Below, piece by piece: positions 1-64,000 of a stretch of DNA of 64,000 nt (position 1 is the stretch's first letter; each line of letters starts with the position of its first letter). Location: the NCBI GenBank assembly GCA_002224055.1, contig AZLU01000002.1, forward strand, positions 296,777 to 360,776, in the 5' to 3' direction. This stretch comes from Pezizomycotina sp. ARF18. Taxonomy: Eukaryota > Ascomycota. The translations under genes and the position numbers were made by a program. Below the pieces are notes generated by a model. The model saw nothing but the letters and a program-made list of their open reading frames with translations. It ran no database searches and had not been told where the DNA came from.

Positions 1-543
1 GTTTGCCCCCTTTTGCAACTACGGCCAGTTCCTCTTTTACGACCGTCCTTATTTCCTGCCTAATTATATTGGCTAACTCCTCCTTTAAATGGTTTGTAAT
101 TTGCATGAACTCGCTCTTGATATCGTATATATCCTCCCTCGGCGTTGTTTCTAGTGTTATGTCTTGAAGTCTGTTGTTCGAAGGTCCCGACGACTCCGGC
201 GAGCCCGAAGGTGGGGTAGGTTGGGTATCGCTCTCGTTTCTGCTACCGACAACGTCGATTGCCCAACATCTTGGACGTTTTCGGTCTTCGACAGGTTACT
301 CCTTAGTAATATTCCTTTGAGTGCATCCCTGGTGGCGTTTAATCTGTTACTAAAACCTTTGCCAGCGTTATAGGCCACTGAGGAGGTTGTATGCCGATGG
401 GATATGGGTTCTATGGGTCTCGAAATCTCGGTAACCTCAGTAGCGGAACCGGTTCCTGGGGTTGTGGCTATTTGGCTTCTTTGATTGCTAGGCCCTCCTT
501 TTGCTGAGATGGCGTCTCTTGCAGTTCTTTTTAACCTTTTCAT
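1..543 (-). CDS. Unknown basic/coiled-coil protein, N-terminal part, runs off left edge
   Basis: I do not recognise a named family. From the ATG at 543 the protein is basic and Ser/Thr-rich. It contains FSNRLNATRDALKGIL and, further on in another frame towards base 1, a charged helical stretch beginning EDIYDIKSEF and continuing with repeated KEEL segments typical of a coiled coil. The layout (basic start, F-[AS]-N-[KR]-L segment, then a Lys/Glu helix) parallels the N-terminal half of the gene at 2474-4784, so I read the two as tandem paralogues. If so, the nuclease-like and chromodomain parts would lie outside the window. The frame changes once, near 157. An open frame at 488-766 upstream has no ATG and is not included. 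Confidence 0.4.
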
Positions 544-2473
544 CTCCTCTTCTCTTTTTTATTTTGCTTAAACCTTTATGAACGTTCGAACCGACAGGTT
601 GATGGGAGGAAGGATTTTCAGGCAAGACAGCTGCTGCATCAGGGCAAACGTAACAGTCCAAAAGCAGTGTCTTGAGGGGCGCTAAGCAGCCCTTTTTATG
701 TTTCAACCTCGACCAGCCCTTCCTCACTTTATCAATATTTCTTGCTGTGTAGACTGTGCAGGACAAGTTAATGAGTCAACTTCAAGTACCTAAAGACTAG
801 TTTTATTCCGACACATTGTTGGAATACTGTCGTATCAATGTGGGTTTCCCGTCCGAATATGGAACGAATGGGCGTTCTGGGATGGAACCTTTCACAAAGC
901 CTTGCATCTTATTTCCCAGTTAAAGCAGCCGAAAGAATAAACTCATCAGGATGTAAAACAGTTTCTTTTAGAACTAGTCACATAAGGTGTTCCGCTTCCC
1001 TGACAGACGCCGACTTTAGGACTCAGTAACCTGACGAAAAGCTAAAAAGATCAACCATGAAACTCGATCACAAAGGAAATGCTCCAATAATGGGCTGTAA
1101 ATGGCTCTTAAGACGAGTTCACCCACGGTATGATTTATGTGAATCTAGCGAAAGCCAAGGGAATGATACATCGATCGCTTGTCGAGAATTCTAGTTCTCC
1201 GAAGCCTCGCCCCAGAGCAGAACACCAGATTCCTCATCGGCCACTAATACTACGTTCGATGAGGGAGTAAAAAATGATTTAGGCAATGAAATTGTACTTG
1301 CAAGAGTGGGGGCAGGTCTACATCGGCAAAGTCTTTTCCACCCAACCTCCACAAGTTTTGAACCTCCACCGTCGCTCTCAACGACAAAGCTTAAGAATAA
1401 ATTGGATTGTCGAATACAGAATAAGGCTATTTAATCTAGGAAATGAGAATGTTTGACTGGATTTCCTAACGCTTCCTCTTTTAAAGGATGCGAATTTGTT
1501 TTGTGATACGTTGTTTGCGCTGCAGCTACTTTCGGTGGCTAATCAGGCACTTGCATAATTTCAGTCATTCTTCAGCGCTTACACGTAATTCAGAGCTGAG
1601 CAGAATTCTCGTAGCCTTCTCGAAAAGAAAACGATTTCTTTCTAGCTATAACTTAATTCGGTACCTCTGAATTTCACTAGTAAATTAATAATAGAAGGTT
1701 TAACTACAAGATAGGATACCAACTACATGAATTCAGAACAAAAACAGAAGAAAAAAGAAAAAGGAAAAACGGAAAGAAGACGATAGCTCAAAACACGATT
1801 TGTGCTGTCGAAGGACTTACAAAAGGAAAAATCCTGCTTTCTCCTTTTTTTTTTTTTTTTTTTTTTTTACAATACAATGAACCCGCCTTGGAAATGCTTG
1901 ATATATTTGGGGCCATCAGCAAATGAGGTTCGAAAATGAATATTACTTCAGATTCTACGATCACTACTGAGAGCACTGAAGATCCTCCACCTCTGTGGTA
2001 TAGCACGAAACTAATAGTATATTTCTTAAGAGGTCGTCCTTCCTCAAGCCCCTTTTTCTCTTTAGTTTTCTTACCTAGCTTTCCTCTTTTTCCTCTTTCC
2101 TTAGTAGGTTCTTCTACTTCGGCAAAACTCTCACGATCGGAAGTCTCTTCTTTCCTGTGGAATTTTTTTGCTTTTCTTTCTTTGCATGCTTTACTGTCCT
2201 TGGGTCCTTATTTTACTCACTCTTAGTCTAGTTGACGTGTCGCTGTCGGGATATGATTCATCGGCGTCGCTTATACTGGATCTAGCACTGCTTGACCATG
2301 ATCTACTCTTCCTCGCTTTCTTTTCTTACTAGATCCCTTATAATCCTGGGTGACGAATGGATCTTCATTTGCTAACGCTCGAGGAACGCTTGCTGACACC
2401 TTGGAGCTGGTAGATCCCATCCGGCCTTAGAGTCGTGGGTGGCTTTAAACTCGCCCAGTAATCGTTTCCATTC
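544..2473. other. Gene-poor spacer
   Basis: No convincing gene. Short open frames on both strands lack homology signals or splice structure. A run of 24 T lies at 1845-1868. An open frame at 1936-2226 (+) is low-complexity Ser/Phe/Leu. Confidence 0.4.
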
Positions 2474-4784
2474 TCAGTTTTTCAATTCTTTCGCTATTTC
2501 TTCCGCGGATTTCCATGTTGCTTTCGAAATCGGCTGCCCTTTCCACTTGATGAAGAATTTTTCCACTTCAGGTTTCGCCCCATTATCAAAATATCTATGA
2601 ATGATCCTTTCCACAGAGAGGGCGACTTCTCCCTTGCTAGCTCCTCGCGACCGAGCAGAAGTGCCTCTCCACTCACGAAGTGCCTGAGTTTCCTCCCTTA
2701 ATAGGAGTGTCAGATTGCGATGATTCGTTCGCAGTTGGTGATCCTTCCAGAAAGTCTTTTGTCCGATCTACCTCCGGAGTTTTTAGTTTTATATATGCCA
2801 GAAGGTTGTCGTTGCGACAGTGCTCCAACTTTCGAATCATTTCAATGCAGCGTACGAAATAGCGAGCGTACATCGGCTGCATATAATCTCTCACATTTTG
2901 TAAAACACTCAGAAGAACGGCCATGTTCTCGGGTACTAGAATGTCTCCAGTCCACATCGAGCTCATATCCTAAGAAAAGTCAAATAACTTGATATTAGCT
3001 AACATCCTAAGTAAACCTTCTGAGTGAACATATACCTACATAAACAACTTTCTGTTCCGTCCTGCAGATATACCGCTGCATCAACCATACTTGGAACACG
3101 GGTCCACATTCGAAATGCCTATAGCAGGAATTCGGTGATCGCCTCTATTCTTTCGCGGATATTCGGCTTCTCTCTCCAGATGATGATAATACTCGCAGAT
3201 GCTCATCATGGAAACAGCAATTTGAGACTGGACCGTCAAGTGTGCGTCCCGGTATCTTTATTTCTTGAGGTCACACGCCAGAAAGGGCATACAAAGCCTC
3301 GCACCATTGATCGGGCGGATGAACCAGTCAACGTTTTTCAGATCATCCAAGAGTTCCGGGGCATGAAAGCCAATTATTCCATCAGGCTTAAAGTAATTCG
3401 TTACTAATTTTCGCGAAATGAATCGAGTTGTAAGGTACTTATTCTGCGCTCTGTAGTGATAAAATCAGTCTACCAATACTTCTTTTTACAGGGATAGCTA
3501 TGCGGGCTAACGTGAGAACTACGAGGAGAGAGAATGTTAAAGGAAATAAAAATTGTGAAACGCAGACGTACATTGCGAATGGGGAATGAATCCCGCCATT
3601 TGATACCGGGGTGATACCTGCTCCACAGAATATTCTATGGAAAAAGCTTCCTTCACCGTCGAAAAAGTACGACTGCCAGTGTGGCTCCAAAAATCTTCTC
3701 TGCTTGTTTCGCTTTCTTTATTCCACATCCACTTTTTAAATGCCTCTGCTCGTCTTTGCCATTCGCAGTCGGGTTCTTTTGATCAACGAATTTTTTGATT
3801 TTTTTTTTTAAAAAAAATTAGACTTCTTGACCTTTCATGCATATTTTTTAGATATTTAGGAGATAGTCTTACCTTAATGGTCTTCAATAGATGCTCCATG
3901 AAGAAATTCTCTTGTTTCTTGCTCATATCTTTGCCCTTGATTGTGACCCTCTTCAAAGGCTCCTGACAATCGAGCCTTACACCTTCGTTTTGAATTTTCT
4001 GCCAATATCTATGCGTCGCCTTCGATGGTGTCATTACAACATCCGCTTCGGCATATCCTGATGTCTAGTTCGTTCATCATATTTGCGGTATTCTTTCTTC
4101 GCATCTTTCTCGTCTGGGCTCCAGTTTGTCGTTTCGGAGTCTGAAATAGTATTACTATTGTGACTTCCAATTTCAGGACCGGTGATCTTCTGTGAGACTT
4201 TGGATCTTGATACCGGAGTTACCGGCCGTTGCGTATGCTTCAATTTATTTCTTTCTCCTCTTTTCGTCTTTTCCCCCGCGAACTCTCTCCCAGGCTTTTT
4301 TCGATCTCCTCCTTGAAACTCTTTAAATCTTTATCGAAATCCTCCTTATATTTTCCCTCAGCTCCGCAAGCTGTTCCTTGAGAAGATCTTTCAATAAGCT
4401 CTTCAACCGCTCATCTTTGACCTTCTCCGTTTCAACTCTCTGAGCTATTGGGGCGTTAACCGGAAGCTCTTGCAGCGGCAGCCTTTCGAGCGGGTCTTTG
4501 CTTTCATCGGGCGGAGTGAATAAGCCGTGGCGCTGTACTGACGCTACGGAATCATTGATATTTTCAAGCCGCTTGGATTTTTTCTTGTGTGCCTTCTTGG
4601 AGCGAGAATCATCCTTTGTATTCTCGGTTCCCGTTTCAGCCCTCGATCTATCGCGCGATCCTCTGGGGAGGGCATTAATAAGATTCTTTGAGGAAGATGT
4701 GAGTTTATTAGCAAAAGTATTGAATGAGGAATTCCGTTTCGGGGGTTGCGGCCTGTCTGATTCATAGTTCCTCGTTTTGCTCAT
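2474..4784 (-). CDS. Candidate PD-(D/E)XK-like protein with C-terminal chromodomain
   Basis: Reading from the ATG at 4784: a basic, Ser-rich start (FANKLTSSSKNLI); a Lys/Glu coiled coil (4330-4400); a helical segment containing THRYWQKIQNEG (about 4000); then, near 3260-3400, KPDGIIGF followed about 30 residues later by MPFLACDLKK and a Gln-containing helix (LTVQSQIAVSMM). The spacing PD ... (D/E)xK ... Q is that of the PD-(D/E)XK fold in fungal DUF7924-like proteins. A helical tail (2673-2966) follows. The last 70 residues (2474-2690) fit a chromodomain: VERII, then KFFIKWKG, then ATW. The segments lie in several frames, so exon limits are uncertain. The nuclease-like call is by motif only. 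The chromodomain could instead belong to a separate gene or to a retroelement integrase remnant, but no other integrase or reverse transcriptase motif is visible nearby. Confidence 0.42.
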
Positions 4785-7193
4785 CTTTTTTCATCAATAT
4801 TTTTCTTTTTTTCAAATACAGCACCACGAAGCTCCCGAAGCATAGTAAAAACAATCATACAGCATTTATCCTCAGTACTATAGATGGCTATTTAAATATG
4901 GTTCTTATGCTTTTTTAATTTGAGGGGAATAAGAGGACAGATCCAAACCGCCTGCTCGATGGCAATCTCCGCCCACCTTGAGGATCTACCAGAGAGCCAG
5001 GGCGAAACCAAGTCTGTGATCCTTACGCCCACACCATCCATCTCTTCATATTATTTGGTCGATTGACATTTCCTTCTACGATCCATTTTCTGTTTAGGTA
5101 GGTGTTTCTGAACCCCCACACCATAATAAAGGAAGGTCCGGGACCGAACTTGACCCACTGTACCCCATCGAGCATCGCCGCATCTCGCTCGAGCTGGGCA
5201 CGGCGCAGGCCTCCGGAACAGTTGGATCCGGAAAAAGGAAACGAGGTGTGTGTATTTATTTATTTATTTATTTATTTTGGTTACATTAACTTATTCCTTC
5301 TAGGCTTCCTAGACCGTTAATTTCTCCACCCCCTGTTCCTACAATTTACCATTTAGCAGCGAAAGGGGGTGGTACTGCTCTGCCGCCTAAGGCGTAATAT
5401 GCACCTCGCCGCTGTAACCGCTAGAATTCTCGGAGGTAGCATTGGGTGCAAGATGATCAAGAGCTTCATTGGAAATAAAAGTACATATACAAGTTAAGCA
5501 ATAGTTTACTGCTCAAATAGAAAGCCTCGTTTGCAAATTTGAGTTATGCTTTCTTCATGTGTGCGGCGGCTAATTGGTTCATAATGGACACTCTCATTTA
5601 GTGTAGAGGAGAGCCTACCTGCCGTCCCACCACAGCCTTGCTCTAATTTGGCCGCATTTTTCCTCTTGCCTTTCACTCTTCTCTCTCTCTCTCTCTTTCT
5701 CTGCTTCCTTCTTTCTTTCTCTTTGAAGAGGCGGGTGCGGACCATAAGCCCTAGACATAGGATCTCTCTTCCTAGCTTTCTCGCTTCTGGTTTAGCCCTT
5801 ATGTTCATCTATATTTATATAGAATTTTACTGTAACCTTCCCCGGTATTATTATCGGGGTTGAATTAATACTTTATAGGAGGCAGTAACGCAAACAAGGC
5901 CCTAAAATGTAAACAAAAGCCCCTTCTCGACCAGCGCAATTTCGCCTTTTTATTGACTTCCTCAACTGTCTATTCGTAATAGAAGTACGCTTTGCGAGAT
6001 GCATGGTCTCTTCTTTCTACAGCTATACGTTGACCGAATAAAGATCCTCAGAATTTTGGGTGGGTAGAATTGTTACCACACTCGGCGGCTAAATTTAATT
6101 TCCCATTGCGCACCGGCGCGTACCTGACACATCACCCAGCGCTTGCTATCCTACCCATTGTCATCTTAACAGCACAATTTAGCTGCAGCCACAAGATTAC
6201 TTTATTACTCTTGAGTTGAAGGGCATCATGCTTTCAATTCTGCGGTTATAGCCCTATGCAGCATCGTACTTTGTTACCGGAAAACTGCCTTTTTAATCAG
6301 GCTCTTCACGATTCGAGTTTAAATTTCCTGCCAAGCCTCACCAAAAAACAGTTGTTTATCGATATATACATCCGGATTCTAGCCTTTTGTAATTTGTCTA
6401 TCTCTAATCTTTGGCAAATCTATGATCAGTGGTTGACGCCCTCAAATCATTCATAACATAGACGCGACCGGTAGACTGAGGAATCCGCGCCGATATATCA
6501 AAGACAAACGATAATGGCGACGCGCCTAGCTTTATGCTTATGGGACACTTTTTATTCTACAGCAACGCTGAATTGGTGGAGCGAGCGTATCTGTCAAAGA
6601 TCATTTGCTCCACTCGGGCCTACGTCGATTTGTAGTCTCGACGACTGTAACAATTAAAGGTCTAAGCCCTGCCACCATCTCATAATGAATTCTTTCAATT
6701 TCTTTCCTGTTTGGCGTTAAACTATACGCTACGCTTGTTTCCCGGGCATATATTCAAGAAGAGACTTTATTGAGGAAGATTAGTCGTCGTGAAACTTCAT
6801 AGCTGATTTGCTCCTCACGCCCGGGAAATAGCGTGACCCTGAGCTCGAGCTTTGTGATACAGTGTACACGTATAAGCTCCACTATGGGCACATGCCTATA
6901 GAAACTATCTGATAATTCTATTAATATTACACATACTAGCACTGCCTTTAGACTTTCACATACATACGACCACATAGCTGAAAAAGCTATTCCTAAAAAA
7001 AAAACAATGGGAAACCGTTTTGAAAAAAAAAAAAAAAAAAAAACTTTTAGATCTGAAAGAATACTGGCAAAAGCATTACAAATCCACGCACCGCGTTTGC
7101 CGTCATTTCTTGGACGCCCCAAACGGTTCTGTTTATTTACGATAGGGTCAGTGCTACAGTGTGCTAGTAGTTACTATAGATTCTTCTGTGTGA
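4785..7193. other. Gene-poor spacer with one possible exon
   Basis: AT-rich. A stretch at about 5130-5230 has coding-like composition and ends before a GTGTGT, so it may be one exon of a lost or unrecognised gene. A short (TTTA)n run lies at about 5249-5278 and a long A run at 7023-7043. Nothing else recognisable. Confidence 0.3.
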
Positions 7194-7874
7194 TTACATA
7201 TTAAAACTATGAATGCTACCAACGGTATCACACTTTCCTCGACGGTCTCTCGAGCCTTTTCTCAAGGCATATTGAGACTCTAGAGGATATACTTTCAATA
7301 AACCTTGCTTTGAGGAAATACCTCTTCCCTCTCTTGTGTTACTTTTCTCCTCTCGATCCTTTTCTTTATTTTTTCTTCTTCCTTCTTCGTCGCTCCTCTT
7401 CTTCCATATCTCTCCCTTCCGAAGCTCTTCATCCTCTTCCGGTGTGCGCTTATCTCCCTTTTTTCTCAAGCGCATAAGCGGGTCTTAATTCGGCTGCGTT
7501 TCTTCTGCTCCTCCGATGCGTTCGGGTCTGCTGATACAGGGACGCGTCCTGAGCCCCCTCTGACCTTATCGCGATAAGCTTGTTTGGCCGCTTTTGCAGT
7601 AGCCCGATAATCGGGATCAGTCGCGTATTTATTCCTTCTCGCAGCGTTATACGCCTCGTAATCGGTTTCTTCGGGTTTCTATCGGGTTTTTCCTTGTTCC
7701 TATCGGGGTTTTCCTCTCCTAAACTACATATTGAGCATTTTTCCTGAGAATGCTCTATTTCCTTCTTAAGAATGCGGCCCGTGTTTCGCAATAGTGCGGA
7801 CGCTGGCATTTGTTAAGGACATTAACGTCCCAGCAGTCGCAGGTGTACGTTAGGTGGCGATAGAATCTACACAT
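7194..7874 (-). CDS. CxCW/DPxYR family member, copy A
   Basis: Start ATG at 7874 gives MCRFYRHLTYTCDCWDVNVL, followed by KCQRPHYC. Further motifs, in more than one frame, are KCSICS (about 7725), TDPDYRATAKAAKQAYRDK (7570-7620) and the C-terminal KGDKRTPEEDEELR (7420-7460), then a Glu/Lys/Arg-rich tail. The order and spacing equal those of the uninterrupted copy at 9828-10424. The paired cysteines suggest a small metal-binding (probably zinc) module ahead of a charged helical tail; this is inference. No signal peptide or membrane segment is visible, so an intracellular role is likely. The upstream region shares an 11-bp motif and a TATA-like element with other copies. Function unknown. The frame is interrupted, so this is either a decayed copy or a sequence error. 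Confidence 0.6.
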
Positions 7875-7945
7875 CGTGACAATCAAGGTCTGCGTGTTTA
7901 AATAAGTGCCTCTAGTAAAAGAGCGGATACTAAGCGGAATAAGGG

Positions 7946-7956
7946 TATTTAGGTGA
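7946..7956 (-). promoter_or_regulatory. Shared upstream 11-mer, copy A
   Basis: TCACCTAAATA on the gene strand, 72 bp upstream of the copy A start. The same 11-mer occurs upstream of copies B and E, and with one mismatch upstream of copy C. Chance expectation for one given 11-mer is well below one per window. Confidence 0.55.
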
Positions 7957-8042
7957 CCTGTCTTTAGGGATATTGCTTCCGTTTGCGCTGAAATATCCTA
8001 AGATTTGTATGCTGGTAGTGCTTAGATAACTACTCCAACGCT

Positions 8043-8053
8043 GGAATTTATAC
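8043..8053 (-). promoter_or_regulatory. TATA-like element, copy A
   Basis: GTATAAATTCC on the gene strand, about 170 bp upstream of the copy A start. Related A/T elements sit at comparable distances upstream of copies B, D, E, F and H. Confidence 0.45.
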
Positions 8054-8276
8054 ACAAGGGCAACTATATACAATACACCGAGGGTAAGCTTAAACGACGA
8101 TATTCCCATTTCAAAGATTTAAACTTGCGGAACTCATTTCAATACCACAAACCTGCATCTTCTCCGATCTTCATTTTGAACTAGGAAGATATTCACCTCT
8201 TTCCTGTTACTTATCTCCTCTTGGTCCTAACCTCTTACTCCTTTCCTCTTCCCTCCTTTTTCGTCGATCTTCCTTT

Positions 8277-8742
8277 TTATTTCGTCGATATTCGTCTTCC
8301 TCTGTCTAACTTGTTAAACTCTTCATCTTCTTCCAGCGTGCGGTTGTCCCCCTTATCCCTAAGTTTATATATGCGATTCCTTCGGCTTCTCCTCTTTTCC
8401 TCGATTGATAGATCCGGGTTTTTATACTTCGGTATGCATCCTGGGATTCTGCCAGTGGGCCTGGATATACCGTCATGAGGACCGTATCTTGACCCTCCCC
8501 AACCTCGTCTACTGCTAGAGCCAGCTTTATCTTCCCTTTCGACTTTTCGTCTCTGCTTCTTTGTATCAGCCGCTCCCCCTCGTCGCCAGTAGCACATGCT
8601 GAACATTCCTTCTGACTGTCCAATTTTCCATCTTGGCAATGCGGGCCATAAATAAGCAAATTTTCTGACGCTCGCATTCCACAAGGACATCATTTCCCCT
8701 ACATCCGCACGTGTACTTCACGTTGCCGTAGAGGTTACGCAT
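8277..8742 (-). CDS. CxCW/DPxYR family member, copy B
   Basis: The ATG at 8742 gives MRNLYGNVKYTCGCRGNDVL, then ECERQKIC. The Trp after CxC is replaced by Arg. A CSAC pair follows at about 8610. The C-terminal motif is IYKLRDKGDNRTLEEDEEF (8315-8370), ending in a short basic tail. A clear DPxYR motif was not found; the middle is Ser/Arg/Gly-rich. The gene lies head-to-tail with copy A, about 400 bp away. The 330 bp upstream of copies A and B are visibly alike, so the pair arose by tandem duplication including the promoter. The frame changes within the gene. Function unknown. Confidence 0.55.
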
Positions 8743-8828
8743 GGCGGCTATAAGGTTTGCGTATTTGAATTAACTGCTTCGAAAAAATACTTCGAAATAA
8801 AAAGACCAGATACCAAACGAAACAACAG

Positions 8829-8839
8829 TATTTAGGTGA
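8829..8839 (-). promoter_or_regulatory. Shared upstream 11-mer, copy B
   Basis: TCACCTAAATA, 87 bp upstream of the copy B start and identical to the elements of copies A and E. Confidence 0.55.
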
Positions 8840-8952
8840 TTTACCCTTAGAGGATGTTGCTTCGGTTTTTCATCTAGGGCTTTGTAAGATTTATATGCTG
8901 GAAGTGCTCAGTGGAATTTTGTTAAATGGGATCCATAGCTGCTTCAATGTCG

Positions 8953-8963
8953 GGATTTTATAC
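8953..8963 (-). promoter_or_regulatory. TATA-like element, copy B
   Basis: GTATAAAATCC on the gene strand, about 210 bp upstream of the copy B start, aligned with the copy A element within a longer conserved upstream block. Confidence 0.45.
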
Positions 8964-9827
8964 TCAAAGAGCAACTGTATGCAGCTCCACTCGAGGGATA
9001 GCTTAAACGACGATGCTCATTCCAGCTCAAAAATTTGAACTTGCAGACATCGTTGTGATACATTTTTAAACTCCAAACCTGATTTTAAACCTTTCAAAAT
9101 AACACTTCTCTAAAAATCAGGCCATTGACTCCGTAGAAGAACGAGCTGAAACGAGTATGTTCTCTTTTGCCCCCTACAGACACAATGCAGGGCTAGACTT
9201 TTGAGCTTGTATAGCGGTAGCTGGTTTCCAGTGCCATTCAAGTCAACATCGTTCAATATACTTATATTACGAGGATGGCTTCTGTCAGTTTTCATGCTAC
9301 AAGCTCGTGGCCTGTTGAGCCAGAAATATCTATTGCTGTAGGAAATGAATCGGATGTATCTTCGGCAAGATGCAGGAGATCAATCGTCTTGGAAATCACA
9401 ATCGTATTAAGACATCATTTTGCTACAAACAATTCTCAGTTGTGGTCTGAGTTCATCTAAGGTTACCAACCCAGCGATATGGGAAATGTATGGGTTTTTC
9501 CGTTACTCTGCATTACCTCGAATGGTTTAGTACCATTGAAGGATACTGCGCAATTGCAAAATAGCCACCGAAGAAGTAGTGGCATGGAAATGCTCACATT
9601 TTTAGGAAAAAAATCAAAAAAAGGGGAGGAGTTAGTAATCATTCGATGAAAAGGGTTGCTACCCCGGCACTACGTTTGTTTCTGACCCACGAATAAATCG
9701 CACAATACAGTTAAATTCAAAATTCCATACGGACAGTACGTGATTGTACGTGACACGACTTCGAGCAAAGCGTTTTCCAAATCTCAGCCTATATTACCAC
9801 TCTTTAGTCGCACTATCTACCTTCGAT
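8964..9827. other. Spacer between copies B and C
   Basis: The first 100 bp continue the upstream homology of copy B: AGCTTAAACGACGAT recurs at about 8088 and 9001. The rest (9100-9827) holds short open frames on both strands that I cannot support as genes. Confidence 0.4.
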
Positions 9828-10424
9828 TTACACGCGCTTTCTGTTTGGGTTAAAATGTATGAAGGTCCCCTTTTTCTTCTCTTTATCCTCATCTCGCTCT
9901 CGCTCTAGGTCCTCTAATTCTTGGTCTTCCTTCTTGCTCCTGGTCTTCCTTTTTTTAAGACTATATATAAGATCCCTTCTATTCCTGGCTTTTCTTCGTC
10001 GCTCTTCTTCTCGAACCCTTTCATCTCGCTCTCTTTTTCTTTCTTCCTCTTGTAAGCGCAAGAGCTCCGGTAGTTCTTCTTTCGTAGGCTGACTTTTCCC
10101 TCTCGAGGCAGAATTCGAAGGATGCATTGAACTACCAGTGTATTCCACTTCCTCTTGTGTTATTTCTTTATTTTGTTTGGGGAGATAATTTCTTTGCCAC
10201 TCTTCATCGGAGATCTGCTGCCCGGGTTCGTTTATCCAATTTTCTTGCGGCTCCATCGGACGATCATCTCGATGACATCTCGAGCAAACACCTCCGCTGT
10301 CTCTTCGTCCCCTTCGTTGGACCAATCCATCATTGGCGCAAATCTTCGGGTATTCGCATGGTCTGAAGACTTCATTATCCCAGCATCCGCACGTGTAGGT
10401 TACACGATCGTAAATCCGACACAT
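9828..10424 (-). CDS. CxCW/DPxYR family member, copy C (uninterrupted, 198 aa)
   Basis: The best reference for the family, because one ATG-to-stop frame covers it. Residues 1-34 read MCRIYDRVTYTCGCWDNEVF, then RPCEYPKIC. A CSRC pair follows near residue 48. The middle (residues 60-105) is polar and the DPxYR motif is weak or absent. From about residue 110 a strongly charged Glu/Arg/Lys helix begins (ELPELLRLQEEERKRERDE) and leads into the C-terminal motif IYSLKKRKTRSKKEDQEL and a basic tail. Six to seven cysteines in the first 50 residues suggest a zinc-binding module, with a coiled coil behind it. No signal peptide or membrane segment. Homology to any named family is not apparent to me. Confidence 0.72.
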   Translation of the reverse strand: MCRIYDRVTYTCGCWDNEVFRPCEYPKICANDGLVQRRGRRDSGGVCSRCHRDDRPMEPQENWINEPGQQISDEEWQRNYLPKQNKEITQEEVEYTGSSMHPSNSASRGKSQPTKEELPELLRLQEEERKRERDERVREEERRRKARNRRDLIYSLKKRKTRSKKEDQELEDLERERDEDKEKKKGTFIHFNPNRKRV

Positions 10425-11245
10425 GGCTACCTACGACGTTGATATTTTCTATAAGAAAAGCGTGTGATTTATGAAAAAAAGAAATTTTTTTTAAATCAAC
10501 TGTAATTTGAAAATCGGTTATTTAGGTAAAGATTTCTGGGAAATTTTGGTTCTGTAGTTTTGGTCTAAGGAACTGGAAAGTTTGTAGGGATGGTTTGAAG
10601 AAGGAACTGGATCAACAGCTCCTCATGGTCAGATTTCATACTAAGGATTTAGATTATAAAGATACGTTGGAGAAATAAGCTTAACCTCGTTACTCACCCA
10701 TAATCCAGTTCTAAAGGTTGGACTTGAGAAAAACATATTACCGCGAAGATGCATTTTTCAAACTTGGAGCTTAAGTCCCTTTGATATTAATACAGTTCTA
10801 AGTAGTGCTTGAGGACACTTTCAAACTCATATTCCCGAATATTTTTTTAAACAATCTTCGAAGTTAAGATATGGGATCGAGGCAGGAAACTCGAGTATAT
10901 TCTTAAATGAATGAATGCCTTTTCTCTGTGATTGAACCACAGAAAGATTCTCATATGTATCCATTCTCAATCTGAGAGTACTCAAAGGAGGATCAGATAT
11001 AAAAGCATGTCTACAAAATGTCTCCAAGAGCAATACAGATTCAGAATCCTTAAACAAGCCCAAATTATTCTTGACACTCTCAAACTTGGCCAAATTTTAC
11101 CTACTCTCCAGTTTTAACCCAACGTATTCCCATCTACTGTGCTGTCTGTATTACCTATGGATCATAAGGGAGTTTAGAGAGATTGTTTTATGGAGCGTGA
11201 ACTCGAGAATTGCGCAATTATGCCTACAAGGTTGGGGTTAAATAT
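10425..11245. other. Upstream region of copy C
   Basis: Contains the TATTTAGGTAA element (10519-10529) and AT-rich DNA. An 88-codon open frame at 10827-11093 (-) has no recognisable motif or family resemblance and lies in the position of the divergent 5' region of copy C. Confidence 0.35.
10519..10529 (-). promoter_or_regulatory. Shared upstream 11-mer, copy C (one mismatch)
   Basis: TTACCTAAATA on the gene strand, 95 bp upstream of the copy C start; one base differs from the copy A/B/E element. Confidence 0.45.
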
Positions 11246-11580
11246 CTATTTAGTCCTATAATTCTCCGAACATTGCACAATTAAGCCTATGATCCATGTA
11301 GTCACAATGATATATGCCTTTTGCGCTATGCGGTTGTGGCGCCTCTGCACCCTCTTTTGATTTTCTTGGGCCCGGTATTCGGCATCATCTGAATATCTTT
11401 TCGCCCTTTTCTGCCAGCTTTGCGCCAGCTGCATTTGTCGCACATTGTACTTTCTCTTTGCTCCATCTCGGCGATTCCTTATGTCTCAGCGCAAATCTGC
11501 GCACTTTTACACTTTATGAGAACGTTGTGCTCCCAGCAGTCGCACTTTTCGTAATTGACAGTGCCGTATAGTCTGCACAT
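11246..11580 (-). CDS. CxCW/DPxYR family member, copy D (short)
   Basis: The ATG at 11580 gives MCRLYGTVNYEKCDCWEHNV, then KCKSAQIC. A second Cys pair (CDKC) and the motif DAEYRAQENQKRVQRRHNR follow in other frames (11330-11450), matching the DPEYRADYNRKQNQRR segment of copy F. No C-terminal RTxxEDEEL motif was found, so the copy appears truncated at its 3' end. It shares the sequence TTCACGTTGAA plus a TATA-like element upstream with copy F. Function unknown. Confidence 0.5.
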
Positions 11581-11732
11581 GACTATCCTGAGTAGTTAGT
11601 ACGGTAAGTTGTCTTCGAATTCAAGAGTTTTATTTCCGTATGTTTGCTCTACGAATATGCTATCTAGATTAGTAATCTTTGTAGCCGTAAATGAGTGTTG
11701 GTGGAAGTGATAGACAACATATCTTTCACGTT

Positions 11733-11746
11733 GAAGTTTTATACTT
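11733..11746 (-). promoter_or_regulatory. TATA-like element, copy D
   Basis: AAGTATAAAACTTC on the gene strand, about 155 bp upstream of the copy D start, directly beside a TTCACGTTGAA block (11726-11736) shared with copy F. Confidence 0.45.
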
Positions 11747-12602
11747 ATTAGGGAGAATCATATACGAATGCACTTAAGGCCCATCCAGTTTAAGAACTCG
11801 AACTTACGAAGTAGGGTTAATTTGAACACATCAATACGAGTCTGCGTTTTCAAGGGTCTAGGCTTGATATCTTGCAATGCGTATCTGCAAGAATTGAAAA
11901 TAAAATTGGATGATATTCTTGAAAAAAGAGAAGCTGAATTCCTGAATGTCCTTTATAGGTTTGAAGTTGATGTCACTTTGATAAGTTGCACAAAACTATT
12001 CTTGTTTTAATTATGGAGCCAAATATTCCTATATGGCATCCTGCTTTCATTCATGGTTTACACAAATATATTATGAATTGTTTGCGGTTCAATATATGTT
12101 ACATGGCGCGATTATGATAGTAATACTATTATCTACCGTTGTGTATGTATATCGGGTTAGAGAAGAGTGCATCCGTTTATAAAGAGGAAACATAAGAGTA
12201 AGGTCAGAAAAAAAAGCCGCTCATCTAGATGTCTTGATATTATTAAGCTTGGCCTATGCTTCATTACTTGAAATTAAACCATTTACCAAGTAACTTAGCT
12301 ATAATTTGCCATCAAAAGAATTTTGTAAATAAGAATGAATACCTTAATCCCAAGCTCAAGGATTCACTATTACCGTTTTAACTACTAAGATAAACGCTGA
12401 ATACTGACCTCAAAGACGATTATAGATATAATAAATATTCAAAACAAGAGGATCTTCAAGAGTAGCCCTTTAAGCCATTTTTCCCACAAAAGATGCAAAA
12501 ATTTACAGAAAGCTATCAAGCTTGATCCCGGAAAAGTTATGTCCATTGTATTATTACGTTCTCAAATTAAAATATTTCGCAAACTTGTACACTATCCATC
12601 TC

Positions 12603-12617
12603 CAAGTATATATTTCC
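12603..12617 (+). promoter_or_regulatory. TATA-like element, copy E
   Basis: CAAGTATATATTTCC, about 190 bp upstream of the copy E start. It is followed by a block shared with copy H, including GCTATTGAT, then CTGCTCACCTT. Confidence 0.5.
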
Positions 12618-12708
12618 GAACCTGGGGAGGATATTAGCTATTGATACTGCTCACCTTTACCAAGTGCAAAGTTCTACTAACAAAGCAAAACATTCCTAAG
12701 ATACGGGT

Positions 12709-12719
12709 TCACCTAAATA
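12709..12719 (+). promoter_or_regulatory. Shared upstream 11-mer, copy E
   Basis: TCACCTAAATA, 85 bp upstream of the copy E start, in the same orientation relative to the gene as in copies A and B although copy E is on the other strand. Confidence 0.55.
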
Positions 12720-12803
12720 TTAATTTACTATAACGGTAACCAATAATAAATAAATAAATAAATAAAGCAAGAAAGAAAGAAGAAAAACCACGATAATAGC
12801 AAG

Positions 12804-13024
12804 ATGTGTAAGCATTACGACATCATAACTTATCAAAAGTGCGGATGCTGGGAGAACGACGTCCTCGAGAAGTGCAAGCACCCGCAATCTACGCCAGAAA
12901 CGGCCTAAAACTTCAAAAAGAGCATAGGGAGAGCACGGAACTCTGTAAGAAGTGTCATCAAGTCCGCATGAATAAGCGTTACCATGAAAAGATAACAACC
13001 GACTTAGTTCTCACTTTGTTATAA
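12804..13024 (+). CDS. CxCW/DPxYR family member, copy E (N-terminal remnant)
   Basis: The ATG at 12804 gives MCKHYDIITYQKCGCWENDV, then KCKHPQS. After a frame change, YARNGLKLQKE and CKKCHQVRMNKRYHEK match the CADxG and CxxC parts of other copies. The rest of the gene, including DPxYR and the C-terminal motif, is missing, and the sequence after 13024 is unrelated. This is the only inverted member of the cluster; its closest relative by upstream sequence is copy H at 34.2 kb, also on the plus strand. Likely a truncated copy. Confidence 0.5.
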
Positions 13025-14115
13025 TCATCTTTCGAGCTTGGATAGCAAGTATCTGATTCATTTTGTTAAAATCAGAGCAATCATTCTTAAACCTTGGAAG
13101 TGACATTACATATTTAGTTTTTTATATGTTGCTTTGGATGACTTGAGCTTGAGAATACCGCGAGGCCCCGGAATCATGACCTCCTTTAAACTTGCTCATT
13201 TACTCTTTTAGATTAGTTTCACCTAAAAGTCCCACACTTTCCATGAATGAGGGATAGCTAATCAGAGTTATGTTATTGTGATTGTGTTAGTATGTACTAT
13301 TCTTAGTCGTTTGTATTAGTTTGCTTAGCTATCTCCCTAGTGTCTTCCTTTACTCCTCTTTTACCCGCCTTCTAATTCTCCGGTCTAGGTGGAGTTACAG
13401 ATGCAAGTGAAAATTCAAAGAGAGAGAAAGAAGTATAAGATAGTAAAGGTAGCGAAGCTGTCGTCTTTACAATAAAGAGAATACTGATCCCCGTAGAAAT
13501 GCATCAAATCCGGCTCTTAAATATTTGCATATATCATCTTATTCTCTCCATCTCTTGCATTTCCCCGACTAGCAGCTTTTTTTCGGTAATAATACGATTG
13601 AACATACGGCTAGTGGGTTTCTAAGCGTAACTATTGAACGAATAAGTAAAGAGAGATAAAATTTATAATCAAATTTTGTTCGAGTCTCCCTTGAAGGTGC
13701 TGCATAGACAGATAGAATATTTCAATGAGTAGCGTTTATCAGAATCTAACCGAGGTTGATTGAATACGCATTGAGGTCGGTTTCTTTGGCATGGCCCGCA
13801 CTTTTGAATACCCACAAGAATGCCTGTGCATATTATTATTGTAGTGTTCAATTGGTTATCTAATGGCACGATCTTTCGTCAATTGCAAACGACTGAGGCT
13901 ATATATTTTTTATGTAATTAACTCATTTTTTAATTTGCCCTCTGACCCTGAAGTATTTTTGTCTCTTTGCTTTGGAAGTACTATTTCAAGTGCTTTTACT
14001 TTGTTTGTTCTTATAAAAAATATTGCAAGAGCGCTACCCTTTTTCCCCCGTTCTTTTCTATCGTTTTAATTTCATCCCCTTTGATCTATCCCTAAGTCCT
14101 ATTTTTTCATAGATT
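13025..14115. other. Gene-poor spacer
   Basis: Short open frames only, AT-rich. No recognisable gene. Confidence 0.35.
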
Positions 14116-14666
14116 CTATTCATCCATTTCATCCTCCTCCTCTTCGTCCTCACCGTCCTCTTCGTCCTCCTCATCTTCCTTATCTTCCTCATCTCTTCCT
14201 TTTCTCCTCGGTGCCACCTTTTCCTTATTTTGTTTCTTTCTATCCTCGTTCCATCGCTCTAACCATCCAAATTCTTTATCATCGTCCGGCGTGCGCTTAT
14301 CTCCTTTTACTCTGACGCGATACAAACGTCCCTGGAGATACTTCTCATCTTCAGTATTATCCTTCCTGGGTCTGCCTGGGATTCCTTTTGGGGCCGGCCC
14401 CGTGCTACCCGTATATTTGCTCTTCTCTGGTTCTGCTTCCGATTATAGTCGGCCCGGTACTCAGGGTCATTCCGGATTTTCGCTCTTCTCGTTTTATCCG
14501 ATGCGGTCCGTCTGCATTTGTCGCAGGTCCCATCGACTTCTTTTTGCTCTCCACTGCCGATCCGGCCTTGATCGGCGCAAACACCTGGACGCTTGCATTT
14601 CAGGAGGAAATTTTCATACCAGCAATTGCATTTGGTATAGGAGATTATACCGTATAGTTTGCACAT
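14116..14666 (-). CDS. CxCW/DPxYR family member, copy F
   Basis: Shows all four family motifs in order. The ATG at 14666 gives MCKLYGIISYTKCNCWYENF, then KCKRPGVCADQG. Next come GTCDKCRR (about 14515), DPEYRADYNRKQNQRR (14440-14490), and after one frame change YRVRVKGDKRTPDDDKEF (14275-14325). The end is a nearly pure Asp/Glu tail (14116-14200). Total length is close to 183 residues, compared with 198 in copy C. The first 120 residues and the last 69 are each uninterrupted. The acidic tail contrasts with the basic tail of copy C, so the C-terminus is the variable part. Function unknown; a metal-binding head with a charged tail suggests a protein- or nucleic-acid-binding role, which is inference. 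Confidence 0.65.
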
Positions 14667-14797
14667 GGTTGCTAAGTTTTTAAGGGATTTTCCTAAGGTA
14701 TTTGCTTTCGGATATTATTGGGCTTGTATTACTTGGAGTGTTGAAAAAGTACTGAACGAAAGCAGATGGAGTCAAGAGCTACAGGACCGTTCACGTT

Positions 14798-14812
14798 GAA
14801 TATTTTATACTT
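14798..14812 (-). promoter_or_regulatory. TATA-like element, copy F
   Basis: AAGTATAAAATATTC on the gene strand, about 135 bp upstream of the copy F start, beside TTCACGTTGAA (14790-14800), which is also found upstream of copy D. Confidence 0.45.
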
Positions 14813-16139
14813 AAAGATGTCTATATACATATTTACTGAGCGAGCAAGCCCGACTACGGTTGACCTCGATCATCAAACTCAAGAGCTTGTGTTTGCTAAA
14901 CTGTAAATTCACATCACGAACTTGCGTTTTCAAAGGTCCAAAAGTTCAATATCCTTTGATATATATATGGATATAATAAGTGGAAACAGCAATTGAGAAT
15001 ACTCTCAGAAGAAAAGCACGGTATTCTTAAATATTTATTGCCATTCTAATCACTTAGTCTAAGATTCCCATACATACACAGCTATCATTAATGATTATAC
15101 ATATAAATTATCCATTGATAGTAGAATCATAAACCGAGTCTGGTATACCACAAACTCAAACAGTGACCTCTCTCTCTGGATCCTCTCTTTTGCTCTTATT
15201 GGGCATCGGAATAGTTTTGTCTCAAGGCCTCGAATATACCAAAAAGGCTCTTGTTTCTGAAATAAAGCATTAACTTGTATAAACATGAAAATAAAAGAAA
15301 AAGGAACCGAAAAGACAAGATATAATTATCATTAATCATGGCATAAGGGGGATTTCTATGTTTTTAGTATTGTTATAAACTTGTAGCTTACTATAATAAA
15401 ATGTATACCTTACTGGTATGAACATTTACGTACGCTGCTTTGTCATGAAGCGTTTTTACGACTGCGAGAAGCGCCTGTAAAAAATAAATACAATATCATT
15501 ACCTAGTATGGAGGAGACCCTCCTAGCGATGCTGGCGGAACCTTTGCTTGCAGCGCTAAAAGTAAAAGCATTGACTAATTCCAAACGAATTATTATTTTA
15601 ATCTTGGTAATGTTTAATAATATTGTCTATTCGTCAGGATTTTCAGGTACATTATCTACCCGAAGATATCGAAAAACGTTTCTTTCCTGGTGCTTGCTGT
15701 ATTCGTAAATCCCAAATTCGCTATACTCGTAACTAACACGCTTTTCCTAGTTAATTTTAAAATACTAAGTATTTTACAAGATCTATTACACTCAGTATAG
15801 CTATCTCAAGATATAGATACTAAATAAAAGATTGCGTAATAAGTTTAAAGACTAATATTATAGCGAAACTTGGCTATTTAATACGAGAGTTTATATTTAT
15901 ATTTATTTATTATTATTACGAATCTATTAATATAAACTTAAAAGTATATATAAATATATGTATTATTATATCTTTTAAGGCTTATTTATTTTATATTACC
16001 TATTATTTAATTATAACGAGCTATATAGCTGTAAGCTATTAAGCTCTTCTATATGCAAAATTTTTGTTCAAATAACTGCTATGGAAGGCTTAGTGGTGCG
16101 TGAGGGTTACGAAAATAATAGTTTTTCGCGTTGCGAATA
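14813..16139. other. AT-rich spacer
   Basis: 14860-15040 continues the homology with the copy D upstream region. 15830-16040 is extremely A/T-rich with many TA steps, as expected of old AT-mutated repeats. No gene supported; a 66-codon open frame at 15508-15708 has no motif. Confidence 0.35.
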
Positions 16140-16500
16140 TATAACAAGCGCCTCTTTCCTTTTTCCTCTTTCTTTATCTGTTTCTCTTCTTCATTTATTC
16201 GTAGCAACTCTTGTAGTTCTCCTTCTTCCTTTGCGCTCTTGTTTTGCTTGCGTTTGAGGTATCCGATACGACCTTTTCGAGTCGAGACCCGATTTTCTCC
16301 TCTTCAGTTCTTTCCTCCCAAGGCTTTCGAAGTGGCACTGGGAGTGGCTTCTTGATAAATTCGGCATGGTAACATGTGCCGCAAATGAGTTTATCTTTTT
16401 TTGTTCCTTTTTTTTTTTTGGAGGGGGTGTCTGAATCTTTGCAACTGCATTCCTCAAGGATTGCTTTTCTTGTACTGTTGGATGAAAGTGACTGGACTCG
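16140..16500 (-). CDS. Possible diverged CxCW-family member, copy G
   Basis: Contains CSCKDSD (about 16445), then LICGTCYHAEF (16370-16400), and a charged segment EGELQELLRINEEEKQIKKE (16150-16230, another frame) that resembles ELPELLRLQEEERKRERDE of copy C. No ATG with the MCxxY start is visible, and the CxCW head is not clear. It lies next to the cluster and on the same strand as most copies. The call rests on the two Cys pairs and the coiled-coil resemblance only. Confidence 0.3.
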
Positions 16501-16566
16501 ATAGTTGGGCAGTATAATTTTGAATTGGAATATATATATATCTAGAGATGGCGGATGCAGACACAC

Positions 16567-19504
16567 CGGAGCGACAAGTTTGACTACGACTTTTATTGAC
16601 CATGGATTTTAGAATGACCCTATAGGACATTTTCTCGAGTTCATCACTGCAATTATGCGTTTTAAACAGCCTAAGTCTGATTAACTTTGATATATACGAG
16701 TAATTTCAGAGCTATGTACAATAAGTAAAACAACATTTAGACGATATTCCCGAACTTCAAAGACTCTCACCTATTGTATATCTTCAATAATTATAGCTTT
16801 TTAGATGCGAATAATATTTGCGGCAATTATTAACATAGAAAGAATGGTTCTAATCATGAAGCCGAAGTTTATAGTCTCATTTATTAGTATAATTTTATTT
16901 GATATATATATATGTTCATGTGAGCCAGAGCTTTAGCTACAATATAAAATTGTGACGTAACTACCCAAACTTGATACTCTGATACTCGATTATGTACGGC
17001 TCTCATTTAAACGGTAGTCAGTTTGATCATGTAGAAGTTCTGAAGGTACTGGCCACAGGAGATTATGTTGAGCACTACATCGATAATGACTCCCACTAGT
17101 TTTCGGCCCTTTAGGCGCATGCATTTATCATTATCGTATATCGAAGGAGTTTCTGGATATTTACCGTCAAGCTATCGAGATGTTGAGCGCATTAGCTAGT
17201 GGGAGAGTGAGCACATCATTATAAATGTCAATCTGGGAAGTATAGTATCAACGTTTTACCTCGGATTTCTTCAATCGTTGTTCTTTAACTTAGTATATCA
17301 TATTACCACTGCGGGAACAATCTAAGCGAATCTTCTATAGCAAATATTATAGAAGAAGGTACTAGACATTTAAGTAAGATTCCTAGCAGTACTACTACTA
17401 TTAAATTTATTGTAAAGGAAGACACTTGCGACGGCAAGCATGCCCAGTTGTATATAAACAGAGATATTACGCCGAAATGTTTTCGCGTGGTTTGTCCACC
17501 AAAGTTTATGTTTCGCCAAGAACTTAGAAAACAACTAAAAATATAACGATAAATTTGGTAAAAGTTACAACGATAGCAACGCGGAATCTGTACCTGAATG
17601 AACTATTGAGTTCTCAGAGGGAAGCTTGGCCCAAAAGGAATGATCATACGGAGTTTCGTAAACACATCGAGATCTGTAGTTCAAGTGCGGATTATGGTCC
17701 GGATAGCTTGCCGTTCCTTGCCTTTTCGATTGCGACTTTTTCTCTGATATTTTGGAGTTTCAAGGATCGCCGATTCGCTAATCATTACTGACCGGGGATC
17801 GTCGGTGCTTTGATTAGTTCAGAATTGTGCAGCACCTCCGAGAGCGCCGTAATATCGCCGAAATGAGAACGACCGAGCATGGATTTCGGCATGGGATGGC
17901 CGCCGGGCACTATTCGGTATACCGAAATGTTGCACATCAGGAGAAAATTAGAATAAATTACATCCCGATAGCCATACGCGATCGCGATCATGAGGGGATA
18001 CGCTCGACACAAGGCTGCAGTTCTGTGCGTTATCGCATATATAGGGCAACTTATCTATGTGTCAGACAGACATTCTTATTGACTCGTTTCATTTAATCGC
18101 CCAGTAAAGAGTCTAGACCGCACCAAGAGCCCTTCAATAATAAATGAAATAAGCCCTCATATATCAACCATTCGGCGATTCGAAATCCACCTTCTCGAAA
18201 TGAACATCGTGAACATTTCTCCGAAATCTACCACGCTTCCTTTAACTGTCAAAATCTTCACCACTAAAAATTTCCTCACGTGAGTTTCGTTCCTTTTTTT
18301 TTTTTTCGCTCTCTCGGCATGGTTCTAAAGAATTCCGCTTATCGAACTCGTTGTCCTCCCCCGGCAATTTCCGGCTATCTATTGGGTCCAGCTAGTCCCT
18401 TAGTAGAATCGAAATTGTGGACCCTGCATAGAACACCAAAGAAGGATTGCTATAACCCTTGTCTGGCACACAACTGAAGTATTCCTCGCACAATTTAGCG
18501 GACAAGTGAGTTTTTTTGCTTGACAAGTCTCTCTCACTTAGTGACTAAACTGTTTTTTGACTGTTTTCTTTAGTCGGGCTCATTGAGAGATGCACTATCA
18601 ATTGTGGAGGTAAAAGGACAAGCTCGAAGAGGAGCTAAACTAGACCTGTACAGTATGGAGGATAATGAGAGAAGGAGGAGGTCAGTGAGTCTGTTCAATA
18701 ATAGCGAAGACAATGCAGAAGCGGCCAATACGTATATACTGTACATTTTAACCCACATGGTCACAAACCAACCACTCGCAGAGGAACTTCTGCTTCATCT
18801 TATCCCCCCCTGTTCCTTTTATTATTCTCATCGTGATCAATCCCGGTCCGTTGTCCGGTTTTCCCAGCTCCGACCGTCTGGCCTGTGTCCGTGTGTCTCT
18901 TGTTCCCCCGCCCGTAATTCTTTTCCCCTTCTAGAAGACTCCCTTGGGATCATTCTTATATTTTTATTCGACCCCATCCCCAAATCGAATCGAACGAATA
19001 AATCCTTTCTTCCTCCCCTTTAATTCCTTCGCTTGTTCCTTTCGGCTTTTTTTTCTGCCTGATTCATTTAAGGCAGAAATCTCTCACGGTTTCTTTTAAG
19101 GCTTGCGCTTACGCGCCCTTCCCTCTCGCTGAGCCCCCGTGAGTCAGCAAAGCCTCAACAGGACGTACCCCAACCACCCTTTGGGTATACGAATCAGCTG
19201 TACAATTTGTTCCAATTTAAATAAATAAATATCAAAGACGACCGTGTTCTGATTTCTTCCTCTTTCTGTTCCTCTAAGTCCGCTTACTCGTCGTGGTGTG
19301 TTGCGGTGATCCGTACGAAAAAAATTTCCCCAACAGCTGATAATACGAATAACCTCCTGAACGCGGGGACTTTTCACTTTACCCTTCCATTCCGAGAAAA
19401 AATTTTCCTTTCTTTTCTGGAAACAAAACTACACCAATCCACCGTGTAAAGGAGGCAAAAACTGGAGGACGTATACTGAACAGCAGCAGCAGCAGCGACC
19501 GACC
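16567..19504. other. Gene-poor spacer and probable kinase 5' region
   Basis: 16.6-18.5 kb is AT-rich without a supported gene; an open frame at 17555-17791 lacks an ATG. 18.5-19.5 kb becomes pyrimidine-rich with CT tracts and a (CAG)n run at about 19482-19495, consistent with promoter and 5' UTR of the downstream kinase. Minus-strand frames at 18570-18764 and 19144-19377 are not supported. Confidence 0.35.
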
Positions 19505-22500
19505 ATGCCCTCGGTACCGGGCTACTTCGACTTGGAGTCGTCGAGACGGCGGAACAGCGTTAATGGACGGCCGCCATCCGCCGGCGACTCACCTCCACCA
19601 CTACCAGTACCTTTCCCCGTCGCGGCTCGCAGCGATTCAAGTACTTCAGAGCTAAGAATTGGTGCGTGGAATATCTCGTTTCCTCTTTAGGTCATTTTCG
19701 TGTCTTTCATGTAGCTTCGGTTTCGCAAGTACGACGCGGCTACCGTCATACAGTTACACCCGCCTCAGCTATCGTACCACGTACAATCTCAAACTAACAC
19801 AGTACGATTTTTGCGCATTTTTTTTTTAGGGACTCCACACCGCTCGGTCCCATGAAGCAATGGCCCGAGCCCCTCCGCCTCGCCGCCACGACCGTCCTCT
19901 CCGCCCCGTCGCCATGGCCTTCTTCTGGGCCCACAGCTCATAAACGTCCACAACGAAGAATTCGAAAAGGCGATGACCCGCTCGAACGTCCACCACCACT
20001 GCTCCCTCGGCCTAACCTACGAAGACGCCTGGGGCCACCAAACGCCCAAGCACATAATCCGGCGCATACACGAAACCTACATCCAGGGACGGTCTGGAAG
20101 GAGGAAAAGCAGCAGATATTCGTGTACTCGAGCCCGTACGATATCAACGAAGGGGGGGAGCTACTCGAGGAGCGGTATTTAGATTTCGCGTGCTGGCCGC
20201 TTATCGGGAGTAACGGGTTGCCGCAGGGCGTGTTCTTGCAGGTTGTGCCGAGGAGCATACAGGTCACGTATTTACGCGGCGTGGGCGCGTTACAAGCTTT
20301 GGGACGGGTTGGCGCCGTTGCAGAGTGTCGAGGGGCAGGATTTTTGGGATACGATACGGGACAGCTTCGATAACGTAACTCACGACGCGCCGTTTTTGAT
20401 GGCGTACCAGTGCAGACCCGACGGGAGTTTAGTGCTGAGGTCGTCGGCGGGATAGCCGTCGGCTCGAAGTTAGCGCCGAGGCGCGTACCACGCTGGAGGG
20501 AGGATACGTTCTGGGTGCTGTCGGACGAGGCGCGGTGGGTGTTGGAAAACCGGGAAGCGAACTTGAAGATCGAGCTGGACGGCGCGATGAAGGAGGGTGA
20601 TCCGGCTAAGCACCGAGGTTTCGAAGAGTTCCCGTCAAAAGCTGTGCTGGTGCCGATATTGAGTAGCACGGGACCAGTGGGTTTGTTAGTCATGGGGTTG
20701 AACCGCGGCGGCCGTACGATGATATTACGAGCAGTGGATGCAATTACTCCGGCGGGAACTGTGCGCGAACGCGGATCGTATAACGCTCCTGATGATGGAG
20801 AAGCAGAGGGCCGCAGACGCGGAGGAGCTACGTATGACGGAAGCGGAGGAGCACCAGATGCAGGTCGCCATCGCGAAGAAGAAAACGGCTTTCTTAAAGA
20901 GCGAACTGGAAGCGAGAACGAAAGAACTAAAAGACAGCGAGATGCTATTTTTAACTACGGCAAGGAGGATAACCGTCGGTATTATGGTAGTGGATATCTC
21001 GGGCGAGATATTCTTCGCCAACGACGCGTACCACAAGATATCCGGCCTACCCAAGTGCGAAAACAACTCGAACCTGAGCGACTGGATCAGCCACGTCCAC
21101 TGCGATTACCGCAGAAGGTACAGAACATCTACCAGCACGCGTTAGAAACGCGGACGGAAGCGAGACTGGAGTTCGGCTTCGGCAGCGCGAAGCACGATTG
21201 CGGATGCAGGTGGAAGAGCTGGGTATCGTGCGTCATAACTCCCGAAAAATCAAGACGAGTCCGACGACGTACGCGGCTTCCTCGTTACGAATCGCGGATA
21301 TAACGAGCGTGAAACTCGCCGAAGAGCGCGAGCGCGTCGCGAGCAATGAGGCGGAAAAGCGGCGCAAACAATTAGAGATATTCGTCGATATGTTCTCTCA
21401 CGAGCTCAGAAACCCGTTCAGCGCTATACTGCAGTGCGTCGACGAGATCCATTCCGAGCTATCGGGTCCGGACGTGACGGCCGCAGACATCAACATCGCC
21501 GAAATATCAAACGCCGTCTCAACAATATTAATCTGTGTCCAACATCAAATACGCATCCTCGACGACGTCCTAACACTGTCAAAAGTAGACTCGTTATCCG
21601 TCCGCATCATCCCCACCGCGAAGCAACCTTTACAGCTCCTCCACGAGAACCTACGCATATACCACTCCGAAGTACAAGCGAAAGATATAACCCTCCTCCC
21701 CAAGATCGACGAATCGTACACGAGACTGGGAATAGACTGGGCGTCCTTCGACACGATCCGCTGGTCGCAGATAATGGTGAACCTCCTCTCCAACGCTATA
21801 AAGTTCACATCTCAAAAGGAAGGCAGCAAGCAAATATCCGTCGTCCTCGCCGCGACCGAATCCGAACCATTACGCTTCGGCGACGTTGAATTCTCCGCCC
21901 CTCCGGAACGGGAACACTCATCTTACAAAGCCACCGCAGACCTCGTGTACATAATCGTCTCCGTCGAAGATAACGGCATCGGCATAAAAAACGTTACCAA
22001 CGGAAACTATTCAACAAGTACGAGCAGGCTCCCAAAACGCACAGCAACTACGGCGGTTCCGGCCTGGGTCTCTTCGTCAGTAGAAAACTAGCGCAGTTGC
22101 AAGCGGCGATATCGGTCTACACTCCGTAGAAAACGTGGGTTCGACGTTCTCCTACTACATCAAAGCGTACCGCACGAAGCCGCCAAAGCACCACGGCGGC
22201 AGCGCGAGCACGAGCCCTTCACCGGGTAGTTCGCCCGCATGGTCGCAAACGCGGTTCCTTCAGCGCCATATCCCGAAGCTCAACATTCTCCTCCACGATG
22301 GAAACAGTACAGCGGCGTAATGGCGACATCCGTAACCTCCACAACCCTCAAAGAAGTAGAAACGAAACTAAGCCTTTCCATCGCCACAAAAGTTCAAAAG
22401 AAAGACTACCACGTCCTCATAGTCGAGGATAACCTGATAAACCAGCAAGTAATGAAACGGCAGCTTGTTAAAGCCGGTTGCGTAGTAACTACGGTCTCGA

Positions 22501-22994
22501 ACGGGCAGGAGGCGCTGGACGTCGTTAATAAGAGCGCGTTCGTGAATGAAGGAGGGAAGTTATAGATGTGGTACTTATGATAAGGAGATGCGGTGATGGA
22601 CGGGAACCAGGCGACGGTAGAAATTAGGAGGATGCAGGTGGAGGGGAAGATTAAGAGGCACGTGCCGATATTGGGATCAGTGCGAACGCGAGGCCGCAGC
22701 AAAGTAAGTTACTCGCCCCTAGAGGATAATAGGAGTGGGATGGATCAAAGATGCTAATTCATGTTTTTTTATTTATTTTTTTTTTTTTTACATAGTCGCG
22801 GAGATGGTCAGCTCAGGCATGGACGACGCCGTCTCGAAGCCTTCAAGATCTCGCAAGTCCTGGAGAAGTTCCCAATACTCTGCGCGGACGCGAAATTGAA
22901 ACACGAACGCAAGTTTTTACTGATATTGGACAAACATTGCAATATTCACCGGCGTTTTTTCAACACCACCATCTATATACTTTCTTTCAAATAA
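19505..22994 (+). CDS. Hybrid histidine kinase (PAS-HisKA-HATPase-receiver)
   Basis: A two-component sensor kinase that would autophosphorylate on His and relay phosphate to its own receiver Asp and then to an HPt protein. The start MPSVPGYFDLESS precedes an intron at about 19662-19829. After it comes TPLGPMKQWPEPLRLAAT, the usual opening of the fungal N-terminal PAS-like region. A PAS domain follows (AFLKSELEARTKELKDSEML, then VGIMVVDISGEIFFANDAY, about 20880-21070). The HisKA motif is FVDMFSHELRNPFSAI, His codon at 21399. The N box is MVNLLSNAIKFT and G1 is VEDNGIGI. The receiver begins YHVLIVEDNLINQQVMKRQL (about 22407) and ends FKISQVLEKFPIL after an intron at 22704-22795 (GTAAGT, TGCTAAT, CATAG). 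The stretch expected to hold the receiver Asp (22565-22605) is out of frame, and several other frame changes occur. Probably cytosolic; no membrane segment seen. Confidence 0.85.
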
Positions 22995-24346
22995 ATCATA
23001 ATAACCACCGCCTTTATCACTTTTTACAAAAATGGAAAAAGCAAACCAGCGCTACGTTCCACCTTTCCTTTTTTTCCCCCTTTTACTACTATATTTTGAT
23101 TTAATATTCTATGCTTTACGGTTACTGTCCAGGAAGAATCTCTTTGCTCATCTTTTTTTTTTTTCAATTCATTTTGCCTTTTTTTTTTTTTTTTTGTTAA
23201 CATGATAAACTGGTTGCGTTATAGATTCCCTTTTAATTTTGTTTCCCCTTCCTTTTCCTTTTTTTTCTTGTAAATAAACAAACCTTTCTAACCCCATCTA
23301 CTTCATCTGCGTGTATTCTTCGTTTCCCTTCTAACCCTAATCAATAAGTACCTCCATCTCATTATCCTCACTTGATTCCCTAGCAAAAAAAAATCGGTGC
23401 GACTTTCCTATTCCTCTCACTTTTTTTTTTTTTTTTCAGCAACAGTGTACCTAATCTTTTCTACTTCAGCAAACCCTTCAAACACCCTCCCGCCCCCCCT
23501 CTATTCGCTTTCACAGGACCCCTTCCAGTTCTTGGATAATTAAGTTAGCTCACAAATGTATATTCCATAGCCATAGTCGTAATATATAATCAAAAGACCT
23601 ATACTATTAAGAGGAAAAAAAAAAAGAAAAAAGTCACGTTGAATTGGTTATCGCGATGAGGGATTTTTCATCATAGACCGTGCCCGTCATTTCCTGTATG
23701 TTTTCCTCTTGATAAACCGATGTTTTACATCTCATACTCTGCAAAGTGAACCCAGCCTCTAGATTTTTGAGGAAACAGATGCGAAGAAACACGAACTAAA
23801 ATTGATAAAATGCTAAAAAAAATTGTTTGTTGTTGTTTTTGCTGTTGTCTTGTCTTATGGAGCGGAATGACATTTAGAAAAACGTGGGTGCTAAACAGAA
23901 AACGAACCAGAACGAAAACGGTGATTTAGAACTCCAGTAATTACAAAAAAGGCCCAACTAAAAAAAAAAACCAACCATTTTGAAAACCCCATCTCTTTAC
24001 CAAAAGTATGTCCCGAAAAACCGTGATGAGAAAGAACATAAAAATGAGACTGAACGAATATTATGCGCACGTTGTAGGAGAACAGGCAGAAAACAATAAG
24101 GCGAAAAGTGTCGGCGGGATGATAATGATGTATGGAAAACATTAAAAAAAAAAAAAAAGTTCAGGAAACCACAAACGGCTAAAGTAAAAATGGCTTCTGC
24201 ATGCACAAGGTGACCGTGTGCATATTCGGCTAAAAGAAAAAGAAAAAAAAAATTGTAATTAATAATATAACTCAAACGCGAAAAAAGAAGACTGAGAAGA
24301 ACACAGCCTAAAAACAACAATTGTTTTGACACAATATAATAAAAGC
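22995..24346. other. T-rich intergenic region
   Basis: 3' flanks of two convergent genes. Many poly-T/poly-A runs (for example near 23155-23195 and 23420-23435). No gene supported; minus-strand frames at 23891-24332 are Phe/Leu-rich low complexity. Confidence 0.45.
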
Positions 24347-25591
24347 CTATTCCTTCCCGGCATCCGGAACATCCGCCGTCGTATTTGCATTCGCCTTCTG
24401 CTTATCCTTCCGTGCTTCTCCTTATTCCACCGGCGGGACGTCGGGAACATCAGACTCCGCGACGCTCTCCACCGTCCCGACCAGCGACGTCCCGTCGACG
24501 GCCTCCTCGCCCTCCCTTTATCCGTGAAACCCTCCTGTTCCTCTTCATTCCCATCAGCCCCCGACGCAAGCCCACTACTACCAATAGGAAACGCCCCGTC
24601 CCTCGGGAAACAAGCGGACTGCCCGTCCACCAGTACCTCCTCCGCCACCGCCTCCTCCAGCGATCATCAAATCCGGCGACGCTATCCCTTCCTTAATACT
24701 CGCCGCGCCGCCCATGATGGTAGTACGTACAGCGACGCCCTATCGCCCGTTCTACTCTCCAGATTCCCCGAGAGTACAGATAGCGGTAAGGACTCCCGCG
24801 AACCGCCCAGAGGCTGCTCGGTGCCACAGCGCGGATGGAAGCGTCCGTGTCCAGACTCCGTCTGCGCCTCTTCGACGAAGAAGCGATGGTGATGATGGAC
24901 GCGTTGTCAGTAAGCATGCCGCCGTGCGTAAGGCTATTATACGTCCGCGGGTTGCAGTAGGTTCCCCGCTGCACCAGCGACGGTACCTCCGGGAGTAAAA
25001 GCGCCGGGGTGGTAGCGTTACTAAGCGCAGTTGAGCAGCTGGCGTTCCCGGACCGCCGAAGTCGACGTCGACGCCTGCGGAGTGCGTGGGGTACTGGTGC
25101 GTGAACAGCTGGACGGGGCCGTTGGGTGTGGTGGTGCTGCGGTGCGGTTGTACGAGGAATGCTGGCGTGGGCAGGTACGTCGACGGCGGCGCGGTGGACT
25201 GGACGGTGTTAAGGTGGTGAGGCTGCGGAGGGAGTGCGAAGGGGAGGAGAAGGCGGTGGAAGTGACTGCGTGGCGGGCGTGTGATGCGTCGCCCGAGCGC
25301 GGCGTGGTGGGGGATCGAGTGGGCCGCCGCCGCGGGATGAGGATGAGCCCCCGTTGTTGTTTGTGGTGTCGAAGGAACGCCGTTGGCTTGGACGTGGAGC
25401 CCTGTTGTGCGATGAGGACTTTAGGTTCGCTAGCCTCCTGATGAAGGTGCTGAAGGGCTTGCGCCTGTGGCGGTCCGCTGGAGCTGAAGGGGTTGTTGTC
25501 ATTAGCGACTCGGATGGATGGAAGAGATGCGGGGGGAAGGAAGGGATGGGATATACATACCGTGAGGCTGATGGGAAACTTCGGTGGACAT
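24347..25591 (-). CDS. Conserved Pezizomycotina disordered protein (SSSKRRRRS signature)
   Basis: The ATG at 25591 gives MSTEVSHQPH, then an intron at 25484-25560 (GTATGT, GCTAATGAC, TTCAG) that joins in frame to APADRHRRKPFSTFIRRLAN. The middle is Ser/Pro/Thr/Asn-rich. Near 24840-24930 is the diagnostic segment DNASIITIASSSKRRRRS, then LDTDASIRAVAPSSLW. The C-terminus (DGTSLVGTVESVAESD ... KANANTTADVPDAGKE, stop at 24347) is acidic and polar. The same order (RRKP-x-x-x-F-x-RRLA start, low-complexity middle, SSSKRRRRS signature) is known from uncharacterised Pezizomycotina proteins, some labelled polycystin-like without support. No catalytic domain or membrane segment. Frame changes occur after about 25209. 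The role is unknown to me. Confidence 0.65.
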
Positions 25592-26537
25592 CGTGAGAGA
25601 TGAAGTGGATAGATCTTCGGATGTGAGCGGATAGATGGCGATGATGGACTCGAAGGATTTAAAAGGAGTTGATGATCGAAAGGGGGATATTCTTGTAGAT
25701 AAAAAGGGGAGAATGAATACGGTTCAAAGAGGAGAACAAAGGATAAAAAAGGCCCACCCAGAACAACACACGTGGCAGATAGATATATCTAGAATTCCTA
25801 GGAAGGGAAAACGTGCTTAATAAAACTCAAAAGTAAATAAGAAACGACAACTCAGCAATGCGATGATGAAGTAACGTAATAGTATCCGTGATCGTGTTCT
25901 TAATGCGATACGGATTGGTTTGGTAGGAATGAAGTTGAGGGTATGAGGTTTCCCCTTGAATGGGATGAAAAATAGAGGGAAAGTGGGATGGGCGGATTTC
26001 ATGGAGGGGGATTCCTATAAAGAGAGGCTTCGTTTCAGTTTATTTTATTCTATTTTATTTTAGTGCAAGCAAAGTGTTGACATCAATGAAATCTCCTTTA
26101 GCCCTAAGAAAAAAAAAAAAAAAAAAAAAAGTGGAGGGACGAAAAAAAGGTATTTGAGACAAGCTATTCCAAAGGGGTAGTTCATGTGAAAAGCTCGACG
26201 AATCAGGAAGTATTGGTCCGTGCAAAAGAAAACTAAAAAATGTGGTTATCGCACGTGACTCATTCTCGCAAAGCATTGGCAGGGATTGCTTCCGGATTTC
26301 GGTACCGACCTTTTTTTTTTGAAATCACGTGGGATATGTCATACAGAACGCCACACTCTCGAGTCATGTGAGTTCGCATCTTTGATTGACCTTTTCCGTT
26401 TCTTTTGCTGCAGGTCGCGCCGTCCACCTCGTGTTTAATTTTTCGAGCCGTTTCCCTCGATATCATCGACTTTCCTCAACGCCACGCCGACAGCTTTTCC
26501 TCACTTCAGGGATTCCGGCATCGCCCATCACGAAGCC
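25592..26537. other. Divergent promoter region
   Basis: Lies between the minus-strand disordered protein and plus-strand MLH3. It holds an A run at about 26108-26130 and two CACGTG-like sites (26252-26257, GCACGTGAC; 26324-26334, ATCACGTGGGA). No gene supported. Confidence 0.4.
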
Positions 26538-29210
26538 ATGTCAGAAATGTCTTCAGGAGCACCTTCGATCCGTCCCCTCTCGGAGGATGCCGTTGCTCAG
26601 CTACGAAGCTCCGTCACGATAAATAACCTCGCGGGATGTGTCCAGCAGCTTCTCATGAACAGTACAGCCCCCCTTCGATCTTCCCTCTTTGTTTTTCGCT
26701 GTATAGCCACTAGCTAACCTTATCGCAGGTCTCGACGCCTCTGCAACGTCCATAGACATCACGGCGAACCTCTCGAAGAACTCCGTCACGATAGAAGACA
26801 ACGGCACCGGCGTTCTGCCCTCGGACATGCCATTCATCTGCCACGATATGGTAACTGAAACCCCCTTCCCCCCCTTTTTTTTTTCTTCGTTTCACTTCTT
26901 CCTCTGAGTAAAACACAAGCTCATACTGCTTTCGTCTTGAATTAGCTACCTCCAATCCGCCTCCTCCTCCTTCGGCTACCACGGCGAAACCCTCGCCTCC
27001 CTCTCTACGCACTCCCACCTGCACTTCGTCTCTCGCCACCGTACCTACCGCTCCACCCACTCCGTCCGCTTCCACTTCGGCACCCTCATCGAGCGGAAGC
27101 AGATCACAACAAACTCCACATGCTCGTAACTCCCGGTACGAAGGTTCACCGTCGACAGGCTGTGGGGAACTTCCCCGTCCGACTAAAAGCCGCGAAGCGT
27201 CCGGAGTATTAGACCGGGAATGGGACGAAATAACGCGGACGATTGCCGAACTATCCCTCATGTCCGTTCTACGAAAATAATTACTCCGCGACGAGAAACC
27301 GGACGCAAAAACCATGTTCGGAGAAAACGTCGGCTTCGACGGTAGTTCCGACCCGAAGGATACGGAGAAGTACTACTTGAGGTGTTTGCGGCAGTTACAC
27401 CTACTCAACTACCGCCCCGCTGGAACACTGGGAGAACGTAATGGGTACGACGAAGTACACACTATCAAGGGATTAATGTGCATGCAGGCGTCCGCGAGTA
27501 AATCCTTCAGTTCATCTTCCTCAACGCGTCCCCGTGCGCTACTCGTTCTACTTCGATGCTGTACTACACCGTGAACCAGATGTTCGGGTTATCGACCTTC
27601 GCACGATCGAAGAGAACACGCGGCCGTCGCGGCAGAACGCCTCCGAAAAGGTTGTAGATCGCCACCCGATGTTCGTACTGAAGATCACCACGGGGACGGA
27701 AATGGCTCGGAGGACTTCGACGCCGAGAATGCGAGCATAGTCCGCGACGTCGTTATACTGCTGCAGCAGATCGTCGAGCAATTTCTTAAAGTCGGCGGGT
27801 GGTGCGCATGAGCTTACCTATCGCGAAGCAGAACGCGGAGAAGGAAGCGAAGGCGCTCGCGGCGGTAAATCCGAATAGCAAAGTTGTTGACGATGGTATG
27901 CGGCTGCTAGATATAAGCCAGTGGTCGAAGGTGAAGTCTTCCCACGAGAATCCGGCGGAGGAAGCGGGAGGTCGATCACGGGAGGGAAAAAGAAGGAGCA
28001 GGTGGTATTACAGCCCGTCGCGGGCGATCCGGATTCGTTGATATGGTCAACCCGTCGAACCTCAAGACCGTCATACTCGACGCTCGCACGGGAACGTGAA
28101 GACGCACAAAGCCAGTATCAGCGATGAGAACAAGAAGAAGGAAACGAAGCGGATAAGCATTGCGGAAAAAAGCCGAATAAGGATAAGGAGAATCGGTCGG
28201 AGTGGCTTAAGAAGGTTATCAAGGTAAATTGTCTTCCTTCCTTCCGTCCACACAATCTACCTTCCTGCCTTCAGCCTTCTAATACGTTTCAACCCCCCCC
28301 CCCCCCTTTTTTTTTTTTTTTAGGACTACAAAAACCCCACCTTCGCAAACACCGAAAACCCATCCCGCAAATCTTCAACCCCTCCAACCCGTCCTCCGCC
28401 TCCCAAATCCACCTCGATCCAACTCCTACACGTTCTCGAAAAGATCTCCAAGGAAGCCCTCTGGAACGCGACCGTAATATCGCAGGTCGACAAAAAGTAC
28501 ATTCTTATCCGCATATCCTCCACAAACACCTCCCTACCACTTCATCCTCCCTACTCGTAATGGTAGACCAGCACGCCGCCGACGAACGCATCCGCGTCGA
28601 ACGGCTCTGGAAACGTATATGCAAATCCACCTACGAACAACACCCTGAGAAAGCCTATCCTATTCGCGCCGTCATCGCACGAGCACGCGCTGTTCAAGAA
28701 GTACGCGCAGGAGTTTCTGATTGGAATATAATACTCGACGTCCAGCAGGACGTACAAAAGACCGTTTCGGTGCGTGCTGTTCCGGACGTCGTAGCGGACA
28801 GGTGCGTGGAGCAACCGTCCATCGCCGTCGATTGGTGCGGGGTTACGCACGGGAGCTGGAGGAGCAGCGGCATAAACGCTCAGCTAAATTTCCTACCGGC
28901 GAAGAGGAAGATGGTGTAAGTTGGGTTACCAAAATGACGAAAGCACCCAGATCGCTCGTCGATATCGTTAATAGCCGCGTGCAGGAGCGCGATAATGTTT
29001 AACGATGAGTTGAGTCTTGATGAGTGTATGAAGTTGGTGAATGATTTGGCGGGTGTAGTTTTCCGTTCCAGTGCGCGCACGGGAGGCCGTCTATGGTGCG
29101 ATTGTTGATGTTGCGGGTGGAGGGTGGTGTTGAAGGGGAAGGGAAGGTTGGGAGGAGGAGGTTTTGGGGAGTGGATGAGAAGTTTGGAGGAGGAGAATGG
29201 GGATGAATAT
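26538..29210 (+). CDS. MLH3: DNA mismatch repair protein MLH3
   Basis: MutL-family ATPase/endonuclease that pairs with MLH1 (MutLgamma) in mismatch repair and meiotic crossover formation. The ATG at 26538 gives MSEMSSGAPSIRPLSEDAVA. NLAGCVQQLLMN joins across an intron (26662-26728, GCTAAC branch) to SLDASATSIDIT, and VTIEDNGTGV is the GHKL ATP-binding motif. SSFGYHGETLASLSTHSHL follows an intron at about 26852-26945. In the C-terminal half, VISQVDKKYILIRI comes after an intron at 28224-28323, then MVDQHAADERIRVE (28560-28600), the DQHA(x)2E(x)4E metal-binding endonuclease motif. The end is FPFQCAHGRPSMVRL, the second metal-binding element. The frame changes several times, so a single intact product cannot be read here, although every catalytic element is recognisable. 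Confidence 0.88.
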
Positions 29211-29314
29211 GGGGAGGAGGAGTGATATATGAGGGAGGTGTCGTTTTTTTAACAGGACTTACCAAGACTCCAGAGTTTGACGTTGAATATTAGTAAAGTG
29301 CAGCAAATAAATAA

Positions 29315-29397
<83 letters not shown>

Positions 29398-29851
29398 GTA
29401 AATAAGGAAGAAAAATAAAAAGAATGGCTTACGACAAGTTCGCCGCAATTTTTTTTTTTTTTTCCCAATCGCGCTGCGCTCCCCACGAACTTCGCCAACA
29501 TTTTTCACTATCTTAACCGAAGGAACAAATGTATATATTAACGCAAACTCGACAGAACCGTTCTCCTCCCACTTCTTCTTTAACAGCGAATAAAAGCAAA
29601 AGGGAAGACGCAGAGAGTATTCAAGTAAGTTCTAGAAAAAATATTATTTGTTTATTTATTTTATTTTATTGAAAAAAAAAAAAAAAAAAGGGAAATCGCA
29701 CTTTTTCTTTTTACTTCTCCTACCGAACCAACCGTTCAAACCACAGTCAAACAAAGAATATAACCCCCATCAAGCAAATTACATCAAAATCATAACCAAA
29801 TACAATAATCCAAAAAAAACTGCACTTTTTTTTTTCCTTCTTTGTATCACC
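29211..29851. other. Intergenic region with microsatellite
   Basis: Between MLH3 and the next plus-strand gene; contains the (AAAT)n array and poly-A/T runs at about 29450-29463 and 29671-29690. No gene. Confidence 0.6.
29305..29405. repeat. (AAAT)n microsatellite
   Basis: About 100 bp of nearly perfect 4-bp AAAT units with one interruption near each end. On the minus strand it reads as a spurious Tyr-Leu-Phe-Ile repeat. Confidence 0.95.
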
Positions 29852-32815
29852 ATGTCGTCTACGGCTGTCAGCGACGTTAACGCCGCGCGGCCACCAAGGA
29901 ACCAGACAGGAACATTCACATTGCAAACTCCTCGCCGAAATCGCAGAGTCGACGTCGGAGCGCTTCTCGGCCCTCGGCTTCCAGCGTAATAAGCGCGAAA
30001 CTTGCCAAGCCATCATGTCCGACCTCAGGAGCAGGAACAAGTGGAACGGCGACCCGAACCTCGTGAAGGCCTTCAACCACCTCCCGCGACGGGGGCGGAC
30101 CTGGCACGTTTCCGTCCGCGGCGCGCCCGACGGCGACGGGTACCTTATATTTTTCGCGTGCGTCGCCGACGGCGGCGCACACGGGCAGCTCGTGCTCGAG
30201 GAGGGTTTCAATGAGGCCGTCAGCGACGGGGAGTACTGCGCCGTCGTGGCGCGGGGCATCGTGAAGGCGTTCGTGCCGGATATCGGTGAGGTTGTCGATG
30301 GGGGGCGCATGAGCGTTAAGCCGGAGGAGCTGGTTTCCGGCGACGGGAGGGTCTTAAGCGGCGTCGGGAGGTGTTTGAGGAGATGGGCGTGGCGGGCGGC
30401 GTTACGGATGTCAGGAGGGCGACGGAGGAGGAGGAAGGGGTCGCGGAGGAAAGTTGGGCGGAGGAGCTGGAGAATTACGAGGAGGGTAAGCTTTGACGAA
30501 AACGACTATGGGTTTTCTTGAGAATTATCTTTTCTCAACTAACAAAAATCAAAATAGAAGAGAATCGAGAGTTTGCTCGACGCAAGGCTAAGGAGATCAT
30601 GGACGACGCTTTGGCGCGCGAGGTCAAGCGCACGAAGGCCATCTCGATGATCAAAGACCCCGCCAAGCACTTCGACTCCCTCCCGCGCGCGCGGACCGAG
30701 GACTACTTCCACTTCCACACCGCCGTCGTGCCTTCGCCTTCCGACCACCCTTCCTGGCCGAAAGATCTACCTCCGCTGCCGACGCTGGAAGTCTTACTCC
30801 TCTACAACCCTTCCACGGAACAGCTCGCCGTGGAGGGTCCCGTCGAGCACTTCGAGGAGCTGGAGGACCTCTGGAAGCGCATCGCGAACACCGCGGGTAT
30901 GCTGCTAACAGCGTTTAATACGAAAATCGGCTCCGCACCGGGGAGCTGGAGCACGGACGACGACGCCATCGCCAGGTGTCTGATGCGCAAGTCGAAGAAC
31001 ATGGGCGTGAAGTCCGACCTCGCGAAGAAGATCGGGCGGGGTAGTAAGGCGGAGTACGTAAAAGCCGCGGAGGAAGCGTGGAGGAAGCTGGAAGCGGATA
31101 AGGTTTACATGCTCGGTTCCGCGCGCAGGCTATGATCAGGAAAGGATGGAGAGTGAAAAGGACGGCAGCGGTAGCAGTAGTAGTTTGGTTGATGAGTTGA
31201 AGGGGACGGAGTTTAAGGAGCTCGCAGTTATCGCTGGTGGGACTGCTCTTCCGGTGACTGGGGGGAACGGTAACCGGAAGCTCGTGAAGGTCGGCCAACT
31301 CATTCTGGAAGACGTCAGGCCCGAGCCGGCGGGGGAAGATCTGGGGAAAGCGGAGACGGCTACTACCGATACTGCTACCGGGAAGTCGGGGAAGAACAAG
31401 AAGAACAACGAGAAGAGGAGGAATAGGTCGAAGTCAGCCGGAGCGAATCCGCCGGGAAAGAACCAGAAGGCGGCGGCAGCGGGAAGATACCGACGAGGAG
31501 AACTTGCACCCTATGGAAAAGAAATACGGCAGGTAATTCCAAAAAAGAAGAAAAGAAAAGAAAAGAAAGAAAGAAAGAAAGAAAGAAAGAAAAGACAATC
31601 CCTTCTATTATTTATATCCCTCTGACTGAACTCATATACTAACATTACTTCTTTCTGTACAGTCTCCTCGCGGAACAGCAAGCCTTCGCCCGCAGCCACT
31701 CCAAAAACCTGCACCTCTTTGACTCCAAGCCAAGCCGAACACCAAAAAGAGCTCCAATGCCAAAGCGCCATCCGCCTTACAATCCCTCGCTGCAGCTATA
31801 AACACCGCCTACCTCCCCCGCGGTGTCTTTTCCTCCACCCTGAAGAAGCTCTTCCAGAACATCTGGCACTTCACCGAAATAATCGACGTCCCCGAAGGCG
31901 AACCTGAAAATATCAATTTCAAACTGTTCATCTACAACCATGAATCTGGTTACGGGCACTACACCCCACAGTTACCGTAAAATCCTCGCCCGGCACGATC
32001 GAAGGCGTCGATACCCCGCTGCAATCAGGAGGCGCGCGGAAGAGGAAGCGGTGGAGAAAGAGAGGGAGAAGAGGAGAGGGAGATTAAAGGGAGGGTATCG
32101 AAGATTTCGAGGAGGAGTACTAGGAAGAGACTGCAGCAGCAGCTTGAAGCGGAGAGTAAGAAGAGGGAAGAGGAGAGGAGGAAGATTACGGCGGAACCGC
32201 ACGCGTGGAGAAACAGGCGGTGGCGGTGGGGGTGTGGGGTGGCCCTCTGAAGGAAAAGGACGGAAAGAAATCGACTACTCCTACCACAACTATTAAGGGA
32301 AAGGAAATCGCTCCTCAAAAGATGATCGACTGGAGGCAGATTCTCCAAGCGGCTAAACGGATCCACGGCGAAGGACCCAACGGAACCATCGTCGTCGAAT
32401 CACAGCAGGAAGCTTACTTGGTCATGGTGCAGACCGCCGAGTTCTCCTGGGGGATATCGAGACCGAACCTTCGGAGTTCACGCTTGCGGCAATCCATCAG
32501 GCTGCTAATGCGTCGCTCGAGGATGGAACGTGTCAGGTCGTGGGAGCGGAGGATGAAGTTGCGAGCCTTGCGAAGGCGTTTGCTCGTGGGAACCTGGCGG
32601 ACTCTGGGCTCGATGAGGAGGATGAGGAGGGGGATGAGGGGAGCTTGCCGGAACTTGTTGAGAATGACGCCAATGGTGATACTGGGAAGAGTAAGGGGAA
32701 GAAGAAGAAGAAGGCAAAGCCGAAGAAGAAGGCGAAGGCGAAGGGAACCAACAACGACGACAACGCGGACGACATGCCGGCTCTGCTCCCCGCCGACGGT
32801 AATATGAAAGTGTGA
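29852..32815 (+). CDS. Large unrecognised protein with Lys-rich C-terminus
   Basis: I do not recognise the family. The ATG at 29852 gives MSSTAVSDVNAARPP. A globular-looking segment follows (MSDLRSRNKWNGDPNLVKAF, then WHVSVRGAPDGDGYLIFFAC, 30015-30290). An intron at 30486-30557 (CAACTAAC branch) leads to REFARRKAKEIMDDALAREV and YFHFHTAVVPSPSDHPSW (30570-31135). Then come a Gly/Asn/Lys-rich linker (31146-31530), an intron at 31533-31662 (TACTAAC branch), and GVFSSTLKKLFQNIWHF (about 31820). The end is acidic, then a Lys-rich tail (KGKKKKKAKPKKKAKAKG) up to the stop at 32815. Coding character is clear from GC-rich codon use and three-base periodicity. Frame changes at about 31135 and elsewhere mean this could be two neighbouring genes. 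The Lys-rich tail suggests nuclear or nucleolar location (inference). Confidence 0.6.
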
Positions 32816-34166
32816 AAAAGCTTCGGTTGAAAGAAAGGCGGTAAAGGTTACTACAAGCTCTCTTTAAGTGTCGGATTTAACACATTTTATACAACTTTTC
32901 TCTAGGAAATGTGGGTATCTCTCTTATTTTCTTCTTTTTCCTTTATAACATGTTTAATGGGATTATACTGGAGGATCAATTATTTTATTTTATTTTTTCT
33001 ACCAGTTATTTTCATTTTTCTTTCTCATGGATTTAGGGTTCTTTTTAACTTTTAGCGACGACAAACTTGATAATAATTTTATCATGATCGAATATTTCCC
33101 TCTTCTCTTCTTTATGATTGTCTTTACTGGCATCTGTATCTATTAAGAGAAAAAAGGCACAAAGATGGTGGAAACAAAAAGCAACGGAGTTTGATAGGGA
33201 CAGCTAAACGATTAACAGTAACAAAGATGAATAATATTACGCTAACCATGAGGGCTTGGGTATTCTTTTCATTCCAATTTCATCTTCGAGAAGAGTCAGA
33301 TGCTCAAAATAGAGTATAATTTATATGATCAGACTGGCAACTTTAATTCTTATAAAGCATTTAACTCTTCGGTCCTATCCCTGAACGTTAGTGGTGACCA
33401 ATTTTAGAGTCATGAATCCACTTCAATTGAACTTCCTGAATGGGCAATATAGGAAGTAGTAATATTACTGGTATTATTGCGGTTGTTGACGTCTAATAGA
33501 GGATAAATCTCTAAAAACATAAGCTAGATGTTAATTCCGAGAGAAGGTTTTATTGCAAGTTCACCCAAAAGGTCGTGAGAAGTAAGGTTAAGACTAGAAA
33601 ACAAACAGATGACATGCCTCAGGCTCAGGCTATTCCTTACTCCTGGAGATTAAATAATCCATCGATCTACTTAGATACAAATTACGGTTTAAAAGATGTA
33701 TAAGAAAGGAGTGAATACATTTGACTACACCCCAAAGTTTAAGAAATATTTATTTCCGTTTTGCGTATTAATTTAGAAACCCGATACTGATCTCAAATAT
33801 GACCATAATTGTAAAGAATTGTTTGAGAGAAATGACCTTTGAGAGTATACTTTCACACCACTTTTCTCATAAAAGGCACAAATCATACCGAAGCCATCAA
33901 AGCGATACTGAAAAATGCGTGTTAGTGGGAATAATTCGTTCAAAAATGGACGTTTCGCAAGGTTTCACACTCCCATCTTCAAGTATAAATTTCCGCCAAT
34001 AGAGGATGCTGGCTATTGATCCTGCTCACCTTCCCCTAAGTACAACAGGCCCTTTAATATCAAATTGAAAGTCCTAAAAACTCTCTCAAATAGCCTTATT
34101 TTTTATTTATTTATTTATTTTACTACGACAAATAGAAAAAAAAAATCTACACCCCGACATAGTAAT
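32816..34166. other. Upstream region of copy H
   Basis: 32.8-33.6 kb is AT-rich without a gene. 33770-34060 is clearly similar to 12390-12680 upstream of copy E (for example CGATACTGATCTCAAA, then the CAAGTATAAATTTCC and GCTATTGATCCTGCTCACC blocks). A short TTTA run lies at 34098-34121. Confidence 0.5.
33980..33994 (+). promoter_or_regulatory. TATA-like element, copy H
   Basis: CAAGTATAAATTTCC, 173 bp upstream of the copy H start, nearly identical to the element of copy E 21 kb away. Confidence 0.5.
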
Positions 34167-34680
34167 ATGTGCGAACAGTACGGTCTTTTAACCTATAAAT
34201 TGTGCATGTGCTTCGACGTTGAAGTCCTTGAGAAATGCAAGCACCCGCTGATTTGCGCTAGGGATGGTCTGATTATTCGAAAGAGCAGAAGGAAAGCAAG
34301 GGACGCTGTCATAAGTGCAATCGGGATCGTTGTAATCAGCGGCATCGCGAGAGAATGGCGACCGATCCCGACTATCGTGAACATTACCGGCTACAATCGA
34401 AGAAGAGGTACAGTAAAATGAAACAAATCATGAAAGCTGAGGGCGAGCCGAGCGAGGAGGCTGTGCGGAAGCCCGAAAGCGACAGATCAGGTGGCTTAGA
34501 CGCAGAAAGAGTAAGCGCACGCCGGAACAAGATGAAGAACTCCGGCTGGGAGAAGAATGGCTAGAGGAATTGAACAGCAGAGAAAGGCCCGGAGAGAATC
34601 GGCGCTGTTGCAAGAAGATCCTGGGAGCCTTCTTCGAGAGCGCTCGATACAGAGTAGTGATCCCCAGTATAATAAGGTAA
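34167..34680 (+). CDS. CxCW/DPxYR family member, copy H (dispersed)
   Basis: The ATG at 34167 gives MCEQYGLLTYKLCMCFDVEV, then KCKHPLICARDG. The aromatic after CxC is Phe instead of Trp. In other frames follow HKCNRDRCNQRHRERM and DPDYREHYRLQSKKRYSK (34350-34420), then LRRRKSKRTPEQDEELRLGE (34495-34545), EEWLEELNSRE, and a C-terminus ending YRVVIPSIIR at the TAA at 34678. All four motifs are present in order, so this is a full-length copy with frame interruptions, lying about 18 kb from the main cluster. Its upstream DNA is shared with copy E. Function unknown. Confidence 0.6.
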
Positions 34681-37131
34681 CGACGAAGTGAAGACAAGAA
34701 CCCTGAATCCGGCAAGGACGGTGATGGAGCTCACCGGAACTGGTTGATTTTTAGGATTTAAATCACATAGATAGTAAAAAAAAATCACCTTTGGCAAGAC
34801 ACTGTCTTAGCGAAAACTTCATTGATACCGAAAGATTTAGTAAAACACCAGAGCCACAAGTACATCGTTAAACTCTTCGCGAAGGGGACCGAAATCCCTC
34901 CTCTTCTTTCTTCGTTTTTTAAGCCCCCAAAACTAAAAAACCATTGAGACCGATACGAAACAAAACCATCAAACTGCCATCGTGATTTCATCATGCATCC
35001 CACGATGTCTCGGAACATTTAAAGTTTTCACCCGGAATTTCTCTTCTTAGCGAAGAGCGAAGAGTCACAGATAATATTCAACATGTTTCAGGAGAACGTA
35101 TTATTCATTTATGATATCATACATTTTATAGCGTATTTAGAGAAGATTGAATAGTCTATTTATCGTAGACTTTGTCACGGGAATACTTTGTCACGAGATA
35201 AGAAAATATAGCGCTGAATCACCTCGGCGTTGCTATTAGAGTAATTCCCATTCTGCGTCTCTTCCTGTGTCCTACCAAAAGCAAAGCCGATATAGCTCTA
35301 GAAAAAGCACTGGTTAACTTAGATCGTGAAACCTTTAGTCTGCAAATATTATAATGCACGCCACGACAACGATGAGTGTTCCTATACTTCGTTTATTTTG
35401 TTTTATTTTTTCTGGCAACAGAGCAACTAAGCAAACCGCTACCATAACAAAACAACGTCTATACATAGTACAATGATCAATATAAGGTATATATCGCATA
35501 TCGGCAACCGCCTCTCCAGCGCAAACAATATCGTGCGCACATCAACCCTCATACCACCATCGATATTTGCCCCCAAGTCTCCGCATTCTCCACAAGTAGC
35601 GTAACCTCCAGGCAAGAACAATCACAGTCTCGCTCTCCACAATAACCTATCCATACTAATTCAAATAACTAGAACGTCAAGCTGACTCCGTTTCATAGTT
35701 TCTTTATCCCGGCAAAGGCTGCACCCCGCACGTCCGCATCGATACGATGCACCAGCACCTCCGCCAGCGCGGTAATACCCTGGAGCGGCTTCTCAAGCGA
35801 CAACCGTCACCGGATAGAGCTCGGAAGGATACTGCTCGGGGTAGAGGACATCAGGCGGGTATAGATGAGCAAGGCGACGTACCGCGCGTAGCCTATATGG
35901 CGATGAAGAAGGTCGAGAAGCTGTCGATGAAGTTTATGAAGAAGAGGAAGAAGGGAGGTGTACGGCGTCGATAGCGATGAGGTGGAAAGAGTAGACGGTT
36001 CGAAATGGTGGATGGACGGAGCGGGTCTCGGACGCTGATAGTTTTTTTTTGCTCGTGCATCTTTTGGAGCGCGTAGGATAGAACTGCTAAATAAAGCTAA
36101 TTGCCTCAATTGGGAAAAAGCTTCACATTCTTAGACTTGGTTCATTTTAGAATTTTCGCCCCCATTTGGCTAAATTAAGGATCAATCAAAAAGAATAAGC
36201 GAAATAAATAAAATAATAAAAATAAAAATAAAAATAAAAATAAAAATAAGAAGGACAGGAAGACCCGCAGTAAACGCACGACGGAATGGATAAAGGAAGG
36301 TATCAGATGCATTTGCTAGCCTAGGGTGAAATAAGGATCAAATCGAAGGGAAAGCTTGAGCGGGAAAAATTGAATTTGGTCTCTCAGCTGAGAGAGTTGT
36401 ACTGGAAGATGATGTGCGGCAAACCGCAGCGGACAGACTGGCGACTTTGTTCCTTTCTCTGGGGAGAAGTATATCTCCCGTAAGATTAAATCTGCGAGGG
36501 AGCTTTGAAGAAAGGAACAAACAATGGAAGAATATTTGTTCTTAGAGATAGCGTATAAAATTTAAGATCATAATTCTTGATAGTGTGTACTACATAGGCT
36601 TGGCATAAAGAGAGAGCTTTTCTGGGTATCTACTTAAGTATATAGCTTCGACAGAGAACGCCGTTCTTCATTATGACGATAAAATTAATGACATTAGTAT
36701 TCCATGAGTCTAGAGATTTCCTTACGAGTTCAAAAGTTATTATCAAACCATATAGCATCAAGAGAGCATCACGGTAACATCGAGCATATTAGCTCGAATT
36801 CGAGAGCATTTTGTACATCTGCGAAAATAGATGCCTCACAAAGCAATCGCCGAAGTATTGGATACGTTTGAACAGAATGGCTTTCAGAATATAGCTGTCT
36901 ATGGCTCTGAAAAGATCATCAGAGCCCTGATTACTCCATACACGGTCAACGTACCGGCTGCGGCGCTTACATGAGAGATTTCACGGATACATCCTCAAAG
37001 TCCTTCTAAATTATCATACAGCTCATTGATAACCGAAAAAGGGTTTGTTTCGTTCAAGTTTCACAAGCGCTAAACGAGCCTTACACGTACATGCCACTTT
37101 AATATCCGCCCTTATACAGTCCGAGGGGTTC
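34681..37131. other. Gene-poor spacer
   Basis: 35.7-36.0 kb has coding-like Arg/Lys/Ser-rich frames on both strands (plus 35747-35974, minus 35807-36109) that I cannot assign. A 47-codon frame with ATG at 36831 (MPHKAIAEVLDTFEQNGF ..., stop 36974) has protein-like composition but no support. The remainder is AT-rich. Confidence 0.3.
36203..36249. repeat. (AAAAT)n microsatellite
   Basis: Five to six consecutive AAAAT units preceded by imperfect AAAT units. Confidence 0.9.
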
Positions 37132-38308
37132 TTATAACCTCGCCTTCGTCCCTTCCGCGCCGAGCTCCCTCTTCGCGTACTCCACGCCATATCCGCAAAC
37201 GGTCCCCTCGTCATCCCGCTTCCTTCGCTTTCGCACTACTCGCCTGGCGCCTAGCGTACCGCGCCGCAATGCCTTGGTGTATGATGCTATTCTCACCAGC
37301 GCAAACCCGTCCGCGAACCGTATCTCCTTCCCTCTAGGATCCCACCCGGCTTCCTCCGCGTACCACCCCAGCACTTCGTCTCTGCTCGGTAATCCCTCCG
37401 TCATACCCGGTAAAAACGCTTGATTCCCAAACGACGCCTTTTTACCGCTTAATGTTACCTCCAGCTGCGGAATAAACCAGCACGCAGTGAAGTTCGCAAG
37501 GTCGCTCAAGGGATGTCCTAGCGTACTCATCTCCCAATCGAGCACCGCTACGACCTTCGGTTCCGTCGGGTGGAATATCATGTTATCGATCTTAAAGTCG
37601 CCGTGTATAACGCAGCTGCGATCCTTCGGTACACCATTTTCCATGCTCTTCCGGTACATATCGAACATTTCGTGTAAGTGCGGTACATACCCCACCCTCT
37701 CATTCGTTTCTACGTCCTTTACGTCGCCTTGAGATTTATCTATCCGCCGTAACGTCTTCATCTGCCTCTCGTAAAAGCCACCTTTACGTCCGAAGCTCGA
37801 TAATCCGACGACGTCGACGTTAACGGAATGTAATTTCGCTAGCGTTTTCGTACGCTCTTCCATTTCTCTCCGTTCTGATGGCGATACACCCGGTATGGAA
37901 AGTCGTGGAATATGCGGCCTTGGACGTACTCCATTATGTAAACGGCGTTCCGATGACGGAGCTATAGACTGCTGGCGTAGGTACAGAGTCGTGGACGGCT
38001 TTGATGACGCGGTACTCGCGCTCGACGGCGTGGGCCGTGTTTAATAGTGCGCCGGGAGGCTTTTTGCGCATTACGTATTGAGATCCGGAGGAGGAGGTTA
38101 GGAGGTAGGTTGGGTTCGATTGGCCGAAACCGAACTATAGAATACTCATTAGTTAATTGAGCACATGGGTAGACGAGGACGAAGTAGGATACAAGTGGTT
38201 GTATTTTACCTGCTTTACGTCTAGCGGTCCCTTAAATCCATCGATGTGCTTCGAGCAGTAGGCTTCTAGTCTTTTGATGTCTATCGGTTGCCGTAAGGGA
38301 CCCGCCAT
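37132..38308 (-). CDS. ACAD10/11-type aminoglycoside phosphotransferase-family kinase
   Basis: A protein-kinase-like small-molecule phosphotransferase (APH/choline kinase fold), in the branch resembling the N-terminal domain of animal ACAD10/ACAD11; fungal members are stand-alone. The ATG at 38308 gives [20 protein letters not shown]. An intron at 38135-38210 joins DVKQ to [20 protein letters not shown], the nucleotide-binding loop. [20 protein letters not shown] carries the ATP-binding Lys and the helix-C Glu. The catalytic loop is [16 protein letters not shown] (about 37580-37625) and the metal-binding motif [19 protein letters not shown]. The C-terminus includes [20 protein letters not shown]. 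Frame changes occur near 37870-38000 and 37290. In the animal enzymes this domain phosphorylates 4-hydroxyacids for beta-oxidation. A similar role in the fungus is inference. Confidence 0.8.
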
Positions 38309-39027
38309 TGTTGGGGGAGAAGAGGAGGGATTGCGGCGAGAGAAGGGGATGGGATATGAGCGAAGAGAAGTTCGTGTGACGTTTTTGCGGAGGTTTGGAA
38401 TTGATCTCCGCCGCACGGTATTTAAACCTGGGAAGTTCTTATCGATATCAAAAAATAAGATTTAGACCGAGGAAAACGGGGATTTTCTGCCGTCTCGGCG
38501 ACACCGAAAAGCCAAGCACGACTCCTCCGTACTGGTATCACGACTTCCACCGGAAATTCCTTATCTTGTTCAGTCTAAGACTTTATGAATCTGGTGATAG
38601 ATAGTAATTCTTCATATAACCTACTGCTTTTTATGTCCTTGGTAAATCAACAGCACCGTTAGTTTGCTGATGCGTGCTCTTCAAGCTCCCTAGATATCGG
38701 TCATAGCATTGTAGACTGAGACAAAAGTAAAACTCGCCATGAGTAGACTAAGGGTCTAAACACATCTGAGTAATTAGCAACACATTGTCCATATGTGGCC
38801 ATTCAGAATATGGAGATATCCAGGATTCATCCGCGTGTGATGAGAAATTTCCTAGCTAGAACCAATTTTTGTTTCAAGTAAGGAGCAGAGTGAATATGGC
38901 CAACATGCAGCGGTATTTCTTATCTCATTTTATATAGCATGATCTATCATGGGAATTATATTTTGGTATTGTCTTCCAGTAAAATGGAATCGTACAAATT
39001 TTCTCTGAGCATCTCATCATTTTCCCC
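38309..39027. other. Spacer between phosphotransferase and SDR
   Basis: Contains the phosphotransferase promoter (38.3-38.5 kb) and the SDR 3' flank. No gene seen. Confidence 0.5.
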
Positions 39028-40035
39028 TTCAAAGCTTCAAGCTTAATCCCCTGCCACTTGTCAAGTTTTGACCACCATCAATAGGAATCACAGCCCCATT
39101 TGTGTACGCCCCGCCGGCCCCGTTAAATAAAGCATAATACCCGCAATATCTCTAGCTTCACCCAGTCGCTTCCTCGGATTCGCCGCGCTCATCTGATCCG
39201 TTCCACCGAGTATACCAATAAGTCCGTCCGCCATTTTACTGGGGAAGAATCCAGGACTGACAGCATTACTCGTGATATTTTGCGGCCCCAAAGCCACGGC
39301 GAAGTTCCGCGCCAGGTGGTGCGCTGCCGCTTTCGAAGCGGAGTACATTATTGTCTGATTCTCGCCCATATTGCCGATGTTTATCCCTGCTACGGAACCG
39401 GTTATTACAATGCGGGAAGGATCGCTGGGGGTGCCGCGGGCGGATAGGAGGGGCACGAAGCTGCAAAAAGTACATATACCGTTAGTTGAGAAAATTCGTC
39501 TTGCGTATTGAAAAATCGCTTAAAGGTAACAAGATAGAGGGTTAACCTACGTCTTAACAAGGTTGAACACCCCGCGGACATTTAAATCTAAAATCTTCTG
39601 CAACGCCGAATCTGGCGTCTTTCCAGCGGCGAGCCCCATGTCGCGCCGGCGTTCGCGATGAGTATATCAATCCGCCGGGAGCGAGTTCTGTACTTTCTTC
39701 GCGAAGCGCTCGACTTCGTCCGCCTTTGATAAATCGGCGGGTATACCGACCGCTTTTCCTTTTATCCCTTGAGGGCGTTGAGCGAGTCGACGCCGGATTT
39801 GACGCCATCGGTTTGCGGGCTGAGATGATGACGAGCGACGCGCCGGCGAGGAGGAATGCGGTGGCGGTGTGCAAGCCGATGCCGCGTGAACCTTTGGAGT
39901 GAATTATTGGTTAGTCCCTGTTAATAGCCAAGGAAAACAAGGATTGCGGGGTTTCAGGAGGTGCTCACCGCCGGTGACAACCGCAATCTTGCCATCCAGG
40001 CGGAAGAGGCTGTTGAATTCTGGTATATCCGACAT
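39028..40035 (-). CDS. Short-chain dehydrogenase/reductase (3-oxoacyl reductase-like)
   Basis: NAD(P)-dependent classical SDR. The ATG at 40035 gives MSDIPEFNSLFRLDGKIAVV. An intron at 39892-39968 joins TG to GSRGIGLHTATAFLLAGASL, giving the Rossmann motif TGGSRGIG. Next are a segment ILIANAGATWGSP (NAG motif), a second intron at about 39464-39550, ITGSVAGINIG with the catalytic Ser region, and the catalytic YSASKAAAHHLA (YxxxK). SNAVSPGFFPSKM is the post-catalytic PG motif. The C-terminus is AYTNGAVIPIDGG, then a short tail ending at 39028. The sequence type is close to the fungal RhlG-like 3-oxoacyl-(acyl carrier) reductases; the substrate is unknown. Small frame changes occur between 39554 and 39800 and near 39115. 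Adjacent to the phosphotransferase on the same strand. Confidence 0.85.
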
Positions 40036-43024
40036 GATTTCGCGCGATTATTATACCGATTCCTGTCTCGTAAATTTGATATGTATATACGTATTTATAT
40101 ACTCTAAAGATCTTGGGTCTATTAACAGGATTTAGGGGCATAGATTGGTTTTTATTTCATCACTGCCGCAATACCGCGTAATGAGACAATCCGTTTATCG
40201 ACCCTGTCATTTAAGCCACGGCAGAAACGTCCCCGCTCTTGAAAGGGTTAGCAGCAAAAGCAACCGAGGGTATTGAGTCTTGACGCAGGCCAGGAGAGGC
40301 TCAAAGAACGAAAGGCGATAAATGATACAGGAATGGTTCGCAGATGGGTTATCGAGCTTCGAGTTCACTTTTGCCGCCAATTATAGTTCTAGGTGATGGT
40401 TGATTGATGAGGCTCACTATCTAAGCGAATCAAAACATATATTGCCAAGGCATTCAAGGCCTCGCAGGATTGACTAAGAAAGAATAAGCCTCAACCACAG
40501 TCCTTTCGCTAGCCATGTAAGCAGTCACTTGTCAAGTAGCAAATAGAGACCAGAATATTCGTTTTCTGAGGCCCCCATGAGGATCTCTTTAGTCGTGGCA
40601 AGAAGACACGCAATTGCAAGCCGGATGCAACGGAATCCAGACATTGTGTCTGTATCAGCCTAGTAATAATTGTTTCATCCAATCTTGACTTCGAGTGCGC
40701 TAACATTGGAGCTACGCGGCAACCGGAGAACAGTATTTCCTATGAGAATCTACGCTTTAGGACTGTGACTAATCGTTCTTGCGAATCCCGACCCTTTTCA
40801 TTGCTTCCGAGCCTTCCTTCTAACTTCCCAAATCAACGGTCCTCAACCAAATTGCCTGAAGTTCCACTACACCAGCGTCACCCTTTCACCCAGGTCCCAG
40901 TCACCCAGTCTAGGCAATAACACGGAAACGTCTCTTCTCCAAGCCCTCCCCCTCTTTCTCTTCCAAAAAAGAAAAAAAAAATAAAAAATAAAAATGGCCC
41001 CACCACTTGTGTGATCCTTTGGTATAACACCCGCAGCGTCCGGTAAACGGCACCTATACACGATCATTTCGCTGATGCGCTTTCAAAAACGCAAACATTT
41101 GAAAACACTGCAGACTCCATGCGATGGTGCTATTTTCAGTGAACTAGAAACTTCACCAAATGGTAGACAATTCGGCATTTTGTAACGATGTAGCGGTGAT
41201 GAGGCGGTATCCTCGGCGAACTGCTTATAAGTCGTAGACCTAGCTCTGCCTCTTTGCTAACTCTTACGCCTCAGACTTGACATGGCGCCCGGAACAGGTG
41301 AGGGGAATCTTCATTTTGAGCTATAAAATCAAGGACACTGACCTTTAGCGGGCGGGAACCAGGGCTCTTAGCATTCGTTTGTATGAGGTATTGAGGTTCA
41401 AAAAATTTTTAATTTTAATTTTTGTTTTGTACGGGGACTTGTTAGTTTTGCAAGTTTTTGGCTGTTTTTCGAGGTGTCGGGCACCTTTTTACCTCGGTAA
41501 AGTTTTTAAGATATAGTCGTTTTGGCTCACGCTAAATGCCCTGCGGGAACCACCACGATGCTCATTTCTCTCATGTTTTGCGCTGCGTCGTGATGCTTTT
41601 TTCGTCCGAAATTCTCTAGTGCATGTCCCATTCATTGCCTGCAATTGGCCAGTATAATACGCAACTAAACCTAAGCATTTCCCATGCCACCACGATGTGA
41701 GATGTCCCTGAAAGCGGGGCATGTCTCGGTTGCAGAAGCGAACGCTGTGTAAATCTATTAGTACTTTTTAGTAGTGGTCTAAACGCTTCCAGCAGGTACA
41801 CCAGTAGTTTTCATCAACATCCCTGGAGCTTATTTTCGTGGCCAGTATAATACGCAACTAAACCTAAGCATTTCCCATGCCACCACGATGTGAGATGTCC
41901 CTGAAAGCGGGCATGTCTCGGTTGCAGAAGCGAACGCTGTGTAAATCTATTAGTACTATTTAGTAGTGGTCTAAACCGCTTCCAGCAGGTACACCAGTAG
42001 TTTCTCATCAAACATCCCCTGGAGCTTATTTTTCGTCCAATTTTTTTTTTTTCTTCCTGAGTTGACTGATGTAAATTTCCGCGGCAGATCAACATCCCCC
42101 TCAATGAGCTGCCAGTATACGTAGATCTCCCGTCACATACCGGAATCGAAGCGTTTCTCACCGTATTGTATAAATTTACCTGAGACTTCAAAATACGCCA
42201 TCTCTATGATCATATCATGACCAAGTGGGCATACTATCATTCGGATCTTCATCGGATGTAATCCAACGATCCTTCACAATACCTCACGGCCTTCTCTCTT
42301 TAAACCCTCTTTGGCTCCGTGGCGTTTGAGTTTGTGGTAAGCAGCTAGTGCTGAAGTGCAAAGCCGTTGAGCAACCGCAATTTAGCGGGAGAACGAGCTA
42401 ACGCTGAGGCTTGTTTTAAATCCCCTATCTTATAAGTCACCAGTTACCCACCAAGATCCCGCAGAGTTCAAGCTATTTTGGACTGAAGACCCCCATATTC
42501 AATGTTTTTCTTCGTCGCCGAGCTGACAATAGTCTGGAGACGAGCCACTATAGAAGGCGTTTTTGTAAGTTCAACTCCACATACGTCACATCCATTATAG
42601 AAGTTTACTCGACACTCCTTTATTCTTTATCATGATGATTTTAGTGCGGAGCTCCTGCTTCAGAACTAAGTTTAGGGCACAAGTGAACAACTATCTCGAG
42701 AAATGGCGCTCAGTCCGAATGGAAATACTCTGCCATCGGCCACGATGGTAGGTCAGTCGGGGCGTGCGTTTACAAAACGCTCAAGGGCATCGAGAATTAG
42801 CTTTTTACAGACCATGGCTCATTTAATCTCTATCAGCAGACACACCGCAGAAATTTACCAATTGCTGATGGATAGCTACGAGTGAACGGCCTTTTTGTTT
42901 GTAAATAGCGTTCTTCTGCCCATCAGATGGAGGAAAGAAACCACATCGATCTTGTTCTATGCTCCAGAGCATACCAAGTGACAAAGCCGTCCTTCTGTCG
43001 TCTACCTCCCTAAGACAAAACGCG
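40036..43024. other. Gene-poor region with one local duplication
   Basis: A short first exon is possible at 41281 (ATGGCGCCCGGAACAG followed by GTGAGG; a TAG acceptor at about 41345; a TATA-like TTATAAG at 41225), but the frame ends soon after, so the gene may have lost its body. 42703-42885 has a 60-codon frame (MALSPNGNTLPSATMVGQSG...) without recognised family. The rest shows no gene. Confidence 0.3.
41649..42030. repeat. Direct tandem duplication, two units of about 190 bp
   Basis: Unit 1 is about 41649-41838 and unit 2 about 41841-42030, both beginning CCAGTATAATACGCAACTAA. The two copies are nearly identical and differ mainly by single-base length changes in short runs (GGGG/GGG, AACG/AACCG, CCC/CCCC and similar). 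Confidence 0.9.
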
Positions 43025-44790
43025 ATGTTTTCTCATTCTCGTACCTCCTCGCCTTGTTGGCCTGTTTTACCCTTGCTCATGCGCGAGCGCTCCCAAATGC
43101 AGACCAGAGCGCCCCTACCAATCCTGCACTTGGCATGAACCCGCCAAACCTGTTCCCACGGCGGCGCCTTCCGTGAAGGAAGCAGAGCGTAGGGTTGAAT
43201 ACCTACATAAGCGGAGCCTTCTTCAGCCTGCGGTTCTTTATGATACGCCGTACACCCCAGTCCGCAGACCGTGGCCACGGTCTATCGTGCTTCGACCGGA
43301 TACACCAATAAGAATGCCTTCTTAACATGGATGGAGGTGCCCAAGGCGGACGATGACACGGGTCCCCAGAATCCGGATACTTGGACTGATAATGTCGATA
43401 TCTACCCACACTTGAACTTTGCCGTCGACACCCAGACAATGTGCCCCGTCCGTCTGGCATGCCTGCTGCCAGTACGACTTACGGATGCAATATCGATACG
43501 GGCTCCTCCGCCATCATTTTCGGCCCCGACAAGGTCGGAACTAAGGACAACATTGCGAACATAGACGGCCACAACTACAACGGTTACCAGATCTTCCCTG
43601 GCGAGGACGGGGGAAAGTCTGGCTGGGAAGATGGACAAAGTAAAGATCACCCTGACGGGAAATGCAGGCACCGCCGATCAGAATGTTATAGCAACTCCAC
43701 CGTTCTCATCGCAACCGCCTACGCTACTAACTGTGCCGGCTTTGTGACGGCCCCTACGGACTGGCCGGTAGCCGGCGACTATTCAGAAACGAACCGGAAT
43801 CTAGGTCCCGGTTCTAAAAAAGCCCGACGGTACCGCTTGGACCGTGCTAGATTGCGGCGGCGGCACGAGCGCTACCATTAAAGACGTAAGCACTCTTCAA
43901 GCGTCCGGAAGGCGGTTTACTTCGGCATCGGCTGGGGTAACTTCAACAAGGGCCAACAGCTCCCGCTCAACGGGCAGTTCGTGCGGATGATCCAGAGTCT
44001 CAAGGTCTTCGGTGGCTCCACGTACACTACTTCCTCCGACACTGGCGTCGGCTGCGTCGAGGACACGTCGACTACTAATTGCAAGATCAACCGGGGCTAC
44101 ACCATCGGCCGCGCCGGTATCCAGTTTGGCATGGTCAGGAATGACGACTGCCTGTACTACCCGTTGCCGCACAGCGCTTTCGACACAAGCGACTGGACGA
44201 GGCCCGTCGGCTGCATCACTTTCTACGACGCGAGCGCACAGCCAGCAACTGCCAGCAGGGTGAGATCCTACCGGACTCCGGCCAGCAGCAGATGACGGTG
44301 CAGCTGGGAAAGGAGGACGATAGCAGCTACTTCCCGGCTTCCAAATGGCTAGCCAAACTACCGGCGGGAGTATAACTTCAGGAGCAAAAATGATGCTAAG
44401 CATGGGTTTCCCGCTGGCAGGTCACAGCTATCAGAGTGGCCGCTGGATGACGCCGACCGTGGCTTCGGCGCCACGGAAACACAACGCCTAACACGGTCAA
44501 TACGCAGCCCCAGCAGTACACGCCGCAGAGTAGCAGGGCTGACGTTCTGAACGGCAAGTGGTCGCAGTATGGTAGCTTTGTCAATACGGGCCGAAGGTAA
44601 GATTTTCCACACCATAGTCCCCAAGATCATGAGTTTTGACTAACGAATCTCGCTTGAAAATAGATTCTTCGATATCTATGATATGTGCTACGATCCTATG
44701 ATCGGAAAGGTTGGATTCCGCCCGAAGCGGATGGCGGTGACGTGGTTGGACAAGGCACCGGCAGCACCCAGGGCCTCTGCATACTGCTGA
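43025..44790 (+). CDS. Unknown secreted protein
   Basis: I do not recognise the family. A hydrophobic segment FSYLLALLACFTLAHARA followed by LPNADQS (43030-43115) is a good signal peptide, but the ATG at 43025 is one base out of its frame. Mature-protein segments include TTYGCNIDTGSSAIIFGPDK and NYNGYQIFPGEDGGKSGW (43480-43620), CYSNSTVLIATAYATNCAGF with an N-glycosylation site, and FGIGWGNFNKGQQLPLNGQF, then CVEDTSTTNCKINRGYTIG and CLYYPLPHSAFDTSDWTRP (43920-44220). An intron at 44597-44663 (GTAAG, TTGACTAAC, TAG) joins in frame to FFDIYDMCYDPMIGKVGF and a short end at 44790. Paired cysteines and Gly/Asn/Asp-rich composition fit an extracellular beta-rich protein. Frames change several times. 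Confidence 0.55.
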
Positions 44791-45941
44791 TCATTTCACA
44801 TTCCACCAAACTTTTAAGTGGGAAGACACTGAGCCCGATGCTCTTCGGCATAACCTTTTCTTTTGTTTACCGGACTTCCTATCATTCTTCTTTTCCTAAA
44901 TCTTCAGCTTTCTTGTCCATATTTTAGCTCTCTATGTTTTTTGTCTTATACCTGATTTCTCTGGAGAGCCCGGTTATAGCATATAGGATTTACCCTTCCT
45001 GGAGAAGTACATAGTTTATATATTGAGTTTTCTGATGTTTCCGTTTGAATTGAATTGAGTTTCTTTGTTGTTGATCAATCAGACCAGCCAGCCGAGGTCA
45101 ACAGGCTCCGTTCGTGTATCATTTCCCTTCAAAGAATTCGTGAGCGAGTAACTGAGCCATATTCGCCTTCATGAAGGATAATCTGAGCTATTCCATTAAC
45201 ATGCCTGGGTTTCTGATATGGATAAAGTCATAACTTTAATCGTTCTATGGAACCTGATTGGTAATGACACAGACGCCATCGTGAGTCCGTGACTGGCGTT
45301 TTCCCTCCTTGATGCGGATACCTAGTGCTGCATAACAAGGCGCTGGGTAGGGTAGTTTTAGCCACGGCAATAACTATGCAACTCACGGAAATCGCTTGAA
45401 ACAAAGTTTATACCTCTCTGGTACAGATTTCTTAAAATTTAGATTGATAACAACATGGGAAAATGCAAGATCCAGGTATTTTCCAACTCTAGACGCATCC
45501 ATTATTAATGTGATCGGACCACGGTAATTAGTAATTGGACTTTAACGTAAGCAGCTCTGCAAATATCCCTCGCTTGCGAAGCTTCCATGCATGGAACCGA
45601 CAAGGTTAGGCTTACCCTAGCGCACTTTCGCCGGCGCGGCCGGTCATCGCGAAACGCTGTGAAAAACGCACCTCGCCTTTTAATTTCTCAATTGAGTCGG
45701 TATTTTTTCGCGAACTTCTTAACAACAGAATTGTGACTAGATGGTCATTTATAATACTATCTCGATATCACACGCTCTATCGTCGTGTATATAAGGGAGC
45801 TTGAAGATGTCTTCGATTGCAAGAATATTTTTAGATCCTCAGAGCAACAAACATCCTTCACATTAATCAACAAAGAAACAATTGCCGACTCAACATCAAG
45901 AGCTTTCTCCTACCCAAGTCATCGCTGTAAATTTCGTTATC
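44791..45941. other. Spacer and GFA-gene promoter
   Basis: No gene seen. The last 160 bp are promoter and 5' UTR of the GFA gene. Confidence 0.5.
45788..45795 (+). promoter_or_regulatory. TATA box of GFA-domain gene
   Basis: TATATAAG, 154 bp upstream of the GFA-gene ATG, followed by a CA-rich leader typical of strongly expressed fungal genes. Confidence 0.45.
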
Positions 45942-46537
45942 ATGAGTGACACTACCGCCGCGCTACTGATCTATCCAAGCCCTACTTCCCTTAGCGGGCA
46001 TCGCAAAGGACGGCTATTCTAGAGATGGGGAAGCTACCGCTACGTGTTTCTGCGGCGCCGTGCAGTTGGCATTCGTAAGTTTCCTCCGCAAATACGTAAC
46101 TAGAAAAATTACGGAGCCTTAACATGTCCTATCTCGTTTAGCCGACCGAAGGTCCCGGTCTCATGTCCACCTTCGTCTGTAACTGCTCCGACTGCCACAA
46201 AATTACAGCTTCAATGTTCGCATCCAACTTCGTCGTCGCAGATCCGTACCTCAAGCACATTCGCGGCGAAGACAACCTCACGGTCTACAGCCAGTCACAC
46301 ACGGTCGGTTCGGGCAGTACGATGAGCAACTATTTCTGCAAAACCTGCGGGACTTTGATGTACCGCATCGGCACGCACCACGATTTTGTAGGAGCTAAAA
46401 TCCTCCGCATTGGAACCGTCGATGATTTTCATCTGATGGAGACCAAGTTGAGGCCCCAATTGGAGCTTTTTACCAAGGAGAGGGTGAGCTGGTTTACTGG
46501 AGTAGAGGGCGCAAAGAAGTTCGAAGGAACTCAGTAA
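45942..46537 (+). CDS. GFA-domain (glutathione-dependent formaldehyde-activating-like) protein
   Basis: Zinc-binding GFA/CENP-V family protein of about 180 residues. The start MSDTTA at 45942 is followed, after small frame changes, by AGIAKDGYSRDGEATATCFC. CFCGAVQLAF then joins across an intron (46075-46141) in frame to PTEGPGLMSTFVCNCSDCHK. Zinc ligands visible are CFCG, CNCSDC and FCKTCGTLMYRIG. The end is VSWFTGVEGAKKFEGTQ, stop at 46537, full length for fungal members. The exon from 46142 to the stop is uninterrupted. An alternative splice start (GT at 45946 to the AG at 45994-45995) would give a shorter but in-frame N-terminus, so the first 50 bp are uncertain. The exact reaction in fungi is unproven; some members bind glutathione adducts. 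Confidence 0.88.
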
Positions 46538-47010
46538 TTATGCGGCTTTCAAATACAAAAGTCTCTGTATATAACCTTTCTTGAGGAATCGATCAAGTGT
46601 TTCCGATTTTTCTCCACTTCTACACGATATTGTATATAGCCAGGCAGCGAATGTCAAGTTATAAAAGAATTAGCCCAAGCATTGAAACATACTCAGATGA
46701 GATCGTAAGCAGGTGCTGATTCCTGCTATAAATTTGATGTTTACCACCTCTTACATTCAAGAAATGTACTCAATATGAACCCCTTTGCATCCTTAAATCT
46801 CATACAAAGAGACTCAGAGAAAACTATGGCAAGAGTTGAGTTCCCAGGGCCTCGTAGGAGTCTTCAGGGGTGGGTTTGACAGAACAATCTTGTTAATCTG
46901 GACCTGGATATAATCCATCTTGATCTAATGTTTCGTTTTGATGTAAACCGATCTTTGTACAACTAGTATCTCCCCATAGCCCCCCATTAACTTTTCTCTT
47001 CTCGTAGAGA
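46538..47010. other. Spacer
   Basis: AT-rich 3' flank of the GFA gene and upstream region of the cysteine-rich protein gene. No gene. Confidence 0.5.
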
Positions 47011-47484
47011 ATGAAAAATCACAGGAAAATCGGACGAACAATGTTTTTCTTGAATTACTTTTTAACTATATCACTCCTATCGACATTATCCTCAGCTTCG
47101 AAGCCGGATGATATTATTGCCCGGATTAAGCTCGCCGATCTCCTACCGACGGAGAATGCTACGAATTTAATTGCCCAAACAGCGCCTGCGCAGCCTGCAC
47201 CCCCATCGGAAACACTGTCAACCCGACCTGCAAGTCCAGCGTCCAGTGCTGCACGGGTTCCTGGCGGTCGGATAACCACCGCTGCATAAACATCGACGCG
47301 AGTACCCTCTGCTGCCATAGTCTGTGTGATAGCGGAACATGCAAGTTCCCGCTGAACACGTCCCCTGCCAAGATGCGACGGACTGCTGCGCCGATACGAT
47401 GTCCCAGACCACGATCTCTCAGATCACCGTCTCTCCTCGCCTTGACCATTTCCTTCTCCTTCTCTATCTTCCTCCTCATGCTCC
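47011..47484 (+). CDS. Small cysteine-rich secreted protein
   Basis: The ATG at 47011 (or 47041) starts a signal peptide (MFFLNYFLTISLLSTLSSAS). The following DNA (47171-47400) encodes, in other frames, closely spaced cysteines: CPNSACAACTPIGN, CKSSVQCCTG, RCINIDASTLCCHSLCD, CQDATDCCAD. About twelve cysteines, including three CC pairs, would make a disulfide-rich fold such as those of fungal secreted proteins of the cell surface or host interface. The gene is convergent with TCF25/RQC1 and their ends overlap by up to about 60 bp. The frame is not continuous between the signal peptide and the cysteine-rich part, so the exact product is uncertain. No named family recognised. Confidence 0.5.
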
Positions 47485-49527
47485 CTGAATGCCCTCCTCA
47501 AAGCCTCCCCTTCCTCTCCATTCAACTGCAGCATATTCCCCATCCAAGCTTCATCTCCCCTTCCGGCCGCCTCCCTCAGCGCATCCCTCATCCAATTCTG
47601 CACCTCCACATGGTCAACATTCCCCTGCGCATCCCTAACGTCCGGCATCGGTCCGCCCACGGCATCAAGCTTGCAACGAAGCTCTGTATCAGTCCCAACG
47701 CGCCAGTACCACCTTCCCCTCCCTCCACGCTAGGCCCACTCAGTGCAGCTCGTAGTAACCTCGACGAAGGCTCTGATGCCATCTCCCTCTCGTAATCCGA
47801 TATCCCATCCAGCGGCGGGAGCGGATCCCACGCCATACCCGTATTAGCTTTTATCGCGTTCGGTAAATACGACAACAGATTCCGTACTTCCATTAATATG
47901 ACGTGCCGGTAAACGTCCGGCTCTTACTCGTAAAGTAGTTTATCGCGGAATTCTCCGCCGAGAGCTCGGATTTCTTGACCCGGCCAGCGACCTCAAAGAG
48001 CAAAGAGGTATTTTCGGGAATGTTCCAGGTATCGGCGCAGCGGTGCGCGTACATTTCCGCTAGCAGTTTATCTTCGTCCATGGGTGGTAGGACGCCCCAC
48101 AGCTCCGTCGGCACGTCCATGTTCAAGCTCGAGTACAGGGTGGATACCATCCACGGGTACTTCACCACCGCCTCTTTTAGTTTCACCCTACACTCTTCCT
48201 GCGGCCGAGTTGTAGCAGCGCGAGCGGTACGCTGTACACTATATTCGGCAGCGTACTCCACACCGGATTCAACACCTCGCTCTCGTATAAATCAAGCAGG
48301 AATTGCGCCTGCCGCGACTTCAACGTGTACTGGTCAATGCACAATGCTAAGCACAGCGGATCGCCCGCGGGATCATCTGCAATAACACCTTCACCATTTC
48401 CAGACCCGTACGCCACATACCCCGCCGCGATAGCGATTCGATGTACTTCCAGCCCGCGTACCACAGCTCCCTGTTTTCGAAGTGCTTGTACGATAGGCGC
48501 GCCGCGCCGGAGGAGAGGGATGTAGGGTACGTAGAGTGAGAGCTGCGGCCGAGGGAGTAGAGCGCGCGGGAGATGAGGGTTTGGGAGGATGTGTAGTCGG
48601 GTGGGTTGTTGTGCGTTAGAGCGATGGTGGAGACTTGTAGTAGCGTGGAGATGTGGTAAGGACTCGTCTGTAGGTGCATTATCATCCGTTGAGGGTCTGC
48701 GGGAAATTAGCTTCTGGTTACTTCACTAAAAGAGTTAGAGGAAGGCGAGACGCCACATACCCATTGAAACGACACACTCCAAAAACTGCCGCTGTACGTC
48801 CTTGTACGCCTTGCTGTGCACGTACTTGTACTCCACGCTCCCGTCGTCGTTGGATTTTACAACTTCCATCCCTAATCCGCCCGAGGAAGCCGGCGGCCAT
48901 CCTTCACCCGGTTGTACGAATACGTTCCGCTTGCCGGCCGGTAGCGCTCTTCCGGCGGTCCTCCTGGCATTCCTACCGCCGGGGTGTTGCGGTGCGTCGT
49001 CATCCTCCGCGTTCAGCGCCGCCCGTCCGAATAGCCGCCTCATCTCGTTGTCCGGGTCTAAGTTCTTCGAATCAACCTTCAGCAACGACGCTAGCTTCGA
49101 TGCAGCCGATATCTGCTCCTTCGTTGGGCGAGGGGTCGTATCTTCGGAGGCGGACTTGGAGAGATCGAGTGCTTTGAGCGCGGCGTCGATTTCGTCTTCG
49201 GCCTCTTCGGGAACACTGGCGGCAGCGGCTTTCGCTTTCTTCTTTTTCTTCTTCCGGTTGGGTCTCTTCTTCGACGGCGTTGCTTTACTTCCTCCTCCTC
49301 CTCCGCTTCTTGCTCTTCGTGGTCCTCTTTTTCTGCTGCTCCGTCATCACCGTCGTCATCATCGTCGCCGGCGTTCAGCATGGCGAATAGGTTTTGTTTC
49401 TGCGGCTGGACCCTTCCCCGGATTCCTCTTCTTCGTCGGAGGGGTATTCATCGTCCGGCTTCAACGAGGAAAGCAGGGCCTCCTTGTCCTTCTCCCTTTG
49501 AGCTCGGCGAAGAGCTCGAGTCGGCAT
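47424..49527 (-). CDS. RQC1: TCF25/RQC1 ribosome quality control protein
   Basis: Orthologue of yeast Rqc1 and animal TCF25 (NULP1), a subunit of the ribosome quality control complex that acts with Ltn1 and Rqc2 on stalled 60S nascent chains. The ATG at 49527 gives MPTRALRRAQREKDKEALLS. An acidic/basic low-complexity region (49091-49420) follows, then LKVDSKNLDPDNEMRRLFG (about 49050), VQPGEGWPPASSGGLGMEVV, and YKYVHSKAYKDVQRQFLECV. After an intron at 48697-48760 come MIMHLQTSPYHISTLLQVST, ARLSYKHFENRELWYAGWKY, RGMWRTGLEMVKVLLQ and AQFLLDLYESEVLNPVWSTL. WMVSTLYSSLNMDVP and LLSYLPNAIKANTGMAWDPL, then PPLDGISDYER, follow near the C-terminus. The collinear order over the whole family length is decisive. 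At least four frame changes lie within this normally essential-type conserved gene. Confidence 0.88.
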
Positions 49528-50041
49528 GTTGCTTTACTGGTACAATAGGCGATGATGCTGTTGATAGATATTAGGAAACTAGGAGATGAAGGTATGTACA
49601 GGATGGAGAGATGGCGATGCGAATTCTTTGTTGTTGTTGAAGGGAGAGTGGATGGATGGGGTTTGGAAGGGAATTTCTCAGAGTGTGAGTCTTTGACCCA
49701 CATTCTTGGCGAGATCGAAGCTCCTCACTGCACCAAAAAAAGCAAATAATTTATATAGCACGTACGCAGAAATATGCACGCCAGTATTAGCTTTTCACGA
49801 TATCGTCTTATTAATAGCTACCCTTTTACCTCCTCTTCGTATGGCTCCTTGAGATAATAATATGCGCTACAATATAATATGCAATGAGTACTTCAGATAC
49901 ACTTTGCTTTTCGAGCTATCACGAGGCGATGTCAACATGATCATTCACTTCCTCAAAGTTGCGAAAGATAGACGTTTATATATATATACCTTTTGCAATC
50001 TTGTCCGTTGCAACTTTCATGGTGCAATGACTCTATGAGAT

Positions 50042-50049
50042 TATAAATA
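50042..50049 (+). promoter_or_regulatory. TATA box
   Basis: TATAAATA, 219 bp upstream of the ATG at 50261, followed by a CT-rich leader and the heptamer repeat. Confidence 0.4.
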
Positions 50050-50183
50050 GGAGGACCTTTCCGCGGACTACTTATTCGCTTTTCCTTCTACTAAATTTAC
50101 CCCACGTTATACCCTGCGCTAAGCCCTCCTTCTGACAGAGCAGCATCATCCTATACCTTTCAAGGATAGTTAGGACTGGAGCC

Positions 50184-50215
50184 TCTTGCATCTTGCATCT
50201 TGCATCTTGCATCTT
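50184..50215. repeat. 7-bp tandem repeat (TCTTGCA)n
   Basis: Four perfect TCTTGCA units plus a partial fifth, lying in the probable 5' leader of the gene starting at 50261. Confidence 0.95.
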
Positions 50216-50260
50216 TCAGTCTCTTCGTTTTGATACCGGATCAGGATCCAAAAAAAGAAA

Positions 50261-50729
50261 ATGCAAAATGCAGCGCATTTTAAGTACCTCAGTTCCAACC
50301 ATCCTCAGACGTGGACGCGATATCGCACTGTCAAATATCATTTGTCCATCAGACGTGAGGTCAACATTGAATCGCTTCTCCAAAGTCTCCAGCATACCTC
50401 TCCCAAGGAAGTCCGTTCTCGGATACCGGCCGCGGGCACGGTCTGTCAGAAAGCCGCCAAGCCTTTGGGTGCCTTATACACGCCAAATAAGGGTTTGAAC
50501 GACGTAATGAGGCAAAAACATGGCGATCGCTATATCGTTACTTTTTCCAGGCAGCAAGTAATCCTGATATGTTCTTAGGCACGTTTCCGTAAGATATACT
50601 ATGCTTGTTGTAGCATCTTTACTGACCTCTTTACACAGGAGCCATGACGCACGCGAAGCTTTTAGCTGCTCTTTCAGCTTTTGCGGGGATCTCTTATCAT
50701 CTCCAGGGAAATGGTATGGAAGACGATAG
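50261..50729 (+). CDS. Unknown small protein
   Basis: Not recognised. The ATG at 50261 gives MQNAAHFKYLSSNHPQTWTR, and the frame stays open with SLQHTSPKEVRSRIPAAGTV and LGALYTPNKGLND. A possible intron at about 50505-50551 (GTAATG to TTCCAG) and a second at 50589-50638 (GTAAGA, TACTGAC, CACAG) would keep the frame to NPDMFLGTFPSHDAREAFSC, with a stop at 50727-50729. Support comes from splice sites, a TATA box and phase agreement. There are no domain hits by eye, no signal peptide and no membrane segment. The exon model is tentative. Confidence 0.4.
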
Positions 50730-52986
50730 AGAACGATATGGGTGCTATGTCTAGTTGAAATCAATAACGATCACGACTGCTTATAATTTTAATCCCTGGC
50801 TCGGATTGGAAAACTCTTCATTACAAATTGTATTCGTTGCATTTCGTCACCTCGTGAAGAATCTGCGTTACGTATTTATAGTGTCTATCTGCTCAGTTAG
50901 TACTAATATAGTTAGTACTAATAGAGTTAATACTAATAGAGTTAGTGCTAATAGAGTTAGTGCTAATAGAGAAACTCCTCATTATTTTCCATACTCCAGG
51001 TTCACTTTCCAAATCAATAGATCAATATTAAACTGTGAATGCTTGTATTATTACGCATTTCGGGTGACTTGGGAGTAGTTTTTTTTTTTTTTTTTTGGTC
51101 AAGTTTGTGCGACGATTGCTGGCAATTTACTCACTTATCTTCATTAAGAGCACGCTTCTAAATCTTAAGTTACACTGCATTGACGCTCCGCTAAGTATAA
51201 TCCAAAATGTGTACATATATTGCCTTTCCATATTTTCCGTGACTATATGCTTATAGAATACTTTATATACAGACCGAATTGTCAACGTTCTTCTTAAGGA
51301 ACTATTCATGCTAGCTATTACGATATAGTTAAGACTGTAAGGTTGTTTAGAAGAAAACGCAATGCTGGACATATGATACATTGTGCATTACCTCCGAATT
51401 TGATGGCTACGATGCAAATTTTTGAATTCATAATAGCATGCCCAAGGTGCCAGGTACTACCCTTTGGTCTACTATTTATAGGCCTACCAGATTCCTCTAT
51501 AGAATCACCATTCAAATAATTCAAGGTACTAAGAGGATGAGGATGTCATTTCTCATCTGCTAAGCTCTAGTCGGGGTTAAATTGAAGTACTACTGCCTTA
51601 CAGAAGTTGCCTTCTTTTCTATAGATGCAATACTCAGTACTGTACAACTCACTAGTAAACCATATATCTGTATCGCGTTACCCTCAGGACTTGAATCGCA
51701 AACAAATATATACGCAGAAAGAAACTTCAATTCCTAATACTTTATTCTAAAGGTTCTCAATGAATTTCTATATAGAATAAATCGCATGGGATCTTCTATG
51801 ATAACTCTGATATCACTCGGCGGGCCCGTGAGAGGAAACTTAGAGCCTCTGCTCTTTATATTACCGCCCCGGGTCGTCGCTCAAGCTATGTTGACCCGCG
51901 CAACATCGGCGGTGCCGTATATCCACAGAACACTCCAAGAAACCATATTCTCCATACCAAGAGGCAGTTCTCAAGAACCGCCTTCATGACCCCAGTCATA
52001 TGAGAGTCTCGCCCACTACGGCACTAGAGACACTAGACGCAGCATCAAACTCCAAAGGAACCCTTATAAAGACCGACGAAACAATAAACCGGCAGGCGGA
52101 GGAGAACCCCAGGTCCGTACAGCTCGGCCATGAGAGTATTGATGGCCTTTTCTATCTCCACTGGAATCTGCGGATACTTCTAGCTCAAGGCTCGCCAGGA
52201 AGCAAGAGTAGACAAAAAAGCTGTGGAGAAATGGGAAAGATTTTGGCATTTCTGGTAACAGGAGGAAAGCGCAATTCTCTCATCTACTAGTGTATCTATA
52301 AGTTTAATACCAGAAGTGTACACCATTATAATAGCGTTAAATAGTAATACAGCTTCCAAGCCGTGTAGCTAGACCCCTCCAGGTGTTTAGATTTGCAATC
52401 GCTCTTCATCAATCTCATCCATATACGAACCCGCAACTTAAAATATTATATAGTTTAGCGGATTAATGATCCGATTGCGCCGATTTACTTTCAATCAACC
52501 TTTCACAGTCCGTTATAAATGGAAGCCAAATCTAGTGAAAGCTACGTATTTACAGTGATATTAAACTTAAAATATTTTTGAGTTCCTTCTTGGTCAATTT
52601 TGGCGATGCTGAAGTCAAGGTGTTGAGATCGAAAGGTAATTCAAAATTTGAGCTTTGTATACCTAGCAAAGCCTAAAATGTTTCCAGAAGGAAACAATCT
52701 ACTCAATTTCTATTTCCCGACATTCATTGCCTGTATTGCAAGAATATTATCCATTCGAAACATTATTGTCTACTATAATATTCTTTACATTTTAAACTGC
52801 ATCAAACCGGCACGTCTTTATATATTCAGATTTCGAATCAACGTTATATTCCAGCTGCTGAAGTATCTACTTACGAAGTAATCATTTATACACTCTAAAC
52901 TTCCTTCCCGTCTGAAGACCGGTGCTCAAAGTACCACCTTGATTAGAAGGTCTGGAACCTTGTCTCGGAGCTATAAGCCGCACGAT
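50730..52986. other. Gene-poor spacer with minisatellite
   Basis: AT-rich. Contains the 15-bp minisatellite and a T run at about 51079-51096. Frames at 51786-51989 and 52000-52290 are protein-like in composition but carry no recognisable motif; they may be remnants. Confidence 0.35.
50896..50970. repeat. 15-bp minisatellite, five units
   Basis: Units start at 50896, 50911, 50926, 50941 and 50956 with consensus GTTAGTACTAATAGA and one to two changes per unit. In the plus frame it reads as repeated VSTNR/VSANR. Confidence 0.95.
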
Positions 52987-53420
52987 ATGCTTTTGAATGC
53001 TCGCACCCCAACGTCAAGGGCCTTTTCGACTTCTAAAACCCCCAGAAACCTTTCCGAAAACTCGGTAGAATTTCGCGTACGGTTAGAGACACGGTCGGCC
53101 ATAATACATGCAACGACTATAACAGAGACTCATTTCAGATCATAGAGGAAATGCGGGAAGTATCCCCGGCGCTGCAAAATCTAGATCCAGCGGTCCGAAA
53201 CCACGCAATCCTCCGCTCCCTGCGCAACGACATAACGGACATGAAGAGGCAGTTTCCTCAGCAGATTGAAAAAACGAAACAGGAATTGAGCGATGGCCAC
53301 GGCGCTATATGCGGTATACTCTGGGCAAGTGGTTTCTTGGGACTTCTTGTGTTGGGATTTTTGAACGGTATTCGAGAATTTACATCAAAAGTAAACTTGA
53401 TGTCTGGAGAGGGAAGTTAA
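52987..53420 (+). CDS. Predicted mitochondrial single-pass coiled-coil protein
   Basis: A complete gene without frame problems. The ATG at 52987 gives MLLNARTPTSRAFSTSKTPR, a classic Arg/Ser-rich mitochondrial presequence. An intron at 53077-53138 (GTACGG, ACTATAAC, TTCAG; phase 0) joins ...SVEFR to IIEEMREVSPALQNLD. Then a helical charged segment (HAILRSLRNDITDMKRQFPQ, IEKTKQELSDG) and one hydrophobic segment AICGILWASGFLGLLVLGFL, ending NLMSGEGS at 53420. Length is about 124 residues. The family is not recognised; topology suggests anchoring in the mitochondrial inner membrane by a C-terminal segment. The next gene downstream has the same layout, so the two may be related or act together. 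The GTACGG donor is unusual but the phase fits. Confidence 0.6.
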
Positions 53421-53913
53421 AAGAAGGGCTTGATAGACTATAAAAAGTCCTTAGAAGAGTTAGGCCCATTTGATAGATAGGTTTCGCTTTCTTACTTTGC
53501 GATTTCTTCGCGTTTCTATTGCAAGGCTAAATTTTTCTTCCAGTTTCCGTTGCGTGCTATCGCTTTCACGTACTACTAATGGAATTAGCTCCCTCTGCTC
53601 GCTTTCGTTGCTTATTACTCTGATCATGACGGAGAAAGTTTATTTGTATGACTGGCATCGGGTGAAATGGTAACAATATGAAACTTTAGAATTTGACGAA
53701 CAAAGAGTAACAATAAATTTTAAAAGTCAGCAGAGAAAGGTTTAAGTCTTGTAGAGAGCTTATGTGGGAAAGTTATTTCTTAGGATAACGTGTCTCTTCT
53801 CATTATCCTTGGATCAAACATAGCCCACAAATCGCCTCCTTTCTTGTCGATTCCCACGAAATTTGCTCCGAGAACACTCAGTCCCAAGACGAGCCACGGA
53901 ACAGATTCCCAGA
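53421..53913. other. Spacer
   Basis: About 490 bp between the two coiled-coil genes; AT-rich, presumably terminator and promoter. No gene. Confidence 0.5.
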
Positions 53914-55428
53914 ATGCCTTCCGCGATGCTCCGCTCCAGTCTCCCTACTGCGCTACGTACTACGACCGTAAGGCGTGTAAGCGCCTCATGCCGCTTTTCA
54001 AGAAGTCTCCACGATATTCTTTGGGAACTTTGAGGCCCCTCCGTCAGGCAAGGTGAGCCAAAGCAAACTCAACAGCTCGAAAAGCCCGAAAAGACCGTGA
54101 CGAGCGAACCCCACCCGGAAAACGGGCGTGGATGTCCTTCTAGAAATGCATTCAACGCGGTACGCTTGAAACAAAACGATATGTCCGAAGCCATCTCTGT
54201 CATCAACAGTAGGATTGACACGGCGATGAGGAAGATCGATCTGAACGCGGAAACTACGGACAAACAAGACCAGTTCCTCGGGGATTTACACAATCGTGTT
54301 GGAATAATTAGCAGGAATCTTGATCTTCCTCTCGACGCCTTCAAAAAATTAGTGATCTTGAAAGCGCTATTATAAGTTGAAAGAGGCTGAGGACTCGGAG
54401 ATCGCTAAGCTAAAGGAGCTCGAGAGGTTTATGGAAGATGTGAACTCGGATGTATTTTCGATTAAGCACGCTGATCTAGGCGGCCAAGGCACATTTACCG
54501 TGGCGGTGGACTCTCTGAGGGAAGGACTCGAAAGAGTGGAAGAGAAAACGAACGGCTTGCAAAAATCGGTGGATAATATTAACAGCAAGGTCAAAGATTA
54601 AATGTCGAAGTCGGCCACCTCAAGTACGATGCCGCAGACGTCAAGCAAGACGTAAAAACGTTCAAGGGGACTTGAGGGACATTCATGAGGACATTGAGAG
54701 CATAAAAGAAGATAATGAACAGTATGAAGAACCCCAAGAAGATGGAGAGCATGAAGCAGATGAGAAATCTAGGGGTTCTAAATTTGAGACGCCATCTTCT
54801 CACGCTCCCGAAGAGAGTAAAAATCTCTTCAACCAAGTTACCGGCGGTACTGATTCTCCAAAACCTCATTCGGATGTTGTCGAAAAGATGAACAGCGACA
54901 TGACTGAAATTTTCAGAGGTCTTGTCGAGCACTACAGAAAGAGCAGCACCGTCCAGACAATGTCGGGGTCTCTGAAGCAGCATTAACGCAACTGGAGTCA
55001 ATTGGCAGCCAAATCTCGACTCTTCAAAGCAAGGTCACGGAGTATGAAGACCACCAAATCGAGTTCAGCCACATGGTGAAGAAATGGATAGAACAGGCAA
55101 GAAACGATAACATAAACAGAACGAGCGGCATTGGAGCAGAGTTAAACAGTACTTACCTGAAATTATCCCAATTAGATAATAAAATATCGCTATTCGGCTC
55201 GAGACTGGACAACATAGATCGAGTACAAAGACACCAATTTGACGAGAAGAAAGCTTTCTACGAGGAAGCTAGAAACACTTCAAGGACGAGAAGGGGTTCC
55301 GGGAAGCTGTTCATAGGGGCGCATTAAAGGCGGAGAAAGAGATCAAGAAACTAAAGCGTTCTGTGCTTCTTGGTATTCTTACGGGCGGTTTGGGATCGCA
55401 GGCCTTTACGGGTTGGTTCTTGACTTGA
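53914..55428 (+). CDS. Long coiled-coil protein with mitochondrial presequence and C-terminal membrane segment
   Basis: Not recognised by family. The ATG at 53914 gives MPSAMLRSSLPTALRTTTVR, then RVSASCRFSRSLHD, a strong mitochondrial presequence. The same frame continues, past one in-frame stop at about 54031, to NDMSEAISVINSRIDTAMRK. The remainder is coiled coil in alternating frames: KLKELERFMEDVNSDVFSIK, LREGLERVEEKTNGLQKSVD, IHEDIESIKEDNEQYEEPQE, LESIGSQISTLQSKVTEYED, LSQLDNKISLFGSRLDNIDR. The end is EKEIKKLKRSVLLGILTGGL, a short hydrophobic anchor, with stop at 55426-55428. Total is about 500 residues. The organisation mirrors the smaller gene at 52987-53420 on the same strand. Heptad-like repeats suggest an elongated membrane-tethered scaffold or spacer in mitochondria (inference). 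Confidence 0.5.
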
Positions 55429-58400
55429 GCTAAGACTACCGAAAAGAGAAGGCTTTTTTTTCGACAGATGCCAATTTCTCTTGAGAATTTCAAGCCTAGA
55501 AGTACTAATTGCTCCGACTGAGCATCTCAAGTATCGGCAGAAGGTTACTTCAAAAGCTCACATCGAACAGAGGTAGAAATCAAAGGTCATAGTTTTAATT
55601 CAGATGGTTAGGTTGTTTAAGTTCCAGCTACCTTATTTCAGGATAATGCTCCTCTCCATTTTTTAAGAAAAGTTAGAAGATATGTCAGAACCCTAATACC
55701 ATGACTTCCTAAAGCTCATCGAGCCCTTCCGTTATTTAGAAGAGAAAGAAACAAGAGGCGAAGAAAACGCATGAGAAACGTTGCGAGTGAGCAGACAGAC
55801 GCGTTCACCGTCAAATTTTACCCTGCTATACCTATAATGAGTAGCAAGTGAATACAAGCAGAGCCGTAAGTAAATTGCTCATCTATTATATGATAAATCT
55901 CTGCCATGCTACTCCAGTACATTAAGAGCAGTAACCAAGTCACTCAACCACATTATTTAACTAGATGGATGAAAGGTCATCGATAATCTTACTATCTAGT
56001 ACTATGCTAGCCCATCAGGATCGATTCGAGTGGAGAAGCTCCTGCTCAAGAGATTGATGATATTAATTTGAATCGTGTACCGCAACAGATTCCAGAAGCA
56101 AATCAATTAACGTTGCCTGCAGCTCAGGTTTCCGTTGCTCGAAGTCGCGAAGGACGAGGATAATGAGAACTTCGACTGAGAAGGCCTGACCTAGATCTTC
56201 AAAGGAGTGTGAAGCATGTGAAGCTGATTAACAGGTAGACTTGTTGCTATAAGCGCAGAAATGATTGTGCACAGCGATAGAATGCAGGACCAGTAGCATG
56301 GAGACTAGCTTTGGTAGTAGCTCCACATCTTTGAATATATGAAACATGCAGTTCACTGGAAAATAGAATCATTTCTCTTTAATTTTCATAAAAATCCTGG
56401 GATTCATATCAAACGCTTTATGAGTAAGAGGACAAATGGGAAATAAGCTACATAATAGGCTGGCCGCTGAAACGGCAGCTTGAATCGGAACCTCGTAATA
56501 GTTAGTACTTTCCTCTGCAGTCACTAGGCCAAGTGAGAGAAGTGCCACCTATGGTGATATGGGAAAATGCATAAACATACGACAACAATACCTGGGGCCA
56601 ATGTCGATTCCGGTGAACCCACAAGTTAGTGGAAGATGCACAAATACTGAACGAAAATCGCAGCAGGCGTTAGAGAATAGCCTGAAAGTCTAAGCTCTCC
56701 TGTCCGCAATTCACAAAAAGATAGTGTCGACACGTAGGGAGCTTGTCGTCGCTTTTACGCCAATTTTCTTCAATTGTGACATTTTCACCCCGTTCACTGG
56801 AGACTCTGATTGTTTTGGCGTATGCCCGCTACTCTAAGCCATTTCACTCATTTTCTTTTTTTTTTCACCAAGACTTGGAAAAGCATCATTCTTCACCAAT
56901 ATGATGGTTATGACCAACGAATACCCTCTGGAGCTTTCGCTTCAAACATGAATTATAATTTTTTTTTTGCGCAAGCAATCAAAGACGATATCGCAACGGA
57001 TTATGGACTTATTCCCGCTCAAGATTGCTATGCGACATTCAGCGGATAAGTTCCTCCAATAAGGCCTCAACGAAAGGCACCGATTCTGAGCTGCCTTGAA
57101 AGGTCGTGGAAGGGCTGGAATCAAGTGTAGAAGGGGGCAAAGTCTAGAGTAGTGGCTCGTTTCATGTAATCGCTAGAGATTATTGGGCGGAAGCTTTTGC
57201 TAGACGTTACGATGGGTTCTAATAAGGGCATTTAGTGGCCGCCGTAACAATAAAAATCATCATTTGCCTTAAAAAGAGAAAAGAAAAAGAAAAGAACGCT
57301 AGGGTTTACAATGCTAATAGTACAAAACGATCTAGATAGGTCTACGCAGTACTCAGACCTTATCAATGCAATCTTCCTTGAAAGAGCAGGAGTTTCTCGG
57401 CACGCTATAATTATTCCGCCGCATTGGGCAGGCAATCTTCCCGTGAATTACGAGATTAAAGCATACCTAATAAATGGCACCGTGATGTGAGCCGCAATAA
57501 AATACCTTCTTGAGAGCTTCTTCCTCAATTTCGAAATTACTCGGCGTAGAGTTATGATAAGCCATTAACTGCCTTACCAATCTCCCTCTGACTAACGTCC
57601 ACAATCCTCTCCCGAAGGTATCTTCCAGATATTTGGAGCAATCTAAAGGCGATAGCTTCCAATAAACCAGCATACGTATGGCATGATAAATTTTTTTGGC
57701 TCTTTCTCATATTCCCAGGTTGCCAACAGGCTGCTAAAATAATATAGCTACGTCCTTGCTGAGGATCAAACATGCTGGACCACGATGCATAGAGAATATC
57801 CAGGGATTTATAGGTTGGGCGATAGCGAATGTCTATGCGCCAGCATCAGACGAACCCTCGATGGACCTATTAACGACTGAAACTTACAACCGAAGCTGTT
57901 TATCCAACGATAGTTAAAAGAACGGCTCGGATATAGTAGCGACACTCAGTCTGCTGTGGTTAAAATCCCCCAAAGTACACTTTCTTCAACACAGCAACTT
58001 CCGTATCATAGGCGTACAGCAGTTTATATTACGAGTTTAATCTTCTGATCGCATATTTGACACCTAGAGCGTCTTCAGCACCGCTCCGCGAGGAACAAAA
58101 GAAGCGTGATGAGGAAGCTATAACTGGACATATTATCGCTAGACTAACATCGCGAGCGATTTTGACAAGAAATGCGTGCAGGGTGCATGTGCTCGGTCCC
58201 GCGTCAATAAAGCTTCGAACAATTTTGCCAAGGTGGTGTTAAGTAGTAATCTGACTTTTAAAACTTCGCTACTTTGATCAGTAGCTCCCCCTATCCGCGC
58301 GGGTAATATAGAGCTATAACTATCTCGGCTGGAGGACGAAATCCATTCTTAACGGGAATTTACTACATTAACAGGTCTATAATAAGCTTACTCGTTCAAA

Positions 58401-61163
58401 CGTTAAATTTTTTTTTTTTAAGATTTTAAAGCATCGCCTCAGTGCGGTCCAAACAAACTGTCACAATGAATCGATCCAATCGAGGGATATACTCAAATAT
58501 ATTAAAAATTAAGGAAATAGTCTTATGTAGCTTTTCTTCGCGGTTATATACCAACGATTATTACCGCAGAACTAGGGTTCACAGCTGGCTGGCCTAGTTC
58601 TAAATATTTAGTCTAAAAGAAGTCAAGAGAGATTCTGTTATATGGGGTGAGTTTTAAAGCGCCACATTGTGCAGTTGTGATAAAAGGATCCGCTTCTGCT
58701 AATTTTAATTTCGTCCTAATTTTACCATGGGACTTCCGACTCCCGAGTGCTAATCTTTGCTGAGAAATCAGAGACTACGATTTCCGATCGCGGGGCTTTG
58801 AAATTGCAAAATCGCCCCATACTGCCGTTCCTTCATGTCAGCTAATCTGGGTTGACGCCTTACAGAGCACAGGTCGTGTTGAAAATATCAGAAATCGCGA
58901 TAGTGAAAGACTATGATTGAAAGGGAGCGAGAGTCTTCGTATCTTGATTGTTCCGTTCGAACCTGCAAGGAGAAGCTCTGGTTTTTTTGGGTTCTATCTC
59001 GACTCTTATTCGATTTTAAATTTTCGATGGTGCAATTCTTGGAGATTACCAGACGTAACGGACTTCGACTCCTTTTCTGTGTATACAGCTTAAACGCCAC
59101 AGGCGTTTTTTCGTTCCCTCGCCTTGAGGGGCTAGAGAGATATTCTAAATCCCTTCTACTGTATAATAATTTATTTATTGATTCATCTCCGAATACGAAA
59201 GACCTTCCATTGAATATATTCATTTATTCTGCATGAGGTATATTGAATACCAACAATTTGTGATCTCGGGAACCTCCAAAGATATTTAATATATTTAGTT
59301 CGATCATCGTTCTCCGACCGGGGCAAGGAATTTGTCTCAAACCGCTCAAATTTGCAGTTCGCAGATCTCCAGCTTTATCCCGAACAAGCGGTTCATCCTT
59401 TTGCGAGTCGTGGGGGGGCAGCAAGGTTACTTTTTTAACTTGTTTCCAATCTGGCGCTAAATTTCGAATGCAAATCGCCTATCACCGAGTTCGCATCGCT
59501 CTGTTCCGCTTTCTCCTTTTTTGGACGATTGTTTATCGTTCGCCAGGATTGGAAATGTTTTAGCTAAAAAGTTTTGCGCATGGGTGGAGCCCCGTTAGCG
59601 AAATTAAAAAAGCTCTCGCTGGACCATGGTCCATGGACCACGTCCAGTAATCCTCGCTTTTTTGCCTGCGCTAATACTGAATCCCCCGGCTCAACTTTCG
59701 TCCCGAGAGGATTGTCATTGGAGCAGAAAGCGAGTCACAAAACTCTCACGACAGCGCCGGCGATAAAATACTGTTCCACGTTTTAAACCGCTGTGACGGT
59801 TAGAGTTCTTCATAGCAAACAAGCAATAGACTTAGAGAATTAACTGGTGACTCCGTCTAAGAATAATGATTTAAGCAGTGTTTATATAGTGTTATTGATC
59901 CTCCAAGGGCTTACAGCAACCTTTTGCAATGGAGAAAAACAAGCTACTCTTGGGGTTGCTTGGCTTCTCGATCGCGATCACGGTCCAGAACCAAGAGATG
60001 CAAGGGTAAAGGAAAAAAAGGCTTCTTGTGACGCCAGGCTCAAATAGACCTTGGACTATTTCTTACTCAACCCGCTCTGCCTGCTCTTTGACTTCCTTCC
60101 AACCCATGTTAACAATACTCGCGCGATAGACTCGAGGATCATAGCGTCCCCAGGATTTTTGTCTTACTTTTCTGTCCCGCCCCGATTATCGAAATAGAGA
60201 TCACGCCCCGGAGCAGTGCAAAAAATGATAGGCAGTCTACATCACGAATTCGAAAAAGTATTGAGCAAACAAAAGGAATAGTTAAAAGCGGTCGACCCTC
60301 CGAGCTCCCAAATACAGCAGTAAATTGGCGTTGTATGCACGGAATATACAACGGGCCTGGGAGAAAAAAAGGGGGTGTACGGGCGGGGACCGTGAACCCG
60401 TTCGAAGTTCTGACCAGTTACAGCGAAGCAAGGAGTCGTCTCCCTTGCCAAGGAAGGCAAGGAGTTTCTCGACCCACTTTTTTACTACTCTAAAACCTTG
60501 CATGGGAAATTGGCTAGGATATTTCTTTGCGGTTAGACAAAAGCTAAAAAAGAAAAAAGGATACGTAGAGTTCGAAAGTTCGGCACCGCGACCGCTAAGG
60601 CACTAAAAATGGCAAAAAATACGAGAGGGAAAAAAGAACAGGGGATATTTTTGGGGGCGTTCTGTACCCTGGCCAGTCACCGAGCAGAAATGACAAACCT
60701 GTGTTGAGGAAATGAGCAGAGCCGTTTTTGTCTTTGATTTCGAGATCTAAGGAGATATAAGAAGCACACGACATCCCCCGCAGATGATCGTGTGCTCATT
60801 TTACTTGCTTTATTCTATTCGAAATTGTTATCTCTCGATCTGCTTATAAGGTGCAGGTGCCGGTTTTTAGTGGGACAAGTGTTTAACCAGAGGACACTGC
60901 GGATTCTATTGGATAAGGAGAGCATTGGGACGGGTTTCTGGCTCGTTTATTCTTATTCTGTAACTTATTTTCACGATATTCGTTGCTTTCGACTCCTGAG
61001 GGAGTAGAAAAGCCTAACAAGTTTGCAAAAATGTATGTTTTGAAGTTGATTACAACAGTTCGACATTTCTCCTCCTTGCTTGTTTCGTTGTTTCAGAGAT
61101 AGCTAACAAAGAAATTCTAGGTGGGAATATATTGCAGTTCGCTTATCCTTAGCTACTTCAAAT
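55429..61163. other. Gene-poor region
   Basis: I see no supported gene in 5.7 kb. Minus-strand frames at 57467-57673 and 57552-57773 (for example RYLRERIVDVSQREIGKAVN) overlap and look partly protein-like, so a small unrecognised gene or remnant is possible at 57.47-57.78 kb. 58.06-58.24 kb (+) and 58.9-59.2 kb (both strands) have open frames without motifs. A near-palindrome lies at 59620-59648. Confidence 0.3.
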
Positions 61164-63464
61164 ATGTCGTCTTTCTTGGATTCCGTAAGTTATAAGCTTT
61201 CTTTCTGTTTGATAATATTCTATGTCTTTAATTCTTTTCTATCGATTTCTTTATACTAACATGTTATCTTAGAATCACGTACGTAACCATTCGCTCAGAG
61301 TTCAAAGAAAATACCTGACAGAATTTCCACATCCTAACAATACTCTCTTATAGCACTCACCTTCCTTACCTTCCACCTCCTCGCGCTGCGGATCTTCCTG
61401 CAGGTGCGAGTTTCATACTACCTACCAACAGCGGCAACCGGCGGAGATCCTTCCACAACCACAACAAGTCCGGGCAGACAATATAAATGAGAAGGATGAA
61501 TTTGCGACGCCGAGTCAGGATTTTTCCCTCCGGCCGGAGTCGCGCTTGGTGACCGTCGCGGTCGGTGTCACAAGCACGATGAGCGTAGCCTGCTTGCTGC
61601 TGGCTATCGTACAGTTGAGGAGTCTGGGGTTCGGTTACATGCTTTAAGATCTTCTACCCCGTGGGTTTATGGATGAGAAATGGTCTGCGCTTTGAGCGCA
61701 ATTTCTTTAACAGCATAAAACAAAAGAAAACTTGGCGGTATCGCATTTTAACCCGCGTTTTGAGCTCCTGCTGACATCCTTTACTCCTTATCGCGAAATT
61801 AGCCTGTATCGGAAGCCATGATCCTTTTAAGCACATCCTGCGGGAAAATGTCTTCGTCAGGGGTATTTTACAGCTCGCTATAACGGCTAACGGCTGCGTT
61901 ACTCGCGGCGGTACTTATAATAATCGGTGAAACGTCCATCGACGGCACGGGCGTCGCCCTGCTTGCTTCTGCCGGATCGTTATGGGCCGCTCGCGAGGTC
62001 CTGAAGCGCGACAGCCACAGACATTAGAGAGGCCGGAAAATCTTGTATCTATGGGTTATTACTCGCCGGCGTCCTGGCGCTAAATTTGAGAAGTATACGG
62101 TTCCTGGAAGACAGATCGACGGCGTAGAAAGTCGACGCTTATGCTACACTTGCTCGTTAATTGCTGCTATGCTTCGGACTCATCGTTCCGTTCAGTCTGA
62201 AAATACAGAGGAGGAAGAAGAAGAGAAGGTTTGAAGGCTTCTTTCCCTCTGCGGACGGCGGTCGAAGGTGTTCTTTTACTCGCCGGGGGAAGCTGTTACG
62301 AGTTACATCGCGTTCTCCCAGATCGTGGGCTACGCCCTCCTCCGGACATTCGTCTTCCAGATGCGGATGCAGCTCGAAAGATCCAGCAATAAATCATTTC
62401 ATCGCCCACGATCACACCATCCGCGTTCACGAACACACTTACCATTAGCGTTCCCAAAATATCATCACAAGACATCGAATCCGCTTCACCGATAGTACGC
62501 AAGATCAAAAAGAACATCAACTCCGCCGCGTACCTTACCTGCCAGTCCTCATCGTCATCATGCTGCGGATACAGTTCCACCTCTGGCTCATGGCCTCGCT
62601 CGCCCAACCCGCGCGCATCTTCCCGACAGACAGCGGCGACATCGACATCGAGCGACCCCGCCGTTCGAATCGTCATTTCCGCGCACGACGACGAATCGCC
62701 GCAGCAGATTCTATCCCTGGTCGAAGCCGTAAGCACGCTCGACGTCTTCCGGGGCTGCGTGCCGCTCGTAACCGTCTATACCGACGACGCGCAGCTCGAA
62801 GACATTCCGTCCGCGCAGGGCACCGACAGCAACCTCGTGTACAACGTCGTCACGGGCAAGAGCACGTCCGCTCAGAGCGCGTATCTAAAGCACATAATAA
62901 CGCACTGGGACACCCTCGCGACGCAAATGCTCTTCGTATCGGCCTCTATCTTCCCCCTTACTCCGAGGGCCGGCCTTCCTCCCTGTTTTCCTCATCGGAT
63001 GCGGAGCTAGCGCGTCACGCACTGCTATACCGCCTATCGACATCATTCATACCCGACAGACCGGTTCCTCTCGCTATCGGCGAAGAATACGGACTGCAGG
63101 TGTAACTCCTGCTCCGATTCTACGGGTGGAGATTCCCCGAGGCTCAGAGCTGGTTAAGCTCGTGCAACCGTGCGGAGTGCGACGCGTACTCGCGGCTACC
63201 ACTCACGACGGGCGGAAGCTTCGTCGCGTCGAAAAGGAGGATTAAAGGGATCAATCGGGGTTTTACGAAAGATTTTTGGGAGAGGGCGTGAGCATGGAGG
63301 AGACGGTGGAGAAGATGTGGGGTGTTATCATGCGGTGCGCGGACGAGAGGATCGGCGCCATGTGCCGACCGTACCCCACGGGTGGTTCGCGGAGATGGTC
63401 GACGGAGGGATTAGGAGAGAGGACGAGTGTCAGTGCTTGGACTACTGAGATTCATAAGAATTAG
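61164..63464 (+). CDS. Multi-membrane-segment protein followed by a DUF3431 domain
   Basis: The ATG at 61164 gives MSSFLDS, then introns (61185-61272 with TACTAAC; a second acceptor at 61353). Hydrophobic segments follow in several frames: LTFLTFHLLALRIFLQ, LVTVAVGVTSTMSVACLLLA, LTAALLAAVLIIIGETSID, GTGVALLASAGSLWAAREVL. The last two and the following NLVSMGYYSPASW resemble the drug/metabolite (triose-phosphate translocator-like) superfamily, but weakly. From about 62655 the sequence fits DUF3431: RIVISAHDDESPQQILSLVE, PLVTVYTDDAQLEDI, SAQSAYLKHIITHWDTLATQ (the Y-L-x-H-I-I core), then GWRFPEAQSWLSSCNRAECD and GGSFVASKRRIKGI. DUF3431 is a fungal family of unproven function with glycosyltransferase-like features. 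I cannot tell whether this is one fusion gene or two neighbouring genes. Confidence 0.5.
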
Positions 63465-64000
63465 AGTTGCTTTTTTGTATCATATTTCCTTTTTTTATTG
63501 TGCATAATTTTTGTCTTTTATTTTTGGAGTTTTGGGGATTCCGGGATGGTTTTGGAGCAAAAAGATAATATTGAATTACGGGGCAGTTTTGAGTAGTTAC
63601 AAATGCCCTTGTTCATATGTATACTATGGAAGAGTATTGGGGTATATATCACGGAAGAGAGTCATGAGAAGGCTAAGGATGTTCAGCGAATGAGTATCCG
63701 CGATGTCCTTTTTTTTTTTTTTGATTGCGACGAAGTCGATCCTCGCAATGTGCTGTGAGAGTTTCTAACAGAGCTTTGACATTCTGGATTATTCCCCCAG
63801 TGTATTTGCTATAGAGATATATATTGAGATGTTCCAGTCGAGAACAGTAGCAATACAATATGGCATGATAATGAATGCCTTTGGAATTGTTCAATGTTTT
63901 GGCTTACACGATCCCCCTTCCCCTTTTCGAACATCTATATTAAATACACTGCGTGAATGCTGGTATCGCTAAACTAAACTACCCATTTGTGTTTTGTAGA
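63465..64000. other. 3' flank, no gene seen
   Basis: AT-rich, with a T run at about 63709-63722. A 73-codon minus frame at 63673-63894 has no support. Confidence 0.45.

Follow-up and report, generated by a model that had tools for sequence, protein, structure and literature searches.

A locally duplicated family of seven cysteine-headed protein copies at one locus of a 46-Mb fungal genome

Seven copies of a cysteine-headed protein family (A, B, C, D, E, F and H) lie at a single locus of Pezizomycotina sp. ARF18, and the family is real: each head was found by a profile built without it, and in each copy a CxxC follows at a similar distance. With a probability of roughly 0.4, we read the cluster as a birth-and-death family that duplicates locally and encodes small intracellular fungal proteins with a zinc-binding head, helices that would contact nucleic acid or an acidic partner, and variable tails. 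The stretch of DNA studied, here called the window, is 64,000 nt long and covers positions 296777-360776 of contig C2 in a genome of 46.4 Mb and 408 contigs. Motif scans and six-frame translations recovered five copies on the minus strand (A, B, C, D and F) and two on the plus strand (E and H), listed below in window coordinates together with an eighth copy claimed by an earlier, sequence-only reading of this DNA.

7197..7874, minus strand: copy A; head ATG at 7874, head 7758-7874, CxxC from 7737, DPDYR 7604-7618, RTPEEDEEL tail 7422-7448; three frames
8280..8742, minus strand: copy B; head ATG at 8742, head starting M-R, CxxC from 8605, RTLEEDEEF tail 8316-8342, DPxYR not seen; three frames
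9828..10424, minus strand: copy C; head ATG at 10424, one open frame of 198 aa, head and CxxC, without DPxYR, long charged helix
11249..11580, minus strand: copy D; head ATG at 11580, in-frame stop, CxxC from 11442, DAEYR in a different frame, no tail detected
12804..13021, plus strand: copy E; head ATG at 12804, CxxC from 12944 in a different frame, neither DPxYR nor tail detected
14119..14666, minus strand: copy F; head ATG at 14666, head, CxxC and DPEYR sharing one frame, RTPDDDKE tail in a different frame
34167..34677, plus strand: copy H; head ATG at 34167, CxxC from 34307, DPDYR 34364-34378, RTPEQDEEL tail; three frames
16082..16608, minus strand: claimed eighth copy, unsupported

Copy A also contains a 21-nt tandem repeat (7664-7715), and the distance from its ATG to DPDYR is 61 nt above expectation. 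Elsewhere in the window, a 193-bp unit is present in tandem at 41646-42032 (two copies, ∼97% identical), and a fragment of an APH-type (kinase-like) phosphotransferase lies on the minus strand at 37135-38040, with only the later part of the profile matched in that frame.

For the heads, the resemblance exceeds chance. Leave-one-out head profiles found all seven copies, at E values from 2.6e-8 (B) to 4.3e-15 (C), in a database of 11,214 six-frame pieces (271.8 kb) drawn from the window, 120 kb of flanking DNA and 29 other loci; the best non-member in these searches had an E value of 0.049-0.26. Under a model built from all seven heads the next piece scored 11.5 bits, against 64.9-78.7 bits for the members; as these are the training sequences, the gap alone is informative. 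The CxxC, which the sequence-only reading had placed after the head, is present in all seven copies; its distance from the ATG is 137 nt in A and B, 138 nt in C and D, 140 nt in E and H and 141 nt in F, at sites chosen by eye in the translations and then verified by translation. The start motif proposed for the family describes seven profile-detectable heads and is looser in its letters than first proposed, since M-C opens six of the seven heads (B has M-R) and the spacing before C-x-C is shorter by one residue in A, B and C. Likewise, the proposed C-x-x-P-x-x-C occurs within a single frame in four copies (A, C, F and H), with C-x-x-P in five of the seven heads and the proline missing from B and D.

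The heads also differ from one another in the manner of coding sequence. Differences among them numbered 251, 207 and 339 at codon positions 1, 2 and 3, a count that leaves out the first two codons and every codon past a frame break. The excess of position 3 over position 2 gave a permutation p of 3e-5 when positions were shuffled within each of 49 columns. This pattern indicates that the heads have evolved as protein-coding sequence, under protein-level constraint.

Past the CxxC, the shared order thins out. DP[DE]YR is present in A, F and H, and D has DAEYR; the leave-one-out profile of this middle piece was weak (E 0.001 for A, 0.027 for F and 0.075 for H) and did not find the middle piece of copy D (rank 469, E 230). 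The strict tail pattern matched in A and B only. Since a regular-expression search also missed the tails of F and H, and so is no proof of absence, the leave-one-out tail profile was preferred; it found the tails of four of the seven copies (A, 1.1e-10; F, 3e-7; B, 3.8e-5; H, 0.0059). It did not find a tail in copy C, and pieces of D and E are absent among the 12 tail-profile matches listed. The complete motif order is therefore present in A, F and H alone, and the earlier claim of an ordered set common to at least seven loci stands for the head and CxxC, shrinking to three copies for DP[DE]YR and four for the tail. The eighth copy, proposed at 16.1-16.5 kb, is dropped: it is absent among the listed matches of the head, middle and tail profiles, though MAFFT can be forced to align it.

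The distribution of the copies in the genome was examined with six protein queries of the 46-Mb assembly (E limits of 0.001 for copy C, 10 for F, 1 for the F tail, 1 for the H middle, 10 for the E head and 10 for the A tail). All six matched solely within the window, the match counts being lower bounds. F as query reached every copy, the E head reached six, missing B, and the tail queries each reached just one other tail, so that diverged copies elsewhere may escape detection. No head was found in twelve flanking 10-kb pieces, and the members detected are confined to ∼27 kb. A genome-wide search with the DNA pattern for Y..C.CW gave 66 hits versus 66 for the control, making this motif alone uninformative; 30 of the pattern hits were extracted as loci, and in three of them (L016-L018) the pattern site matches the head profile; these are D, E and F, all in the window.

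Duplicated blocks around the heads were found by blastn of the window against itself, and are given here without strand.

7799..8131: partial A head and upstream DNA (333 nt), 64.7% identical to 8667-9047 (B); E 3e-13
8667..9047: partial B head and upstream DNA (381 nt), partner of 7799-8131
12368..12954: E head and upstream DNA (587 nt span), two blocks, 67.6% and 68.3% identical to H; E 4e-12 and 7e-9
33751..34317: H head and upstream DNA (567 nt span), partner of 12368-12954
7331..7472: A tail region, 69.7% identical to 14188-14319 (F tail region); E 1e-6

When the 300-nt stretches upstream of the heads were compared, 8 of 21 pairs scored above the best of 20 shuffles: A/B (91 vs 24), E/H (77 vs 28), D/F (36 vs 26) and five others that exceed their best shuffle by just 1-4. 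Because upstream DNA is duplicated in A/B and E/H, at least these two pairs derive from duplication of a longer segment, and the remaining copies may have arisen in the same way. E and H are 21 kb apart, and the sequence between them includes a hybrid histidine kinase. The local expansion suggested by the sequence-only reading is thus borne out by homologous copies within ∼27 kb of a 46-Mb genome and by flanking DNA that is duplicated for two pairs.

Several copies on both strands, with the sisters E and H ∼21 kb apart, are also what might be left by a domesticated or decayed transposon-encoded protein that had spread via transposition. This is very improbable, since none of the six queries matched the 46-Mb genome outside the window, the duplications extend into upstream DNA, and ten pieces searched against Pfam revealed no transposase family. 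The copies, not being dispersed, were not assigned to a transposon protein, and spread by local duplication rather than transposition is the reading retained.

In all copies but C the reading frame changes as if single bases had been lost. A, B, F and H are each split over two or three frames, and C alone is one open frame. The head-to-CxxC interval in A, B, E and H is one base less than in F and C, that of D is three less with an in-frame stop, and additional frame changes precede the tails. An intron between head and CxxC was rejected as the source of the frame changes there, because 137-141 nt in seven of seven copies leaves no room for one.

Frame changes of the same kind were found in genes for which decay is implausible. 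As a control, HSP70 gave 38 matches on seven contigs, with 31 joints between neighbouring matches on six of them (C10 has a single match and no joint). Twenty of the 31 joints, on five contigs, shift frame without room for an intron, 14 by -1, four by -2, one by -4 and one by +2; the remaining 11 have larger offsets and may be introns or alignment ends. On the same contig as the cluster, Pfam pieces of a ribonucleotide reductase large subunit (L050:2612-4977; C2:393.4-395.8 kb) lie in two frames, and reading by eye suggests at least six frame changes within ∼2.4 kb. The hybrid histidine kinase (window 19.8-22.6 kb, plus strand) is by eye spread over three frames, with HisKA above the Pfam cut-off and incomplete HATPase and receiver matches below it. 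Matches to RPB2-like sequences were mixed: contig C15 has one -1 joint, on C236 two of three matches are interrupted by stops, and C82 has 951 nt in a single frame, yet with two in-frame TGA codons. An RNA polymerase beta-like match on contig C257, which we would guess to be bacterial, has an open frame of 879 aa. The frames of C82 and C257 may reflect either an uneven error rate or contigs of different origin. A report on long-read drafts describes most indel errors in one bacterial draft as false deletions (PMC12007338).

The ribonucleotide reductase and the HSP70 genes on other contigs show that this assembly often lacks single bases, which makes the frame breaks poor evidence of decay. They bear directly on the reading of the cluster as decayed pseudogenes, frameshifted and stop-bearing, with C as the sole possible survivor. 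That reading draws on the frame changes in every copy but C, on the in-frame stop in D and on the lack of a detected tail in D and E. We consider it unlikely, given the codon-position constraint in the heads and the same single-base losses in HSP70 (five contigs) and in ribonucleotide reductase. Assembly errors account for most of the frame breaks better than decay does. Single-base loss does not account for the missing tail signal of D and E, and these copies may be truly truncated. The locus displays copies at several stages: full, divergent and tail-less. For this assembly, frame breaks alone cannot indicate gene death, and counts of 'pseudogenes' would mislead.

The protein architecture was considered mainly in copies C and F, which share the spacing C-x9/10-C-x-C-x8-C-x5-C-x17-C-x2-C. 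The head cysteines are C2, C12/13, C14/15, C23/24 and C29/30, followed by the CxxC, and the seven cysteines occupy matching positions in the two copies. AlphaFold2 models from thin alignments had a mean pLDDT of 65 for F (119 residues, tail omitted) and 69 for C. In the F model, helices 49-66 and 68-88 directly follow the CxxC, with mean pLDDT of 79-97 over residues 51-90. At the equivalent place copy C, without DPxYR, has a weaker helix (73-90), and a helix-turn-helix is predicted in F only. The heads of both models are weak and beta-rich, with pLDDT of ∼38-57, too low for judging metal geometry. The zinc-binding head proposed in the sequence-only reading is thus plausible from the seven matching cysteines, while the models supply neither its fold nor a metal site. 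As for the proposed coiled-coil tail, a confident helix (118-186) is predicted in copy C, but the tail is 73% charged and hydrophobic residues fill at most 30% of a/d positions in any register. The predicted tail of copy C fits better with a lone charged helix than with a heptad coil.

These features suggest how such a protein might work. The cysteine head would bind zinc, and the CxxC would lead into an Arg/Lys-rich helix-turn(DPxYR)-helix that could touch either nucleic acid or a partner of acidic character. The tail, a charged helix that varies among copies, would determine the partner or target. The most likely function would be that of a metal-binding adaptor inside the cell, whose basic helices may bind nucleic acid. 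A more specific proposal is that the copies are an undescribed fungal class of zinc-head proteins in which the CxxC-helix-DPxYR-helix binds nucleic acid and the tails diversify per copy at a single locus for a recognition task, either self/non-self recognition or control of mobile or foreign nucleic acid; we regard this as improbable. Small, cysteine-rich, diverged and clustered proteins could instead be secreted effector-type proteins. By eye, however, the heads have no hydrophobic N-terminus or signal peptide, the ATG stands directly before the conserved head and the body is a charged helix, and this is the least probable of the readings considered, with hardly any weight. An intracellular role is the one we retain.

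Searches for known families agree with the statement in the sequence-only reading that no named family has this layout, within the reach of the collections used. Ten copy pieces gave nothing significant against Pfam, the best matches (NAP, E 0.085; CDC14, 0.17; NOA36, 0.4) all being below cut-off, nor did five further pieces (SMIM43, E 0.28, for a piece of locus L056, on the same contig). Four pieces had no match in NCBIfam. Sequence searches of the PDB gave nothing significant (best E 0.05 and 0.093; a third search was empty), Foldseek of the F model against the PDB returned 0 matches, and literature searches on the family, on its biology and on its type of helix yielded no paper.

Fungal transcription factors of the Zn2Cys6 type have the spacing C-x2-C-x6-C...C-x2-C-x6-C. 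The spacing in C and F differs from it and none of the ten pieces had such a Pfam hit, so this assignment was rejected. The stretch covering the CxxC and helix resembles the N-terminal zinc finger region of Rabex-5 (2fid, 2c7m) in the middle profile at E 0.05, which is not significant, and the spacing of the earlier cysteines appears to differ from the A20 type. The basic stretch around DPxYR in H and A, at E values near 1e-3, resembles the phage family PHROG 19880, 'transcriptional regulator'; the middle pieces of H (E 9.9e-4) and A (E 6.9e-4) were two of six pieces scanned, and none of four reversed or shuffled versions matched. The likeness covers just positions 11-55 and 18-51 of the 136 in the profile, rather than most of it. 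Copy F, which carries DPEYR, had no match to this profile, and tblastn of the H piece against 50,697 phage records found none. The similarity to PHROG 19880 is weak and serves as a lead only.

The closest comparison by layout is with two loci of the same genome, L055 on contig C84 and L056 at C2:773 kb, which we take to be members of an uncharacterised ascomycete family with an M-C start, C-x-C, a GETCGM-type cysteine and a later CxxC. Searched with a consensus of that family, the genome gave C84 (E 8.2e-12) and, at E 0.03, C2:773 kb; the latter was also recovered with the C84 piece as query (E 4.1e-4). The presence of this family would fit a filamentous ascomycete as host. It is possible, if doubtful, that the seven copies are a divergent branch of this family. 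By eye the layout and cysteine spacing are alike, with C-x-C near residue 12-14, a cysteine about ten residues later, another cysteine, and later cysteines followed by a basic stretch, a likeness that rests on two members, the pieces of L055 lying in different frames. However, the KWG and CGMK signatures of L055 and L056 are missing from the seven copies, and neither DPxYR nor RTxxEDEE was seen in these two. The profiles gave no statistical link either: with that of L055 and L056 two unrelated pieces ranked ahead of copy D (E 0.73), neither locus is among the 16 matches listed for the profile of the seven copies, and hhalign of the two gave a probability of 1.5% (E 0.034, nine columns). The seven copies are for this reason not filed in that family. 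The cluster is described as an unnamed protein family, detected at just one locus in its genome, that joins the uncharacterised fungal proteins with cysteine heads.
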